Shown here: one piece after another, positions 1-64,000 of the stretch
Numbering within the stretch: position 1 is the first letter of the stretch
How the letters are laid out: each line of letters begins with the position of its first letter
Made by a program: the position numbers and the translations under genes
The notes under the pieces: model-generated
What the model saw: only the letters and a program-made list of their open reading frames with translations
Told to the model about the DNA's origin: nothing
Databases searched by the model: none
DNA from: Vitis vinifera
Lineage: Eukaryota; Streptophyta; Magnoliopsida; Vitales; Vitaceae
Length of the DNA stretch: 64,000 bases
NCBI RefSeq assembly: GCF_030704535.1
Contig: NC_081809.1
Coordinates: forward strand, 513,501-577,500
Direction: 5' to 3'

Positions 1-1211
1 TTTTTCTTTCTTTTTAAAGTAAAAAATAGATTGTTTTTATATAATATTAATATATTCTAATTATTTTTACTTATTTTTTAGTAATTGTTTTAAAAATAAA
101 TAAATGCAAACCTAGTTTACACCAACTTGTTCCTTACTCCATCCTTATTAGAGGATCCTATAAAATAAAATAAAGAACAATATGAAAATTCGAGAAGACA
201 TAAAAAATTAATTAATAGTACGAAGAATACTACCATGATATAAAAGTTAACCACGAAGCTTCGGTCACCAACAATTTTACAATGCCTCAGAATGTCTTTT
301 ACTCAAAGACGGTGGGTAAACAATGGCCTGAATTGAATTTTTTGCCTAACTTAACTGTAATGTAACTTAAAAGTCTATTTGAAGTTTTCACCTACCATAT
401 AGCCTTTTGAGTTGGTAAGGGTGAAGCATCGCAGAGGGCATTATATGCGTGGGTCACCCCAACTGGACGCCGCAGGCTCACGAGCAAAGCCTCACTGTCT
501 TTCAATATCACACTTGCTACGCTCACAGAAGAAGAATGAAACTGCTGCCTCTGGGCTTTGCCTCACCCCCTACCACCATTCTTCTACATCTATACTTCAG
601 AGTCAGTGGCCATTAACATCACCATCTGGGCATTACAACTGACCATTCATTCAATGGTTTTTAATTATTAGATTAGGAGGTTTGGTTGGTTGGATTTGAA
701 GCCAGTTACTGCCTTTCCGTTTAATCAACTACTGCATTCAAATTTAATCTAACTCTACATCATGAGATCCACCTACAAAATTCATTGAATTCCAAGAAAA
801 TCGGTTTCAAAATTGAATTGGGTTTTCGAATATTTTGTCGTTTTGAAACACCCATGATACTAAAAAAAAGTTAAAAATCATGGAAAAAAGTTACCATTTA
901 GAAGATATTGGGGTGAATAAAGAAATATATAGAAGGGCCCGTAGGCATTGATCTCAGTCAATGCCTGGTGTCAAAATTAACGGTAAGCTCTCCATCTCTC
1001 TCTCACATCTTCCCACCAACTGATCCACTTTCAAATTTCTCTCCCGCAAACTGTGCCCCTTTTTCTTAACCGCTCCACTTTCTCATCAGTTCAAATCCAG
1101 AAAAAAAAAAAAAAAAAAAGGAGGGAGAAACAGGAAGTGAGTTTATTCTTTTCTTGTTTCAGCATTTGTCTCACCCTTTCCTCCAAATCTTCGATTCCTG
1201 TTTGTTTGTCA
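1..1211. other. Intergenic DNA and probable promoter of the J-domain gene
   Basis: No gene is recognised here. The sequence is AT-rich, and the open frame at 412-642 resembles no family I know. A TATATAG string at about 926-932 followed by GGGCCCG is a reasonable core promoter for the J-domain gene starting at 1212. CT-rich DNA at about 990-1050 and a poly-A run at about 1101-1119 would then lie in the 5' leader. The transcription start is not determined. Confidence 0.4.
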
Positions 1212-2562
1212 ATGGGAAGAGTTGGAGAAGAACAGACAGATTTCAAAACCCAGTTGGTGTTGGAAATTATCTCCGTTTCCTCACGCTCCATTGCCTGCCC
1301 TCACCAGCATTCTCACAAGAGAATTAAATCGCCTCTCGTCGACTGGTACCGTCTTCTTAGAGTACGTTTCTTGGGTGGTTTTTCTTGATTCATTTGAAGC
1401 CATTTTTTCTGGGTTTGAATGTATGTTGCTGAGAATTCTGTTTCTGGGTGGAAACAGGTTGAAGAAGATGCAGATGTAGATATTATTCGGAGACAATACC
1501 ACAAATTCGGTATATTTCAGATTGAAGTAAATATTTCTGTAGTCTTTGCAGTCTGTTATTCTTTCATATTTTGTGAGGAATGCTCTCTTTGCAGCTTTGC
1601 AACTTCACCCAGATAAGAACAAGCATCCCAAGGCTGAAATTGCCTTCAAACTTGTATCAGAGGTTGGAGCTCTTCCCTTACATATCTTCTGGAATCTCGG
1701 GGCAGTAGTCCATAGGATACCAATAGAATAAAAATGGGATTTATTCATTCTCTCTTTTTTGATGTATTTCCCTAGAACATAGAACCCAAGGTTAATGCAA
1801 AGTTGAAGTTCGAGCCTAGTTTGATTCACCAAATAGTTGTTATGGTGGGTAGGGATGAAGATATGGCCCTAACCATTTGTGGGTAGTCTTCTATGGAACC
1901 CACATGATCTGTATGTTGGGTAGGAGAGATTAATGGTTCATTGGGCATAGGGTGATCTCTTATGGAACCCACATAATCTGCCACATTAGGTTTGGGCGAT
2001 GTGCTGCTTTTCACTTGATCTTCTGTTTCATTAATCTGTATGTTATTATTTGAAGGCATATGCATGTCTGTCTGATGATGTGAAGAGAAGAACCTTTGAC
2101 TCAGAGAGATGGAGAAGCTTCTGCAGGGACTGCAACAGAATTCCCTATACTGCCTGCAATCCTTCAGCCAATTCTGGCTCCGCAAAACTGAAGCCATTGA
2201 ATCCTACAAACTGGTCGAGATATTACAAAGTTTTTCGAGGTCTGAGAGACATCAGAGACAGGTTAAAGGAGGAGGCAAGGGTGATAGAGAATTGCTTCAA
2301 GACCAATGCAGCATCAAGAGAAGAGTTCCCACTCTTCAATCCATCTGACTATCAATTTCAAGGCTATCCTCACCACAGACCACTCTTTTATAAGAAGACT
2401 GAGAGCCTCTGGTATTTGCCGGGGTCAAGGGTGACAGAGAACTATTTGAGGAGCAATGTGACATCGAGGAAAGAATCTCCTCTCTTCAATCCGTCTGACT
2501 ATCTGCACCAAGGCTACCCTCACTACAGGACACGGAGTTACCAGAAACCTGGGATTTGGTAG
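1212..2562 (+). CDS. Small J-domain (DnaJ-like) co-chaperone, four exons
   Basis: Exons 1212-1361, 1458-1509, 1595-1662 and 2056-2562 join in one frame (258 aa) with GT-AG introns. Residues about 44-110 form a J domain: DWYRLL start, the diagnostic HPDK at 72-75, and an AYACLSDDVKRRTFD end that matches the usual AYEVLSD..R..YD helix. J domains stimulate the ATPase of Hsp70 chaperones. There is no G/F region, zinc finger or signal peptide, so this is a class C (type III) J protein. The C-terminal half is unusual. It holds two similar ~33-residue blocks (about 167-199 and 216-248), each ending in PLFNPSDY..QGYPH. ATG 1212 was chosen because it is the first in-frame ATG that gives a plausible N-terminus; the frame is open further upstream. 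The specific partner is unknown. The gene converges on the APUM24-like gene, with about 600 bp between the two stop codons. Confidence 0.85.
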
Positions 2563-3165
2563 TTGCAGACAAGAAACTTACTGAACTGGGAATATGGAAG
2601 AGGAGTGAGATGTTGCAATTTGTTCAGGATCAAATCAGAAGGCAACTATTCAATTGCTAATCCAAATGTCTTAATTAATAATAGGAATTCAGGAGAACCA
2701 TGTTCTATCCACAAAATCACAGTTTGATTGACGCATTTTTCATGTATTCAGCAATTTTCTATGGCAAATGGAATCACAAAGAATCATCTGATGTTATGCT
2801 TATATGTAGATTCCAAGCAGCAGTATACAACATATGGCTTCGAGTTCAAAAGAATAAGTAGAAAGCCAGATATAGTACAGACCCATCTGATGGAAAACAA
2901 GTCGTCTTTGATAAAAAATTTTCTTTTACTTTCAAACTCAATTCAACCAAAACGGAACACTGCCTGGCACAGTCTAGTCTTTTATGAACGCCGCTACATT
3001 AACTTGTTTCTTAGGCCAAAAAGAAAAACATTACATGGCTATGTAACTGGAAATACTACGGAAGTGAGAACCAGTAGGATCCACCATCACGGCAATGCTT
3101 GTTCCATTGAGTAAGACTTCCTCTCTTCATTGGGGCTACCAGTGCCTTGAAACTCTTTATTTTGC
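2563..3165. other. Convergent 3' intergenic region
   Basis: This holds the 3' flanks of the J-domain gene (+) and the APUM24-like gene (-). An open frame at 2728-3114 has no recognisable domain, no splice partner and biased composition, so I do not call it. On the - strand an AATAAA lies at about 3154-3159, just past the APUM24 stop, and fits a near-upstream polyadenylation element. Confidence 0.5.
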
Positions 3166-6100
3166 CTACTGCTTGGTCTCTGGGATCTTGAGAATGCCAC
3201 TATCTATCAAGGGCTGCAGCTCTCCCTTGGCCAGCTCACATACCTCAGAATCAGAGGCCTCTAAGAATGCCAAAACTACCTTATGACTGCATTCACATTC
3301 CCAAAATGTGATATCAGAAAATATTTCATTATCTAAGTGGTTAATGCATTGGTCTTAAAAGGACTTGAAAGGAGTCAGTGTAGTCAAACCTGTGACCCTG
3401 GGCCCACATTTCGCACTTCCCTCCAAGAGCTATCTTCCACAGAGTGGAAGCAAAAGTAGGGCAGTCCAAGACCAGTTTTCTAATGGTCCTGCTGGAGTGA
3501 AAATTTTCAAGGACATGTTCCTCTTCTGATTCTTCTGATTTAGGCTGTGCTGCAAGAGATGCTATAGCTCCATGTAGTGCATCTAACTTTTCATCCAAAG
3601 CTGGGCGTAGAATGCCACCAGCACCCCCGGTTGCAACCTGCATGCATTACCAAGATAAGTGAAGAAATGAGTTGATGGATTAATAGCTCATTGATTGCTT
3701 CAGACCGTGTGATGAAGATCACAGATAAAACTGGGTTTATAAAACCACAATTCATCCGGCAGGTGATAAGTCCAGAGACCTAATGCAGCTAATACAGAAA
3801 CTAAAAGCATTTAAACAGTTTCTTGACTAAAAATCCACAGAAACCCTGGGGAGGATTGACTGTCATTAAGATGAAGTAATAGACAAAATAGCTACCTCAT
3901 ACATGACTTCTTTGCCAAAATTTGATCTAAGTAATTCTCCTGCACTCTCAATACATGTGTCAATGAGATTCTGCAAGACACATAAAATCAGTTTCCAGAG
4001 CAAATTGGATAGGTGTATAACATGACAGCTTAAATTCTTTCCATTAAGATGAATGTGTATAAGGGATGATGTGATTCACCTTCCAGTTGAAAAGAAAAGA
4101 TGGAGCAAAAGTAAATGAAGGCAACAGGGTGCAAATAGATAAAAATGATAAACCTTTTGGTTAAAAATATCATACAATAGATTGAAACAACAAACCTCAG
4201 CAAGCCCACTATCAACCAACAACTCTTGTCTTCTTAGATTTGGATCCTTTTTTCCACCTTCAGCTATGTGATGGCTCTCACTGGGGCTAGTGTTTTCATT
4301 GGCCTCAGCTGTAGTTACCTCTAGGTCACCCTTTGTCTCCTCATCACCAGATTCCTTGGTCTTAGAAGATTTTGCTTCCTTAACAGAGTCAGGATTTACC
4401 TTGGACTCACTCTGGCATGGGATAAAAAGAGAAAGATACAAGCTTCAATGTATTGCATCACTGATCAATATCTTACTACAAAAAGCTATCAGAAGTCGGC
4501 AATACCTTGGGACTAAGAGAAGGAATAGACAAATTGAAAGAAACCAGATCCTCTGGACTGAAATAGCGGGAACAATTTGGATGAAGGAGCTGCAATAAGA
4601 CTCGTCTTCCATTCTGAAATTTAGACAAGGGAAACAGAATCACTTTATGAACCCATGAAATATAAGGTTAAAATAGGAAAATAGTAAAGATGGTCTCCCA
4701 ACAACACAGCTGTATACATGGCACTTGGAAAGAGGGCCCATGTAAAATTACTTGGATGCATTTTAAAAATAATTTCAGGAAGATAAAAGAAAAAAATAAT
4801 GGCAATGATCTAATTTAGCCGACCAATGTCTCAGCTTCCTTTTGAAGCAAATCAAATAATCTCTAAAAGACCCACAGAGTTTGCTACAGACATCTTCAAT
4901 AATCCCACCAGACAATTTTTGGGAAGTGGTTAACTAGCAGCAAAACCAAAACGAGAATAGGGTTTTAGATAAAAATGGTTCGTCAACCATACTTACATCC
5001 TATTCAGAGCTATATCAATCTCTGTTTGAGGTTATATGCCAGTGTAATGTAAAAGAACAAGAAGAGTAGAAACCTTATCCAAAAGAAGCTCTTTCAAAAT
5101 TGCTTGAAGCTCACGAATAATAACCTGTGTTAAGGAGAATTTGATTAAGAACTTCAAATAAAAAGCAACTCCATTAATTATGAAGAATAATTCATGACAA
5201 ACATCACTAAAGGAGCCAACCTTAGTTAGTAGTTTTGTGTCATCGACAGTTGAAAGAATGTAAGCAAGCACCTGAAAAGTAAATAGTGTAAGGTGAATCC
5301 TAAAATAAAATGAACCACAAAAGAATAAACAAAAATTTATACCTTATAAAATAATCAAGGCAGCAATAGGAAAAAAAAATAAGGTAAGGATGGGCCTCAG
5401 AATGGTACTGATGACTGGTGGGATACAATATATAATACCATAAAGCCAATAAATTTTCTTAACCATAACAATTTTTGCATTGAACCCATAAGCATAGACG
5501 TAGACATATGGTGGACCTATGTTAGCATTGCCAGGATCATGTGCAAATGCCATTCAAAATTCCGTTAGTCAAATTCCAGTTGGGGCTTCATGCTGATTGA
5601 ACTTGTATTGCCATAGACTAGAAGTGAGTGCACAAAACAATCTTATGAAAACCAGAGCTACTGGAGGGAGCTTTGAACATCCCATAAAATTAAAGCATTG
5701 GAGATACATGCTGCAAGCATTTAACATGAATCCATTTTGTTATTTACAGAATCTGAAATGATTCTATTCAGTATCACATCTAGGATCACTTTAGGATTTA
5801 AAGAAATAAAAACACTTACATTTTATTACTATTATCATTAGACATCAACTTTTGCATTGAAAGTTGACACATTATTATGATAGATAACTTTAATTGAAGG
5901 ATAGATTTGTGCCTTCAACTGCTACAGAAAATAAAATGGAATGATTTCATCTCAATGATAGTATGGGAATGCCCTAAAAATATAAATCAAGTTCTTATTT
6001 CAGTGTTGTTATGCTCATACAAATGCATATACAAAGGAAGATATATATATATATACAAATGCATATATGAAGGAATATATATCAATATAAGAAAGCCCGA

Positions 6101-9100
6101 AGACATATCAACCAAAAGTAACAATAAGAAAGCTGAACTGATAAGCATCACAAACTACAAAGATAGACTCTCAATTACTGAGGCTGGTAACAACATGGTC
6201 AATATGACATCTGTAGGAAATACAAGTCAAAATGCACAGGCTGAAAGCTAACAGGAAGTTTTGTAAGAGTGCCCTAGAGAATAAAAGTTGAGTAAATGCA
6301 TTCTGAAACTGATCCTTACCATACTCCCACATTGATCATGAGCTATCTTGTCTATGTGGCCTTTCATTCCTTTGATAATTTTCTTTCTTTCCTAAAATAA
6401 AAGATGACATTGAAGAACAATTCATCAGTTATTAAAAATTAAAACTTCAAATGCATAAGATCAGATCAGATTAGTTGTCTTTTAGTGGATCAACTCGTGG
6501 GGGAATCTTGACCAAATTTACACAAACCTTTGCACTCCCATGTTTGATGCAGAGCAACCCAATCCTGGATCCATCCCTGGTATGGATCATTCGAACAAGG
6601 AGTGCACCTGATAACTGCTGGATTACTTCTGCAGCAGATGACTGCTAGAAGACTTGGTTTAGGAAAAGGTAAAAATAAAGTGGAGAAAAAACAAGGAACT
6701 CCAGCAGGCAAGAAAATGCTAATTCAAGATGAATACCTTGTCAGCAATGCTTAAGTATTCCATTAATGCCCTGTGTATGATAGAGTGGTCAACTATTCCT
6801 TTCTCCAAAATTGGTTGAATCACAGAGCTCATGTGTCGTAAGACAGAACCTTTTTGCAGTCCTAGTTTAGAAATTACATCTATTAACCTGACAACATGAA
6901 AGAAGTAATAAGGACAATGAGAAAGTAGGAACCCTCAAAATTCATAAAAGTTCATATATTACATGTCAGGAATATACCAAATTGTTGTATCAACGAAAGC
7001 TTTAATGTAAACAAGGTTAATCCAAAAAACACAAAGATAAATCAATCAACACAATAATACATGAGGTTGTAACATGGTTTGACTAGTCATACCTACATCT
7101 ATGGATGAGAGGATTTTTTCTTTATACAATAGAGAACATTATAGAGGACAGAACCAGATATGAATATTGGGTTCTCAAAACATCCCATGTTTCTCTAATC
7201 CTTATATCCACACCCTAAACCACAAGCCTCCTCGCTCTACCAGATATCTCTCATTCTTCCTCATATTTCTATCCACTTCGTATAGTCCCTACAAACTCAT
7301 CTCCATAAAAAGTAATAATATATTGACATTATAATTCAATAAATAATTTATTTTATTTGTATTTTTTTTTTTACTTTTTGGTGATAAGAAGCACATATAC
7401 ACACATGCATACACATTTATGCACATAAATATATACACATACAATTACTGATATGACCTTTTTCCACATCCAAAGGGAGTCCTTTGTTGCAATGGAAGCA
7501 CAAGCTCTAGGGATTACTTAACAATATGCAATCCAAAACGAAACAACTCCAATATTTTGATTGTCCTGTTGGATCCACACTCAATCCTAATGGATCCTTA
7601 TATACAGAAACCATAAAGGGGGTAAAACCCAATAATAATGAGGGCATCTTAGAAACATCTGAAAATAAAAGAAAAGAAGGAACACAACTCGGGGTGAAAA
7701 AGTAATTCAATAGTTATTCCTTTATACCCTGGAATGAAAACAAAGATCCTAGAAAAAACAATAAGATTTTCACTTTGTAAGACTATGGTTGCCTGTTATG
7801 CTGCGATAGGAATTTAGTCCTCAAATTGCCCTGAAGATTGAAAATGTAACTTTTTAATCTTCAGAAAAATGAACTTTTGAAAATCGTATAAATGGTGATT
7901 TTGTTTAAAGAGAAGATTTTGCAGTTATTTGGAAATATTAAAAGGATATCAAGAAAGTCAATCAAACAAATGACTCTTTACCTGCTCTCTTTTACTGAGG
8001 CCAAGTCCTTGAACAACTGAAGCTCTGTGGCATACAATTCCATCAGAAGCTCTTGTTTCTGAGTTGCATTTCCCAACTGGTATGCGTGCTCAACAACTGC
8101 ATGAAGCCAAATGATTGAAAGAATCATATAACCTGAAAGGCTTGAGAAAAATAAATTTGGCTACTTCACAGGAATACATTATCGAAGTGGTCAAGTTGAA
8201 GAAACAGCATGCCAATGCCAATTGAATAAAACACTCCTATCATCTTACTTCTTCCCCTCCCAGGTTCCCTTACACCTTACTTGCTCCAAAAGTGTGGCAA
8301 GAATCAAAATCCAAGCTTGCCTAAACAAACTCCAGAAAAATCCAAGAGGGCCCAACCAACTCAGTACTTTTTCTTAAGTCACTGTAAACTAAGAACCTGC
8401 CAAAAGTAACTGAGACATAACTTGGGCAATTTGGAAAAGTAAACCCATATAAAATGCTAATTATTGTAGCTATTATTAGGGCCAAATAACTATTTGATTC
8501 CAAATACTCCAGAAGAACAAGAAAATACAATGGATTTTTTACCCATCAACAAAAAAAAAAAAAAAAAAGAACAAGAAAACCTATCAAATTATAATGACAT
8601 ACCAACAGATCCAACCATATGACGAAGAAGAGAAGCAACATGGCCATGGAGGGAAGACATAAATGCTGCCAGATGTTTCTTAGAGGCTGCAAGCAGCATA
8701 AAAGTAACTTAAGATAATAAGAAAATAAAATCGACTTGACTCTGAAGCAGTGCTCTTCAGTTTTTTTACCCTTGAAGCTGAACATACCATTATCTAACAT
8801 TTTCTTCACCAGATGCACTGCATACGTGTTGCATGCAAGGGTGAGAAGCTGTGGCTGAAGCTCCTCAAATACAGCATCCCTTTCAGCTTGTGTACAGTAC
8901 TTAACACAAGTCTGAGGTAAAAGATAAAGAATTACTACAAGCTGGAATAAACAAATGAAGCCCTTAAATTTGAAGACACCCAAAAAGCAATTTTCTAGAA
9001 ATCACCTGCAGCACACGGGAAGAAACATGGGATCCTGCTATTTCAGGGATTTTCCCTTTCATCTTATGTAGAGCTTCACTCACCAACCTATGATAAATTT

Positions 9101-10429
9101 CAATTTAACAATGGAAGGAATATAAACAAGCCATTAGGGAAGTAGCCAATGCAATATATAATTAATAAACATACCCAAAAAGTAAGAACGAGGAAGTGCC
9201 CCATGCAATATATGGTTAATAAGCATACCTAGATCTATCTTCTTTTGCAATATTACGGCGCCTCATCTTTTCCCACAGTGATGCAAGCTCCTAGTTGGAA
9301 AGGCGGAAAAACTCTATTAAGCCAAAAGCCACCACAATCTCACTATACGAGTCTTAAAATAAATCTTAGTAACTACTACATCTGCAAACATGCTGTGCAC
9401 TCCACTTTCACTGGGTGAGTCTTAGAATAAATCTTAGTGACTATTTCATGAGCAAACATCCAATAATAAGAAAGCTTGAGCTTGAAATTGTTTAATCAAT
9501 GAAGAACAAGTTAACCTTCATTAAGGAAGTGAGCCCATATCTCATGCATGCTCTTATGACAGAGAGAATTGTATGAAAATAAAAAAGAACCAAAATAAAT
9601 AAATAAATAAAGTGTAACATGTATCCACACATGCTCAGTCTCATACACAATAATTACAAATAAATCAAAGTTTTAGACTCTCTTTGGTTCTTGTGAAGAA
9701 TTAGGGAAAGGAAGAGAATGCAGAAATTCACTTCAAAATGGACCCTTCTCAAACTGCTTTCAGCATTTTGCTTGCCTTCCATACATTATTTTCAATATAT
9801 ATAACGCAGAAAAAAAAAAAAACACCCGTGATTTACAGATATGGCCTCCAAAATCCATGATAGAAAAGCTTAATATCAATTGGACTTTGAATCGATGACA
9901 TTAATTATATCAGGTGAAGTTCATTTAGAAAACCAAAGGAAACTAGAAAATGGCCCTACTAACTTGTTCAAGAGTGTAATGCTTCTTTCTCTTCTTTTTC
10001 CTAGCCTCTGTCAGTTCCTGCAGTTAATCCAAAACCAAACAAAACAACAAATTACACTTCCAATCCATATTCAACTTCATGCCCAAAATATAAACCCTAA
10101 TTTTCAATTCGAATTCAAGTTACGATGTTCTACATATACACCCAATCTCTACAAAACAGCGAATCCACCTTGGCATGCAACCGACGTTCTCTCTTCGATT
10201 TTGGACCCTCGTTTGCTCCAGCAGTTTCTAATTTTCCGGAATGCGATTTGACGGGGCGCTGTTGTTTGAACGATTTGAAGGGCTTGTTCAGGCCCTTGTT
10301 TCCAGGATTGGAGGATTTGGATTGAAGGAGCTTCGGCTTCTTGGACGGTGAGGTATCTGACTTGCTGTGAGGACCTGTAATTTGCTTTCTTTTATTAGAT
10401 TTGTTGCTCTGTTGGGTCTTTGCCGCCAT
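3166..10429 (-). CDS. APUM24: Pumilio homolog 24-like (Puf6/Penguin family) RNA-binding protein, 17 exons
   Basis: Exons on -: 10429-10169, 10017-9964, 9290-9229, 9087-9006, 8911-8788, 8686-8603, 8096-7982, 6887-6737, 6641-6528, 6391-6320, 5271-5221, 5124-5074, 4613-4506, 4411-4196, 3970-3896, 3637-3390 and 3286-3166. All borders are GT-AG and the frame is continuous (662 aa). Residues 1-110 are Lys/Arg-rich with several basic clusters (nuclear or nucleolar targeting). From about 127 the Puf-like helical repeats begin (IAGSHVSSRVLQ, LACNTYAVHLVKKMLDN, LRHMVGSVVVEHAYQ, HDQCGSMVLAYIL, NGRRVLLQLLHP). Residues about 445-505 are a charged linker, and the C-terminal helices fit the CPL part of the Penguin/Puf6 family. 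Plant and yeast members act in the nucleolus in pre-rRNA processing and large-subunit assembly. The start at 10429 was preferred over an upstream in-frame extension because MAAK plus the basic tail is typical. TGGGCY motifs upstream fit a ribosome-biogenesis gene. Confidence 0.92.
6990..7320. repeat. Dispersed repeat remnant inside APUM24-like intron 7
   Basis: The 1.09-kb intron 7 (7981-6888) contains AAGCTTTAATG, then ACATGGTTTGACTAGTCATA, CTACATC.ATGGATGAGAG and a later TATCCAC.TC.TATA block. The same ordered words recur at about 18238-18420 and 18650-18850, so this is a dispersed repeat. Its class is not determined; a decayed LTR fragment is possible. Confidence 0.4.
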
Positions 10430-10700
10430 TGGAGGTCCCCTTCGTTCCTTGCTAGTCCCCTCTGTTGAATGTATTATGTGGGTTTTGATTCTATCGCCGC
10501 TGGGGTTTTGTGAGGGTTTTTGGAAATTGAAACCCTGTGTGGTCTCTCGGGTAGGGATGGAAACGGACAAGGAGATCCGACAGAAATGGGCCGTCAATCG
10601 GGTCAACACAATTTCCAGCCCAGGGTTTGAGTTAGCCCTGGCCCATGGTGAAAATTTTGAATTTCAATGAATAAGAATACTTGGTTCTATTATTCTTCGT
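10430..10700 (-). promoter_or_regulatory. Promoter region of the APUM24-like gene with three TGGGCY (site II) motifs
   Basis: Within about 160-220 bp upstream of the start lie TGGGCC (10587-10592), AGCCCA (10617-10622) and GGCCCA (10640-10645), each a TGGGCY site II element on one strand or the other. A telo-box-like AAACCCTG on - sits at 10621-10628. This pairing is well known in promoters of plant ribosomal-protein and nucleolar genes, which fits the gene. No clear TATA box was seen. Confidence 0.5.
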
Positions 10701-11873
10701 CATTTAGGGAAATTATATGCTATCGAATGGGTAATTAGCGGTCAATATATGGAAAATTTATAATAAAAAACTATTAATAGTATATCAATTAATAAGATAT
10801 GAAGGCTATGTATGATTCCAAGAAGTACAATCAGGAAAAATTATTTTTATACCGCCTTTCAAACTTATTTTACTTATTTTAATTCTTTTAAATAAAATTA
10901 TACAAATTTATTATTAATTTTAATTATATTTGATTTTTATCCATATTTTTTTATAGTAAAATCAAATATAAAAAATTTAAATTTTTTAACACTTTTTCTT
11001 TTTTCTTTTTTTGCTTAACATTTTCTAAAAACCAATATAGCCCAAAGGTTTTTTCAAGAAGTTTTGCTAATAAAAAGTAGGAAAAATCAACAAATAGGAT
11101 GGGTTAGAAGTGATGAGTACTTTAGAAGTAAGATGAATCAGAACTTGATCAAATTTCAAGTTATTTTGAACAGCTGGGACAAATTTTTTAATAAAATGGG
11201 TAGTATCTATTGGGCATTAAAACTAAAATAAAATAATAATAATAAAAAGACATAGGTCACAAATAGTGAAACATTCAATTTTTTTTATTTTTTTTGCCCT
11301 AATTCTTGCTTACTAATATACTAATGAATGATAGGACAAAAAGAAAAAAGTTCACTAGCATATAAATGGAATACCACAAATTTATTAACAAACAAATCGT
11401 TTCCAACATTATTCATTGTCAAACAATTCCAATGAATCTTTACCATCCCTTATTTTGTCTTTCCTTTTCTAGTTCTTTCTTTTCTTTTTTTTCTTTTTTT
11501 TTTTCTTATTAGTTATTTGGCTTGCTGGAAAGTTGAATGGAGTACTAACATCTCTGTCAACATGTACTAAGAAGCTGTATAAAAAATCATAAACATATGT
11601 TTTTAAATTCCTCCTTAGAATTGTTTGAATCATAAACATGAGTGTGATCAAAGATGTATATGGATGCTTGAACATATCTCCGTCTCTTAAGACTCTTGGG
11701 ATTTCCATTCTTGTTCTAGGAAGATAATCTCAACTATTATTTATTATGATTAGTTTTTGTTTTGATACGCCATTTAATTCATGATTCTCAAATGCTTATA
11801 CTATTCTGACATCAAGTATGTAGTTGTTCTGATGCCTTGATGAAATCATTGGTTATGATGGCTGCTTTTGTAG
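10700..11873. other. AT-rich intergenic DNA
   Basis: No gene recognised. Long A/T runs dominate, with a T/C-rich run at about 11470-11510. Sequence at about 10840-11040 looks like a decayed transposon end but could not be assigned. Confidence 0.4.
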
Positions 11874-12289
11874 CTTTGTTTTTGGAACACTGATGCATGG
11901 GAGAGAAGGAAATCAATTACAATTCAACCGCCCTCTGGGATGGTTCCTGGTGGGGACACTGGAGTGCAGTTCCATTCTGATCAAGTTCACTTGTTGGTAT
12001 TCCATGAGACACAAATTCCCGTATATGATGTTTTTAAGATGGATTGTGTTGGGCAGGTAAAAATATACTCATAGAATGCATACTTTTTGGTTATTGGAAA
12101 CAAATTCTGTAGCATGTTTTTCATTGCAGTGGGTACCACAAGGTGTACGACACTCTGCCTATAACTTATGCTGCATGTTCATGCAACAGTGAACTGTCCG
12201 AGCCGGAGGGGATGTGGGGTGTTACAGCGCCTGTTGATAATGGAATACAGAATGGCAGGGCATCACCTTCATCCGGCCATCTTAAGTAA
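11874..12289 (+). pseudogene. TOPLESS/TPR co-repressor WD40 fragment
   Basis: An acceptor AG at 11872-11873 is followed by 61 open codons (11874-12056) reading LCFWNTDAWERRKS..., then GVQFHSDQVHLLVFHETQ. This matches a WD40 segment of TOPLESS-family proteins (family pattern LCVW.TDGWE and VQFH.DQ..LLVVHETQ). A GT-AG intron (12057-12129) precedes WVPQ. The frame then breaks. Shifted, it continues as LPITYAACSCNSEL and jumps to SEPEGMWGV.APVDNG, the family C-terminus, ending at TAA 12287-12289. So a frameshift and an internal deletion are present and most of the ~1100-residue protein is missing. The retained intron shows a DNA-level copy and not a retro-copy. Intact family members are Groucho/Tup1-like repressors recruited by EAR motifs; this piece cannot encode one. 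Confidence 0.8.
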
Positions 12290-14937
12290 TCAGACTTCTG
12301 AGCAGCTACAACGATGAGATTCTATCTACTGTACTGATTTTCTCGATTTGTATTTTGTCTACGTATAATACTTGCATAAAGTGTAGGAGTGAGTGAGTTT
12401 TGAAGTGTTAAAAAAGAAGAAGCTCCAATCCCACGTGAAAAAAGGAGAAGCTCGTTTAAGTGGGTATATATTGAATCCCAATTCCTTAGTTTTATAAGCT
12501 TGTGGAGGGATAAGTGGGAGTCTCGTACGCCTAGAGGGCTCAAGCCCACCCCAGCGGAAATTCGGGTGGCTTGGTTTCCCATCCTAAGTGGAGACCAGTT
12601 TTATAAATCCAAAATTAATGTTTTTTATTTAATTTTTTTTAATTCTTTTTTTTTACTTAGTCATTTAGTTGTTCCACAGTCCTTTTTACTCCCTTGCATC
12701 CTACAGCATTCTGCAACCCGAGGCTGTGTCCACCATGCTGCACCTGATCTTACTGCATCCGTCATGACTACAGTCATATCATCCTCTACGTGATCATCAT
12801 ATAAAGTCTTATGAGCTGTATTTTTCTTATCAAAAGTGTTCACCTAAGTCAAGGTTGCATTGGTTGTTGAATATTAAAGGTACGTAGCACGTTAATTCCT
12901 TTCTGCATCGAGGCGTAAAGGTTGATATGCCTCAATCACTTTAAATAATAAGTACCCTATCCTTGTGTTTTGTTTCTTATTTTGTTCGACCTTGGGTTAG
13001 GTCAATTTACCTTTTTTTTTTTTTTTAAGGCCCTTGAACCAACATAAGGCGTGTTTTACATGAGAAAAATGCTACTCGCATCAAGTGTGTGAACATTAGA
13101 AAAATCGCTGTAGCAAATCTCCAGATGGACTGACTTAATTCCTTACCAGTTAAGAGATTTCCGTTGTGATGGATGCTTAGTCATTTATAAGATTCCTCGT
13201 CTTCGATTTCTTAGTTGGGGTTTTCATTTTGATAAATATTTGAGAAACCAAACTGAATGATCAGAGTATATATATGAAAGTCAGGCTGTCCACAAGTTTG
13301 GTGATTTGGTTTTTTCTGATTTCCACCAAAAGAAACAAGGAAGACAACCACATCTTTTGGGTAGACTTGGTATTTTTTTATTAGATGGTCCATTTCGTGG
13401 GTCCTTTAGTTTGTAGGGCTAGCTATTTCTTGCTGTCATGCCATGTGGTCATGGTCCTGAAGGTGCTGTATTGATTGACAAAATTCCAATTGCAGGGCTG
13501 GTCATTGTGTGTTCCTCGAAAAGGACAGGATCTATCCATGGATGACACACTGCATGTACATGGTATACATGCTGGGGGGTTTTAATGAGTGGGGTGGAGG
13601 CATACATGTGTATATGTTATCTCTCGATAGAAAATGTTATTCACATCGAATTGGGTTCATGGTCTTACTGCTCATAACAGTGAGTTTAGGGATGTAGACC
13701 ACTTATAGTTTTATCACCCGGCTCCTTGAAAAGTCAGAACTTGGGTAAAGAAAATTGTGTCTATATATATATAAGGTCAATCCAACCAATATTAGTCATC
13801 AATCGATAAAAGATCTACATCTACCTCCAATTAGCTTACACTTTTAAAAATGTATGTGGTTCTACACCATTTGGTAGTAGAACGAGTTTTGGTCTAACTC
13901 ACCACAAGCTCATTGAGGTGGGCGTCAACTATTAAATAGAGGTGTCTGACATAGGATAAACGAAAATTCAATTTCTCACATTTGTTGATTATTAATATTA
14001 ATTGGACTTTATATGTGAGTCTACTTTTACATCCCATTAGCTTAATCTTTTAAGAGTGTATGTGATGCCATATCAATATATATATATATATATATATAAG
14101 GATAATATGTTCTGGTTCATTAGTTTATATGTTGTGTAGGCAAAAGCTTGAATAGAAAGGTTAAATACACAAAAATAAATGAAAATTCTAATAACTAATT
14201 TCTCTCTTCTACTAAAAAATCTAACGTTGCTATAACATATTTTTCCCAACGTGTAGGGTGGCATGGAAGAAAATGGAAAGAACTTCTCAAAACAACGTAC
14301 AGTGAAGGTTACAAAGCAATTTATGACTCAATAGTAGAGAGAATACCGGTCATGCCAGAAAGAGATAGCTAGATTGTGATAAATAAAAGAGGAAAATTGG
14401 AAATGAAAGCATTTGAGAGAAAGTATAGAATCAGCCACAAGGGGACAAAGGAGCAACAAAACTCAGCTATAAATGGTTAAGTCCATGACAACAAATAGCT
14501 GACCTGGTGTGGATGAGGAGATTAAGAATAAAGGCATTGCAAATGTAAGGATGAGACCCCCAAGTTAAAAGATGTGACCTCTAGTACAAGGAAGATCATA
14601 TTTGATTAATTTGCACTTATCCAATGATCAATGTGAACCAATCCACCAAATGAAGCCAAATTATCTGCAGTCAACAATTTGGCTTATAAATCACTGGCCT
14701 TGACTATTCTAAACTCCAACTACAAGATTTCCCTTCTCTTTACCATTAAGAGTTGTATTATATGCTGGGCCATACCCCTCCATTAAACAAACCATATGCC
14801 ACAATATCTTTTCTAACATCTTTTGGACCTTTCCTCACATCATATCCAAATCATCACATGCCAGCTTGAATTATTTCTCTATTATATGCACTGCATGTGG
14901 CTTCCTCACTGTAGAAGCCACTGCTTCCCTAGGTGGG

Positions 14938-14977
<40 letters not shown>

Positions 14978-15660
14978 TCTTCAATCCCATATGCTCAGCA
15001 TGTGACCTCACGCTCCATTCAACTCCATTCTATCAAACTCCTATCAGCTTTGTCTAGATTTAATGTTTTGTTCGTACCATATGAAGATTTTGAGTTGATT
15101 TTGGAGATATGAGATCTGATAAGGGATTTGTTCTCTTATGTATATACAGCTAGAAAGTTTGAACCCACAAAAAAAAAGGGCAAAACAAAACTGAAGAAGC
15201 CCTGGAACTGTTGAAGCGGTGGAGCAACAAAGTGAAGTCCAAGAGGCCAAATTTTGAGTGTAAAAATATAGGGCTTAGGGTACAAGAAAAAGGGAGAGAA
15301 AACGGACAGACACCAGACAAGTTACCGTGAAAAATGAAAGCTTTTGCTTTTGTGTTGTGAACATGAAGGATGTTGCATTGACCTACTCTTTGGTATGATT
15401 TCAATATTCTGTCTAACGATTCTTATTTTCTTACATTGCAGGGTTATCATTAGTTCGATTTGGAAGCTAAAAGTTCTTTTTCAAAATTTTAATAGAAGTT
15501 TTTAGACTTATTTATATAATTTTTTCGAGACAGTTTATGGCTATTCAAAAAGAAGCTTCATATGAAAATTGAGATACTGTTATTTCTTATAAAAAAAATT
15601 AACAACTTTATGTAACAAATTTTAATTAAAACTTAAAACAAAAAAATAAATCATGTATTT
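12290..15660. other. Intergenic DNA without recognised genes
   Basis: Several short open frames exist (for example 12500-12793, 13509-13697 and 15150-15404 on -) but none shows a domain, splice pattern or coding-like composition I can support. Around 13780-14080 two similar ATTAGCTTA.NCTTTTAA.AGTGTATGTG blocks, about 210 bp apart, resemble decayed LTR sequence. A (TA)n tract lies at about 14077-14098. Confidence 0.4.
14937..14977. repeat. Compound (TC)n(AC)n microsatellite
   Basis: About 12 TC/CT repeats are followed directly by about 8 CA repeats, in non-coding DNA. Confidence 0.9.
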
Positions 15661-15666
15661 TTATGC

Positions 15667-15943
15667 TATATTTGGTTCCTGAAAAGTACTGAAAAAAAAA
15701 AAGTATTAAAAAAATGGTTTCTCGAGTTTGGTTTTATCATAAAAATAAATAAATAAATAAAATTAAATTTATCAAAAAAATTATATATTTTTAAATTATT
15801 TAATCTTTATATAATAAATGGAAATAAATACAATAAATTTAAAGAAATATATAAAAATAATTTATTATGTTTAACTTTTTTTTTTCATTCTACTTTTTTA
15901 TCCGAATTTTATTTCTCTCAAATTTTCAAAAACCAAACATAAT
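15667..15943. mobile_element. MITE-like element, about 277 bp
   Basis: The left end reads TATATTTGGTTCCTGAAAA. The right end, reverse complemented, reads about TATGTTTGGTTTTTGAAAA. The inside is AT-rich with no coding capacity. Size and inverted ends fit a non-autonomous DNA transposon. A target duplication was not resolved. Confidence 0.5.
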
Positions 15944-18237
15944 TTTAATGTTTTAATATTATCTTGTAGAGTTAGCAGATGTTTAGTGGAATACTTCATT
16001 ATTATTAATAAATTTTAAAATCTATTTAAAAGTTATATTTTGGGATGATTAAAGACGTATCTTAACATTTGAAAGTAGTTTTTGTATAAAAATTAAATGG
16101 TTAAGAAAAAAAATATTATTGATTATAAATATTAATTAATTCTCTATCAAAATATTTTTAATAAAAAGCCACCTTCGGCATGAAATATATTAATCATTTG
16201 ATTTATGTTTGAAATTTAAATGAATATGTTTCAATCATATCATTCAAAATAAACTATCAAATATGAATTATTGAATAAAAATATTAATATATGAAATCAA
16301 AACGCAAAATAATGAAATTTATATAAAATACAAAGAAATAAAATTTGGGTACAAAACAATAAGATCAACTTTATCGAAGTGGTACAAAACAATGAGATAT
16401 GCATACATATATGAAATCATTTGATTGATGATGCATTTTTTGGTACAATACTTGTATAAGTTCAAAGATGAGCCTTTCTCTTAATCCTCTAGTATATGAT
16501 CGAAGTAGTTACGAATAATTAAGGTTTTCAAGAATAGAAACATTATAGAACTTTCAAAACATTTACACATGTCCTATTTTTACTCAAGGTATGTTAACCT
16601 ATCCAAGAATTTGGATTATAGTGTTTTTTTCTTTAGATTTCATGGACGGTATTCTGTTCTCTATTATAATATAAAATTACTATTTTTAATGGCATACTAA
16701 AAGGTATCATTGAATTGATAGAAAAAATTGGGTTTTACAATCCAATGCCTCAACTGCATAATTTGAATTGATCGATCGAGAATAAGATTTTATAATTGAA
16801 TATCTAAAGTGGATAGTTTATGCCTATAAATACAATATTATATATTTTTCTAGGTACAAATATTATTTGTATGTGTACGATAGCCCATGATAACTTGTAT
16901 TTCATTTTAAAATTTATTAATTAAAATCCTATTCCTATCATACTTCAAATTTCTTTATAAACATATAGCATAAGGTACTTATGGCTATTTTTTTGTATCA
17001 TACCAAAAAGTACCCTCTAATGATAATAAGATAGCTGTCATATTGAAGAAATACCAAAAAGCACCCTCCAATAATTATAAGAGACACAACTGTCATATGG
17101 GAGAGAAAAAAATATGCATCACAAAGAAGGCGACCACAGTAAGAAAAAGGTGATGAAGAAATATTAAAATTTATCTCTATAAGATCATCATTTTCGATAT
17201 TTTAGAAAATAAAGAATTTGGGATCATATATACTTTTTTTAATAATGCTTATTGTATTTATGAAAATAACAGAAAAAGCATATTATAATATGGTTTGTCA
17301 TATTTATTGGAACAACAATTTTCCTTGTCAATTGATGATATTTTTATACTAATGATTTTTTTTTCTTTCATAAAGTATAAATGGATGAAAAATAATTGCT
17401 TGAAAATGGAAAAAGTAATTATTTTAGCTTACAAAAAATTGGGTACATTATATCAGTCATCTTCCAATTTTAAAATATTATATAGATCTCCTTTTTACCT
17501 CAACGGTAGATTAACGTTAACAACCCTTTATGAAGAATTAAGTTAAAAATAATAATATTTGAGACAAGAAAATTTTAGACTATAGTTTTCTTTTGAGAAA
17601 TTCTAAGGTACAAAATGCATATCGTATCATGAAGTCTCGAAGGTTGAAGGAGACTTAACGAGGAGTACCCACACCTCGTATTTATAATCCATTTAGTTGA
17701 TTGCACAATTGCACGTATATAGTATTACACGAACTTCATGGGATTATACAAAAATCTGGACATGGGCTACGCGTCGTACGTTTACTCAATGGAAGAAAAC
17801 ATTTATCCTTATGAGTCAATTGCAAATGGATTTGATGGAATAACAATCCGTTTTGGTACACGGTTGCTTGACTATTAGGTTTTACTAAGGAAATTACTTC
17901 CCCTTGAATACAAATGGTTTCTTATTTTTTTGCTTAGGCATGTGATATCTCCCATTGTTGGATAGGGGAAAAAACTGCGATGATTCCTTGCATTCGTAAA
18001 AGATATTTATATGATTAAGAGCATATTATTCTCGACTTTAGTATAAGAGTTTGTTTAAACTTAAAATATATGAATATAACAAAAATATTAGATCTACATG
18101 AAATATTTAAAATTGTAACGACTTAAATTTAAAATAGACAACATTTATACAATCAAGTGCAAATTGTTATAAAGCAAGTGAAACCTTCTATTATTTATAG
18201 TGTATAAAAAGTTATGGTATCTTGGCCATAATTGATA

Positions 18238-18850
18238 TTGTGTCAATAAAAGCTTTAATTCATACAAAGATACACGACATTTTAATATGGTTCGAATAAA
18301 CATATCTACATCCATTGATGAGAGAATGGAAGTATAGTTTTTATAAGTTCATTTTTATTTCATAACATTTTTCCTCATTGAACTAAAATATTTATAAAGA
18401 TATTTTCAATAATTTTCCTTATTTTGTGAGGAAATATAATATATATAAAATATTCTATATAATATGTTATAAACAAAAAATCTATATTAATTAGAAATTT
18501 GAAACATTTTTTAACCATCTCCACCTTGGATCAAATTGCATTAAATTAGTTTTTTATCTCTCCATGATATATGTTTTTTAATTACATCTCAATGAGAGAA
18601 CAATCCAAATACAGAATAATCAACTCTAACTTTAATTAAAATATATGAGATTTTAAGATGATTTGATGAATCATACTTACATCAATAGATGACAGAATAA
18701 ATTTTCGAAACATCTCATATTTCTCATATATTTACATATTAAATCATGAGTTCTACAGTTTACTATTCTTGCATTTGTATCCACCTCATATACTTATTAT
18801 AGTTTTTTTCACACATAAAATTTATAGAAATATTTTGAATACTTTTTTTT
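18238..18850. repeat. Two further copies of the intron-7 dispersed repeat
   Basis: At about 18238-18420: AAAGCTTTAATT, then ATATGGTTCGAATAAACATA and CTACATCCATTGATGAGAG. At about 18650-18850: GATTTGATGAATCATAC, TTACATCAATAGATGACAG, CATCTCATATTTCTCATAT and ATCCACCTCATATAC. Order and spacing match 6990-7320. Both copies are heavily decayed. Confidence 0.4.
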
Positions 18851-20392
18851 TATTCTAAAAAGAAATAATATTACAATGACATATGAAAATAAAAAATATT
18901 CTTTACAAAAAAAACCTAGAAATTTGAAATACATTCCAAAAATTATTCTTCTACGCTTAGACTAAATAAAAAATAAAAATAAAAAGAAGGTATCAAGAAA
19001 TACAACTTAGTTAAACACAAAGATTTCTTATTACAAATAAATAAAGCAATAAAAATAAATAAGACAATTTTGACAAACAATAAGATTTCTTATTGATCCC
19101 TAACATACTCATGAGGTGGCCTAGTGTATAAAAAAATGTAGGATCTATTTTACAATATTAACAAAAAATAGTTCTTAAAAACAAATGCAAGAGTAGTTAT
19201 TAAAATCAATTATCAATTATTATTTTTTAAGAAAATAATATGAAAAATAATAATAATATTAATTAAAAATAATATAAAAAATTATTTAAGAGTTGAAATA
19301 TAAAAAATAATAAATTAATTAAAAAATTATTTAAGAACTTAAATATGAAAAATAATATTCATGAAAGTATTTTACATTCATATACAATGTAGTATTCATC
19401 ATATTTTCAATTATTTCTTAAAATACAATAAAAAAAATCACTTTAAAATATATTAAATTTACTCTAAAATTTATTTAGTTTTCGAACTTATGAAGTTAGT
19501 TTTAATTCAAATTTAGAAAACATATTTTTAAAAATTGGAATAGGAAATTATTTTAATATCGTTTTTCAAATATGCCCGCTCGCCAAGTCACTGACTTTTT
19601 TTTTTTTCAAAAATAAAAATAAATAAAGAAAAGGTGAAAAGCTTAAATGGTTGGAAAATGAGAGAAGCGGCGTGAAGAGGGGAGGGAATAGCGAATAGGA
19701 TTGAAGCCAGGCTAGCATATTGGCTATGATTGCATCTGGGTCCCACCCACCTCTTCTCTTCCCTGTCAGCCCACATGCCGACTCGATACCCCATGCACCC
19801 CCTATCCTTCTCTTATTTTATACCCTTTTCCAATTTTCCACTTATAACTCTCACCCTCACCCACCCTTTCTTACCCCTCTCCGTGCTACCTCCCCCTCTT
19901 CTCTTGCCACCTTCAAACCCCTCTTTTTTTTTTTTTTTTACATCAAGGCTCTATTTAAAATTGTTCTTAAAAATATTTTTTAAATTGAAAAAACATGTTT
20001 TACAAGACAGTTTTTTAAGAATTTGTTTTGAAAGTAGATTGCTTTTTAAAAACTATTTTGAAATATTTTGAGTGTTTTTTAAATGTGTTTCAAGCAATAA
20101 TTCAAAGTATAGAAAGTAATTAAAAACTTTTGCATACTTTTATAATAATAAGATGAAAAAATTGTTTCTATTTTTGTACTTTTTGTACTCTAGCAATGGT
20201 AATTTGGCAAAAAAAGGTATGTTACATTAATATCCATTCCAATGCTAACAATATTATTTACTTTTTAAAATAAAAATATTTGAAATCATAAAAAAAATGT
20301 TTTAGTGGGCATTTAATTACATGCCAAATTCTATTAAACTGAAAAAAAAATCTTAAATTATAATTTAATAACTCAAACATGAAAATTAGGAT

Positions 20393-20752
20393 TTGTTTGG
20401 CAACAATTTTTAGAACAATTTTTTGTTTTTTATAACAAAAAATAGGAAAACACATTTGATAATCAGAATTGTTTTAAGAAAAAAAAATGTTCTGGTAAAA
20501 TATATTTTAGTTATTTTATTTTGTTTTTACATATTTTTGGAGGATTGTTTTAAAAAAATAATTATATGAATATGTAGAATAATTAAAAATAAAACACTTG
20601 ATGTAAATTTTATTTTTAAAGTATATTTAAAAGTATTAAAAACATTTCAGATCCGCAAATAGAGTTTTTGTTATATAAAATATCAAAAAATAGTTTTTAA
20701 AAATTATTCTTAAAAAACTATTTTTTAAAACAATTATCAAATATAAATTTAG
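20393..20752. mobile_element. Possible MITE remnant
   Basis: The left end ATTTGTTTGGCAACAATTTTT and the right end AAACAATTATCAAATATAAAT are imperfect inverted repeats around an AT-rich, non-coding core. Low-complexity sequence makes this tentative. Confidence 0.3.
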
Positions 20753-21923
20753 TTTTTTAAATCTATTCCCTTTGAAAGTTATTACATATTTATATTAAAT
20801 GTGAAAGTTTTCGAAGTATTATCTACTTTTTAATTATATTATAGAACACTTGACGAAAGAAAAACACAAAACCTATTAAATTTGTTTTTAAAAATAATTT
20901 ATTTCCATAACAAAATTGTATAAAAATTCATTAAACATGTTTTTTAAATTAAAAAAAAAATTGGAGTTACCATACATATCCATATCTTTTGGAAAAAAAA
21001 TTATAATTTACATTTTATTTGTACTCTTTAAAATTGGAATTTAAACCATTAAGGAAAAGTTTATAGTGTAGATTTGGTATAATATGAAAGTTAAGTTATT
21101 GAAATCTATAATGGGGTATACTAAAATATTTTTGTATCATATAGAATTCATTATAATACAAAGATGCCAAACAATGGTACCTCTTAAACACGTGGCATTT
21201 TATGGTTGGCTGTAACTTACGATGTTTTACAATTGGTAGCTTTTTTTGGGCATGGTATAGAAAAGTAGTCCTTTAATATCGTAGCCAAATCCTTCATTAA
21301 AGGGTGTCACCAGCTAAGTATAGTTGCACCAAAAGTTATCACACCGTTGGTGAGTATATGATACCCCACCCCAATTTCTTCTCTGACTAATCAAATCTCA
21401 ACAAATGTAAGCCAACGTAGCAGCACACTGGCACTGGAAAAACTCTTACAGCATACCCCCTTCTTTCTTTCTCTCTCTACTTTCTCTCTCTCATGAGGGG
21501 CAGGGCAGAAGGGGGGACGTTTCAAACAAATTTGTCGGCGAGAGACGTTATTAATCATAGTGATTATAGAGAATAATTTATGGTAATTCAATATTTTATT
21601 CCTTTATTATTAGTTTGCACCTCCTAAAGGTTTGATTTTTCTTGCCTGTGTGTATGAGAAAGCTGGCTTTTTTCTACTATTTTTCTCTCCATTACCATTT
21701 ATTAATTCTTTTGTCGTTTTGGTAATTATTATTAATATGGTTGTGAATTTCGCATAATACATCAGACAGTACAGAAAGCTCCCCTGTTTTTTCATGCTTC
21801 TTCTTCGTCTTTCTCTTTTCTGCTGCAGTTCTTTTTTGGGGGTGCTGCTGCTGCTGCCGCTGTTCTTCTTCTTCTTCTTGTTTGGGCATCAGGGGATCAT
21901 TGCTGCAGAAGCTCTGACGACCC

Positions 21924-22663
21924 ATGAAGATGCTAGTAAGTACGTTTTTCTTTTCTGGGTTTCTGGGGTTCTTTTGATTTTCCCTCTTTTTCTTGGCCGA
22001 GCCCGGAAATCTCAATTTTCTAGGCTTGGTTTTTTGAGTTTGATTGTTGTGGGTATTTTCTTGTTTTGAAGTGGCCATCGGGTTTTTGCTGTAAAGGGGT
22101 TTTCTTTTGATGTGGGTATTGGAATGATTTTGTGCGTTTTGGAGGTTTTTTCTGTTAGGGGAATTCGATTGTCGTATTTATACATCCCTTATCTCTCAAA
22201 GTGATTCTCATTATTTAATCTGTTGTGATAAAATCATGAAATCATACTTCAAATTGTCACATTTAGGATGGGCATTTGAAGACTGCTTGTTTCAGCTACT
22301 TAATTTTTTATTTTTAGTTTGACTGAATCATCTCTTCTTTCCCCTAGAATTCCAAGATCAATTCCCAAACAGCATCTCACATGTTCGATTGTTTTTTCAT
22401 AGTGTGATACTGCCTGTTGACTTCAGTATTCAACTAGGGATTTCCCTTCTTTATCTACTTTAGCTCCTCATATGATTCTTGTTCTCTTACAGTTTAGCAA
22501 CTTGCAGGTCCTCTATTTGGCATTGAGGAATTTCAGTAGCAGCAAATTTTTGCTAATCCTGAATCTACTATTTTCTGTTTCGCTTCTGAGTTTTCTATCA
22601 TTATCGGGGTATCTGATGATTTTTCAAAATTTTGCTTCTAGAAATCCACATTAGTACTCTCGT

Positions 22664-22705
<42 letters not shown>

Positions 22706-25671
22706 TTCTGGTTCTTCGACTCCATTGTCGGGTGTTGGTTTTTTCCCAAGTAGTCCTATCTCTTTTCTGTGAAATTGTTCATTTTCTGATTTTGTGTTGA
22801 TTTAAGAATCTTTTGTATATGTTTTTTAGTTTTTTTATGAATGTTTAAGGCATTGAGAAGCGATAATTATGTTGCGGTTTCCCTTCTATTTTCCTCTTAG
22901 TTGCCATTGCTTGTGATTCTGGTATTGAGCAATGCTGTTGAAAGTAATGGACAAGAAAGGGGTGGACAGTGCACAAATAGTTTGACATTGGATCCCAGAC
23001 CACACAGTGTATCTATCTTGGAGTTTGGCGCAGTCGGGGATGGGAAAACATTGAACACCATTGCCTTCCAGAATGCCATATTTTATCTCAAATCTTTTGC
23101 TGATAAGGGTGGCGCTCAGCTTTATGTGCCACCAGGGAAGTGGCTTACTGGAAGTTTCAATCTCACGAGCCACCTCACACTCTTCTTGGAAAGAGGTGCT
23201 GTCATTCTTGGGTCTCAGGTATTGATCCACTCTTAGCTTAAAATCCCATGTTTTATTTTGTTTTCCTCTTGTTTCTAAGTTTTTTACCATTGTCTTCTAA
23301 GGATTTATGAGTCTTTGCTCAGGATCCATCACATTGGGAAGTCATAGAACCCCTTCCTTCATATGGTCGAGGGATCGAACTTCCTGGAGGAAGATATAGA
23401 AGCTTGATAAACGGGTATATGCTGCGCGATGTGGTGATAACAGGTAAGTGTACATCTGAATGTCTTTTGTTTGTTTCAATTCCTGTTGTCCTTGTAGGCA
23501 TGCTAGGCCCGAGTCTTCCATATGACCATTCTTACATTCATTAACTGCCCTAGGTGATAATGGAACCATCAATGGCCAGGGCTCAGTTTGGTGGGATTGG
23601 TTCACCTCTCATTCCTTGAACTACAGTCGCCCTCATCTTGTGGAGTTTCTGGCATCCACTAATGTTGTAGTTTCTAATCTTACTTTCCTGAATGCCCCTG
23701 CATACAACATCCATCCGGTCTATTGCAGGTACCTTCTGTGATTGCTATGCCCCTTCTTTGAATTTTAATTAATGATACTAGCAGTAGGACTTTAATTCAT
23801 ATGTATATATTTGGATGCAGTAATGTAAGAGTTCAAAACATATCGGTTTATGCTCCACCTGAATCTCCTTACACTGTTGGTATAGTCCCAGGTTCGTGAT
23901 GTTCACTCTTGCATAAACCTACATTGAGCTGCAACATAATTGTTTTGAGGCATTTGCAGTTTATGTTAATAGAAACCTGATATCTTCTCATTTAAGCATG
24001 GCTCCAAGCTGACTTTTTGAATCCTGCTTTTAGCACTTTTTTTTCTTGTGCTCAATGCAAAACAGTGTTTAATTAAATTTGTCTGGTTTTGATCATTTGC
24101 GGGAAATTTTTAAGAGAGCAGAGAAGCCTACTTGCCTTGTTGGTTGTTGCTAGAAATTCTCAGAAACATGGGCTACAATTTTAAGTAAACCTGAGGGTTT
24201 TGGCATTTATGTAGTATGCTTGTTACTAATTTTGTTGTTTTTAACCAGACAAAAATGGGGAAGAAACACATGCTCATGTGCATGTTTCTTGCTCCAACAA
24301 TGGAAAAAGGAGAAGGATACCCATCCAAAACCTTTCTATATGGTTTATTTTCCCTATATTTGTAATATAATTTCTAGTCCATATCACCATTTTTTGATTA
24401 TAAGGTACAAATTTTGAACAGTAAGCAGTGGGAACATAGTAGCTCATGCGATGGAAAAGGATAGGCAGATTTAGCCCCAGGCCATGTAGCTTTCCAAATC
24501 TATACACATACACCCTATGGTTTGCATGTTAGTGTATAATATCTCAATTTTGTTAAGGACTTCTTCCTCTCTAGGTTGAATTTAAGAGCCTGTTACTGTC
24601 ATTTCCCTGATCAGTTTATAAATCCTTTGCATTGATTTATGAATTTATCCTTTTACACATTTTGAGAATACTTTTGTGTTGAGATGAGAAACCCCACCAT
24701 GAGCAACAACCTCTCGGTTCACTGGCTGGTGTAGAAGCCTCTATCAGGGGCTAGGGATTCAAACCTCGTGGGAGGTCCCAATGGCAGGATGGTTGGCTCT
24801 CAGGGAAGGGTTCATGCCATGAAAATAATTTGGTTGGCTCTCAGGGGAAGGGTTCATGCCATGAAAAAAATTTGGTTGGCTTTCAGGGAAGGGTTCATGC
24901 CATGTGAAGAATTTGGTTGGCTTTCAGGGAAGGAAGGGTTCATGTCATGAAAAGAATTTTGCTAACTCATCTTTGTATAATGTTTTGATTTCAGATTCTT
25001 CAGATAGCACCTGCATAGAGGATTGCAGCATCGCCATGGGCCATGATGCCATTGCACTCAAGAGTGGCTGGGATGAATATGGCATTGCCTATGGTAGACC
25101 CACCACAAATGTACACATCAGACGGGTCAACCTTCAATCATCATCTGGCTCTTCCCTGGCCTTTGGTAGTGAGATGTCTGGTGGCATTTCTAACGTCTGT
25201 GTGGAGCAGGTCCACCTATACAACTCATTCAGTGGCATCGAGTTCAGAACTACCAAGGGAAGAGGTGGTTATATCCAAGAAATCATCATATCAGATGTCG
25301 CAATGGAAAACATCCACACAGCCTTTAGTGCAACAGGCCAAATCGGCTCCCACCCAGATGACCATTTTGACCCCAATGCACTCCCAGTCTTGGATCACAT
25401 CACCTTGCAGAATGTGATCGGCACAAACATAACCATTGCTGGAAGCTTCACTGGTATTCAAGAATCCCCATTCACTTCCATTTGTCTATCCAACATCTCC
25501 CTATCAACTACTCCTCCTGCCTCCATCTCTTGGGTTTGCTCAAATGTCTCTGGGTTCTCCCAATGGGTGTTCCCTGAACCATGCCCAAGCCTTGAGAGCT
25601 CATTACTGAACTCATCTTCAACCTGTCTCTCCCGCCTGAATTCTTCTCCCACTCAGACTGCAGTCTTATGA
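21924..25671 (+). CDS. GH28 polygalacturonase-like secreted protein with non-canonical active site, six exons
   Basis: Exons 21924-21935, 22901-23218, 23323-23443, 23554-23728, 23821-23891 and 24995-25671 join in one frame (457 aa) with GT-AG introns. The 12-nt first exon (MKML) creates a good signal peptide with exon 2 (MKMLLPLLVILVLSNAVES), which is why this start was chosen. The fold signature is GH28: FGAVGDG near the N-terminus, then NGTINGQGSVWWDW, IEDC, SGWDEYGIAYGRP, GSEMSGG and TTKGRGGY. GH28 enzymes cut pectin in the cell wall. Here the usual NTD is YTV (226-228), the usual DD is HD (249-250) and the RIK region reads FRTTK, so ordinary polygalacturonase chemistry is doubtful. There are several N-glycosylation sequons. 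A (TC)n tract lies in intron 1 and tandem repeats in intron 5. The last exon and 3' flank are duplicated at 39214 onward. Confidence 0.9.
22669..22708. repeat. (TC)n plus poly-T microsatellite in GH28 intron 1
   Basis: About 14 TC repeats are followed by a T run, within the 965-bp first intron. Confidence 0.9.
24776..24960. repeat. About 40-bp tandem repeats in GH28 intron 5
   Basis: Four successive imperfect copies of a unit built on TTGGTTGGCT.TCAGGGAAGG followed by GTTCATGCCATG(A)AAA. The duplicated locus at 39214 has only one copy of the same motif, so the expansion is specific to this locus or was lost there. Just before it, at about 24700-24780, CTAGGGATTCAAACCTCGTG resembles a tRNA-type B box and could be a SINE scrap. 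Confidence 0.75.
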
Positions 25672-27380
25672 TGCCATTCTTCCATTTTTCTTCAAGCCCC
25701 AATCCTAGATTCTTTCCAATAAGACCCTGTCTAGAATATTTGTTTCCCCATTTCCCCCATTTGCATTCTTGCATGTTGTCATCCGCAGATTATATATGTA
25801 CAGCCTCATTTCTTCATTCATGTGTAAGGAAAAGTTTTGGTAGTGATTGCACAGAGGATTCTGAGATGTTAGTAGTGTTGCTCTTTGAATTTCTTTATTT
25901 CTATATTTACATTTTGCTGAGTTGTTATTTCATTGTAAACCCTTTTCAGTGAATATTGAGTAGATATGGAATGGAATTTCTAGTGAAATGTGAATTGGAA
26001 TAAAGTGTTTCAGTTGTCAAAGTGCACAGATAGACTGGATGAGTTGGAATCAGATTTGGCCTTTTTTGTTGTTGGAAAACTGGTGTCTTTCACCATTGAT
26101 TTGTTTCAGGCTTTCAGCTTCCCATCTCCACTGACATAATGATGGTACTTTTGAAAGTTCATGGTATAATGATTATTATTTTATTTTAAAATGAAATAAA
26201 GAGAAAAAAGACTGAAATATTTGGATTTTGGGTACACTCCAACAAATATGACAATATTCATTGAAAAGGATCCACTTCAGGTCTTGTAAATGTGAGATTT
26301 TGAAGTGTTTGGTAAATCAAGTCAATGATTTAAAGTGAGTTATTGACTTAATTTATATCCATCTCTGTTTTTATTTATTTTAAATATAGTTTTAGATTTA
26401 ACTAAGAATGAGTTAATTATTTTAATTTAAAATTTAAAATTAACTTATCTTTACTTAAATCTAAAATTATATTTATAAAAAAATTTATTTGAAAACTTTA
26501 AATTAATATAAATAAATTATTAAATCATTTTAAGTTATTAAATTGATTTATCAAATACCCTAAATATTTGATTTGATAATATCTTTCAAAATCTATACCA
26601 TGATTGACATCATATCTAACTTTAAAATCTCATAGTAATCAAATTTAGATTATTTAATGATAGTACAATCAAATGAGATTAAACTATAAAACAATAAAAT
26701 GGATATAAAATAAATAATAACACCAGACATAAGATGCCAACACAATAAAACCTTAGATGTAACGTAATGAGACCTTTATTAAAAGATTTATGAATTCAAT
26801 AATTCAAAATTTATTAGCATTTAATAAATGAAAGAAAACCTTTTTCCCACCACGATAGCAACTTTTTATCTATGTGATTAATTCTATTAAAATAAGTTTT
26901 TTGGCTTAAAAAATAACTTAATATGAAACACTCACTTCGTTTAGGTTTGACATGTTTAGATAATTTTACTAAAAGTATTTTGATTTTAAATTTTTTTAAA
27001 TGAAAGTCAAGCAAATATTGCTTGTTATAGAACTTTTTTTTTTTCATAATCTTTCATTATATCAATATTACCCTTTTGTGATCATGGTTTTGGTGACTTT
27101 AGCTTGTAGTAAAGCTAAATATAAAATATCATCTCAAATAAGAAAAAAATATTAGCTTGTAGATTTTTTCTTTTAAATTTTTTTGCTATATTTTTCATTC
27201 TTTCATTTTCTTTTTTATTTTTATTTTCTTTCTTTCATAGCTTTCCTCTAACCTCAAATTAATTAAACTGTAGGGTAAAAAGAGGGAAAAAAAACTGGCC
27301 TGCATTTTTTTTTATTAAATTTTTTATTTTTAAAATAAAAATTTTCAAAATGAATTTGAAAATAATGTATTTTTTTATTT
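25672..27380. other. GH28 3' flank and AT-rich spacer
   Basis: Presumed 3' UTR to about 26000, then AT-rich spacer. No gene seen. The whole stretch is repeated with few differences at about 39956-41679. Confidence 0.6.
26303..26562. mobile_element. MITE, about 260 bp, downstream of GH28 gene
   Basis: The left end AAGTGTTTGGTAAATCAAGT and the right end ATTGATTTATCAAATACCCT are inverted repeats (RC of the right end: AGGGTATTTGATAAATCAAT). The inside is AT-rich and partly palindromic, without coding capacity. It is present at the same place in the duplicate at 40587-40847, so it predates the duplication. Confidence 0.6.
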
Positions 27381-28669
27381 TAAATTTTATGCTAAAAACT
27401 TTAAAAATAAATGTGTAAGAAAATGTTTAATTTCAAAGTTTTTAAAACTTTAAGATAGAAAATTAACTTGTCATATCAACGTACTAGCCTAAAGTTTGGT
27501 TAAATTTAAATTTTGATGATAATAAAATAATATTTTGATTGAATATTTAATTTTAAGTATGATAATGATGATATATAGTCAAAAGAGGAAAACAAAAGAG
27601 GTTTTATTTATTTATTTATTTATTTTTTAAACTTTTTTACAATATCACATGTATAGAATATATTCTCTTATAAGGCATAGTAGGGACAAGTATGCTTTAA
27701 AATTGACCTTTAGAACATAAGTATTTGGGAATGAAAAATAATCACATTTTTTAAAAGAATTCATTCATATATTATTAATGTTTTTTTGTTAAAAATGAGA
27801 TTGATTACTTCAAAGATAAAAACTTGTGTTTTACATGATTTAAAAGCAAGATTTCCAATCTTAAGTTTCAATTTGAAATAATCCACTATATGTCGTTTAT
27901 CCAATATTTTTCTAAATTTCTTGAATAATTGATTAATTGACCAAAGTGATCGATTGTATTCCTGTCTTCCAATGATTTTTAAAAAAATGTCCAATGACTA
28001 GTTTATAGTCGACTGTATGATTGCTTAATTGATCAAAGTAGTCGATTGTATTCCTGTCTTCCAATGATTATAAAAAAAAATGTCCAACAACTAGTTTCTA
28101 GTCAACTGTGTGATTGTTTGATTGAGCGAAAAATGTGTCTAATAATTAGTGTTTTTACAAAATATGCCTAATAATTAGTCTTTGTACAAAACGATACAAA
28201 TGTGATTATTGGACTTTATTTATGATAGAGACAATAACTTGAAAACTTCATTTATTTAGTTGTCTTGCCTTCTTAAACTCTTTAAATTATAGAAATAATT
28301 AGTTAGAAGGGATGAAATACCCCCTATATTTGTGAATTTATTCCCTCTAATATTTTTATTTGAAGAGTAATTCATTTTTTACATAAATGCTCTTGATTAT
28401 TTGAAGTATTTATAGTATGTTTTAAAAGAAATGATTATTTTTATAAGAAAATAATAAGAGTATTTTTGTTAAAATGAGGTAAAAAAAATGATGAAGGGTT
28501 ATATTTCCAAAATTGGATTTTCAATTACCCTTTTAATTAGATAGCCAAAAATTATATTGAATCCAAACTTGTTTATTTTCTCATTGTGAAGTTATTTCAC
28601 CAGAGTTGTATTCATTCATTACATCTTGTGCTTAAAGGAGCTATTGTACGAGTGGTTAAGGAATCTTAT

Positions 28670-29005
28670 TTAGAAAGTGTTTGTTTTTTTTTAATTTTTT
28701 GTTGAAAATAATTTGTTTTTAGACTTTAAGTTGTTTATTTGTTTTTATTTATTTATTTATTTATTTATTATTATTATTATTTATCTTTTTAGGATTTATT
28801 ATAAATTTTTAGCTAAATAAAAAAATTCAAAATATTTGACTTTTTTTAAATGACAAAAATAGCATGTTGATTTTTCTTTACTTTTTAATATTATATAGAA
28901 ATAAACTGTTATAGAAACAAACAACTTAATACTCGATACTATTAAGTATTATTTAGTTTTAAGTTATATTTAAAATTAAGTGAAAAAGCAAATACCACCT
29001 TAGTG
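28670..29005. mobile_element. Older copy of the GTGTTTGTTT-type MITE
   Basis: The left end AAGTGTTTGTTTTTTTTTAA and the right end AAAAAGCAAATACCACCTTA correspond to the ends of the intact element at 47780-48055, but are diverged. A (TTTA)n(TTA)n tract sits inside at about 28745-28784. Related copies lie at about 36520-36800, 42975-43290, 51123-51405 and 62811-63090, one per unit. Confidence 0.55.
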
Positions 29006-29574
29006 ATTGAAAAAGTCTATTAAAACTTAAAAAATCTCGACATAAAGAATAATAAGGAGAATCATGATTAAGAAAACTTTTAAAATTGTGAAATACATCA
29101 AGTTGTGGAAGTGGATAGGTCGTTGAACCACGATAAAAACGCTTTATTTACAATATCTTTCCCCTTACTTTTTTTTATTTTTCATCACATTCATTCCATT
29201 ACTTGCATATATGGAAACGATTCCTTGAATGTGACTTAATAGAAAACTATTTCTAAGAACAATTCTTAAAAACAATTCTGAGTTGTTTTATGTTTTGAAA
29301 TTCAACTATGAAAATTGTTTTTATTGATTTATTTTTTATGAAAGCATCATGTAATTAAGTATTATGCAAAAGTTTTAAAGTATTCTATATATATTCTCAT
29401 TGCTTCTCAAAACTCTTTACCACCAAAAATACCTAAACCTGCCTCAAATTTATTCTAAAAAATAATATTTTTTTTAAACAATCTATTATTAACCAAAAAA
29501 AAAGTTACCAAATGTGTTTTTAAGTAAGTCCTTATATTTCAATGTTAAAAATTTAATTTTATACAGAAACACAT

Positions 29575-29700
29575 TCAATACTCATTGGGCTCAGACAGCT
29601 GAATCCAGTCCAAAGCCCATCCACTGGTTTAAAATTCAGGCCCATTATATTGTTCATCCTGCCGGGCCTTGCGGTTCAGCCCATCTCAATTGTACCTAAC
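29575..29700. promoter_or_regulatory. Promoter-like cluster of TGGGCY motifs, repeated in every unit
   Basis: It holds TTGGGCTC, AAGCCCATC, AGGCCCATT and CAGCCCATC within about 110 bp. Copies lie at about 37504-37610, 43880-43995, 52125-52240 and 63810-63920. In the 37.5-kb copy it stands directly upstream of the 5' end of a UTP5-like gene, where such motifs are expected. In the other units it abuts the EP-domain pseudogene. Confidence 0.4.
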
Positions 29701-29767
29701 AAAAAGCAAGAGAACAAGTTCCACGAATCTAAATACACAATCTGAAATTGGATTTGGGAAATTCAGA

Positions 29768-30360
29768 CACTGCAAGTATCTATGCCATACCTCTCCATAC
29801 TTCATGAAGCTCCTATAGCAAGTATCTATGACTTCTTCCAACTCTTTCCACCGTTTCATGAAGCTGTTCGGGTGGGGGCCGACACTGCATAGCTTCCAAT
29901 CAGTTCAATTATATAAATAAATCCTCAAACTTAACCAGATCACTCCATGATGATTCTTTCCCTTCAGGAGTAGGTTCTGAGCTCTGAGAGCAATTTGCAT
30001 GAGAAGACAAAGCCCCCTTCTCCTCTTCATTGCATCATTGCTCCAATAGCGTGTAATGTTTAGATCCTCCATTGGTTATGTAGTGTCTTCCACCCTCTCT
30101 GTGGTAGGCAGCAATGTCAAGTGGTTCAACCATCTTTCTATAATTCGTTCCTGTACAGAGCCAGAGGATTTGCAAAGCTGCCCCTTCCTGGTGAGGCTTC
30201 CTCTCTACGTGTTCTACCATGTCTTCCCATCGGTTCCATTTTAATGTCTCTTTTACACCCCAGGTTTCTGAAGCTGTCATAATAACCCATTGTGCTCATC
30301 TTTTGATTTCTTTCTTGTACCGTTCTAGCTGGAACATATCTAGTTTTATGTCAGTCAGAA
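29768..30360 (-). pseudogene. Decayed SAG101 EP-domain exon (unit 1)
   Basis: Reading -, the sequence follows the last exon of SAG101 from LERYKKE through KMVEPLDIAAYHREGG and SWSDLVKFEDL to the C-terminal region. It has in-frame stops (for example after HYTLLEQ and in the LFI*LN stretch) and frame changes, and lacks all lipase-domain exons. It lies about 380 bp downstream of SAG101-1 in the same orientation, so it is a relic of an older tandem copy. It cannot make a SAG101 protein. Confidence 0.85.
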
Positions 30361-30742
30361 GCTTAAAAGGAAATTTTCAATGGGAAGTTGTTGCGAGTTT
30401 TGGTGGAGTTGAATCTAAACAAACATGTTTTTCTTCCCCTTCCCCCCCTTTTTTTTTTTTTGAAGGAAAAGACTCTTTGAAGTCTTATTTGATTTTCTTG
30501 TTTACATTTATTTGTTTAGGATATAAATAAAACACAATTTAATAGAACAACAATGAAAGTGCATCCCAGCAACATCATAATATTCATTTCTTAACAAAAA
30601 AAACTGAGGAAAAGAAGGAAGAAAATAGTGCTGAGAATATGGGCAGCAACCAAGAAAAAGGGAAAAAGGTCACACTCTTTCTAGTTTTATCCATTGAACG
30701 CTCACAAAACAACAAACACAACACACAAACTGGATTGCCCCT

Positions 30743-33003
30743 CTAACCATACTTCATATAGCTACGTTTCTTCATGAAGTTGATCAATGGCGACCCATGG
30801 GAATTACTGCAAGTATCTATGTAGCCCTCATACAGTCCCCACCATTTCATGAAGCTGCTTTCCCTCGAGAAAATCTCAGGGGACGCTGCATAGTTGTTAA
30901 TCTGTTCCATTACATACTCCTCGAACTTAACCAGATTATCCCATGATGATTTTCCCTGCTCAAGAGTACAGTTTTTACTCTTGAGCAATTCGCATGACAA
31001 GATGGCCTCCTCCACATGTGCCCAAAACAAAGAATCCTCAGTTAGGATACCAGACACCTTTTGCTTCTTGGAATCAAGCTTATCTCTAGAGGGGGGTTTC
31101 ACATCTTCTTCATACCATTGCTGCAACAGCTTGTAATGAAGAGATCTTCCATTGTTTATGTAGTCTGTTCCACCCTCTCTGTAGAAGGCAGCAATGTCCA
31201 GTGGTTCAACCATTCTCCTATAAACTGTCCCTGCATAGAGCCAACGGGTTCGAAATGTTGCTCCTTCCTTCTGGGGCTTCCTCTGTACTTGTGCAACCAT
31301 GTCTTCCCAGTACATTGTGAGGTTTCCCCTAAACTGTTCAACGTTGATGTCCCTTTTAGACCCCTGATTTTTGAAGCAATCGTAGTAACCCATTTCCGAT
31401 TTCTTCTTATACCATTCTAGATGGGCCATGTCTCTTTTTATGTCATTCAGTTTCTTGGCATCGGAAGCTTTATTTTTCTGGATTAGGCTTCTGGTTTCAG
31501 CTTCCATTGTTCTTATCATAGCGTTGATATCAATGTTATGCTGCAGCAGCTGCCATGAATTTTAAAAATGAGACGAGTTATGGAAGATCCCAAAGAACAA
31601 GAAGATAAATCTGAATAGGGCAGTTATTGCAGTATTTGGTGAAGTGTAAACCATGTTTCATAACATCATTAGATGGGAGAAAGCTGTTTACCTTTGTTTG
31701 ATTAAATCCAATTGTCTCAAGTTCCATGACGATCCCAGCTGAAAATGGATCTGCAAACCGTTCACCCACCTGCGGCAGTCCCTTGCAGATTGCCCTCTCC
31801 TTGAGGTTTCTTAAAATCTCCCCATAATCAACATCCTGCAATCCTCCGGCAACCTCTGATGATATGACTTTAAGCAATCCCAAAATTAAATCAGGGTTGT
31901 CAAAACAAGCACAACCAAGTTCAGAGCACAAGAGATATGTCCCGAAGGGCTTGTAACCGGTAGTTTGTGAATGGGAGGATGTGGGCGGAGATCTGCCGGA
32001 TGGGAGGAAGAGTCCGGGGACTGGGTCTTGGTTAGACACTACATGCAGGAAGAAAGAATTCCATATGGAGTGTTGGAGGCCAAAGTCGCCTATGAGGGGT
32101 GAACCAAAGGTGATACAAAAGGGGCGGCATTTGGGCTTTAATAAATTGCCATCTAGCAGGCGTAAGGTGAAGAGAGAAGCAACGGATCCTCCCAGGGAGT
32201 ACCCAGTGATGATTAACTGACCTTCAATCTGAGTCAACTGCAAAACAAGTAACCATATGAAATCCATGTCAGAATAATGCCACTAATCTCACTTCTGAAC
32301 ATTCCTTTTTCAGTGACAAGATATATGCAAGCTTATCTAAAGACAGATACCAACACCAGTTCTACTGTATTCCTGTTAAGAGTTGAATCACAACCGATCA
32401 ATGGGTCATGTGACGATGCCATGAAAATGGATATGTGTGACGTCTTATCCTTCAGGTAGTTCGACTCCATGAGGGAGATCTCATGGTCAAGCTGTTTCGT
32501 GTCTCACAATTGTTAACGAAAAGGAAACGAAAATTCAAACAAGTATCAGATTTTGACCTCATCTGTTAGTCCAGAGAGATGATCATGGAGAGGGGTATAG
32601 AGGGTTAATGCTGCTCTGTTAATGGAGACGGACGGGTATTCTTCGGTACGGAGGAAGTCAAAGAGAGGAGACCGATCTAAATCTCCTTGTCCAGGAAGAG
32701 GGTATTGAGTGCAGTCAGGTGAAGAGACAAAAGCTACAATTGTGCACTTGGAAGACAGTTGAAAAAGTCTGTATTGAACAGGCAAGGCTGTTTGGTCTCT
32801 GTTAAGTTCAAGAATTTTGGTCAAAGCACAGTCGATTAGATTGGAGCTCAGCACCAAATTTGCCAGTTCCCGTGCAGAGCTAAACCTGCAGTGAAAGACC
32901 CAACAGAAAAAGGAGAAATTAAGCAAGAACAAAGCGAGGATTCGATTCTAGGAACCAAAAAATGAATCAGAGACATTGATACTTACAAAGGAACTTGATT
33001 CAT
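30743..33003 (-). CDS. SAG101: SAG101-like lipase-like immune regulator, copy 1
   Basis: Exons on -: 33003-32987, 32885-32558, 32237-31692 and 31549-30743, frame continuous, 565 aa (Arabidopsis SAG101 is slightly shorter). The first exon is only 17 nt (MNQVP plus two bases). Residues about 116-297 carry the alpha/beta-hydrolase core: IITGYSLGGSVASLFTLRLL with Ser129 in GxSxG and a NQDPVP Asp at 186. The other two copies have GHSLGG; here His is Tyr. The last exon is the EP (EDS1-PAD4) helical domain with EPLDIA at 412-417. In dicots SAG101 forms a nucleocytoplasmic heterodimer with EDS1 that binds TIR-made nucleotides and engages NRG1-type helper NLRs. Esterase activity is not assured: I cannot place a catalytic His with confidence. 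A TATATAAT on - sits at 33058-33051, about 50 nt before the ATG. Confidence 0.93.
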
Positions 33004-33050
33004 CTTCCTTTCTTCCACGGAGATACAACCAGAACAAGACCAAAAACAAT

Positions 33051-33058
33051 ATTATATA
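33051..33058 (-). promoter_or_regulatory. TATA box of SAG101-1
   Basis: Reads TATATAAT on -, 48 nt upstream of the start codon. The same string is at 47361-47354 before SAG101-2. At 55575-55568 before SAG101-3 the corresponding bases read CAAATAAT, so the core there is altered. Confidence 0.55.
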
Positions 33059-33535
33059 GGAGGATGAAGGGAATCCTGACAACTTGTAATTGTTAAAGAA
33101 AGACTACAAAAGCCGGTCTACGAGAAAAGATGCTTCCCCGGTTCTCACACGGTATGATGACCACCAGGATGGTCTACGAGCAAATAAGCTTTGTTTTTCT
33201 CAGCAAGACCCAAAGCTGTGTTTCTAAGGTTACGAATTTTCATACCAAATATTGATATATGTTTCCGTTAGTTTTCAAGATGAAGAAACCAGCAAGAGAA
33301 ATTTTCTTTGTAATTTTTTTTACCATTTAATTGGTTTAAGAGATCTATTTTTCTAACTTAAAAACCTAGTTTTGAATGTGAATTTGTCTTAAGACTTAAA
33401 TTTAATCTTAGGTAGACTTTAAACCTAAACTCTACATTATATAATACTTATTTCTTACAATAGCTTCGACACTAAGTTATGAAACTCTCTAAATGGTTTT
33501 TATTAGTTTATTGATTTTAATAAATAGTTTTTTAG

Positions 33536-34303
33536 GGAGAATTGTGTTTTGGGCCCGGATGGGCCCAAAAATTGACTAAAGATCCATATATCATTCACAT
33601 TTAAGCCCAAGACCCAAATAAATTGTAAAAATTAAGTTAAAAAATATTATCCTTCATTAATTCATAAAATACCTTTAATCCCTACATAGGCATATAGTGA
33701 GTGTAAATTTCAAAATTTTTCCCTTTTTCTATTCCTAATTAAGTATTACTTATTTCTAACTTTTTGTTTTGTTTTTTTTTTCTTTTATTAAAGATATTGA
33801 ATCTTTTTACTCTTATAAAAAATTTTCATATAAAATTGAATGGATAATAAATTAATTATTTTTATTATTTTCATATAAAAAAATAGTACTAAACAAGGTT
33901 TTCAATTTTTATTTTGAAAAATATTTTTCATTTTTTAATTAAATATTTTTTTCTAAAAGAAAATATAAAAAATATAAATCATATTACCATTTTTTTAGAA
34001 ATTATTTTTTAAAATAGTTTTTGAACGTAATTTTTCTTTATTTATAATTTAAAATAGAAAATAATGTTGATTTTCAATTATTTATAAAAAAAAAGTTTTA
34101 AAAAATAATGAAAAATCCAAATAGTTAAAATAGAATTATTATGGTTGCATGAATAGTGGTGCAATAAAGACAAAAAAAGCTTACGTGAAAGATCAATGAG
34201 TATTTTGGTATTTTGATAACTTATATCATTTCCATCAATTATGTAAGTTTTATGAACCAAACCTTAATTTTTGATCCACCTGGGTCCAAAACACAATTGT
34301 CTC

Positions 34304-34304
<1 letters not shown>
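33536..34304. mobile_element. Inverted-repeat transposon, about 770 bp, non-coding (unit 1)
   Basis: The left end GGAGAATTGTGTTTTGGGCC and the reverse complement of the right end, AGAGACAATTGTGTTTTGGA, start inverted repeats of roughly 45 bp that end in CAAAAATT. The core is AT-rich with no transposase. Long inverted repeats and size fit a non-autonomous Mutator-like or similar DNA element; the target duplication was not resolved. Orthologous copies sit at 48119-48900 and 56053-56837, so it entered before unit amplification. Confidence 0.6.
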
Positions 34305-34307
<3 letters not shown>

Positions 34308-34348
<41 letters not shown>

Positions 34349-34352
34349 TTTG
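34308..34352. repeat. (TA)n microsatellite, unit 1 allele
   Basis: About 16-17 TA repeats directly after the inverted-repeat element. The same locus is much shorter at 48901-48918 and much longer at 56846-56930. Confidence 0.9.
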
Positions 34353-35180
34353 TGTCCTTATTTATTAATTAGGGTTTCAATTATCATAAGTAATAATCAA
34401 TCTTATGTATTGACTTGGGTTTGCTCGTTATTGAGAGTAGTTAGTTGAAAGTCTATGAATTGAATATGAATTGCAGTATATTGGGGAATTCTTGCATTTA
34501 ATGTTGTTAGCAAAACCCCATTTTCATGACTTAGCTACTTCGTTGTCGAAAGAAGAGCATCAATTTACTCCATATGTCCTACTAGGGTTGCTCTTCCATT
34601 GAGAACATAATGTTCATTAACTTTTCTTTAGGTGAAGTCATCATTGATGGTACCAAATGCTCTAACTATTTTTTTTTTTGTCCTTCCTAATTCAAGTATA
34701 GGGTTTATATATTGTGTGTAAGGGTTTTCACATTATGCTAATTGGGTTAACATCTATAGATGCATAATTGATGCTAAGTCCATAAAAATTTATGGTAAAA
34801 AACACCCTTTATCATTCACACTAATTTATTTGCATGTTTTTCTTGATTCTCATTATTTGTTTTTTAAATCAAACCATTAGAAAAATTACTTACCCACATG
34901 TATCAATATCAAATACTATATTTTTACATTTTCACAAAGTATAAGGTATTTGTATTAAATATACAAGATATTTATACTAATTGAATAAGTTTGTCCATTG
35001 TAAATATATTTATATGTTTTTCTTCATTTTTTTAATTTGTTTTTTATATCAAAGTATTGAAAATATTGTTTGTATACAAATATAAATGTTGAATATAATT
35101 TTATTTTATTTTTTTTTTCGTATTTTCACATATAATGTATAAGACATTTATAATAATTATACAATGTTTAATGTGCATAT

Positions 35181-35320
35181 GTTCCATTGGTTATGTTGTT
35201 TCTTACACCATCTTAGTAGTAGGCAACAATGTCAAGTGGTTCAACCATTGCCCCTTCCTTTCGAGGCTTCCTCTCTATCTGTTTGACCATGTCTTTCTAG
35301 TATATTGTATTATGAGGTTT
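35181..35320 (-). pseudogene. Short EP-domain fragment at the unit edge (unit 1)
   Basis: The + text TCCATTGGTTATG...GGCAACAATGTCAAGTGGTT and GTTTGACCATGTCTTTC follow the EP exon of SAG101 (compare 31150-31320) with an internal deletion and stops. It is the third EP-derived sequence per unit and ends about 20 bp before the next unit begins at 35341. Coding sense is -. Confidence 0.7.
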
Positions 35321-35340
35321 TTCCTTAAAAGCTTTAATTT

Positions 35341-37664
35341 TAAATTTTATGCTAAAAACTTTAAAAATAAATGTGTAAGAAAATGTTTAATTTCAAAAGT
35401 TTTTAAAACTTTAAGATAGAAAATTAACTTGTCATATCAACATACTAGCCTAAAGTTTGGTTAAATCTAAATTTTGATGATAGTAAAATAATATTTTGAT
35501 TAAATATTTAATTTTAAGTATAATAATGATATCCAATCAAAAGAGGAAAACAAGAGAGGTTTTTTTTATTTTTTATTTTTTATTTTTTATTTTTTTTATT
35601 TACACTTTTTTACAAAATCATATGTATAGAATAGATTTTCTTGTAAGGCATAGTAAGGATAAGTATGCTTTAAAATTGACCTTTAGAACCTAAGTATTTG
35701 GGAATGAAAAATAATCACATTTTTTATAAGATTTTTTAAAAGAATTCATTAATGTATTATTAATGATTTTTTGTGAAAAATGAATTGATTACTTCAAAGA
35801 TAAAAACTTGTGTTTTACATGATTTTTCAACATTAAAAGCACGATTTCTGATCTTAAGTTTCAATTTGAAATAATTCGTTATATATATATATATCTTTTA
35901 TCCAATATTTTTTTAAATTTCTTAAATAATTGATTAATTGACCAAAGTAATCGATTGTATTCATGTCTTCCAATTATTATAAAAAAAAATGTCTAACGAC
36001 TAGTTTATTGTCAACTGTATAATTGCTTAATTGATCAAAGTAGTCGATTGTATTCCTGTCTTCCATTGATTATAAAAAAAAAAGTCCAATAATTAGTCTT
36101 TGTCTAGCCTTCTTAAACTCTTAAAATTATAGAAATAATTAGTTAAAAGAGATGAAATACCCATATTTGTGAATTTATTCCCTCCAATATTTTTATTTGA
36201 AGAGTAATTCATTTTTTTTTACATAAAAACCTTGGGCTATTTGAAGTATTTATAGTGTGTTTTAAAAGGAATGATTATTTTTATAGGAAAATAATAAGAG
36301 CTTTTTTTTGTTAAAATGAGGTAAAAAAATGACGAAGGGTTATATTTCCAAAATTGGGTTTTCAATGACCATTTTAATTAGATAACCCAAAATTATATTG
36401 AATCCAAACTTGTTTATCTTCTCATTGTGAGCACTTTAGTCATTTCACCAGAGTTGTATTCATTTATTACATTTTGTGCTTAAAGAAGCCATTGTACAAG
36501 TGGCTAAGGAATCTTATTTAGAAAGTGTTTGTTTTTTTAAATTTTTGTTGAAAACAATCTGTTTTACACTTTAAATTGTTTGCTTTTTTTTTTTTATTAT
36601 AAATTTTTAGCTTAAAAAAAAGGCAAAATATTTGTCTTTTTTTAAATGAAAAAAATAACATATTGATTTTTCTTTACTTTTTAATATTATATAAAAATAA
36701 AATGTTATAAAAAAAAACAACCTAATACTTGATATTATTAAATATTATTTAGTTTTAACTTATATTTAGAATTAAGTGAAAAAATAAACACCATCTTAGT
36801 GATTGTAAAAGTCTATTGAAACTTAAGAAATCCGGACTTAAAAAATAATAAGGAGAATCATGATTAAGAAAACTTTTAAAATTGTGAAATATGTCAAGGT
36901 GTGGAAGTGGATTGGTCATTGAACCACAATAAAAACACTTTATTTACAACATTTCTCCCCTTACTTTTTTCTATTTTTCATCACATTCATTCCATTACTT
37001 GCATATATAAAGAGATCATCACCTAATTTACTCATTTATTGGATGATTATCCAAATTTGTTAATTAGATTAACTTTAGTCTTTATACTCCCTTTATGCAA
37101 GGATGAAACATAGAAAAATAAAAGATAAAAGCTTCCTTGATTGTGACTTAATAGAAAACTATTTTTAAGAACAATGCTTAAAAACAGTTTTGAGTTGTTT
37201 TATGTTTCGCAATTCAAATATGAAAATTGTTTTTATCGATTTATTTTTCATGAAAGCCTCGTGTAAGTAAGTATCTTATGCAAAAGTTTTTAAAGTATTC
37301 TATATATTTTCTATTGCTTCTCAAAACTCTTTACCACAAAAAATACCTAAACATGCCTCAAATTTATTCTAAAAAATAATATATTTTTAATTTTTTCTTA
37401 AAGTCCATTATTAACCAAAAAAAAAAGTTACCAAATGTGTTTTTAAGTAAGTCCTCATATTTCAATGTTAAAAGTTTAATTTTATACAGAAACACATTCA
37501 ATACTCATTGGGCTCAGACAGCTGAATCCAGTATAAAGCCCATTCATAGGTTTAAAATTCAGGCCCATTAATGTTGTTCATCCTGGCGGGCTTTTCGGTT
37601 CAGCCCATCTCAATTGTACCTAACAAAAAGCCCCAAAACAGGTTCCACAAATCTAAATACACTC
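35341..37664. repeat. Truncated array unit (1b)
   Basis: Matches 27381-29735 (spacer, MITE, TGGGCY cluster) and stops at about 37664, just before the EP pseudogene would begin. From there the sequence is that of a UTP5-like 5' region. No gene is seen inside. Confidence 0.75.
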
Positions 37665-37738
37665 AAATATGGAGGCTAAAATGAAAAATCCTAAAATTGA
37701 AAAAAAAGAAAAAGAAATAAAAAAGGGGCCCTTGCGAA

Positions 37739-38802
37739 ATGAGCAGCTACGCGGCTGCGTTCCTAAAACCCCACTCTCGTTCTCTCTTTTTCTTTGCTTC
37801 TAGCCGCTGCCGGTCGCCAAAACAGGTAAAACCCCTCTCTCGTTCTCTCTTTTTCTTTGCATCTCGCCGCCGCCGGTCGCCAAAACAGGTAAGCGTGCAT
37901 CTTCTCCTCAAAACAAGTTTATCCTCTGTTTGGTTGCCGAAAAACGGAGGAAAATTAGTATAATGATGCACGACGGTCCCTTATTGGAACTGCTATATAA
38001 TATTTTCTAAGAGAACCGGAAATTCAGCCTGAGCCGGATCGGTAATTGCTCAGGATTTAGTTCTGTTGATTTTTCGTTTGCTTTTTATGGAGAACAACTG
38101 AAAATACCTGGTTTTAGTTTTCTTTTTATTTTTTATTTTATTTTCCTCTAGTTTGTCCGTAGACAAACCGGGAAGCTGAGAAAATGCAGGAAAGTAAAAT
38201 AGATAAAATCTTGAATTTTCGTTATTCAGGCTAAGAAAGCTAAAACTGCTGTTCAGCCAAGTTTAACTGAATTGTTTGGCTTGATTCAGTAACAGATAGC
38301 ATGATATTGCATTTTTTTCCTCCTTCTCTTCCATTTTCTCGGCTACCAAACAAAGGTTATTAGAGCTTAAGTGCTGAATCAGTTTAGTTAATGAAATGAT
38401 TTACTGGATTGGCAACATATTGGCGAGCTTTAAAATTTTTAATGCTGTGTCTTTCTTATATATTTTTTTATATCTTCTTCATCATATGTTTCAGAGGATT
38501 GCCACCTTTTTTTGGCACTTCCTACTGTGATTTTGAGCTATATTATTTTCGTCATGGTAAGTTGTTTTGTTTCTTTATCAATAGGCAGTTACAGTCAATC
38601 TCCCTTAATAACGTCTTGGAACACCTCTCGTATATCTACAATTTCATTTCTAATTTGTAAATTATGAATTGTAAGGACTTTGACATTTAATTTATTCTTT
38701 TGATACAGGACCATGGGCCCATCGAATATCCGAGATTTATTAACAACCTTTACCCCTTCTTTGGACTTCTTTGCTATCAGTTCTGGAGATGGACGAATTA
38801 AG
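37739..38802 (+). pseudogene. 5' end of a WDR43/UTP5-like WD40 gene (leader plus first coding exon), truncated
   Basis: A GC-richer leader segment (about 37740-37888) ends in CAAAACAG before GTAAGCG. It contains a ~53-bp direct duplication, of which the first copy also ends in CAAAACAG before GTAAAAC. After an intron, acceptor AG at 38707-38708 precedes ATG 38713 and one 30-codon exon (38713-38802) reading MGPSNIRDLLTTFTPSLDFF and AISSGDGRIK, then GT. This matches the conserved start of plant WDR43/UTP5 proteins, U3 snoRNP (t-UTP) subunits for 18S pre-rRNA. No further exon follows: at about 39214 the sequence switches to GH28 intron 5. The fragment may still be transcribed from its own promoter, and splicing to the GH28 exon would shift the frame and stop after a few codons. 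Confidence 0.7.
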
Positions 38803-39278
38803 GTACTTGAAACTTGGTTGTTGAAGAGGCTAGGAATTAAGAATGGAGGTGAAGGAATCTGAGGCATTTGAACTTATTTTCATACCGTCAGTCTCCAAGA
38901 GTGATAATAGATAATTTAATGTTTTGTTTTTCACTTGTTTAACAATAATTTTGTAGGTTTTGGTCTGTTTCTTTTTACTAAATTTGATAAACTTTTGGAT
39001 CTTTAATTATCAGTGCTAGAATTGTTTTGTCTTTGTTTATTGTTTGAACCCTCTTCCGATTGGTAAGATATTTCTGAAAATCTATATTAGTTTTTAATGT
39101 ATATATGAATGTTTAAGTATATTGATAGGGATATTTGTTGAAAGAGGAAACAGGTTGTTACCTGTGGTTTGTTTAGTGGTTCATGTAGATTATAATTTTA
39201 CTTTTTTCTATGTTCAGGAAGGGTTCAGTCATGAAAAGAATTTTGCTAAGTCAACTTTGTATAATGTTTTGATTTCAG

Positions 39279-39955
39279 ATTCTTCAGATAGCACCTGCAT
39301 AGAGGATTGCAGCATTGCCATGGGCCATGATGCCATTGCACTCAAGAGTGGCTGGGATGAATATGGCATTGCCTATGGTAGACCCACCACAAATGTACAC
39401 ATCAGACGGGTCAACCTTCAATCATCATCTGGCTCTTCCCTGGCCTTCGGTAGTGAGATGTCTGGTGGCATTTCTAACGTCTGTGTGGAGCAGGTCCACC
39501 TATACAACTCATTCAGTGGCATCGAGTTCAGAACTACCAAGGGAAGAGGTGGTTATATCCAAGAAATCATCATATCAGATGTCGCAATGGAAAACATCCA
39601 CACAGCCTTCAGTGCAACAGGCCAAATCGGCTCCCACCCAGATGACCATTTTGACCCCAATGCACTCCCTGTCTTGGATCACATCACCTTGCAGAATGTG
39701 ATCGGCACAAACATAACCATTGCTGGAAGCTTCACTGGTATTCAAGAATCCCCGTTCACTTCCATTTGTCTATCCAACATCTCCCTATCAACTACTCCTC
39801 CTGCCTCCATCTCTTGGGTTTGCTCAAATGTCTCTGGGTTCTCCCAATGGGTGTTCCCTGAACCATGCCCAAGCCTTGAGAGCTCATTACTGAACTCATC
39901 TTCAACCTGTCTCTCCCGCCTGAATTCTTCTCCCACTCAGACTGCAGTCTTATGA
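39279..39955 (+). pseudogene. Orphan copy of GH28 exon 6
   Basis: Only the last exon (with its acceptor TTTCAG) is present; signal peptide and exons 1-5 are missing. An open frame from 39122 runs through it but its first ~50 residues are intron sequence. Against exon 6 of the intact gene I count five base differences over 677 nt, all synonymous third positions, so the 225 encoded residues (226 with the split Asp codon) are identical. On its own the piece lacks the N-terminal half of the beta-helix and should not fold as a GH28 protein. Confidence 0.85.
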
Positions 39956-40586
39956 TGCCATTCTTCCATTTTTCTTCAAGCCCCAATCCTAGATTCTTTC
40001 CAATAAGACCCTGTCTAGAATATTTGTTTCCCCATTTCCCCCATTTGCATTCTTGCATGTTGTCATCCGCAGATTATATATGTACAGCCTCATTTCTTCA
40101 TTCATGTGTAAGGAAAAGTTTTGGTAGTGATTGCACAGAGGATTCTGAGATGTTAGTAGTGTTGCTCTTTGAATTTCTTTATTTCTATATTTACATTTTG
40201 CTGAGTTGTTATTTCATTGTAAACCCTTTTCAGTGAATATTGAGTAGATATGGAATGGAATTTCTAGTGAAATGTGAATTGGAATAAAGTGTTTCAGTTG
40301 TCAAAGTGCACAGATAGACTGGATGAGTTGGAATCAGATTTGGCCTTTTTTGTTGTTGGAAAACTGGTGTCTTTCACCATTGATTTGTTTCAGGCTTTCA
40401 GCTTCCCATCTCCACTGACATAATGATGGTACTTTTGAAAGTTCATGGTATAATGATTATTATTTTATTTTAAAATGAAATAAAGAGAAAAAAGACTGAA
40501 ATATTTGGATTTTGGGTACACTCCAACAAATATGACAATATTCATTGAAAAGGATCCACTTCAGGTCTTGTAAATGTGAGATTTTG

Positions 40587-40847
40587 AAGTGTTTGGTAAA
40601 TCAAGTCAATGATTTAAAGTGAGTTATTGACTTAATTTATATCCATCTCTGTTTTTATTTATTTTAAATATAGTTTTAGATTTAACTAAGAATGAGTTAA
40701 TTATTTTAATTTAATATTTAAAATTAACTTATCTTTACTTAAATCTAAAATTATATTTATAAAAAAATTTATTTGAAAACTTTAAATTAATATAAATTAA
40801 ATTATTAAATCATTTTAAGTTATTAAATTGATTTATCAAATACCCTA
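40587..40847. mobile_element. MITE, duplicate of the element at 26303-26562
   Basis: Same ends (AAGTGTTTGGTAAATC and GATTTATCAAATACCC) at the corresponding place in the duplicated GH28 3' segment. Confidence 0.6.
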
Positions 40848-43800
40848 AATATTTGATTTGATAATATCTTTCAAAATCTATACCATGATTGACATCATAT
40901 CTAACTTTAAAATCTCATAGTAATCAAATTTAGATTATTTTATGATAGTACAATCAATGAGATTAAACTATAAAACAATAAAATGGATATAAAATAAATA
41001 ATAACACCAGACATAAGATGTCAACACAATAAAACCTTAGATGTAACGTAACGAGACCTTTATTAAAAGATTTATGAATTCAATAATTTAAAATTTATTA
41101 GCATTTAATAAATGAAAGAAAACCTTTTTCCCACCACGATAGCAACTTTTTATCTATGTGATTAATTCTATTAAAATAAGTTTTTTGGCTTAAAAAATAA
41201 CTTAATATGAAACACTCACTTCGTTTAGGTTTGACATGTTTAGATAATTTTACTAAAAGTATTTTGATTTTAAAATTTTTTTAAATGAAAGTCAAGCAAA
41301 TATTGCTTGTTATAGAACTTTTTTTTTTTTTCATAATCTTTCATTACATCAATATTACCCTTTTGTGATCATGGTTTTGGTAACTTTAGCTTATAGTAAA
41401 GCTAAATATAAAATATCATCTCAAATAAGAAAAAAATATTAGCTTGTAGATTTTTTCTTTTAAATTTTTTTGCTATATTTTTCATTCTTTCATTTTCTTT
41501 TTTATTTTTATTTTCTTTCTTTTATAGCTTTCCTCTAACCTCAAATTAATTAAACTGTAGGGTAAAAAGAGGGAAAAAAACTGGCCTGCCTTTTTTTTTT
41601 TATTAAATTTTTTATTTTTAAAATAAAAATTTTCAAAATGAATTTGAAAATAATGTATTTTTTTATTTTAAATTTTATGCTAAAAACTTTAAAAATAAAT
41701 GTGTAAGAAAATGTTTAATTTCAAAGTTTTTAAAACTTTAAGATAGAAAATTAACTTGTCATATCAACGTACTAGCCTAAAGTTTGGTTAAATTTAAATT
41801 TTGATGATAATAAAATAATATTTTGATTGAATATTTAATTTTAAGTATGATAATGATGATATATAGTCAAAAGAGGAAAACAAAAGAGGTTTTATTTATT
41901 TATTTATTTATTTTTTAAACTTTTTTACAATATCACATGTATAGAATATATTCTCTTATAAGGCATAGTAGGGACAAGTATGCTTTAAAATTGACCTTTA
42001 GAACATAAGTATTTGGGAATGAAAAATAATCACATTTTTTAAAAGAATTCATTCATATATTATTAATGATTTTTTTTGTTAAAAATGAGATTGATTACTT
42101 CAAAGATAAAAACTTGTGTTTTACATGATTTAAAAGCAAGATTTCCGATCTTAAGTTTCAATTTGAAATAATCCACTATATGTCGTTTATCCAATATTTT
42201 TCTAAATTTCTTGAATAATTGATTAATTGACCAAAGTGATCGATTGTATTCCTGTCTTCCAATGATTTTAAAAAAAATGTCCAATGACTAGTTTATAGTC
42301 GACTGTATGATTGCTTAATTGATTAAAGTAGTCGATTGTATTCTTGTCTTCCAATGATTATAAAAAAAAATGTCCAACAACTAGTTTCTAGTCAACTGTG
42401 TGATTGTTTGATTGAGCGAAAAATGTGTCTAATAATTAGTGTTTTTACAAAATATGCCTAATAATTAGTCTTTGTACAAAACGATACAAATGTGATTATT
42501 GGACTTTATTTATGATAGAGACAATAACTTGAAAACTTCATTTATTTAGTTGTCTTGCCTTCTTAAACTCTTTAAATTATAGAAATAATTAGTTAGAAGG
42601 GATGAAATACCCCATATATTTGTGAATTTATTCCCTCCAATATTTTTATTTGAAGAGTAATTCATTTTTTACATAAATGCTCTTGATTATTTGAAGTATT
42701 TATAGTATGTTTTAAAAGAAATGATTATTTTTATAAGAAAATAATAAGAGTATTTTTATTAAAATGAGGTAAAAAAAATGATGAAGGGTTATATTTCCAA
42801 AATTGGGTTTTCAATTACCCTTTTAATTAGATAGCCAAAAATTATATTGAATCCAAACTTGTTTATTTTCTCATTGTGAGCACTTTAGTTATTTCACCAA
42901 AGTTGTATTCATTCATTACATCTTGTGCTTAAAGGAGCTATTGTACGAGTGGTTAAGGAATCTTATTTAGAAAGTGCTTGTTTTTTTAATTTTTTGTTGA
43001 CAACAATTTGTTTTTAGACTTTAAGTTGTTTATTTGTTTTTATTTATTTATTTATTTATTATTATTATTATTTATCTTTTTAGGATTTATTATAAATTTT
43101 TAGCTAAATAAAAAAATTCAAAATATTTGACTTTTTTTAAATGACAAAAATAGCATGTTGATTTTTCTTTACTTTTTAATATTATATAGAAATAAACTGT
43201 TATAGAAACAAACAACTTAATAGTTGATACTATTAAGTATTATTTAGTTTTAAGTTATATTTAAAATTAAGTGAAAAAGCAAACACCACCTTAGTGATTG
43301 AAAAAGTCTATTAAAACTTAAAAAATCTCGACATAAAGAATAATAAGGAGAATCATGATTAAGAAAACTTTTAAAATTGTGAAATACATCAAGGTGTGGA
43401 AGTGGATAGGTCATTGAACCACGATAAAAACACTTTATTTACAATATCTTTCCCCTTACTTTTTATTTTTTATTTTTCATCACATTCATTCCATTACTTG
43501 CATATATGAAAACGATTCCTTGAATGTGACTTAATAGAAAACTATTTCTAAGAACAATTCTTAAAAACAATTCTGAGTTGTTTTATGTTTTGAAATTCAA
43601 CTATGAAAATTGTTTTTATTGATTTATTTTTTATGAAAGCATCATGTAAGTAAGTATTATGCAAAAGTTTTAAAGTATTCTATATATATTCTCATTGCTT
43701 CTAAACTCTTTACCACGAAAAATACCTAAACATGCCTCAAATTTATTCTAAAAAATAATATTTTTTTAATTTTTTTTTAAACAATCTATTATTAACCAAA

Positions 43801-44072
43801 AAAAAAAAGTTACCAAATGTGTTTTTAAGTAAGTCCTTATATTTCAATGTTAAAAATTTAATTTTATACAGAAACACATTCAATACTCATTGGGCTCAGA
43901 CAGCTGAATCCAGTCCAAAGCCCATCCACTGGTTTAAAATTCAGGCCCATTATATTGTTCATCCTGGCGGGCCTTGCGGTTCAGCCCATCTCAATTGTAC
44001 CTAACAAAAAGCAAGAAAACAAGTTCCACGAATCTAAGTACACAATCTGAAATTGGATTTGGGAAATTCAGA

Positions 44073-44664
44073 CACTGCAAGTATCTATGCCATACCTCTC
44101 CATACTTCATGAAGCTCCTATAGCAAGTATCTATGACTTCTTCCAACTCTTTCCACCGTTTCATGAAGCTGCTCGGGTGGGGGCCGACACTGCATAGCTT
44201 CCAATCAGTTCAATTATATAAATAAATCCTCAAACTTAACCAGATCACTCCATGATGATTCTTTCCCTTCAGGAGTAGGTTCTGAGCTCTGAGAGCAATT
44301 TGCATGAGAAGACAAAGCCCCCTTCTCCTCTTCATTGCATCATTGCTCCAATAGCGTGTAATGTTTAGATCCTCCATTGGTTATGTAGTGTCTTCCACCC
44401 TCTCTGTGGTAGGCAGCAATGTCAAGTGGTTCAACAATCTTTCTATAATTCGTTCCTGTACAGAGCCAGAGGGTTTGCAAAGCTGCCCCTTCCTGGTGAG
44501 GCTTCCTCTCTACGTGTTTTACCATGTCTTCCCATCGGTTCCATTTTAATGTCTCTTTTACACCCCAGGTTTCTGAAGCTGTCATAATAACCCATTGTTC
44601 TCATCTGTTGATTTCTTTCTTGTACCATTCTAGCTGGAACATATCTAGTTTTATGTCATTCAGA
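44073..44664 (-). pseudogene. Decayed SAG101 EP-domain exon (unit 2)
   Basis: Counterpart of 29768-30360 with the same stop after HYTLLEQ and the same missing lipase exons. EPLDIAAYHREGG is still readable on -. Shared lesions show that decay preceded the amplification. Confidence 0.85.
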
Positions 44665-45042
44665 GCTTAAAAGGAATTTTTCAATGGGAAGTTGTTGCAA
44701 GTTTTGGTGGAGTTGAATCTAAACAAAAATGTTTTTCTTTTTCCCCATTTTTTTTTTTTTTGAAGGAAAAGACTCTTTGAAGTCTTATTTGATTTTCTTG
44801 TTTACATTTATTTGTTTAGGATATAAATAAAACACAATTTAATAGAACAACAATGAAAGTGCATCCCAGCAACATCATAATATTCATTTCTTAACAAAAA
44901 AAACTGAGGAAAAGAAGGAAGAAAATAGTGCTGAGAATATGGGCAGCAACCAAGAAAAAGGGAAAAAGGTCACACTCTTTCTAGTTTTATCCATTGAACG
45001 CTCACAAAACAACAAACACAACACACAAACTGGATTGCCCCT

Positions 45043-47306
45043 CTAACGTCCATACTGTATATACCTACGATCCTTCATGAAGTTGATCAATGGCGACCCA
45101 TGGGAATTACTGCAAGTATCTATGTAGCCCTCATACAGTCCCCACCATTTCATGAAGCTGCTTTCCCTCGAGAAAATCTCAGGGGACGCTGCATAGTTGT
45201 TAATCTGTTCCATTACATACTCCTCGAACTTAACCAGATTATCCCATGATGATTTTCCCTGCTCAAGAGTACAGTTTTGACTCTTGAGCAATTCGCATGA
45301 CAAGATGGCCTCCTCCACATATGCCCAAAACAAAGAATCCTCAGTTAGGATACCAGACACCTTTTGCTTCTTGGAATCAAGCTTATCTCTAGAGGGGGGT
45401 TTCACATCTTCCTCATACCATTGCTGCAACAGCTGGTAATGAAGAGATCTTTTCTTGTTTATGTAGTCTGTTTTACCCTCTCCGTAGAAGGCAGCAATGT
45501 CCAGTGGTTCAACCATTCTCCTATAAACTGTCCCTGCATAGAGCCAACGGGTTCGAAATGTTGCTCCTTCCTTCTGGGGCTTCCTCTGTACTTGTGCAAC
45601 CATGTCTTTCCAGTATTTTGTGAGGTTTACCCTAAACTGTTCAACGTGGATGTCCCTTTTAGACCCCTGGTTTTTGAAGCAATCGTAGTAACCCATTTCC
45701 GATTTCTTCTTATACCATTCTAGATGGGCCATGTCTCTTTTTATGTCATTCAGTTTCTTGGCATCGGAAGCTTTATTTTTCTGGATTAGGCTTCTGGTTT
45801 CCTCTTCCATTGTTCTTATCATAGCGTCGATATCAATGTTATGCTGCAGCAGCTGGCATGAATTTTAAAAATGAGACGAGTTATGGAAGATCCCAAAGAA
45901 CAAGAAGATAAATCTGAATAGGGCAGTTATTGCAGTATATGGTGAAGTGTAAACCATGTTTCATAACATCATTAGATGGGAGAAAGCTGTTTACCTTTGT
46001 TTGATTAAATCCAATTGTCTCAAGTTCCATGATGATCCCAGCTGAAAATGGATCTGCAAACCGTTCACCCACCTGCGGCAGTCCCTTGCAGATTGCCCTC
46101 TCCTTGAGGTTTCTTAAAATCTCCCCATAATCAACATCCTGCAATCCTCCGGCAACCTCTGATGATATGACTTTCAGCAATCTCAAAATTAAATCAGGGT
46201 TGTCAAAACAAGCACAACCAAGTTCAGAGCACAAGAGATATGTCCCAAAGGGCTTGTAACCGGTAGTTTGTGAATGGGAGGATGTGGGCGGAGATCTGCC
46301 GGATGGGAGGAAGAGTCCGGGGACTGGGTCTTGGTTAGACACTACATGCAGGAAGAAAGAATTCCATTTGGAGTCTTGGAGGCCAAAGTCGCCTATGAGG
46401 GGTGAACCAAAGGTGATACAAAAGGGATGGCATTTGGGCTTTAATAAATTGCCGTCTAGCAGGCGTAAGGTGAAGAGAGAAGCAACGGATCCTCCCAGGG
46501 AGTGCCCAGTGATGATTAATTGACCTTCAATCCGAGTCAACTGCAAAACAAGTAACCATATGAAATCCATGTCAGAATAATGCCACTAATCTCACTTCTG
46601 AACATTCCTTTTTCAGTGACAAGATATATGCAAGCTGATCTAAAGACAGATACCAACACCGGTTCTACTGTATTCCTATTAAGAGTTGAATCACAACCGA
46701 TCAATGGGTCATGTGACGATGCCATGAAAATGGATATGTGTGACGTCTTATCCTTCAGGTAGTTCGACTCCATGAGGGAGATCTCATGGTCAAGCTGTTT
46801 CGTGTCTCACAATTGTTAACGAAAAGGAAACGAAAATTCAAACAAGTATCAGATTTTGACCTCATCTGTTAGTCCAGAGAGATGATCATGGAGAGGGGTA
46901 AAGAGGTCTAATGCTGCTCTGTTAATGGAGACGGACGGGTATTCTTCGGTACGGAGGAAGTCAAAGAGAGGAGACCGATCTAAATCTCCTTGTCCAGGAA
47001 GAGGGTATTGAGTGCAGTCAGGTGAAGAGACAAAAGCTACAATTGTGCACTTGGAAGACAGTTGATAAAGTCTGTATTGAACAGGCAAGGCTGTTTGGCC
47101 TCTCTTAAGTTCAAGAATTTTGGTGAAAGCACAGTCGATTAGATTGGAGGCCAGCACCAAATTTGCCAGTTCCCGTGCAGAGCTAAACCTGCAGTGAAAG
47201 ACCCAACAGAAAAAGGAGAAATTAAGCAAGAACAGAGCGAGGATTCGATTCTAGGAACCAAAAAATGAATCAGAGACATTGATACATACAAAGGAACTTG
47301 ATTCAT
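45043..47306 (-). CDS. SAG101: SAG101-like lipase-like immune regulator, copy 2
   Basis: Exons on -: 47306-47290, 47188-46861, 46540-45995 and 45852-45043, 566 aa, frame intact. The lipase core has GHSLGGSVASLF (Ser129) and NQDPVP. The EP domain keeps EPLDIA (412-417). This is the most divergent of the three: after EPLDIAAFY it reads GEGKTDYINKKRS where the others have REGGTDYINNGRS, and its C-terminus is KDRRYIQYGR against KKRSYMKYG, one residue longer. The exon 1 donor is GTATGT (GTAAGT elsewhere). Role as for copy 1: expected EDS1 partner in TIR-NLR immunity. The TATA string is intact at 47361-47354. A MITE lies about 470 bp upstream of the ATG and could affect expression. Confidence 0.93.
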
Positions 47307-47779
47307 CTTCCTTCCTTCCACGGAGATACAACCAGAACAAGACCAAAAACAATATTATATAGGAGGATGAAGGGAATCCTGACAACTTGCAATTGTTAAA
47401 GAAAGACTACAAAAGCCGGTCTACGAGCAAAGATGCTTCCCCGGTCCTCACACGGTATGACGACCACTACGATGGTCTACGAGCAAATAAGCTTTGTTTT
47501 TCTCAGCAAGACTCAAAGCTGTGTTTCTAAGGTTACGAATTTTCATACCAAATATTGATATATGTTTCCGTTAGTTTTCAAGATGAAGAAACCAGCTAGA
47601 GAAATTTTCTTTGTAATTTTTTTTTACCATTTAATTGGTTTAAGGGGTCTATTTTTCTAACTTAAAAACCTAGTTTTGAATGTGAATTTGTCTTAAGACT
47701 TAAATTTAATCTTAGGTAGACTTTGAACCTAAACCCTACATTATATAATACTTTTTTCTTACAATAGCTTCGACACTTA

Positions 47780-48055
47780 GGTGGTGTTTGTTTTTTTACT
47801 TAATTCTAAATAGAACTTTAATACTTAATAGTATTAAATATTAGGTTGTTTGTTTTTATAATATTTTATTTCTATTAAGTATTAAAAAGTAAAAAAAACC
47901 ATTGTGTTATTTTTCTATTTAGAAAAAGTCATATATTTTGGCTTTTTCTATTTTGTAAAAAGTTTATAATAAGTCATGAAAAAGTAAAAAAACAAACAAC
48001 CTAAATTCTAAAACTAAATGGTTTTCACCAAAAAGCCAAAAAAACAAACACCACC
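47780..48055. mobile_element. Recent MITE insertion, 276 bp, PIF/Harbinger-like
   Basis: Ends GGTGGTGTTTGTTTTTTT and AAAAAAACAAACACCACC are perfect inverted repeats. The matching sites in unit 1 (about 33470) and unit 3 (about 55987) are uninterrupted (CACTAAGTTATG, TACTAAGTTATG), so this is a clean insertion. The flanks are TTA on the left and TAA on the right, which fits a 3-bp TWA target duplication with one changed base. No coding capacity. Older relatives occur once per unit near the unit start. Confidence 0.85.
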
Positions 48056-48118
48056 TAAGTTATGAAACTCTCTAAATGGTTTTTATTAATTTATTTATTT
48101 TAATAAATATTTTTTTAT

Positions 48119-48900
48119 GGAGAATTGTGTTTTGGGTCCGGATGGGTCCAAAAATTAACCAAAGATCCATATATAATGTACATTTAATCCCAAGACCCAA
48201 ATAAAATGTAAAAATTAAGTTAAAAGATATTATCCTTCATTAATCCCTAAAATACCCTTAATCCCTACGTAGACATATAGTGAGTGTAAATTTCAAAATT
48301 TTTCCCATTTTCTATTCCCAATTAAGTATTACTCATTTCTAACTTTTTGTTTTGTTTTTTTTTTCTTTTTTTAAAGATATTGAATCTTTTTACTCTTATA
48401 CAAAATTTTCATATAAAATTTAATGGATAATCAATAAATGAAATTTAATTATTTTTATTATTTTTATATAAAAAAAATAGTACTAAACAAGGTTTCCAAT
48501 TTTTATTTTTAAAAATATTTTTCATTTTTTAATTAAATATTTTTTTCTAAAAGAAAATATAAAAAATATAAATCATATTACCATTTTTTTTAGAAAGTAT
48601 TTTTTAAAATAGTTTTCGAACGTAATTTTTCTTTATTTATAATTTAAAATAGAAAATAATGTTGATTTTCAATTATTTATAAATAAAAAGTTTTAAAAAA
48701 CAATGAAAAATCCAAATAGTTAAAATAGAATTATTATGGTTGAATGAATAGTAGTGCAATAAATACCAAAAAAGCTTATGTGAAAGGTCAATGAGTATTT
48801 TGATATTTTGATATCTTATATCATTTTCATCAATTATGTAAGTTATATAAACCAAACCTTAATTTTTGGGTTCACCTAGGTCCAAAACACAACTGTCCCT
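48119..48900. mobile_element. Inverted-repeat transposon (unit 2 copy)
   Basis: Ends GGAGAATTGTGTTTTGGGTC and GGTCCAAAACACAACTGTCC. Counterpart of 33536-34304. Confidence 0.6.
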
Positions 48901-48918
48901 ATATATATATATATATAT
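48901..48918. repeat. (AT)n microsatellite, unit 2 allele
   Basis: About 9 AT repeats, the shortest of the three orthologous alleles. Confidence 0.9.
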
Positions 48919-49745
48919 TTGTGTCCTTATTTATTTAATTAGGGTTTCAATTATCATAAGTAATAATCAATCTTATGTATTGACTTGGGTTTGCTCGTTA
49001 CTGAGAGTAGTTAGTTGAAGGTCTGTGAATTGAATATGAATTGGAGTATATTGGGGGAATTCTTGCCTTTAATGTTGTTAGCAAAACCTTGTTTTCATGA
49101 CTTAGCTACTTCATCGTTAAAAGAAGGGCATTGATTTACTCCATATGTTCTACCAGAGTTGCTCTCCGTTGAGAACATAATGTTCATTAACCTTTCTTTA
49201 GGTGAAGTCATCATTGATGGTACCAATTGCTCTAACTATTTTTTTTTTGTCCTTCCTAATTCAAGTATAGGGTTTATATATTGTGTGCAAGGGTTTTCAC
49301 ATTATGCTAATTGGGTTAACATCTATAGATGCATAATTGATGCTAAGTCCATGAAAATTTATGGTAAAAAACACCCTTTATCATTCACACTAATTTATTT
49401 GCATGTTTTTCTTGATTCTCATTATTTGTTTTTTAAATCAAACCATTAGAAAAATTACTTACCCACATGTATAAATATTAAATACTATATTTTTACATTT
49501 TCACAAAGTATAAGGTATTTGTATTAAATATACAAGATATTTATACTAATTGAATAAGTTTGTCCATTGTAAATATATTTGTATGTTTTTCTTTATTTTT
49601 TTTATTTGTTTTTTATATCAAATTGTCGAAAACATTGTTTGTATACAAATGTAAATGTTGAATATAATTTTTCTTTTTTTTTGGTATTTTCACACATAAT
49701 GTATAAGACATTTATAATAATTGTACAATGTTTAATGTGCATATG

Positions 49746-49888
49746 TTCCATTGGTTATGTTGTTTCTTACACCATCTTAGTAGTAGGCAACAATGTCAAG
49801 TGGTTCAACCATTGCCCCTTCCTTTTGAGGCTTCGTCTCTATTTGTTTGACCATGTCTTTCTAGTATATTATATTATGAGGTTTTCCT
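49746..49888 (-). pseudogene. Short EP-domain fragment at the unit edge (unit 2)
   Basis: Counterpart of 35181-35320 with the same deletion structure. It abuts the start of unit 3. Confidence 0.7.
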
Positions 49889-52311
49889 TTAAAAGCTTCA
49901 ATTTTAAATTTTATGCTAAAAACTTTAAAAATAAATGTGTAAGAAAATGTTTAATTTCAAAAGTTTTTAAAACTTTAAGATAGAAAATTAACTTGTCGTA
50001 TCAACATACTAGCCTAAAGTTTGGTTAAATCTAAATTTTGATGATAGTAAAATAATATTTTGATTAAATATTTAATTTTAAGTATGATAATGATATCCAA
50101 TCAAAAGAGGAAAACAAGAGAGGTTTTTTTTCTTTTTTTCTTTTTTATTTACAGTTTTTTACAAGATCATATGTATAGAATAGATTTTCTTGTAAGGCAT
50201 AGTAAGGATAAGTATGCTTTAAAATTGACCTTTAGAACCTAAATATTTGGGAATGAAAAATAATCACATTTTTTATAAGATTTTTTTAAAAGAATTCATT
50301 CATGTATTATTAATGATTTTTTGTGAAAAATGAAATTGATTACTTCAAAGATAAAAACTTGTGTTTTACATGATTTTTCAACATTAAAAGTAAGATTTAT
50401 GATCTTAAGTTTCAATTTGAAATAATCCGTTATATATATCTTTTATCCAATATTTTTCTAAATTTCTTGAATAATTGATTAATTGACCAAAGTAATCGAT
50501 TGTATTCATGTCTTCCAATTATTATAAAAAAAAATGTCTAAAGACTAGTTTATAGTCAACTGAATGATTGCTTAATTGACCAAAGTAGTCGATTGTATTC
50601 TTGTCTTCCACTTATTATAAAAAAAAAAAGTCCAATAATTAGTGTTTAGTCAACTGTGTGATTGCTTGATTGAGCAAAAAATGTGTCTAATAACTAGTGT
50701 TTTTACAAAATGTGCCTAATAATTAGTCTTTGTCTAGCCTTCTTAAACTCTTAAAATTATAGAAATAATTATTTAAAAGGGATGAAATACCTCATATTTG
50801 TGAATTTATTCCCTCCAATATTTTTATTTGAAGAGTAATTCATTTTTTTTTACATAAAAGCCCTTGGCTATTTGGAGTATTTATAGTGTGTTTTAAAAGA
50901 AATGATTATTTTTATAAGAAAATAATAAGAGCATTTTTGTTAACACGAGATAAAAAAATGATGAAGGGTTATATTTCTAAAATTGGGTTTTCAATGACCC
51001 TTTTAATTAGATAACCCAAAATTATATTGAATCAAAACTTGTTTATCTTTTCATTGTGAGCACTTCAATACATTTTGTGCTTAAAGGAGCTATTGAACGA
51101 GTGGTTAAGGAATTTTATTTAGAAGGTGTTTGTTTTTTTTTAAATTTTTATTGAAAACAATCTATTTTTACACTTTAAGTTGTTTGTTTGTTTGTTTGTT
51201 TTTTATTTTTTATTATAAATTTTTAGCTTAAAAAAAAGTCAAAATATTTGACTTTTTTTAAATGAAAAAAATAATATATTGATTTTTCTTTACTTTTTAA
51301 TATTATATAGAAATAAAATGTTATAAAAAAAACAACCTAATCCTGATATTATTAAATATTATTTAGTTTTAAGTTATATTTAGAATTAAGTGAAAAAACA
51401 AACACTATCTTAGTGATTGTAAAAGTCTATTGAAACATAAGAAATCCGGACTTAAAGAATAATAAAGAGAATCATGATTAAGAAAACTTTTAAAATTGTG
51501 AAATATGTCAAGGTGCGGAAGTGGATAGGTCGTTGAACTACAATAAAAACACTTTATTTACAACATTTCTCCCCTTACTTTTTTATTTTATTTTTCATCA
51601 CATTCATTCCATTACTTGCATATATAAAGAGATCATCACCTAATTTACTCTTTTATCGGATGATTATCTATATTTGTTAATTAGATTAACTTATGTCTTT
51701 GTACTCCATTTATGCAAGGATGAAACATAGAAAAATAAAAGATAAAAGCATCCTTGAATGTGACTTAATAGAAAACTATTTTTAAGAACAATTTTTAAAA
51801 ACAGTTCTGAGTTGTTTTATGTTTCGAAATTTAAATATGAGAATTGTTTTTATCAATTTATTTTTCATGAAAGCCTCGTGTAAGTATCTTACTTATGCAA
51901 AAGTTTTTAAAGTATTCTGTATATTTCCCATTGCTTCTCAAAACTCTTTACCACGAAAAATACCTAAACATGCCTCAAATTTATCCTAAAAAATTATATA
52001 TTTTTAATTTTTTTTTAAATCTATTATTAACCATAAAAAAAAAAAAGTTACCAAATGTGTTTTTAAGTAAGTCCTTATATTTCAATGTTAAAAATTTAAT
52101 TTTATACAGAAATACATTCAATACTCATTGGGCTCAGACAGCTGAATCCAGTACAAAGCCCATCCGCTGGTTTAAAATTCAGGCCCATTATATTGTTCAT
52201 CCTGGCGGGCCTTTCGGTTCAGCCCATCTCAATTGTACCTAACAAAAAGCAAGAAAACAAGTTCCACGAATCTAAATACACAATCTGAAATTGGATTTGG
52301 GAAATTCAGAG

Positions 52312-52892
52312 ACTGCAAGTATCTATGCCACACCTCTCCATACTTCATGAAGCTCCTATAGCAAGTATCTATGACTTCTTCCAACTCTTTCCACCGTTTC
52401 ATGAAGCTGCTCGGGCGGGGGCCGACACTGCATAGCTTCCAATCAGTTCAATTATATAAATAAATCCTCAAACTTAACCAGATCACTCAATGATGATTCT
52501 TTCCCTTCAGGAGTAGGTTCTGAGCTCTGAGAGCAATTTGCATGAGAAGACAAAGCCCCCTTCTCCTCTTCATTGCATCATTGCTCCAATAGCGTGTAAT
52601 GTTATGTAGTGTCTTCCACCCTCTCTGTGGTAGGGAACAATGTCAAGTGGTTCAACCATCTTTCTATAATTCGTTCCTGTACAGAGCCAGAGGGTTTGCA
52701 AAGCTGCCCCTTCCTGGTGAGGCTTCCTCTCTACGTGTTCTACCATGTCTTCCCATCGGTTCCATTTTAATGTCTCTTTTACACCCCAGGTTTCTAAAGC
52801 TGTCATAATAACCCACTGTACTCATCTTTTGATTTCTTTCTTGTACCATTCTAGCTGGAACATATCTGGTTTTATATCATTCAGAAGCTTAA
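52312..52892 (-). pseudogene. Decayed SAG101 EP-domain exon (unit 3)
   Basis: Counterpart of 29768-30360 with a further small deletion: after GREGGRHYIT-type sequence the ITNGGSKHY stretch is lost (around 52601). No lipase exons. The reading frame is broken. Confidence 0.85.
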
Positions 52893-53257
52893 AAGGAATT
52901 TTTCAATGGGAAGTTGTTGCAAGTTTTGGTGGAGTTGAATCTAAACAAAAATGTTTTTCTTTTTCCCCATTTTTTTTTTTGAAGGAAAAGACTCTTTAAG
53001 TCTTATTTGATTTTCTTGTTTTGATTTATTTGTTTAGGATATAAATAAAACACAATGTAATAGAACAACAATGAAAGTGCATCCCAGCAACATCATAATA
53101 TTCATTTCTTAACAAAAAAACAGAGGAAAAGAAGGAAGAAAATAGTGCTGAGAATATGGGCAGCAACCAAGAAAAAGGGAAAAAGGTCACTCTTTCTAGT
53201 TTTATCCATTGAACGCTCACAAAACAACAAACACAACACACAAACTGGATTGCCCCT

Positions 53258-55520
53258 CTAACCATACTTCATATAGCTACGTTTCTTCATGAAGTTGATC
53301 AATGGCGACCCATGGGAATTACTGCAAGTATCTATGTAGCCCTCATACAGTCCCCACCATTTCATGAAGCTGCTTTCCCTCGAGAAAATCTCAGGGGACG
53401 CTGCATAGTTGTTAATATGTTCCATTACATACTCCTCGAACTTAACCAGATTATCCCATGATGATTTTCCCTGCTCAAGAGTACAGTTTTGACTCTTGAG
53501 CAATTCGCATGACAAGATGGCCTCCTCCACATGTGCCCAAAACAAAGAATCCTCAGTTAGGATACCAGACACCTTTTGCTTCTTGGAATCAAGCTTATCT
53601 CTAGAGGGGGGTTTCACATCTTCTTCATACCATTGCTGCAACAGCTTGTAATGAAGAGATCTTCCATTGTTTATGTAGTCTGTTCCACCCTCTCTGTAGA
53701 AGGCAGCAATGTCCAGTGGTTCAACCATTCTCCTATAAACTGTCCCTGCATAGAACCAACGGGTTCGAAATGTTGCTCCTTCCTTCTGGGGCTTCCTCTG
53801 TACTTGTGCAACCATGTCTTCCCAGTACATTGTGAGGTTTCCCCTAAATTGTTCAACGTTGATGTCCCTTTTAGACCCCTGATTTTTGAAGCAATCGTAG
53901 TAACCCATTTCCGATTTCTTCTTATACCATTCTAGATGGGCCATGTCTCTTTTTATGTCATTCAGTTTCTTGGCATCGGAAGCTTTATTTTTCTGGATTA
54001 GGCTTCTGGTTTCCGCTTCCATTGTTCTTATCATAGCGTTGATATCAATGTTATGCTGCAGCAACTGCCATGAATTTTAAAAATGAGACTAGTTATGGAA
54101 GATCCCAAAGAACAAGAAGATAAATCTGAATAGGGCAGTTATTGCAGTATTTGGTGTAGTGTAAACCATGTTTCATAACATCATTAGATGGGAGAAAGCT
54201 GTTTACCTTTGTTTGATTAAATCCAATTGTCTCAAGTTCCATGATGATCCCAGCTGAAAATGGATCTGCAAACCGTTCACCCACCTGCGGCAGTCCCTTG
54301 CAGATTGCCCTCTCCTTGAGGTTTCTTAAAATCTCCCCATAGTCAACATCCTGCAATCCTCCGGCAACCTCTGATGATATGACTTTAAGCAATCCCAAAA
54401 TTAAATCAGGGTTGTCAAAACAAGCACAACCAAGTTCAGAGCACAAGAGATATGTCCCAAAGGGCTTGTAACCGGTAGTTTGTGAATGGGAGGATGTGGG
54501 CGGAGATCTGCCGGATGGGAGGAAGAGTCCGGGGACTGGGTCTTGGTTAGACACTACATGCAGGAAGAAAGAATTCCATATGGAGTGTTGGAGGCCAAAG
54601 TCGCCTATGAGGGGTGAACCAAAGGTGATACAAAAGGGGCGGCATTTGGGTTTTAATAAATTGCCATCTAGCAGGCGTAAGGTGAAGAGAGAAGCAACGG
54701 ATCCTCCCAGGGAGTGCCCAGTGATGATTAACTGACCTTCAATCTGAGTCAACTGCAAAACAAGTAACCATATGAAATCCATGTCAGAATAATGCCACTA
54801 ATCTCACTTCTGAACATTCCTTTTTCAGTGACAAGATATATGCAAGCTTATCTAAAGACAGATATACCAACACCAGTTCTACTGTGTTCCTATTAAGAGT
54901 TGAATCACAACCGATCAATGGGTCATGTGACGATGCCATGAAAATGGATATGTGTGACGTCTTATCCTTCAGGTAGTTCGACTCCATGAGGGAGATCTCA
55001 TGGTCAAGCTGTTTCGTGTCTCACAATTGTTAACGAAAAGGAAACGAAAATTCAAACAAGTATCAGATTTTGACCTCATCTGTTAGTCCAGAGAGATGAT
55101 CATGGAGAGGGGTATAGAGGGCTAATGCTGCTCTGTTAATGGAGACGGACGGGTATTCTTCGGTACGGAGGAAGTCAAAGAGAGGAGACCGATCTAAATC
55201 TCCTTGTCCAGGAAGAGGGTATTGAGTGCAGTCAGGTGAAGAGACAAAAGCTACAATTGTGCACTTGGAAGACAGTTGATAAAGTCTGTATTGAACAGGC
55301 AAGGCTGTTTGGCCTCTCTTAAGTTCAAGAATTTTGGTGAAAGCACAGTCGATTAGATTGGAGCTCAGCACCAAATTTGCCAGTTCCCGTGCAGAGCTAA
55401 ACCTGCAGTGAAAGACCCAACAGAAAAAGGAGAAATTAAGCAAGAACAGAGCGAGGATTCGATTCTAGGAACCAAAAAATGAATCAGAGACATTGATACT
55501 TACAAAGGAACTTGATTCAT
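53258..55520 (-). CDS. SAG101: SAG101-like lipase-like immune regulator, copy 3
   Basis: Exons on -: 55520-55504, 55402-55075, 54752-54207 and 54064-53258, 565 aa, frame intact. Motifs: GHSLGGSVASLF (Ser129), NQDPVP, EP-domain EPLDIA (412-417). Exons 3-4 are nearly those of copy 1 (few changes such as RWFYAG for RWLYAG and EHINN for EQINN), while much of exon 2 is like copy 2 (AFTKILELKRGQ, YRLYQL), so the gene looks mosaic. Role as for copy 1. The proximal core promoter differs: where copies 1 and 2 have TATATAAT, this has CAAATAAT on - at 55575-55568, so expression may be weaker or start elsewhere. Confidence 0.93.
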
Positions 55521-56052
55521 CTTCTTTCCTTCCACGGAGATGCAACCAGAACAAGACCAAAAACAATATTATTTGGGAGGATGAAGGGAATCCTGACAAC
55601 TTGTAATTGTTAAAGAAAGACTACAAAAGCCGGTCTACGAGCAAAGATGCTTCCCCGGTCCTCACACGGTATGACGACCACTACGATGGTCTACGAGCAA
55701 ATAAGCTTTGTTTTTCTCAGCAAGACTCAAAGCTGTGTTTCTAAGGTTACGAATTTTCATACCAAATATTAATATATGTTTCCGTTAGTTTTCAAGATGA
55801 AGAAACCAGCTAGAGAAATTTTCTTTGTAATTATTTTTTACCATTTAATTTGTTTAAGGGATCTATTTTTCAAACTTAAAAACCTAGTTTTGAATGTGAA
55901 TTTGTCTCGAGACTTAAATTTAATCTTAGGTAGACTTTGAACCTAAACCCTACATTATATAATACTTTTTTCTTACAATAGCTTCGATACTAAGTTATGA
56001 AACTCTTTAAATGGCTTTTATTAATTAATTTATTTTAATAAATATTTTTGTA

Positions 56053-56837
56053 GGGAGAATTGTATTTTGGGCCCGAATGGGCCCAAAAATTGACCAAAGA
56101 TCCATATATCATGCACATTTAAGGTCAAGACCCAAATAAATTATAAAAATTAAGTTAAAGGATATTATCCTTCATTAATCCCTAAAATACCTTTAATCCC
56201 TACATAGGCATATAATGAGTGTAAATTTCAATTTTTTCCCCTTTTCTATTCCCAATTAAGTATTACTCATTTCTAACTTATTGTTTTGTTTTGTTTTTTT
56301 TTTCTTTTTTTAAAGATATTGAATCTTTTTACTCTTATAAAAAATTTTCATATAAAATTTAATGGATAATCAATTAATGAAATTTAATTATTTTTATTAT
56401 TTTCATATAAAAAAATAGTACTAAACAAGGTTTTCAATTTTTATTTTTAAAAATTATTTTTCATTTTTAATTAAATATTTTTTTCTAATAGAAAATGTAA
56501 AAAATATAAATCATATTACCATTTTTTTAGAAAGTATTTTTTAAAATAGTTTTTGAACGTAATTTTTCTTTATTTATAATTTAAAATAGAAAATAATGTT
56601 GATTTTCAATTATTTATAAAAAAAAAAGTTTTAAAAAACAATGAAAAATCCAAATAGTTAAAATAAAATTATTATGGTTGCATGAATAGTGGTACAATAA
56701 AGACCAAAAAAACTTACGTGAAAGGTCAATGAGTATTTTGGTCTTTTGATAACTTATATCATTTCCATCAATTATGTAAGTTCTATAAACCAAACCTTAT
56801 TTTTTGATCCACCTGGATCCAAAACACAATTGTCTCT
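56053..56837. mobile_element. Inverted-repeat transposon (unit 3 copy)
   Basis: Ends AGGGAGAATTGTATTTTGGG and GATCCAAAACACAATTGTCT. Counterpart of 33536-34304. Confidence 0.6.
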
Positions 56838-56840
56838 ATT

Positions 56841-56845
<5 letters not shown>

Positions 56846-56930
<85 letters not shown>
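56846..56930. repeat. (TA)n microsatellite, expanded unit 3 allele
   Basis: About 42 uninterrupted TA repeats, against about 16 and 9 at the same locus in units 1 and 2. The Tyr-Ile frame over it is not a gene. Confidence 0.95.
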
Positions 56931-56933
<3 letters not shown>

Positions 56934-57750
56934 TTATTAATTATGGTTTCAATTATCATAAGTAATAATCAATCTTATGTATTGACTTGGGTTTGCTCGT
57001 TATTGAGAGTAGTTAGTTGAAAGTCTATGAATTGAATATGAATTGCAGTATATTGGGGAATTCTTGCATTTAATGTTGTTAGCAAAACCCCATTTTCATG
57101 ACTTAGCTACTTCGTTGTCGAAAGAAGAGCATCAATTTACTCCATATGTCCTACTAGGGTTGCTCTTCCATTGAGAACATAATGTTCATTAACTTTTCTT
57201 TAGGTGAAGTCATCATTGATGGTACCAAATGCTCTAACTATTTTTTTTTTGTCCTTCCTAATTCAAGTATAGGGTTTATATATTGTGTGTAAGGGTTTTC
57301 ACATTATGCTAATTGGGTTAACATCTATAGATGCATAATTGATGCTAAGTCCATGAAAATTTATGGTAAAAAAACATCCTTTATCATTCACACTAATTTA
57401 TTTGCATGTATTTCTTGATTCTCATTATTTTTTTTTTAAATCAAACCATTAGAAAAATTACTTACCCACATTTATAAATATCAAATACTATATTTTTACA
57501 TTTTCACAAAGTATAAGGTATTTGTATTAAATATACAAGATATTTATACTAATTGAATAAGTTTGTCCATTGAAAATATATTTATATGCTTTTCTTCATT
57601 TTTTTATTTGTTTTTTTATATCAAACTATCGAAAATATTGTTTGTATACAAATATAAATGTTGAATATAATTTTATTTATTTATTTCGTATTTTCACACA
57701 TAATGTATAAGACATTTATAATAATTGTACAATGTTTAATGTGCATATGT

Positions 57751-57892
57751 TCCATTGGTTATGTTGTTTCTTACACCATCTTAGTAGTAGGCAACAATGT
57801 CAAGTGGTTCAACCATTGCCCCTTCCTTTTGAGGCTTCGTCTCTATTTGTTTGACCATGTCTTTCTAGTATATTATATTATGAGGTTTTCCC
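57751..57892 (-). pseudogene. Short EP-domain fragment at the unit edge (unit 3)
   Basis: Counterpart of 35181-35320, next to the start of unit 4. Confidence 0.7.
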
Positions 57893-59026
57893 TTAAAAGC
57901 TTCAATTTTAAATTTTATGCTAAAAAACTTTAAAAATAAATGTGTAAGAAAATGTTTAATTTCAAAAGTTTTTAAAACTTTAAGATAGAAAATTAACTTA
58001 TCGTATCAACATACTAGCCTAAAGTTTGGTTAAATCTAAATTTTGATGATAGTAAAATAATATTTTAATTAAATATTTAATTTTAGGTATGGTAATGATA
58101 TCCAGTCAAAAGAGGAAAACAAGAGAGGCTTTTTTTTTTCTTTTTATTTTATTTTATTTTTTTATTTACATTTTTTTACAAGATCATATGTATAGAATAG
58201 ATTTTCTTGTAAGGCATAGTAAGGATAAGTATGCTTTAAAATTGATCTTTAGAACCTAAGTATTTGGGAATGAAAAATAATCACATTTTTTATAAGATTT
58301 TTTAAAAGAATTCATTCATGCATTATTAATGATTTTTTGTGAAAAATGAAATTGATTACTTCAAAGATAAAAACTTGTGTTTTACATGATTTTTCAACAT
58401 TAAAAGTAAGATTTATAATCTTAAGTTTCAATTTGAAATAATCCGTTATATATATCTTTTATCCAATATTTTTCTAAATTTCTTGAATAATTGATTAATT
58501 AATCAAAGTAATCGATTGTATTCATGTCTTCCAATTATTATAAAAAAAAAAATCTAAAGATTAGTTTATAGTCAACTGAATGATTGTTTAATTGACCAAA
58601 GTAGTCGATTGTATTCTTGTCTTTCACTTATTATAAAAAAAAAAAAAAAAAAGTCCAATAATTAGTGTCTAGTCAACTCCGTGATTGATTGATTGAGCGA
58701 AAAATGTGTCTAATAACTAGTGTTTTTACAAAATGTGCCTAATAATTAGTCTTTGTCTAGCCTTCTTAAACTCTTAAAATTATAGAAATAATTAGATAAA
58801 AGGGATGAAATACCTCATATTTGTTAATTTATTCCCTCCAATATTTTTATTTAAAGAGTAATTCATTTTTTTATACATAAAAGCCCCTGACTATTTGGAG
58901 TATTTATAGTGTGTTTTAAAAGAAATGATTATTTTTATAAGAAAATAATAAGAGCATTTTTGTTAACATGAGATAAAAAAAATGATGAAGGGTTATATTT
59001 CTAAAATTGGGTTTTCAATGACCTTT

Positions 59027-62000
59027 TGTGGACCCCGCATTTCGGCTCATGCGTTTCCCACTCAATGGCGGACTCGATTTTTATTTGAAAATTTGATTTT
59101 TTATTGTTTAAGAAAATGACTTGGAGTCGCCACTTATTTTTGTTTTATTTTTAAAAGGGTAAACAAAATAAGAAAGAAAAACCCTAAGTGTGACTCCTTA
59201 CTTTGGAAAAGGTGGTCTGTGAAAAACCGGATCGGGTCCGAGGGTCAGGTTACTTATCAGGAAGGTACGGTATGAACCGTAGCACCCCTCTAAGTCCCTA
59301 AATGGGTCTCTACTAATAAAATGAAGCAATCATGGCAATTGATGAGGAAAAACAATGAATACCCGGAACTATCATGCACATAGGAGAATCAAAACATGTA
59401 TATGGAAATATCAGAATGGGGATAGATACGTACCTGGGTGACGAGCCACAATGCGCTTATCAAAAAGTGAGGTTAGTGCACAATTAAAGGATAATTTCGG
59501 GCATGCCATAGAGCAGAATAAAATCAAGCACGCATGGCAATTAAATCAATCAAACAATCAATCAATCATGAGGAAAGCACGTATGTTGGGCCCCCACCAA
59601 AGCCCATTCATTTTTGCAGGAATTAATATCACAAATCCCATTATTCTGGAATTATGAAAATAGCATTCATGTTTATATAAAATCAAGAGAAATCGAAGAT
59701 TATTTGAAACCCGAAGAGAATTAAAACTGTTAGAGAGAAAATTGAATTTTTGAAATTTATTTGGAAATTGGAGTCTCGAAAATTATTTGAAGATTGGAGT
59801 CTTGAGAATTAAATTTAAGAGTTGGAATTTTGGGATGTCAAACTTGAAGGAAATTAGAATTTTAGAAATTGGAAATTAAGTTCGAAAATTGGGATTCAAA
59901 AAAATGTTTAAAAATGAAATTTTGAAGTAAATAAATGGACTAATAATAATAAGGACGAAAATAATGATTAAATAAATGAATGGAATGCTGGAATTTTTGA
60001 AATTGGAAATTAGATTTAGAAGTTAGAAAGTTTAAAGAATTGTTTAAAATAGAATTTTAAGATAAATAAACAAACTATTAGTGATTAAATTAATGTGAAT
60101 ATGGGAATTTTCAAGATTAGGAATTTAATTTGTAAATCTGAAGTTTTAAAGAGTTGATTTAAAATGGAGATAAAATACTAATGATTAAATAAATTAATGA
60201 GAACATGAGAATTTTTGGGATTAGGAGTTTAATTCGGAAATCAGAAGTTTTAGAGAATTTGATTTAAAATGGAGTTTTGAAATAAATAAATAAATAAAAT
60301 ATCAATGATCAAATAATTTAGTGCGAACATGAGAATTTTTGGGATTAGGAATTTAATTCGAGAATCAGAAGTTTTAGAGAATTTGATTTGAAATGGGGTT
60401 TTGAAATAAATAATCAAAATAACAATAATTAAATAGATTAAAGTGAGTATGAGAATTTTCGGAAATCGAAATTGAGTTTTAAAGATCGGAATTTTGGAGT
60501 ATCATTTGAAGGTTGAATTTTTATAAATTGGGCTTGGAAATTGGAAGTTAGAAAGTTTGAATTAATAATAATAATAAGGTTTTGAAAGTTTTAATCAATG
60601 ATAATAATAAAAATAAGATTTTGAAAGTTGAGGTAATAATAACAATAATGATGAGATTTTTGAAAGCTTGGATTAATGATGATAATAATAATAAATAAAT
60701 TTTGAAAGTTGAGTTAATTATAATAATAATGATGAGATCTTGGAGGTTTGGACTGATGATAATAATAAATAATAATAAATAGGTGTTGAAAGTTTGAATT
60801 AATAATAATGATAATGATGAGATTTTGGAGGTTGGGTTTAATGATAAGGATAACAATAATAAATAGATTTTGAAATTTGGATTAATGATAATAATAAATA
60901 ATAATAAATAAATAGATTTTGAAATTTGGGTTAGTAATAATAATTATAGGGTTTTGAAAGTTTGGATTAATGATAGTGATAATAATAATATTTTAAATGT
61001 TGAATTAATAATAATAATGATAATAATATTTTAAATGTTGAATAGAAATAATAATAATGATAAACGTAATAATAATAATAGTAATAATAAGATTTTTAAA
61101 AGTTTGATTAATAACAATGATAATAATAGTATTTTAAATGTTGAATTAATAATAATAATAGAGCCCAAACCCAGTCCATCAGCAACCCTAATAAAGCCCA
61201 AACCTAGTCAAGCCCAAATCCACCAATAAGCCCCATCCTCATCAAGCCCAATCCATATGATATTAATGGGCAAGCCCAAGGCAATTAAAGCCTTCATAAA
61301 CCTGGGCTTCTCTTCATAGGCTTGGGCCTGGGTTCCCAGTTCAAACCCAAGCCCAAAAACCATCATGGGCAAAGCTTCTCTTCACCAATTGCCTCTCCAC
61401 CCGCGAAGACTCCACCGGCGGCACGATGAAGAGGAGAGCCATGGCGGCGCGGGGAAAAGAGGAGCAGCGGCGGCGCGGGGAAGAGGGGAGCCGTGGCGGC
61501 GGTCTGGTGACGTTCAGAAGGTGCCGCCGCCATGGCTGCTGGTGCAGGCGCGCGCGTTGCCGGAGCAGGTGGCAGCGGCCTGGCGACGTCCAGAAGGCGC
61601 TGCCGCCATTGGTGGCTGGTGCAGGCGCGCACATAGCCGGTGCAGGAAGACGCGGGGAGGGGCGGCATGCATGGCTCCCATGCAAGTAGGCGAACGGCTT
61701 TGAGGTTCCTATGGGGGTGAGCTAGGCGCGGGCATGGCGGGGTGCAGGTATGAGGGTTAGGTGTTGTGTTGAGGAGTTTGGAAGGATGAGAATATAGGAA
61801 TAGTAGTGAGGGATCGTATGCATGAGATGGACGAAGCATAACCACGGCTGGCGAGAGGAAAATGGGTTAGTGATGAACTAGATATGACGATGGGTGTGAT
61901 GGATAGGTGAGGAAGGTACGGGAAAGGTGAAAAATGGGTATGGAGATATGTATTTGACTGAGGATGGTGTAATCATGGAAGTGTAGCCGTGATGAGTGAA

Positions 62001-62683
62001 TGAGAAAGATGAGATGGGTGCATAGAAGGTGATCCGTTCACGAAGTCACTTCCCCAGTTTCGATAACCTGGCCATCGATGACCTCATTCCCACAACCAAC
62101 AAGGAATAGAGCAACAAACAGAGGGAAGAAACCACAGGGAACAAAGCATGATTTTTATATAATCGGGCTCAGGGATGAATTCATACATTCAGGTGCTTAT
62201 GGAAGGAGTTAGGGAAACCAGAATAGAGTCAAACAGAGCACCTCCGCACACGGATAAATTCAGCAAAAATAAACCAATAATCCATGACATCCAAACCGAC
62301 CAACAAATCACATCCTGGAATCAACAAAAGAAGTGAGCACAATAATGTCATAACGAAGAAACATGGAGTTCACAGAAAATTTTACCTGAAAGTTTTCTCC
62401 TTGAGCAAGGTATCCCCCCCGTCCTCCAACACTTTTTTTCCTGCCTTTCTTTCGCTTCCTTCCCCTGTTTTGAGTCTTCCTCCACAAGCCATCCCCCGTA
62501 CACCATCCCATCTGCCGCCCAAAAAAAAAAAAAAACGCCCACTTGAGTCCCCTCTCTGCCCCAAAAACCAGCCCACTTTAGTCCCATCATGTCGAGCGGC
62601 TTGGGAAGAAAAAGGTAGGAAAAATTAAAAATAAACAAATAATAATAATAACTAAAAAAACTGTCTGCCTCCGGGGGTCTACA
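59027..62683. mobile_element. Solo LTR or similar LTR-derived insertion, 3657 bp
   Basis: Ends TGTGGACCCC and GGGGGTCTACA give TG...CA termini in a short inverted repeat. CCTTT stands on both sides (59022-59026 and 62684-62688). Removing the element and one CCTTT restores a spacer that matches the uninterrupted units. A TG...CA element with a 5-bp target duplication is the mark of an LTR retrotransposon. No gag, protease, reverse transcriptase or integrase is visible and no second LTR, so a solo LTR with an unusually long LTR is likeliest (long LTRs are known in the Tat/Ogre lineage). Inside are GGAGTCGCCACT with a later AGTGTGACTCC, an AAT-rich tract (about 60560-61165), a TGGGCY-rich stretch and a GC-rich island (about 61360-61760). 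A non-autonomous element is the alternative. Confidence 0.75.
60560..61165. repeat. AAT/ATA-rich imperfect repeat tract within the LTR-like insertion
   Basis: Repeated blocks of (AAT)n, GATTTTGAAAGTTTGGATTA-type sequence and ATGATAATAATAA. The Ile/Leu-rich frame on - (60548-60856) is a by-product. Confidence 0.8.
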
Positions 62684-64000
62684 CCTTTTTAATTAGATAA
62701 CCCAAAATTATATTAAATCCAAACTTGTTTATCTTTTCATTGTGAGCGCTTCAATACATTTTGTGCTTAAAGAAGCTATTGTACGAGTGGTTAAGGAATT
62801 TTATTTATAAGGTGTTTATTTTTTAAAATTTTTATTGAAAACAATCTGTTTTTACACTTCAAGTTGTTTGTTTGTTTGTTTATTTTTTATTTTTTATTAT
62901 AAATTTTTAGCTTAAAAAAAAGTCAAAATATTTGACTTTTTTTAAATAAAAAAAAAACATACTGATTTTTCTTTACTTTTTAATATTATATAGAAATAAA
63001 ATGTTATAAAAAAAACAACCTAATACTTGATATTATTAAATATTATTTAGTTTTAACTTATATTTAGAATTAAGTGAAAAAACAAACGTCATCTTAGTGA
63101 TTGTAAAAGTCTATTGAAACTTAAGAAATCCAGACTTAAAGAACAATAAGGAGAATCATGATTAAAAAAACTTTTAAAATTGTGAAATATGTCAAGGTGT
63201 GGAAGTGGATAGGTCGTTGAACCACAATAAAAACATTTTATTTACAACATTTCTCCCCTTACTTTTTTATTTTATTTTTTTATCACATTCATTCCATTAC
63301 TTGCATATATAAAGAGATCATCACCTAATTTACTCATTTATCGGATGATTATCTATATTTGTTAATTAGATTAACTTACGACTTTGTACTCCATTTATGC
63401 AAGGATGAAACATAGAAAAATAAAAGATAAAAGCATCCTTGAATGTGAGTTAATAGAAAACTATTTTTAAGAACAGTTTTTAAAAACAGTTCTAAGTTGT
63501 TTTATGTTTTGAAATTCAAATATAAAAATTGTTTTTATCGATTTATTTTTCATAAAAGCCTCGTGTAAGTATCTTACTTATGCAAAAGTTTTTAAAGTAT
63601 TCTGTATATTTCTCATTGCTTCTCAAAACTCTTTACCACAAAAAATACCTAAACATGCCTCAAATTTATTCTAAAAAAATTATATATTTTTAATTTTTTT
63701 TAAAAAAATTTATTATTAACCAAAAAAAAAAAAAGTTACCAAATGTGTTTTTAAGTAAGTCCTTATATTTCAATGTTAAAAATTTAATTTTATACAGAAA
63801 CACATTCAATACTCATTGGGCTCAGACAGCTGAATCCAGTACAAAACCCATCCACTGGTTTAAAATTCAGGCCCATTATATTGTTCATCCTGGCGGGCCT
63901 TTCGGTTCAGCCCATCTCAATTGTACCTAACAAAAAGCCCGAAAACAAGTTCCACGAATCTAAAAACACAATCTGAAATTGGATTTGGGAAATTCAGAGA

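Follow-up and report, generated by a model that had tools for sequence, protein, structure and literature searches.

Genes for plant immune sensors often lie in tandem clusters, and SAG101 is a common signalling partner for many of these receptors. In clusters of NLR genes, tandem duplication is known to go along with fragmentary pseudogenes and with recombination from unit to unit. In Arabidopsis, SAG101 has been reported to form a heterodimer with EDS1 and to recruit NRG1 (PMC8185089, in its accessible part). More than one SAG101 gene per species has been described: the accessible part of PMC12069366 reports three in soybean (GmSAG101a, b and c), of which a and c are close neighbours on Chr13 with one gene between them, and likewise several in alfalfa, where most of the family belongs to the SAG101 subfamily, while Nicotiana benthamiana has SAG101a and SAG101b (PMC8185089, same part). 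SAG101 multiplicity, which the preliminary description of the present locus had set against the single gene of Arabidopsis, is therefore not exceptional; multi-copy, locally duplicated SAG101 is already known, and tandem arrays commonly change by unequal exchange, a standard mechanism. The locus is particular in having a compound unit that includes relics, together with a recombinant unit that has its breakpoint next to the stop codon of its gene, and neither a compound unit with relics nor a recombinant gene is described for soybean or alfalfa in the accessible part of PMC12069366. The architecture resembles that of NLR clusters, except that the amplified gene is a signalling partner and not a sensor. 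A recombining SAG101 cluster would serve as a natural test of whether changes in dosage or diversification of a signalling partner are tolerated.

We analysed a stretch of 64,000 nucleotides (the window), which is plant DNA because it encodes proteins with the EP domain, a domain that defines a plant-specific family (PMC9806590, in its accessible part). Self-BLAST of the window revealed long direct repeats in its right-hand 39 kb, pairing 24931-33473 with 39216-47777 (98.0% identity), 29222-36083 with 51751-58644 (95.3%) and 43517-47777 with 51751-55991 (96.6%), and none of five first-order Markov shuffles of the window gave a repeat at E<1e-10. A self dot-plot had been proposed as a check on the tandem arrangement of SAG101 genes, and these repeats, together with three intact gene models, bear that arrangement out. 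The order on the plus strand is a GH28 block (g1), spacer a1, unit A, spacer a2, a foreign segment (x), a second GH28 block (g2), spacer a3, unit B, spacer a4, unit C, spacer a5 and the window edge. The array starts at 24931, at the duplicated tail of the GH28 gene, and not at 27381 as first described. Well to its left, open frames on the minus strand at 8546-10663 appear to resemble a protein of the Pumilio type, although Pfam gave no match for the two ORFs tested there. The proposed unit length of about 8 kb suits genes B and C, which are 8.2 kb apart, but not A and B, at 14.3 kb. The copies are head-to-tail paralogues with common flanks and with mosaic relationships between the units, and we consider it quite probable that they form a genuine tandem SAG101 array, built stepwise by unequal recombination, whose proteins act like SAG101.

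All three genes lie on the minus strand and have four exons each: copy A at 30743..33003 (565 aa; exons 33003-32987, 32885-32558, 32237-31692 and 31549-30743), copy B at 45043..47306 (566 aa, the most diverged of the three) and copy C at 53258..55520 (565 aa). In each of the three gene models the introns measure 101, 320-322 and 142 bp, the splice sites are GT/AG and the frames are open throughout, which confirms the earlier claim of three complete SAG101-type genes with intact four-exon frames. There are 10 residue differences between copies A and C and 31 between A and B, and B is one residue longer at its C terminus.

The full Pfam and PDB scans were run on copy C, and the exon-4 frame of copy A was compared with PDB. 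Copy C matched EDS1_EP (PF18117; 4e-70; 236 bits, with the cut-off at 23.1) and, for the N-terminal lipase-like domain, Lipase_3 (3e-17). Its best PDB relative was SAG101 (1e-72), ahead of PAD4 (2e-43), the best EDS1 chain (8zf0, 8e-29) and the next EDS1 match (9e-21), in support of the identity proposed at the outset; the copy A frame matched SAG101 at 7e-48. By these scores copy C stands nearer to SAG101 than to either PAD4 or EDS1, and we refer to all three copies as SAG101-type. The best match, Arabidopsis SAG101 (4NFU chain B and 7XJP chain B), has the same order of lipase-like and EP domains, covered by two aligned stretches; unlike it, the present locus holds at least three tandem copies plus relics. 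At the GxSxG motif, copy A reads GYSLGG and copies B and C read GHSLGG, whereas the aligned stretch of Arabidopsis SAG101 reads GAALGG. The accessible part of PMC12069366 states that the Ser-Asp-His triad is not conserved in SAG101, in contrast to EDS1 and PAD4. Here A, B and C all retain the serine of the motif (GxSLGG), and the triad histidine can be placed only tentatively.

Each gene is flanked by two decayed EP-domain copies in its own orientation, EP1 downstream and EP2 upstream, which were located by tblastn and alignment. The EP1 relics, also on the minus strand, lie at 29794..30364 (A), 44099..44663 (B) and about 52351..52890 (C, with a private 17-bp deletion), and the EP2 relics, likewise on the minus strand, at 35150..35308 (A), 49735..49902 (B) and 57739..57906 (C). 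In the aligned pieces, the EP1 relics are 94-97% identical to one another and 69-76% identical to intact exon 4. Between exon-4 positions 100 and 745 they share seven indel runs common to all three, one further run being private to C, and the B relic has an additional private one-base gap just outside these positions. What can still be recognised as EP in EP2 amounts to about 130 bases, in two pieces separated by a common 45-bp deletion. Since these lesions are common to the units, the decay is older than the multiplication of the unit, and both the two decayed copies per unit and the order of decay before amplification stand as first described. A tblastn search at E up to 1e-3 revealed no EP2 ahead of either the 27.4-kb or the 41.7-kb spacer. 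A search for lipase-domain remains with copy C as query (E up to 10) returned, besides the intact genes, one match at chance level (E 5.6), and the relics are therefore EP-only as far as visible.

The spacers between these elements were delimited by self-BLAST and compared with one another: a1 at 27373..29767, a2 at 35333..37662, a3 at 41661..44072, a4 at 49901..52312 and a5 at 57905..64000, the last interrupted by a 3.66-kb insert. The pair a1-a3 differs by 1.05% and the other nine pairs by 3.5-8.8%, and the spacer tree has two internal branches with support of 1.000 and 0.997. Distances ranging from 1.05 to 8.8% along supported branches do not look like the product of one assembly error repeated. 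Individual units also carry private insertions. The region 35333-37662, earlier called a truncated unit, is really a spacer that stops about 56 bases before the expected EP1 start; foreign DNA follows it and abuts the GH28 copy at 39216. At the right edge, the window runs 31 bases beyond the point where a2 breaks off, matching a1, a3 and a4, and ends about 26 bases short of the expected EP1 start. A fourth unit cut by the edge had been proposed; its spacer is present and such a unit likely lies beyond the edge, but no fourth gene or relic is visible within the window.

The left part of the array repeats a stretch of a GH28 gene. Block g1 (24931..27373) comprises the 3' part of this gene (the end of an intron and the last exon, to about 25.67 kb) and its flank, and block g2 (39216..41661) is a second copy that holds, of GH28, the intron end and last exon only; the two differ at 17 of 2411 aligned bases (0.7%). 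Of four pieces of the gene itself (22.9-25.67 kb) that were tested, three hit models for GH28 or pectin-lyase-like proteins. At 24760-24960, in the GH28 intron where the larger duplication begins, short tandem repeats with a period of about 42 bp were seen by eye. Joined to g2 at 39216 is segment x (37663..39215), for which self-BLAST found no second copy in the window. By eye it has an apparent promoter and, at about 38.7-38.8 kb, an apparent first coding exon (MGPSNIRDLL...); the latter seems to resemble a WD40 protein of the WDR43/UTP5 type, but the exon had no PDB match, and the ORF containing it no Pfam match. The join carries a short common motif, TTCAGG / GGAAGGGTTCA (by eye), and probably represents the breakpoint of a larger tandem duplication. 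Across 38700-39955, the x exon and the truncated GH28 frame were seen by eye to be in phase if the CAG at about 39215-39217 acts as acceptor, and a chimeric x-GH28 transcript is possible.

The same join could instead mark two haplotypes assembled end to end, the left one reading GH28-a1-A-a2-x and the right one g2-a3-B-a4-C-a5; in that case B and C, at the least, would make up the true haploid array, and A would be either an allele of B or C or an allele with a rearrangement. Distances of 0.7% between g1 and g2 and of 1.05% between a1 and a3 do resemble heterozygosity, and the join does connect the unrelated x with the middle of a GH28 intron. We regard a misjoin as unlikely, however, given that the window contains no N bases, that a short motif common to both sides of the join fits a true breakpoint, and that in the gene itself A is nearer to C than to B. 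Moreover, divergence between B and C per 250-bp window amounts to 0.8-3.6% inside the gene and reaches 13% beyond it, and the two carry different insertions; they are therefore not one locus assembled twice, and would remain tandem paralogues even if 39216 were a haplotype misjoin. Judged by their left blocks, which are about 1% apart, A and B appear less secure as paralogues than B and C: the A/B left block includes an exact match of 960 bp, and its similarity is within the range of haplotype differences. The amplification had also been called active-looking, which suits best this left part of the A/B duplication (about 1% divergence); elsewhere, gene bodies diverge by 0.4-4% per 250-bp window and the spacer pairs other than a1-a3 by 3.5-8.8%.

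Within the tandem array that we favour, unit A appears to be recombinant: it resembles B as far as about 30.6 kb and C throughout the gene. We compared the 228 sites at which A matches exactly one of B and C by a maximum chi-square test with 5000 permutations. The best split fell at 30605-30754, adjoining the stop codon at 30743, with 37 sites where A equals B against 4 where A equals C to its left, and 82 against 105 to its right. Within 30721-32950 the counts were 9 and 39. The maximum chi-square of 29.0 was reached in none of the 5000 permutations (largest permuted value 21.3), although the permutation ignores the linkage of neighbouring sites and somewhat overstates the strength of the recombination signal. 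In line with the split, of the 12 windows of 500 bp across 24960-30959, 11 show a difference of 0.2-1.6% between A and B and one shows 2.6%; in the next five windows the difference is 1.8-3.2%. To the right of the gene the sites are mixed, with A=B against A=C at 45 to 31 and then 28 to 35, and the history there is therefore more complex than a single exchange. The mosaic of unit A between B-like and C-like parts counts among the signs of later recombination in the array.

Coding divergence among the three genes is indistinguishable from neutral and gives no evidence for new specificity. Whole-gene dN/dS was 1.15 for A-B, 0.47 for A-C and 0.74 for B-C (Fisher p 0.86, 0.13 and 0.34); no pair differs from 1, and positive selection was not supported. 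The maximum-likelihood estimate for A-B (dN 0.032, dS 0.013) appears higher, but few synonymous changes underlie it. Behind the A-B ratio are 37 nonsynonymous and 9 synonymous changes, which would also fit a copy B drifting towards loss of function, leaving two working genes in the array. We find this doubtful: the divergence test has little power, and B keeps its frame and splice sites intact, with no truncation, even though its exon-4 changes appear mostly derived by comparison with the relics and an insert lies upstream of it. This MITE-like insert of 279 bp (47776..48054) is absent from A and C, sits about 470 bp upstream of gene B and has terminal inverted repeats of about 20 bp (by eye).

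The comparison with the relics was made at the listed sites where B varies in exon 4. EP1 agreed with A/C at 9 of 14 sites, with B at 2 and with neither at 3, and EP2 agreed with A/C at 10 of 16, with B at 3 and with neither at 3. The relics are a weak outgroup, and some listed sites lie outside the homologous relic alignment; a recount at homologous sites only gave 9, 1 and 1 of 11 for EP1 and 5, 2 and 2 of 9 for EP2 (A/C, B and neither). Where the relics can be scored, the exon-4 changes of B thus seem mostly derived. The relics find no support as the main donor of gene conversion into B, as they match A/C more often than B. Both homologous sites at which EP2 matches B are 7 bases apart, and B may contain a tiny EP2-derived tract.

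The changes in B cluster in the EP exon and include the two-base codon changes G424K, G431K and K558D, and exon 4 shows 21 nonsynonymous against 4 synonymous differences between A and B. Such clustered replacements are what one would see if B had been selected for a changed EP surface with a new partner preference. We consider this quite unlikely, because neither the exon-4 pN/pS of A-B (1.26) nor that of B-C (0.93) departs from 1 (p about 0.8), and an unseen copy could also have clustered the changes through gene conversion. In addition, the AlphaFold prediction of the EP structure, made for the B exon with an alignment of A and C, reached a pLDDT of 49, too poor for placing the residues.

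Upstream of genes A and B, 55 bases from the start codon, stands a TATA-like TATATAA motif, which is altered to CAAATAA in C (within 55520-55640). W-box-like hexamers within 1.5 kb number, as raw counts, two in A, one in B, where the stretch includes the 279-bp insert, and four in C. The copies probably diverge more in how they are expressed than in how they work, and C would be expressed at a lower level than A or be regulated differently.

In the order of events that we infer, early SAG101 duplicates would first have decayed to the EP1 and EP2 relics, and the compound unit EP2-spacer-EP1-SAG101 would then have been amplified by unequal crossing-over. A larger duplication, with breakpoints in the GH28 intron and in x, would next have copied the left flank and the first unit or units, and an exchange with its breakpoint at 30605-30754 would finally have produced unit A, with its left part from a B-like unit and its gene from a C-like one. 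To the right of 64000 this model would place at least one further EP1 relic, probably a gene, and at last a spacer close to a2 with the whole gene behind it whose first part is in x. The encoded proteins would pair with EDS1 and recruit NRG1 helper receptors after TIR signalling, as SAG101 does. Beyond this, we consider it very unlikely that the array acts as a recombining reservoir of several EDS1-SAG101 modules differing in dosage or helper choice. Were it so, distinct promoters and a changed EP surface in B would diversify the modules, and a breakpoint beside the stop codon would shuffle genes between regulatory contexts.

By eye, the insertion that interrupts a5 (59027..62683) has TG...CA ends, and CCTTT is its likely target duplication of 5 bp. 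Neither of the two ORFs tested in it had a Pfam match. Its interior is repeat-rich, with long TAA-rich tandem repeats at 60-61.2 kb and GC-rich repeats at 61.4-61.65 kb.
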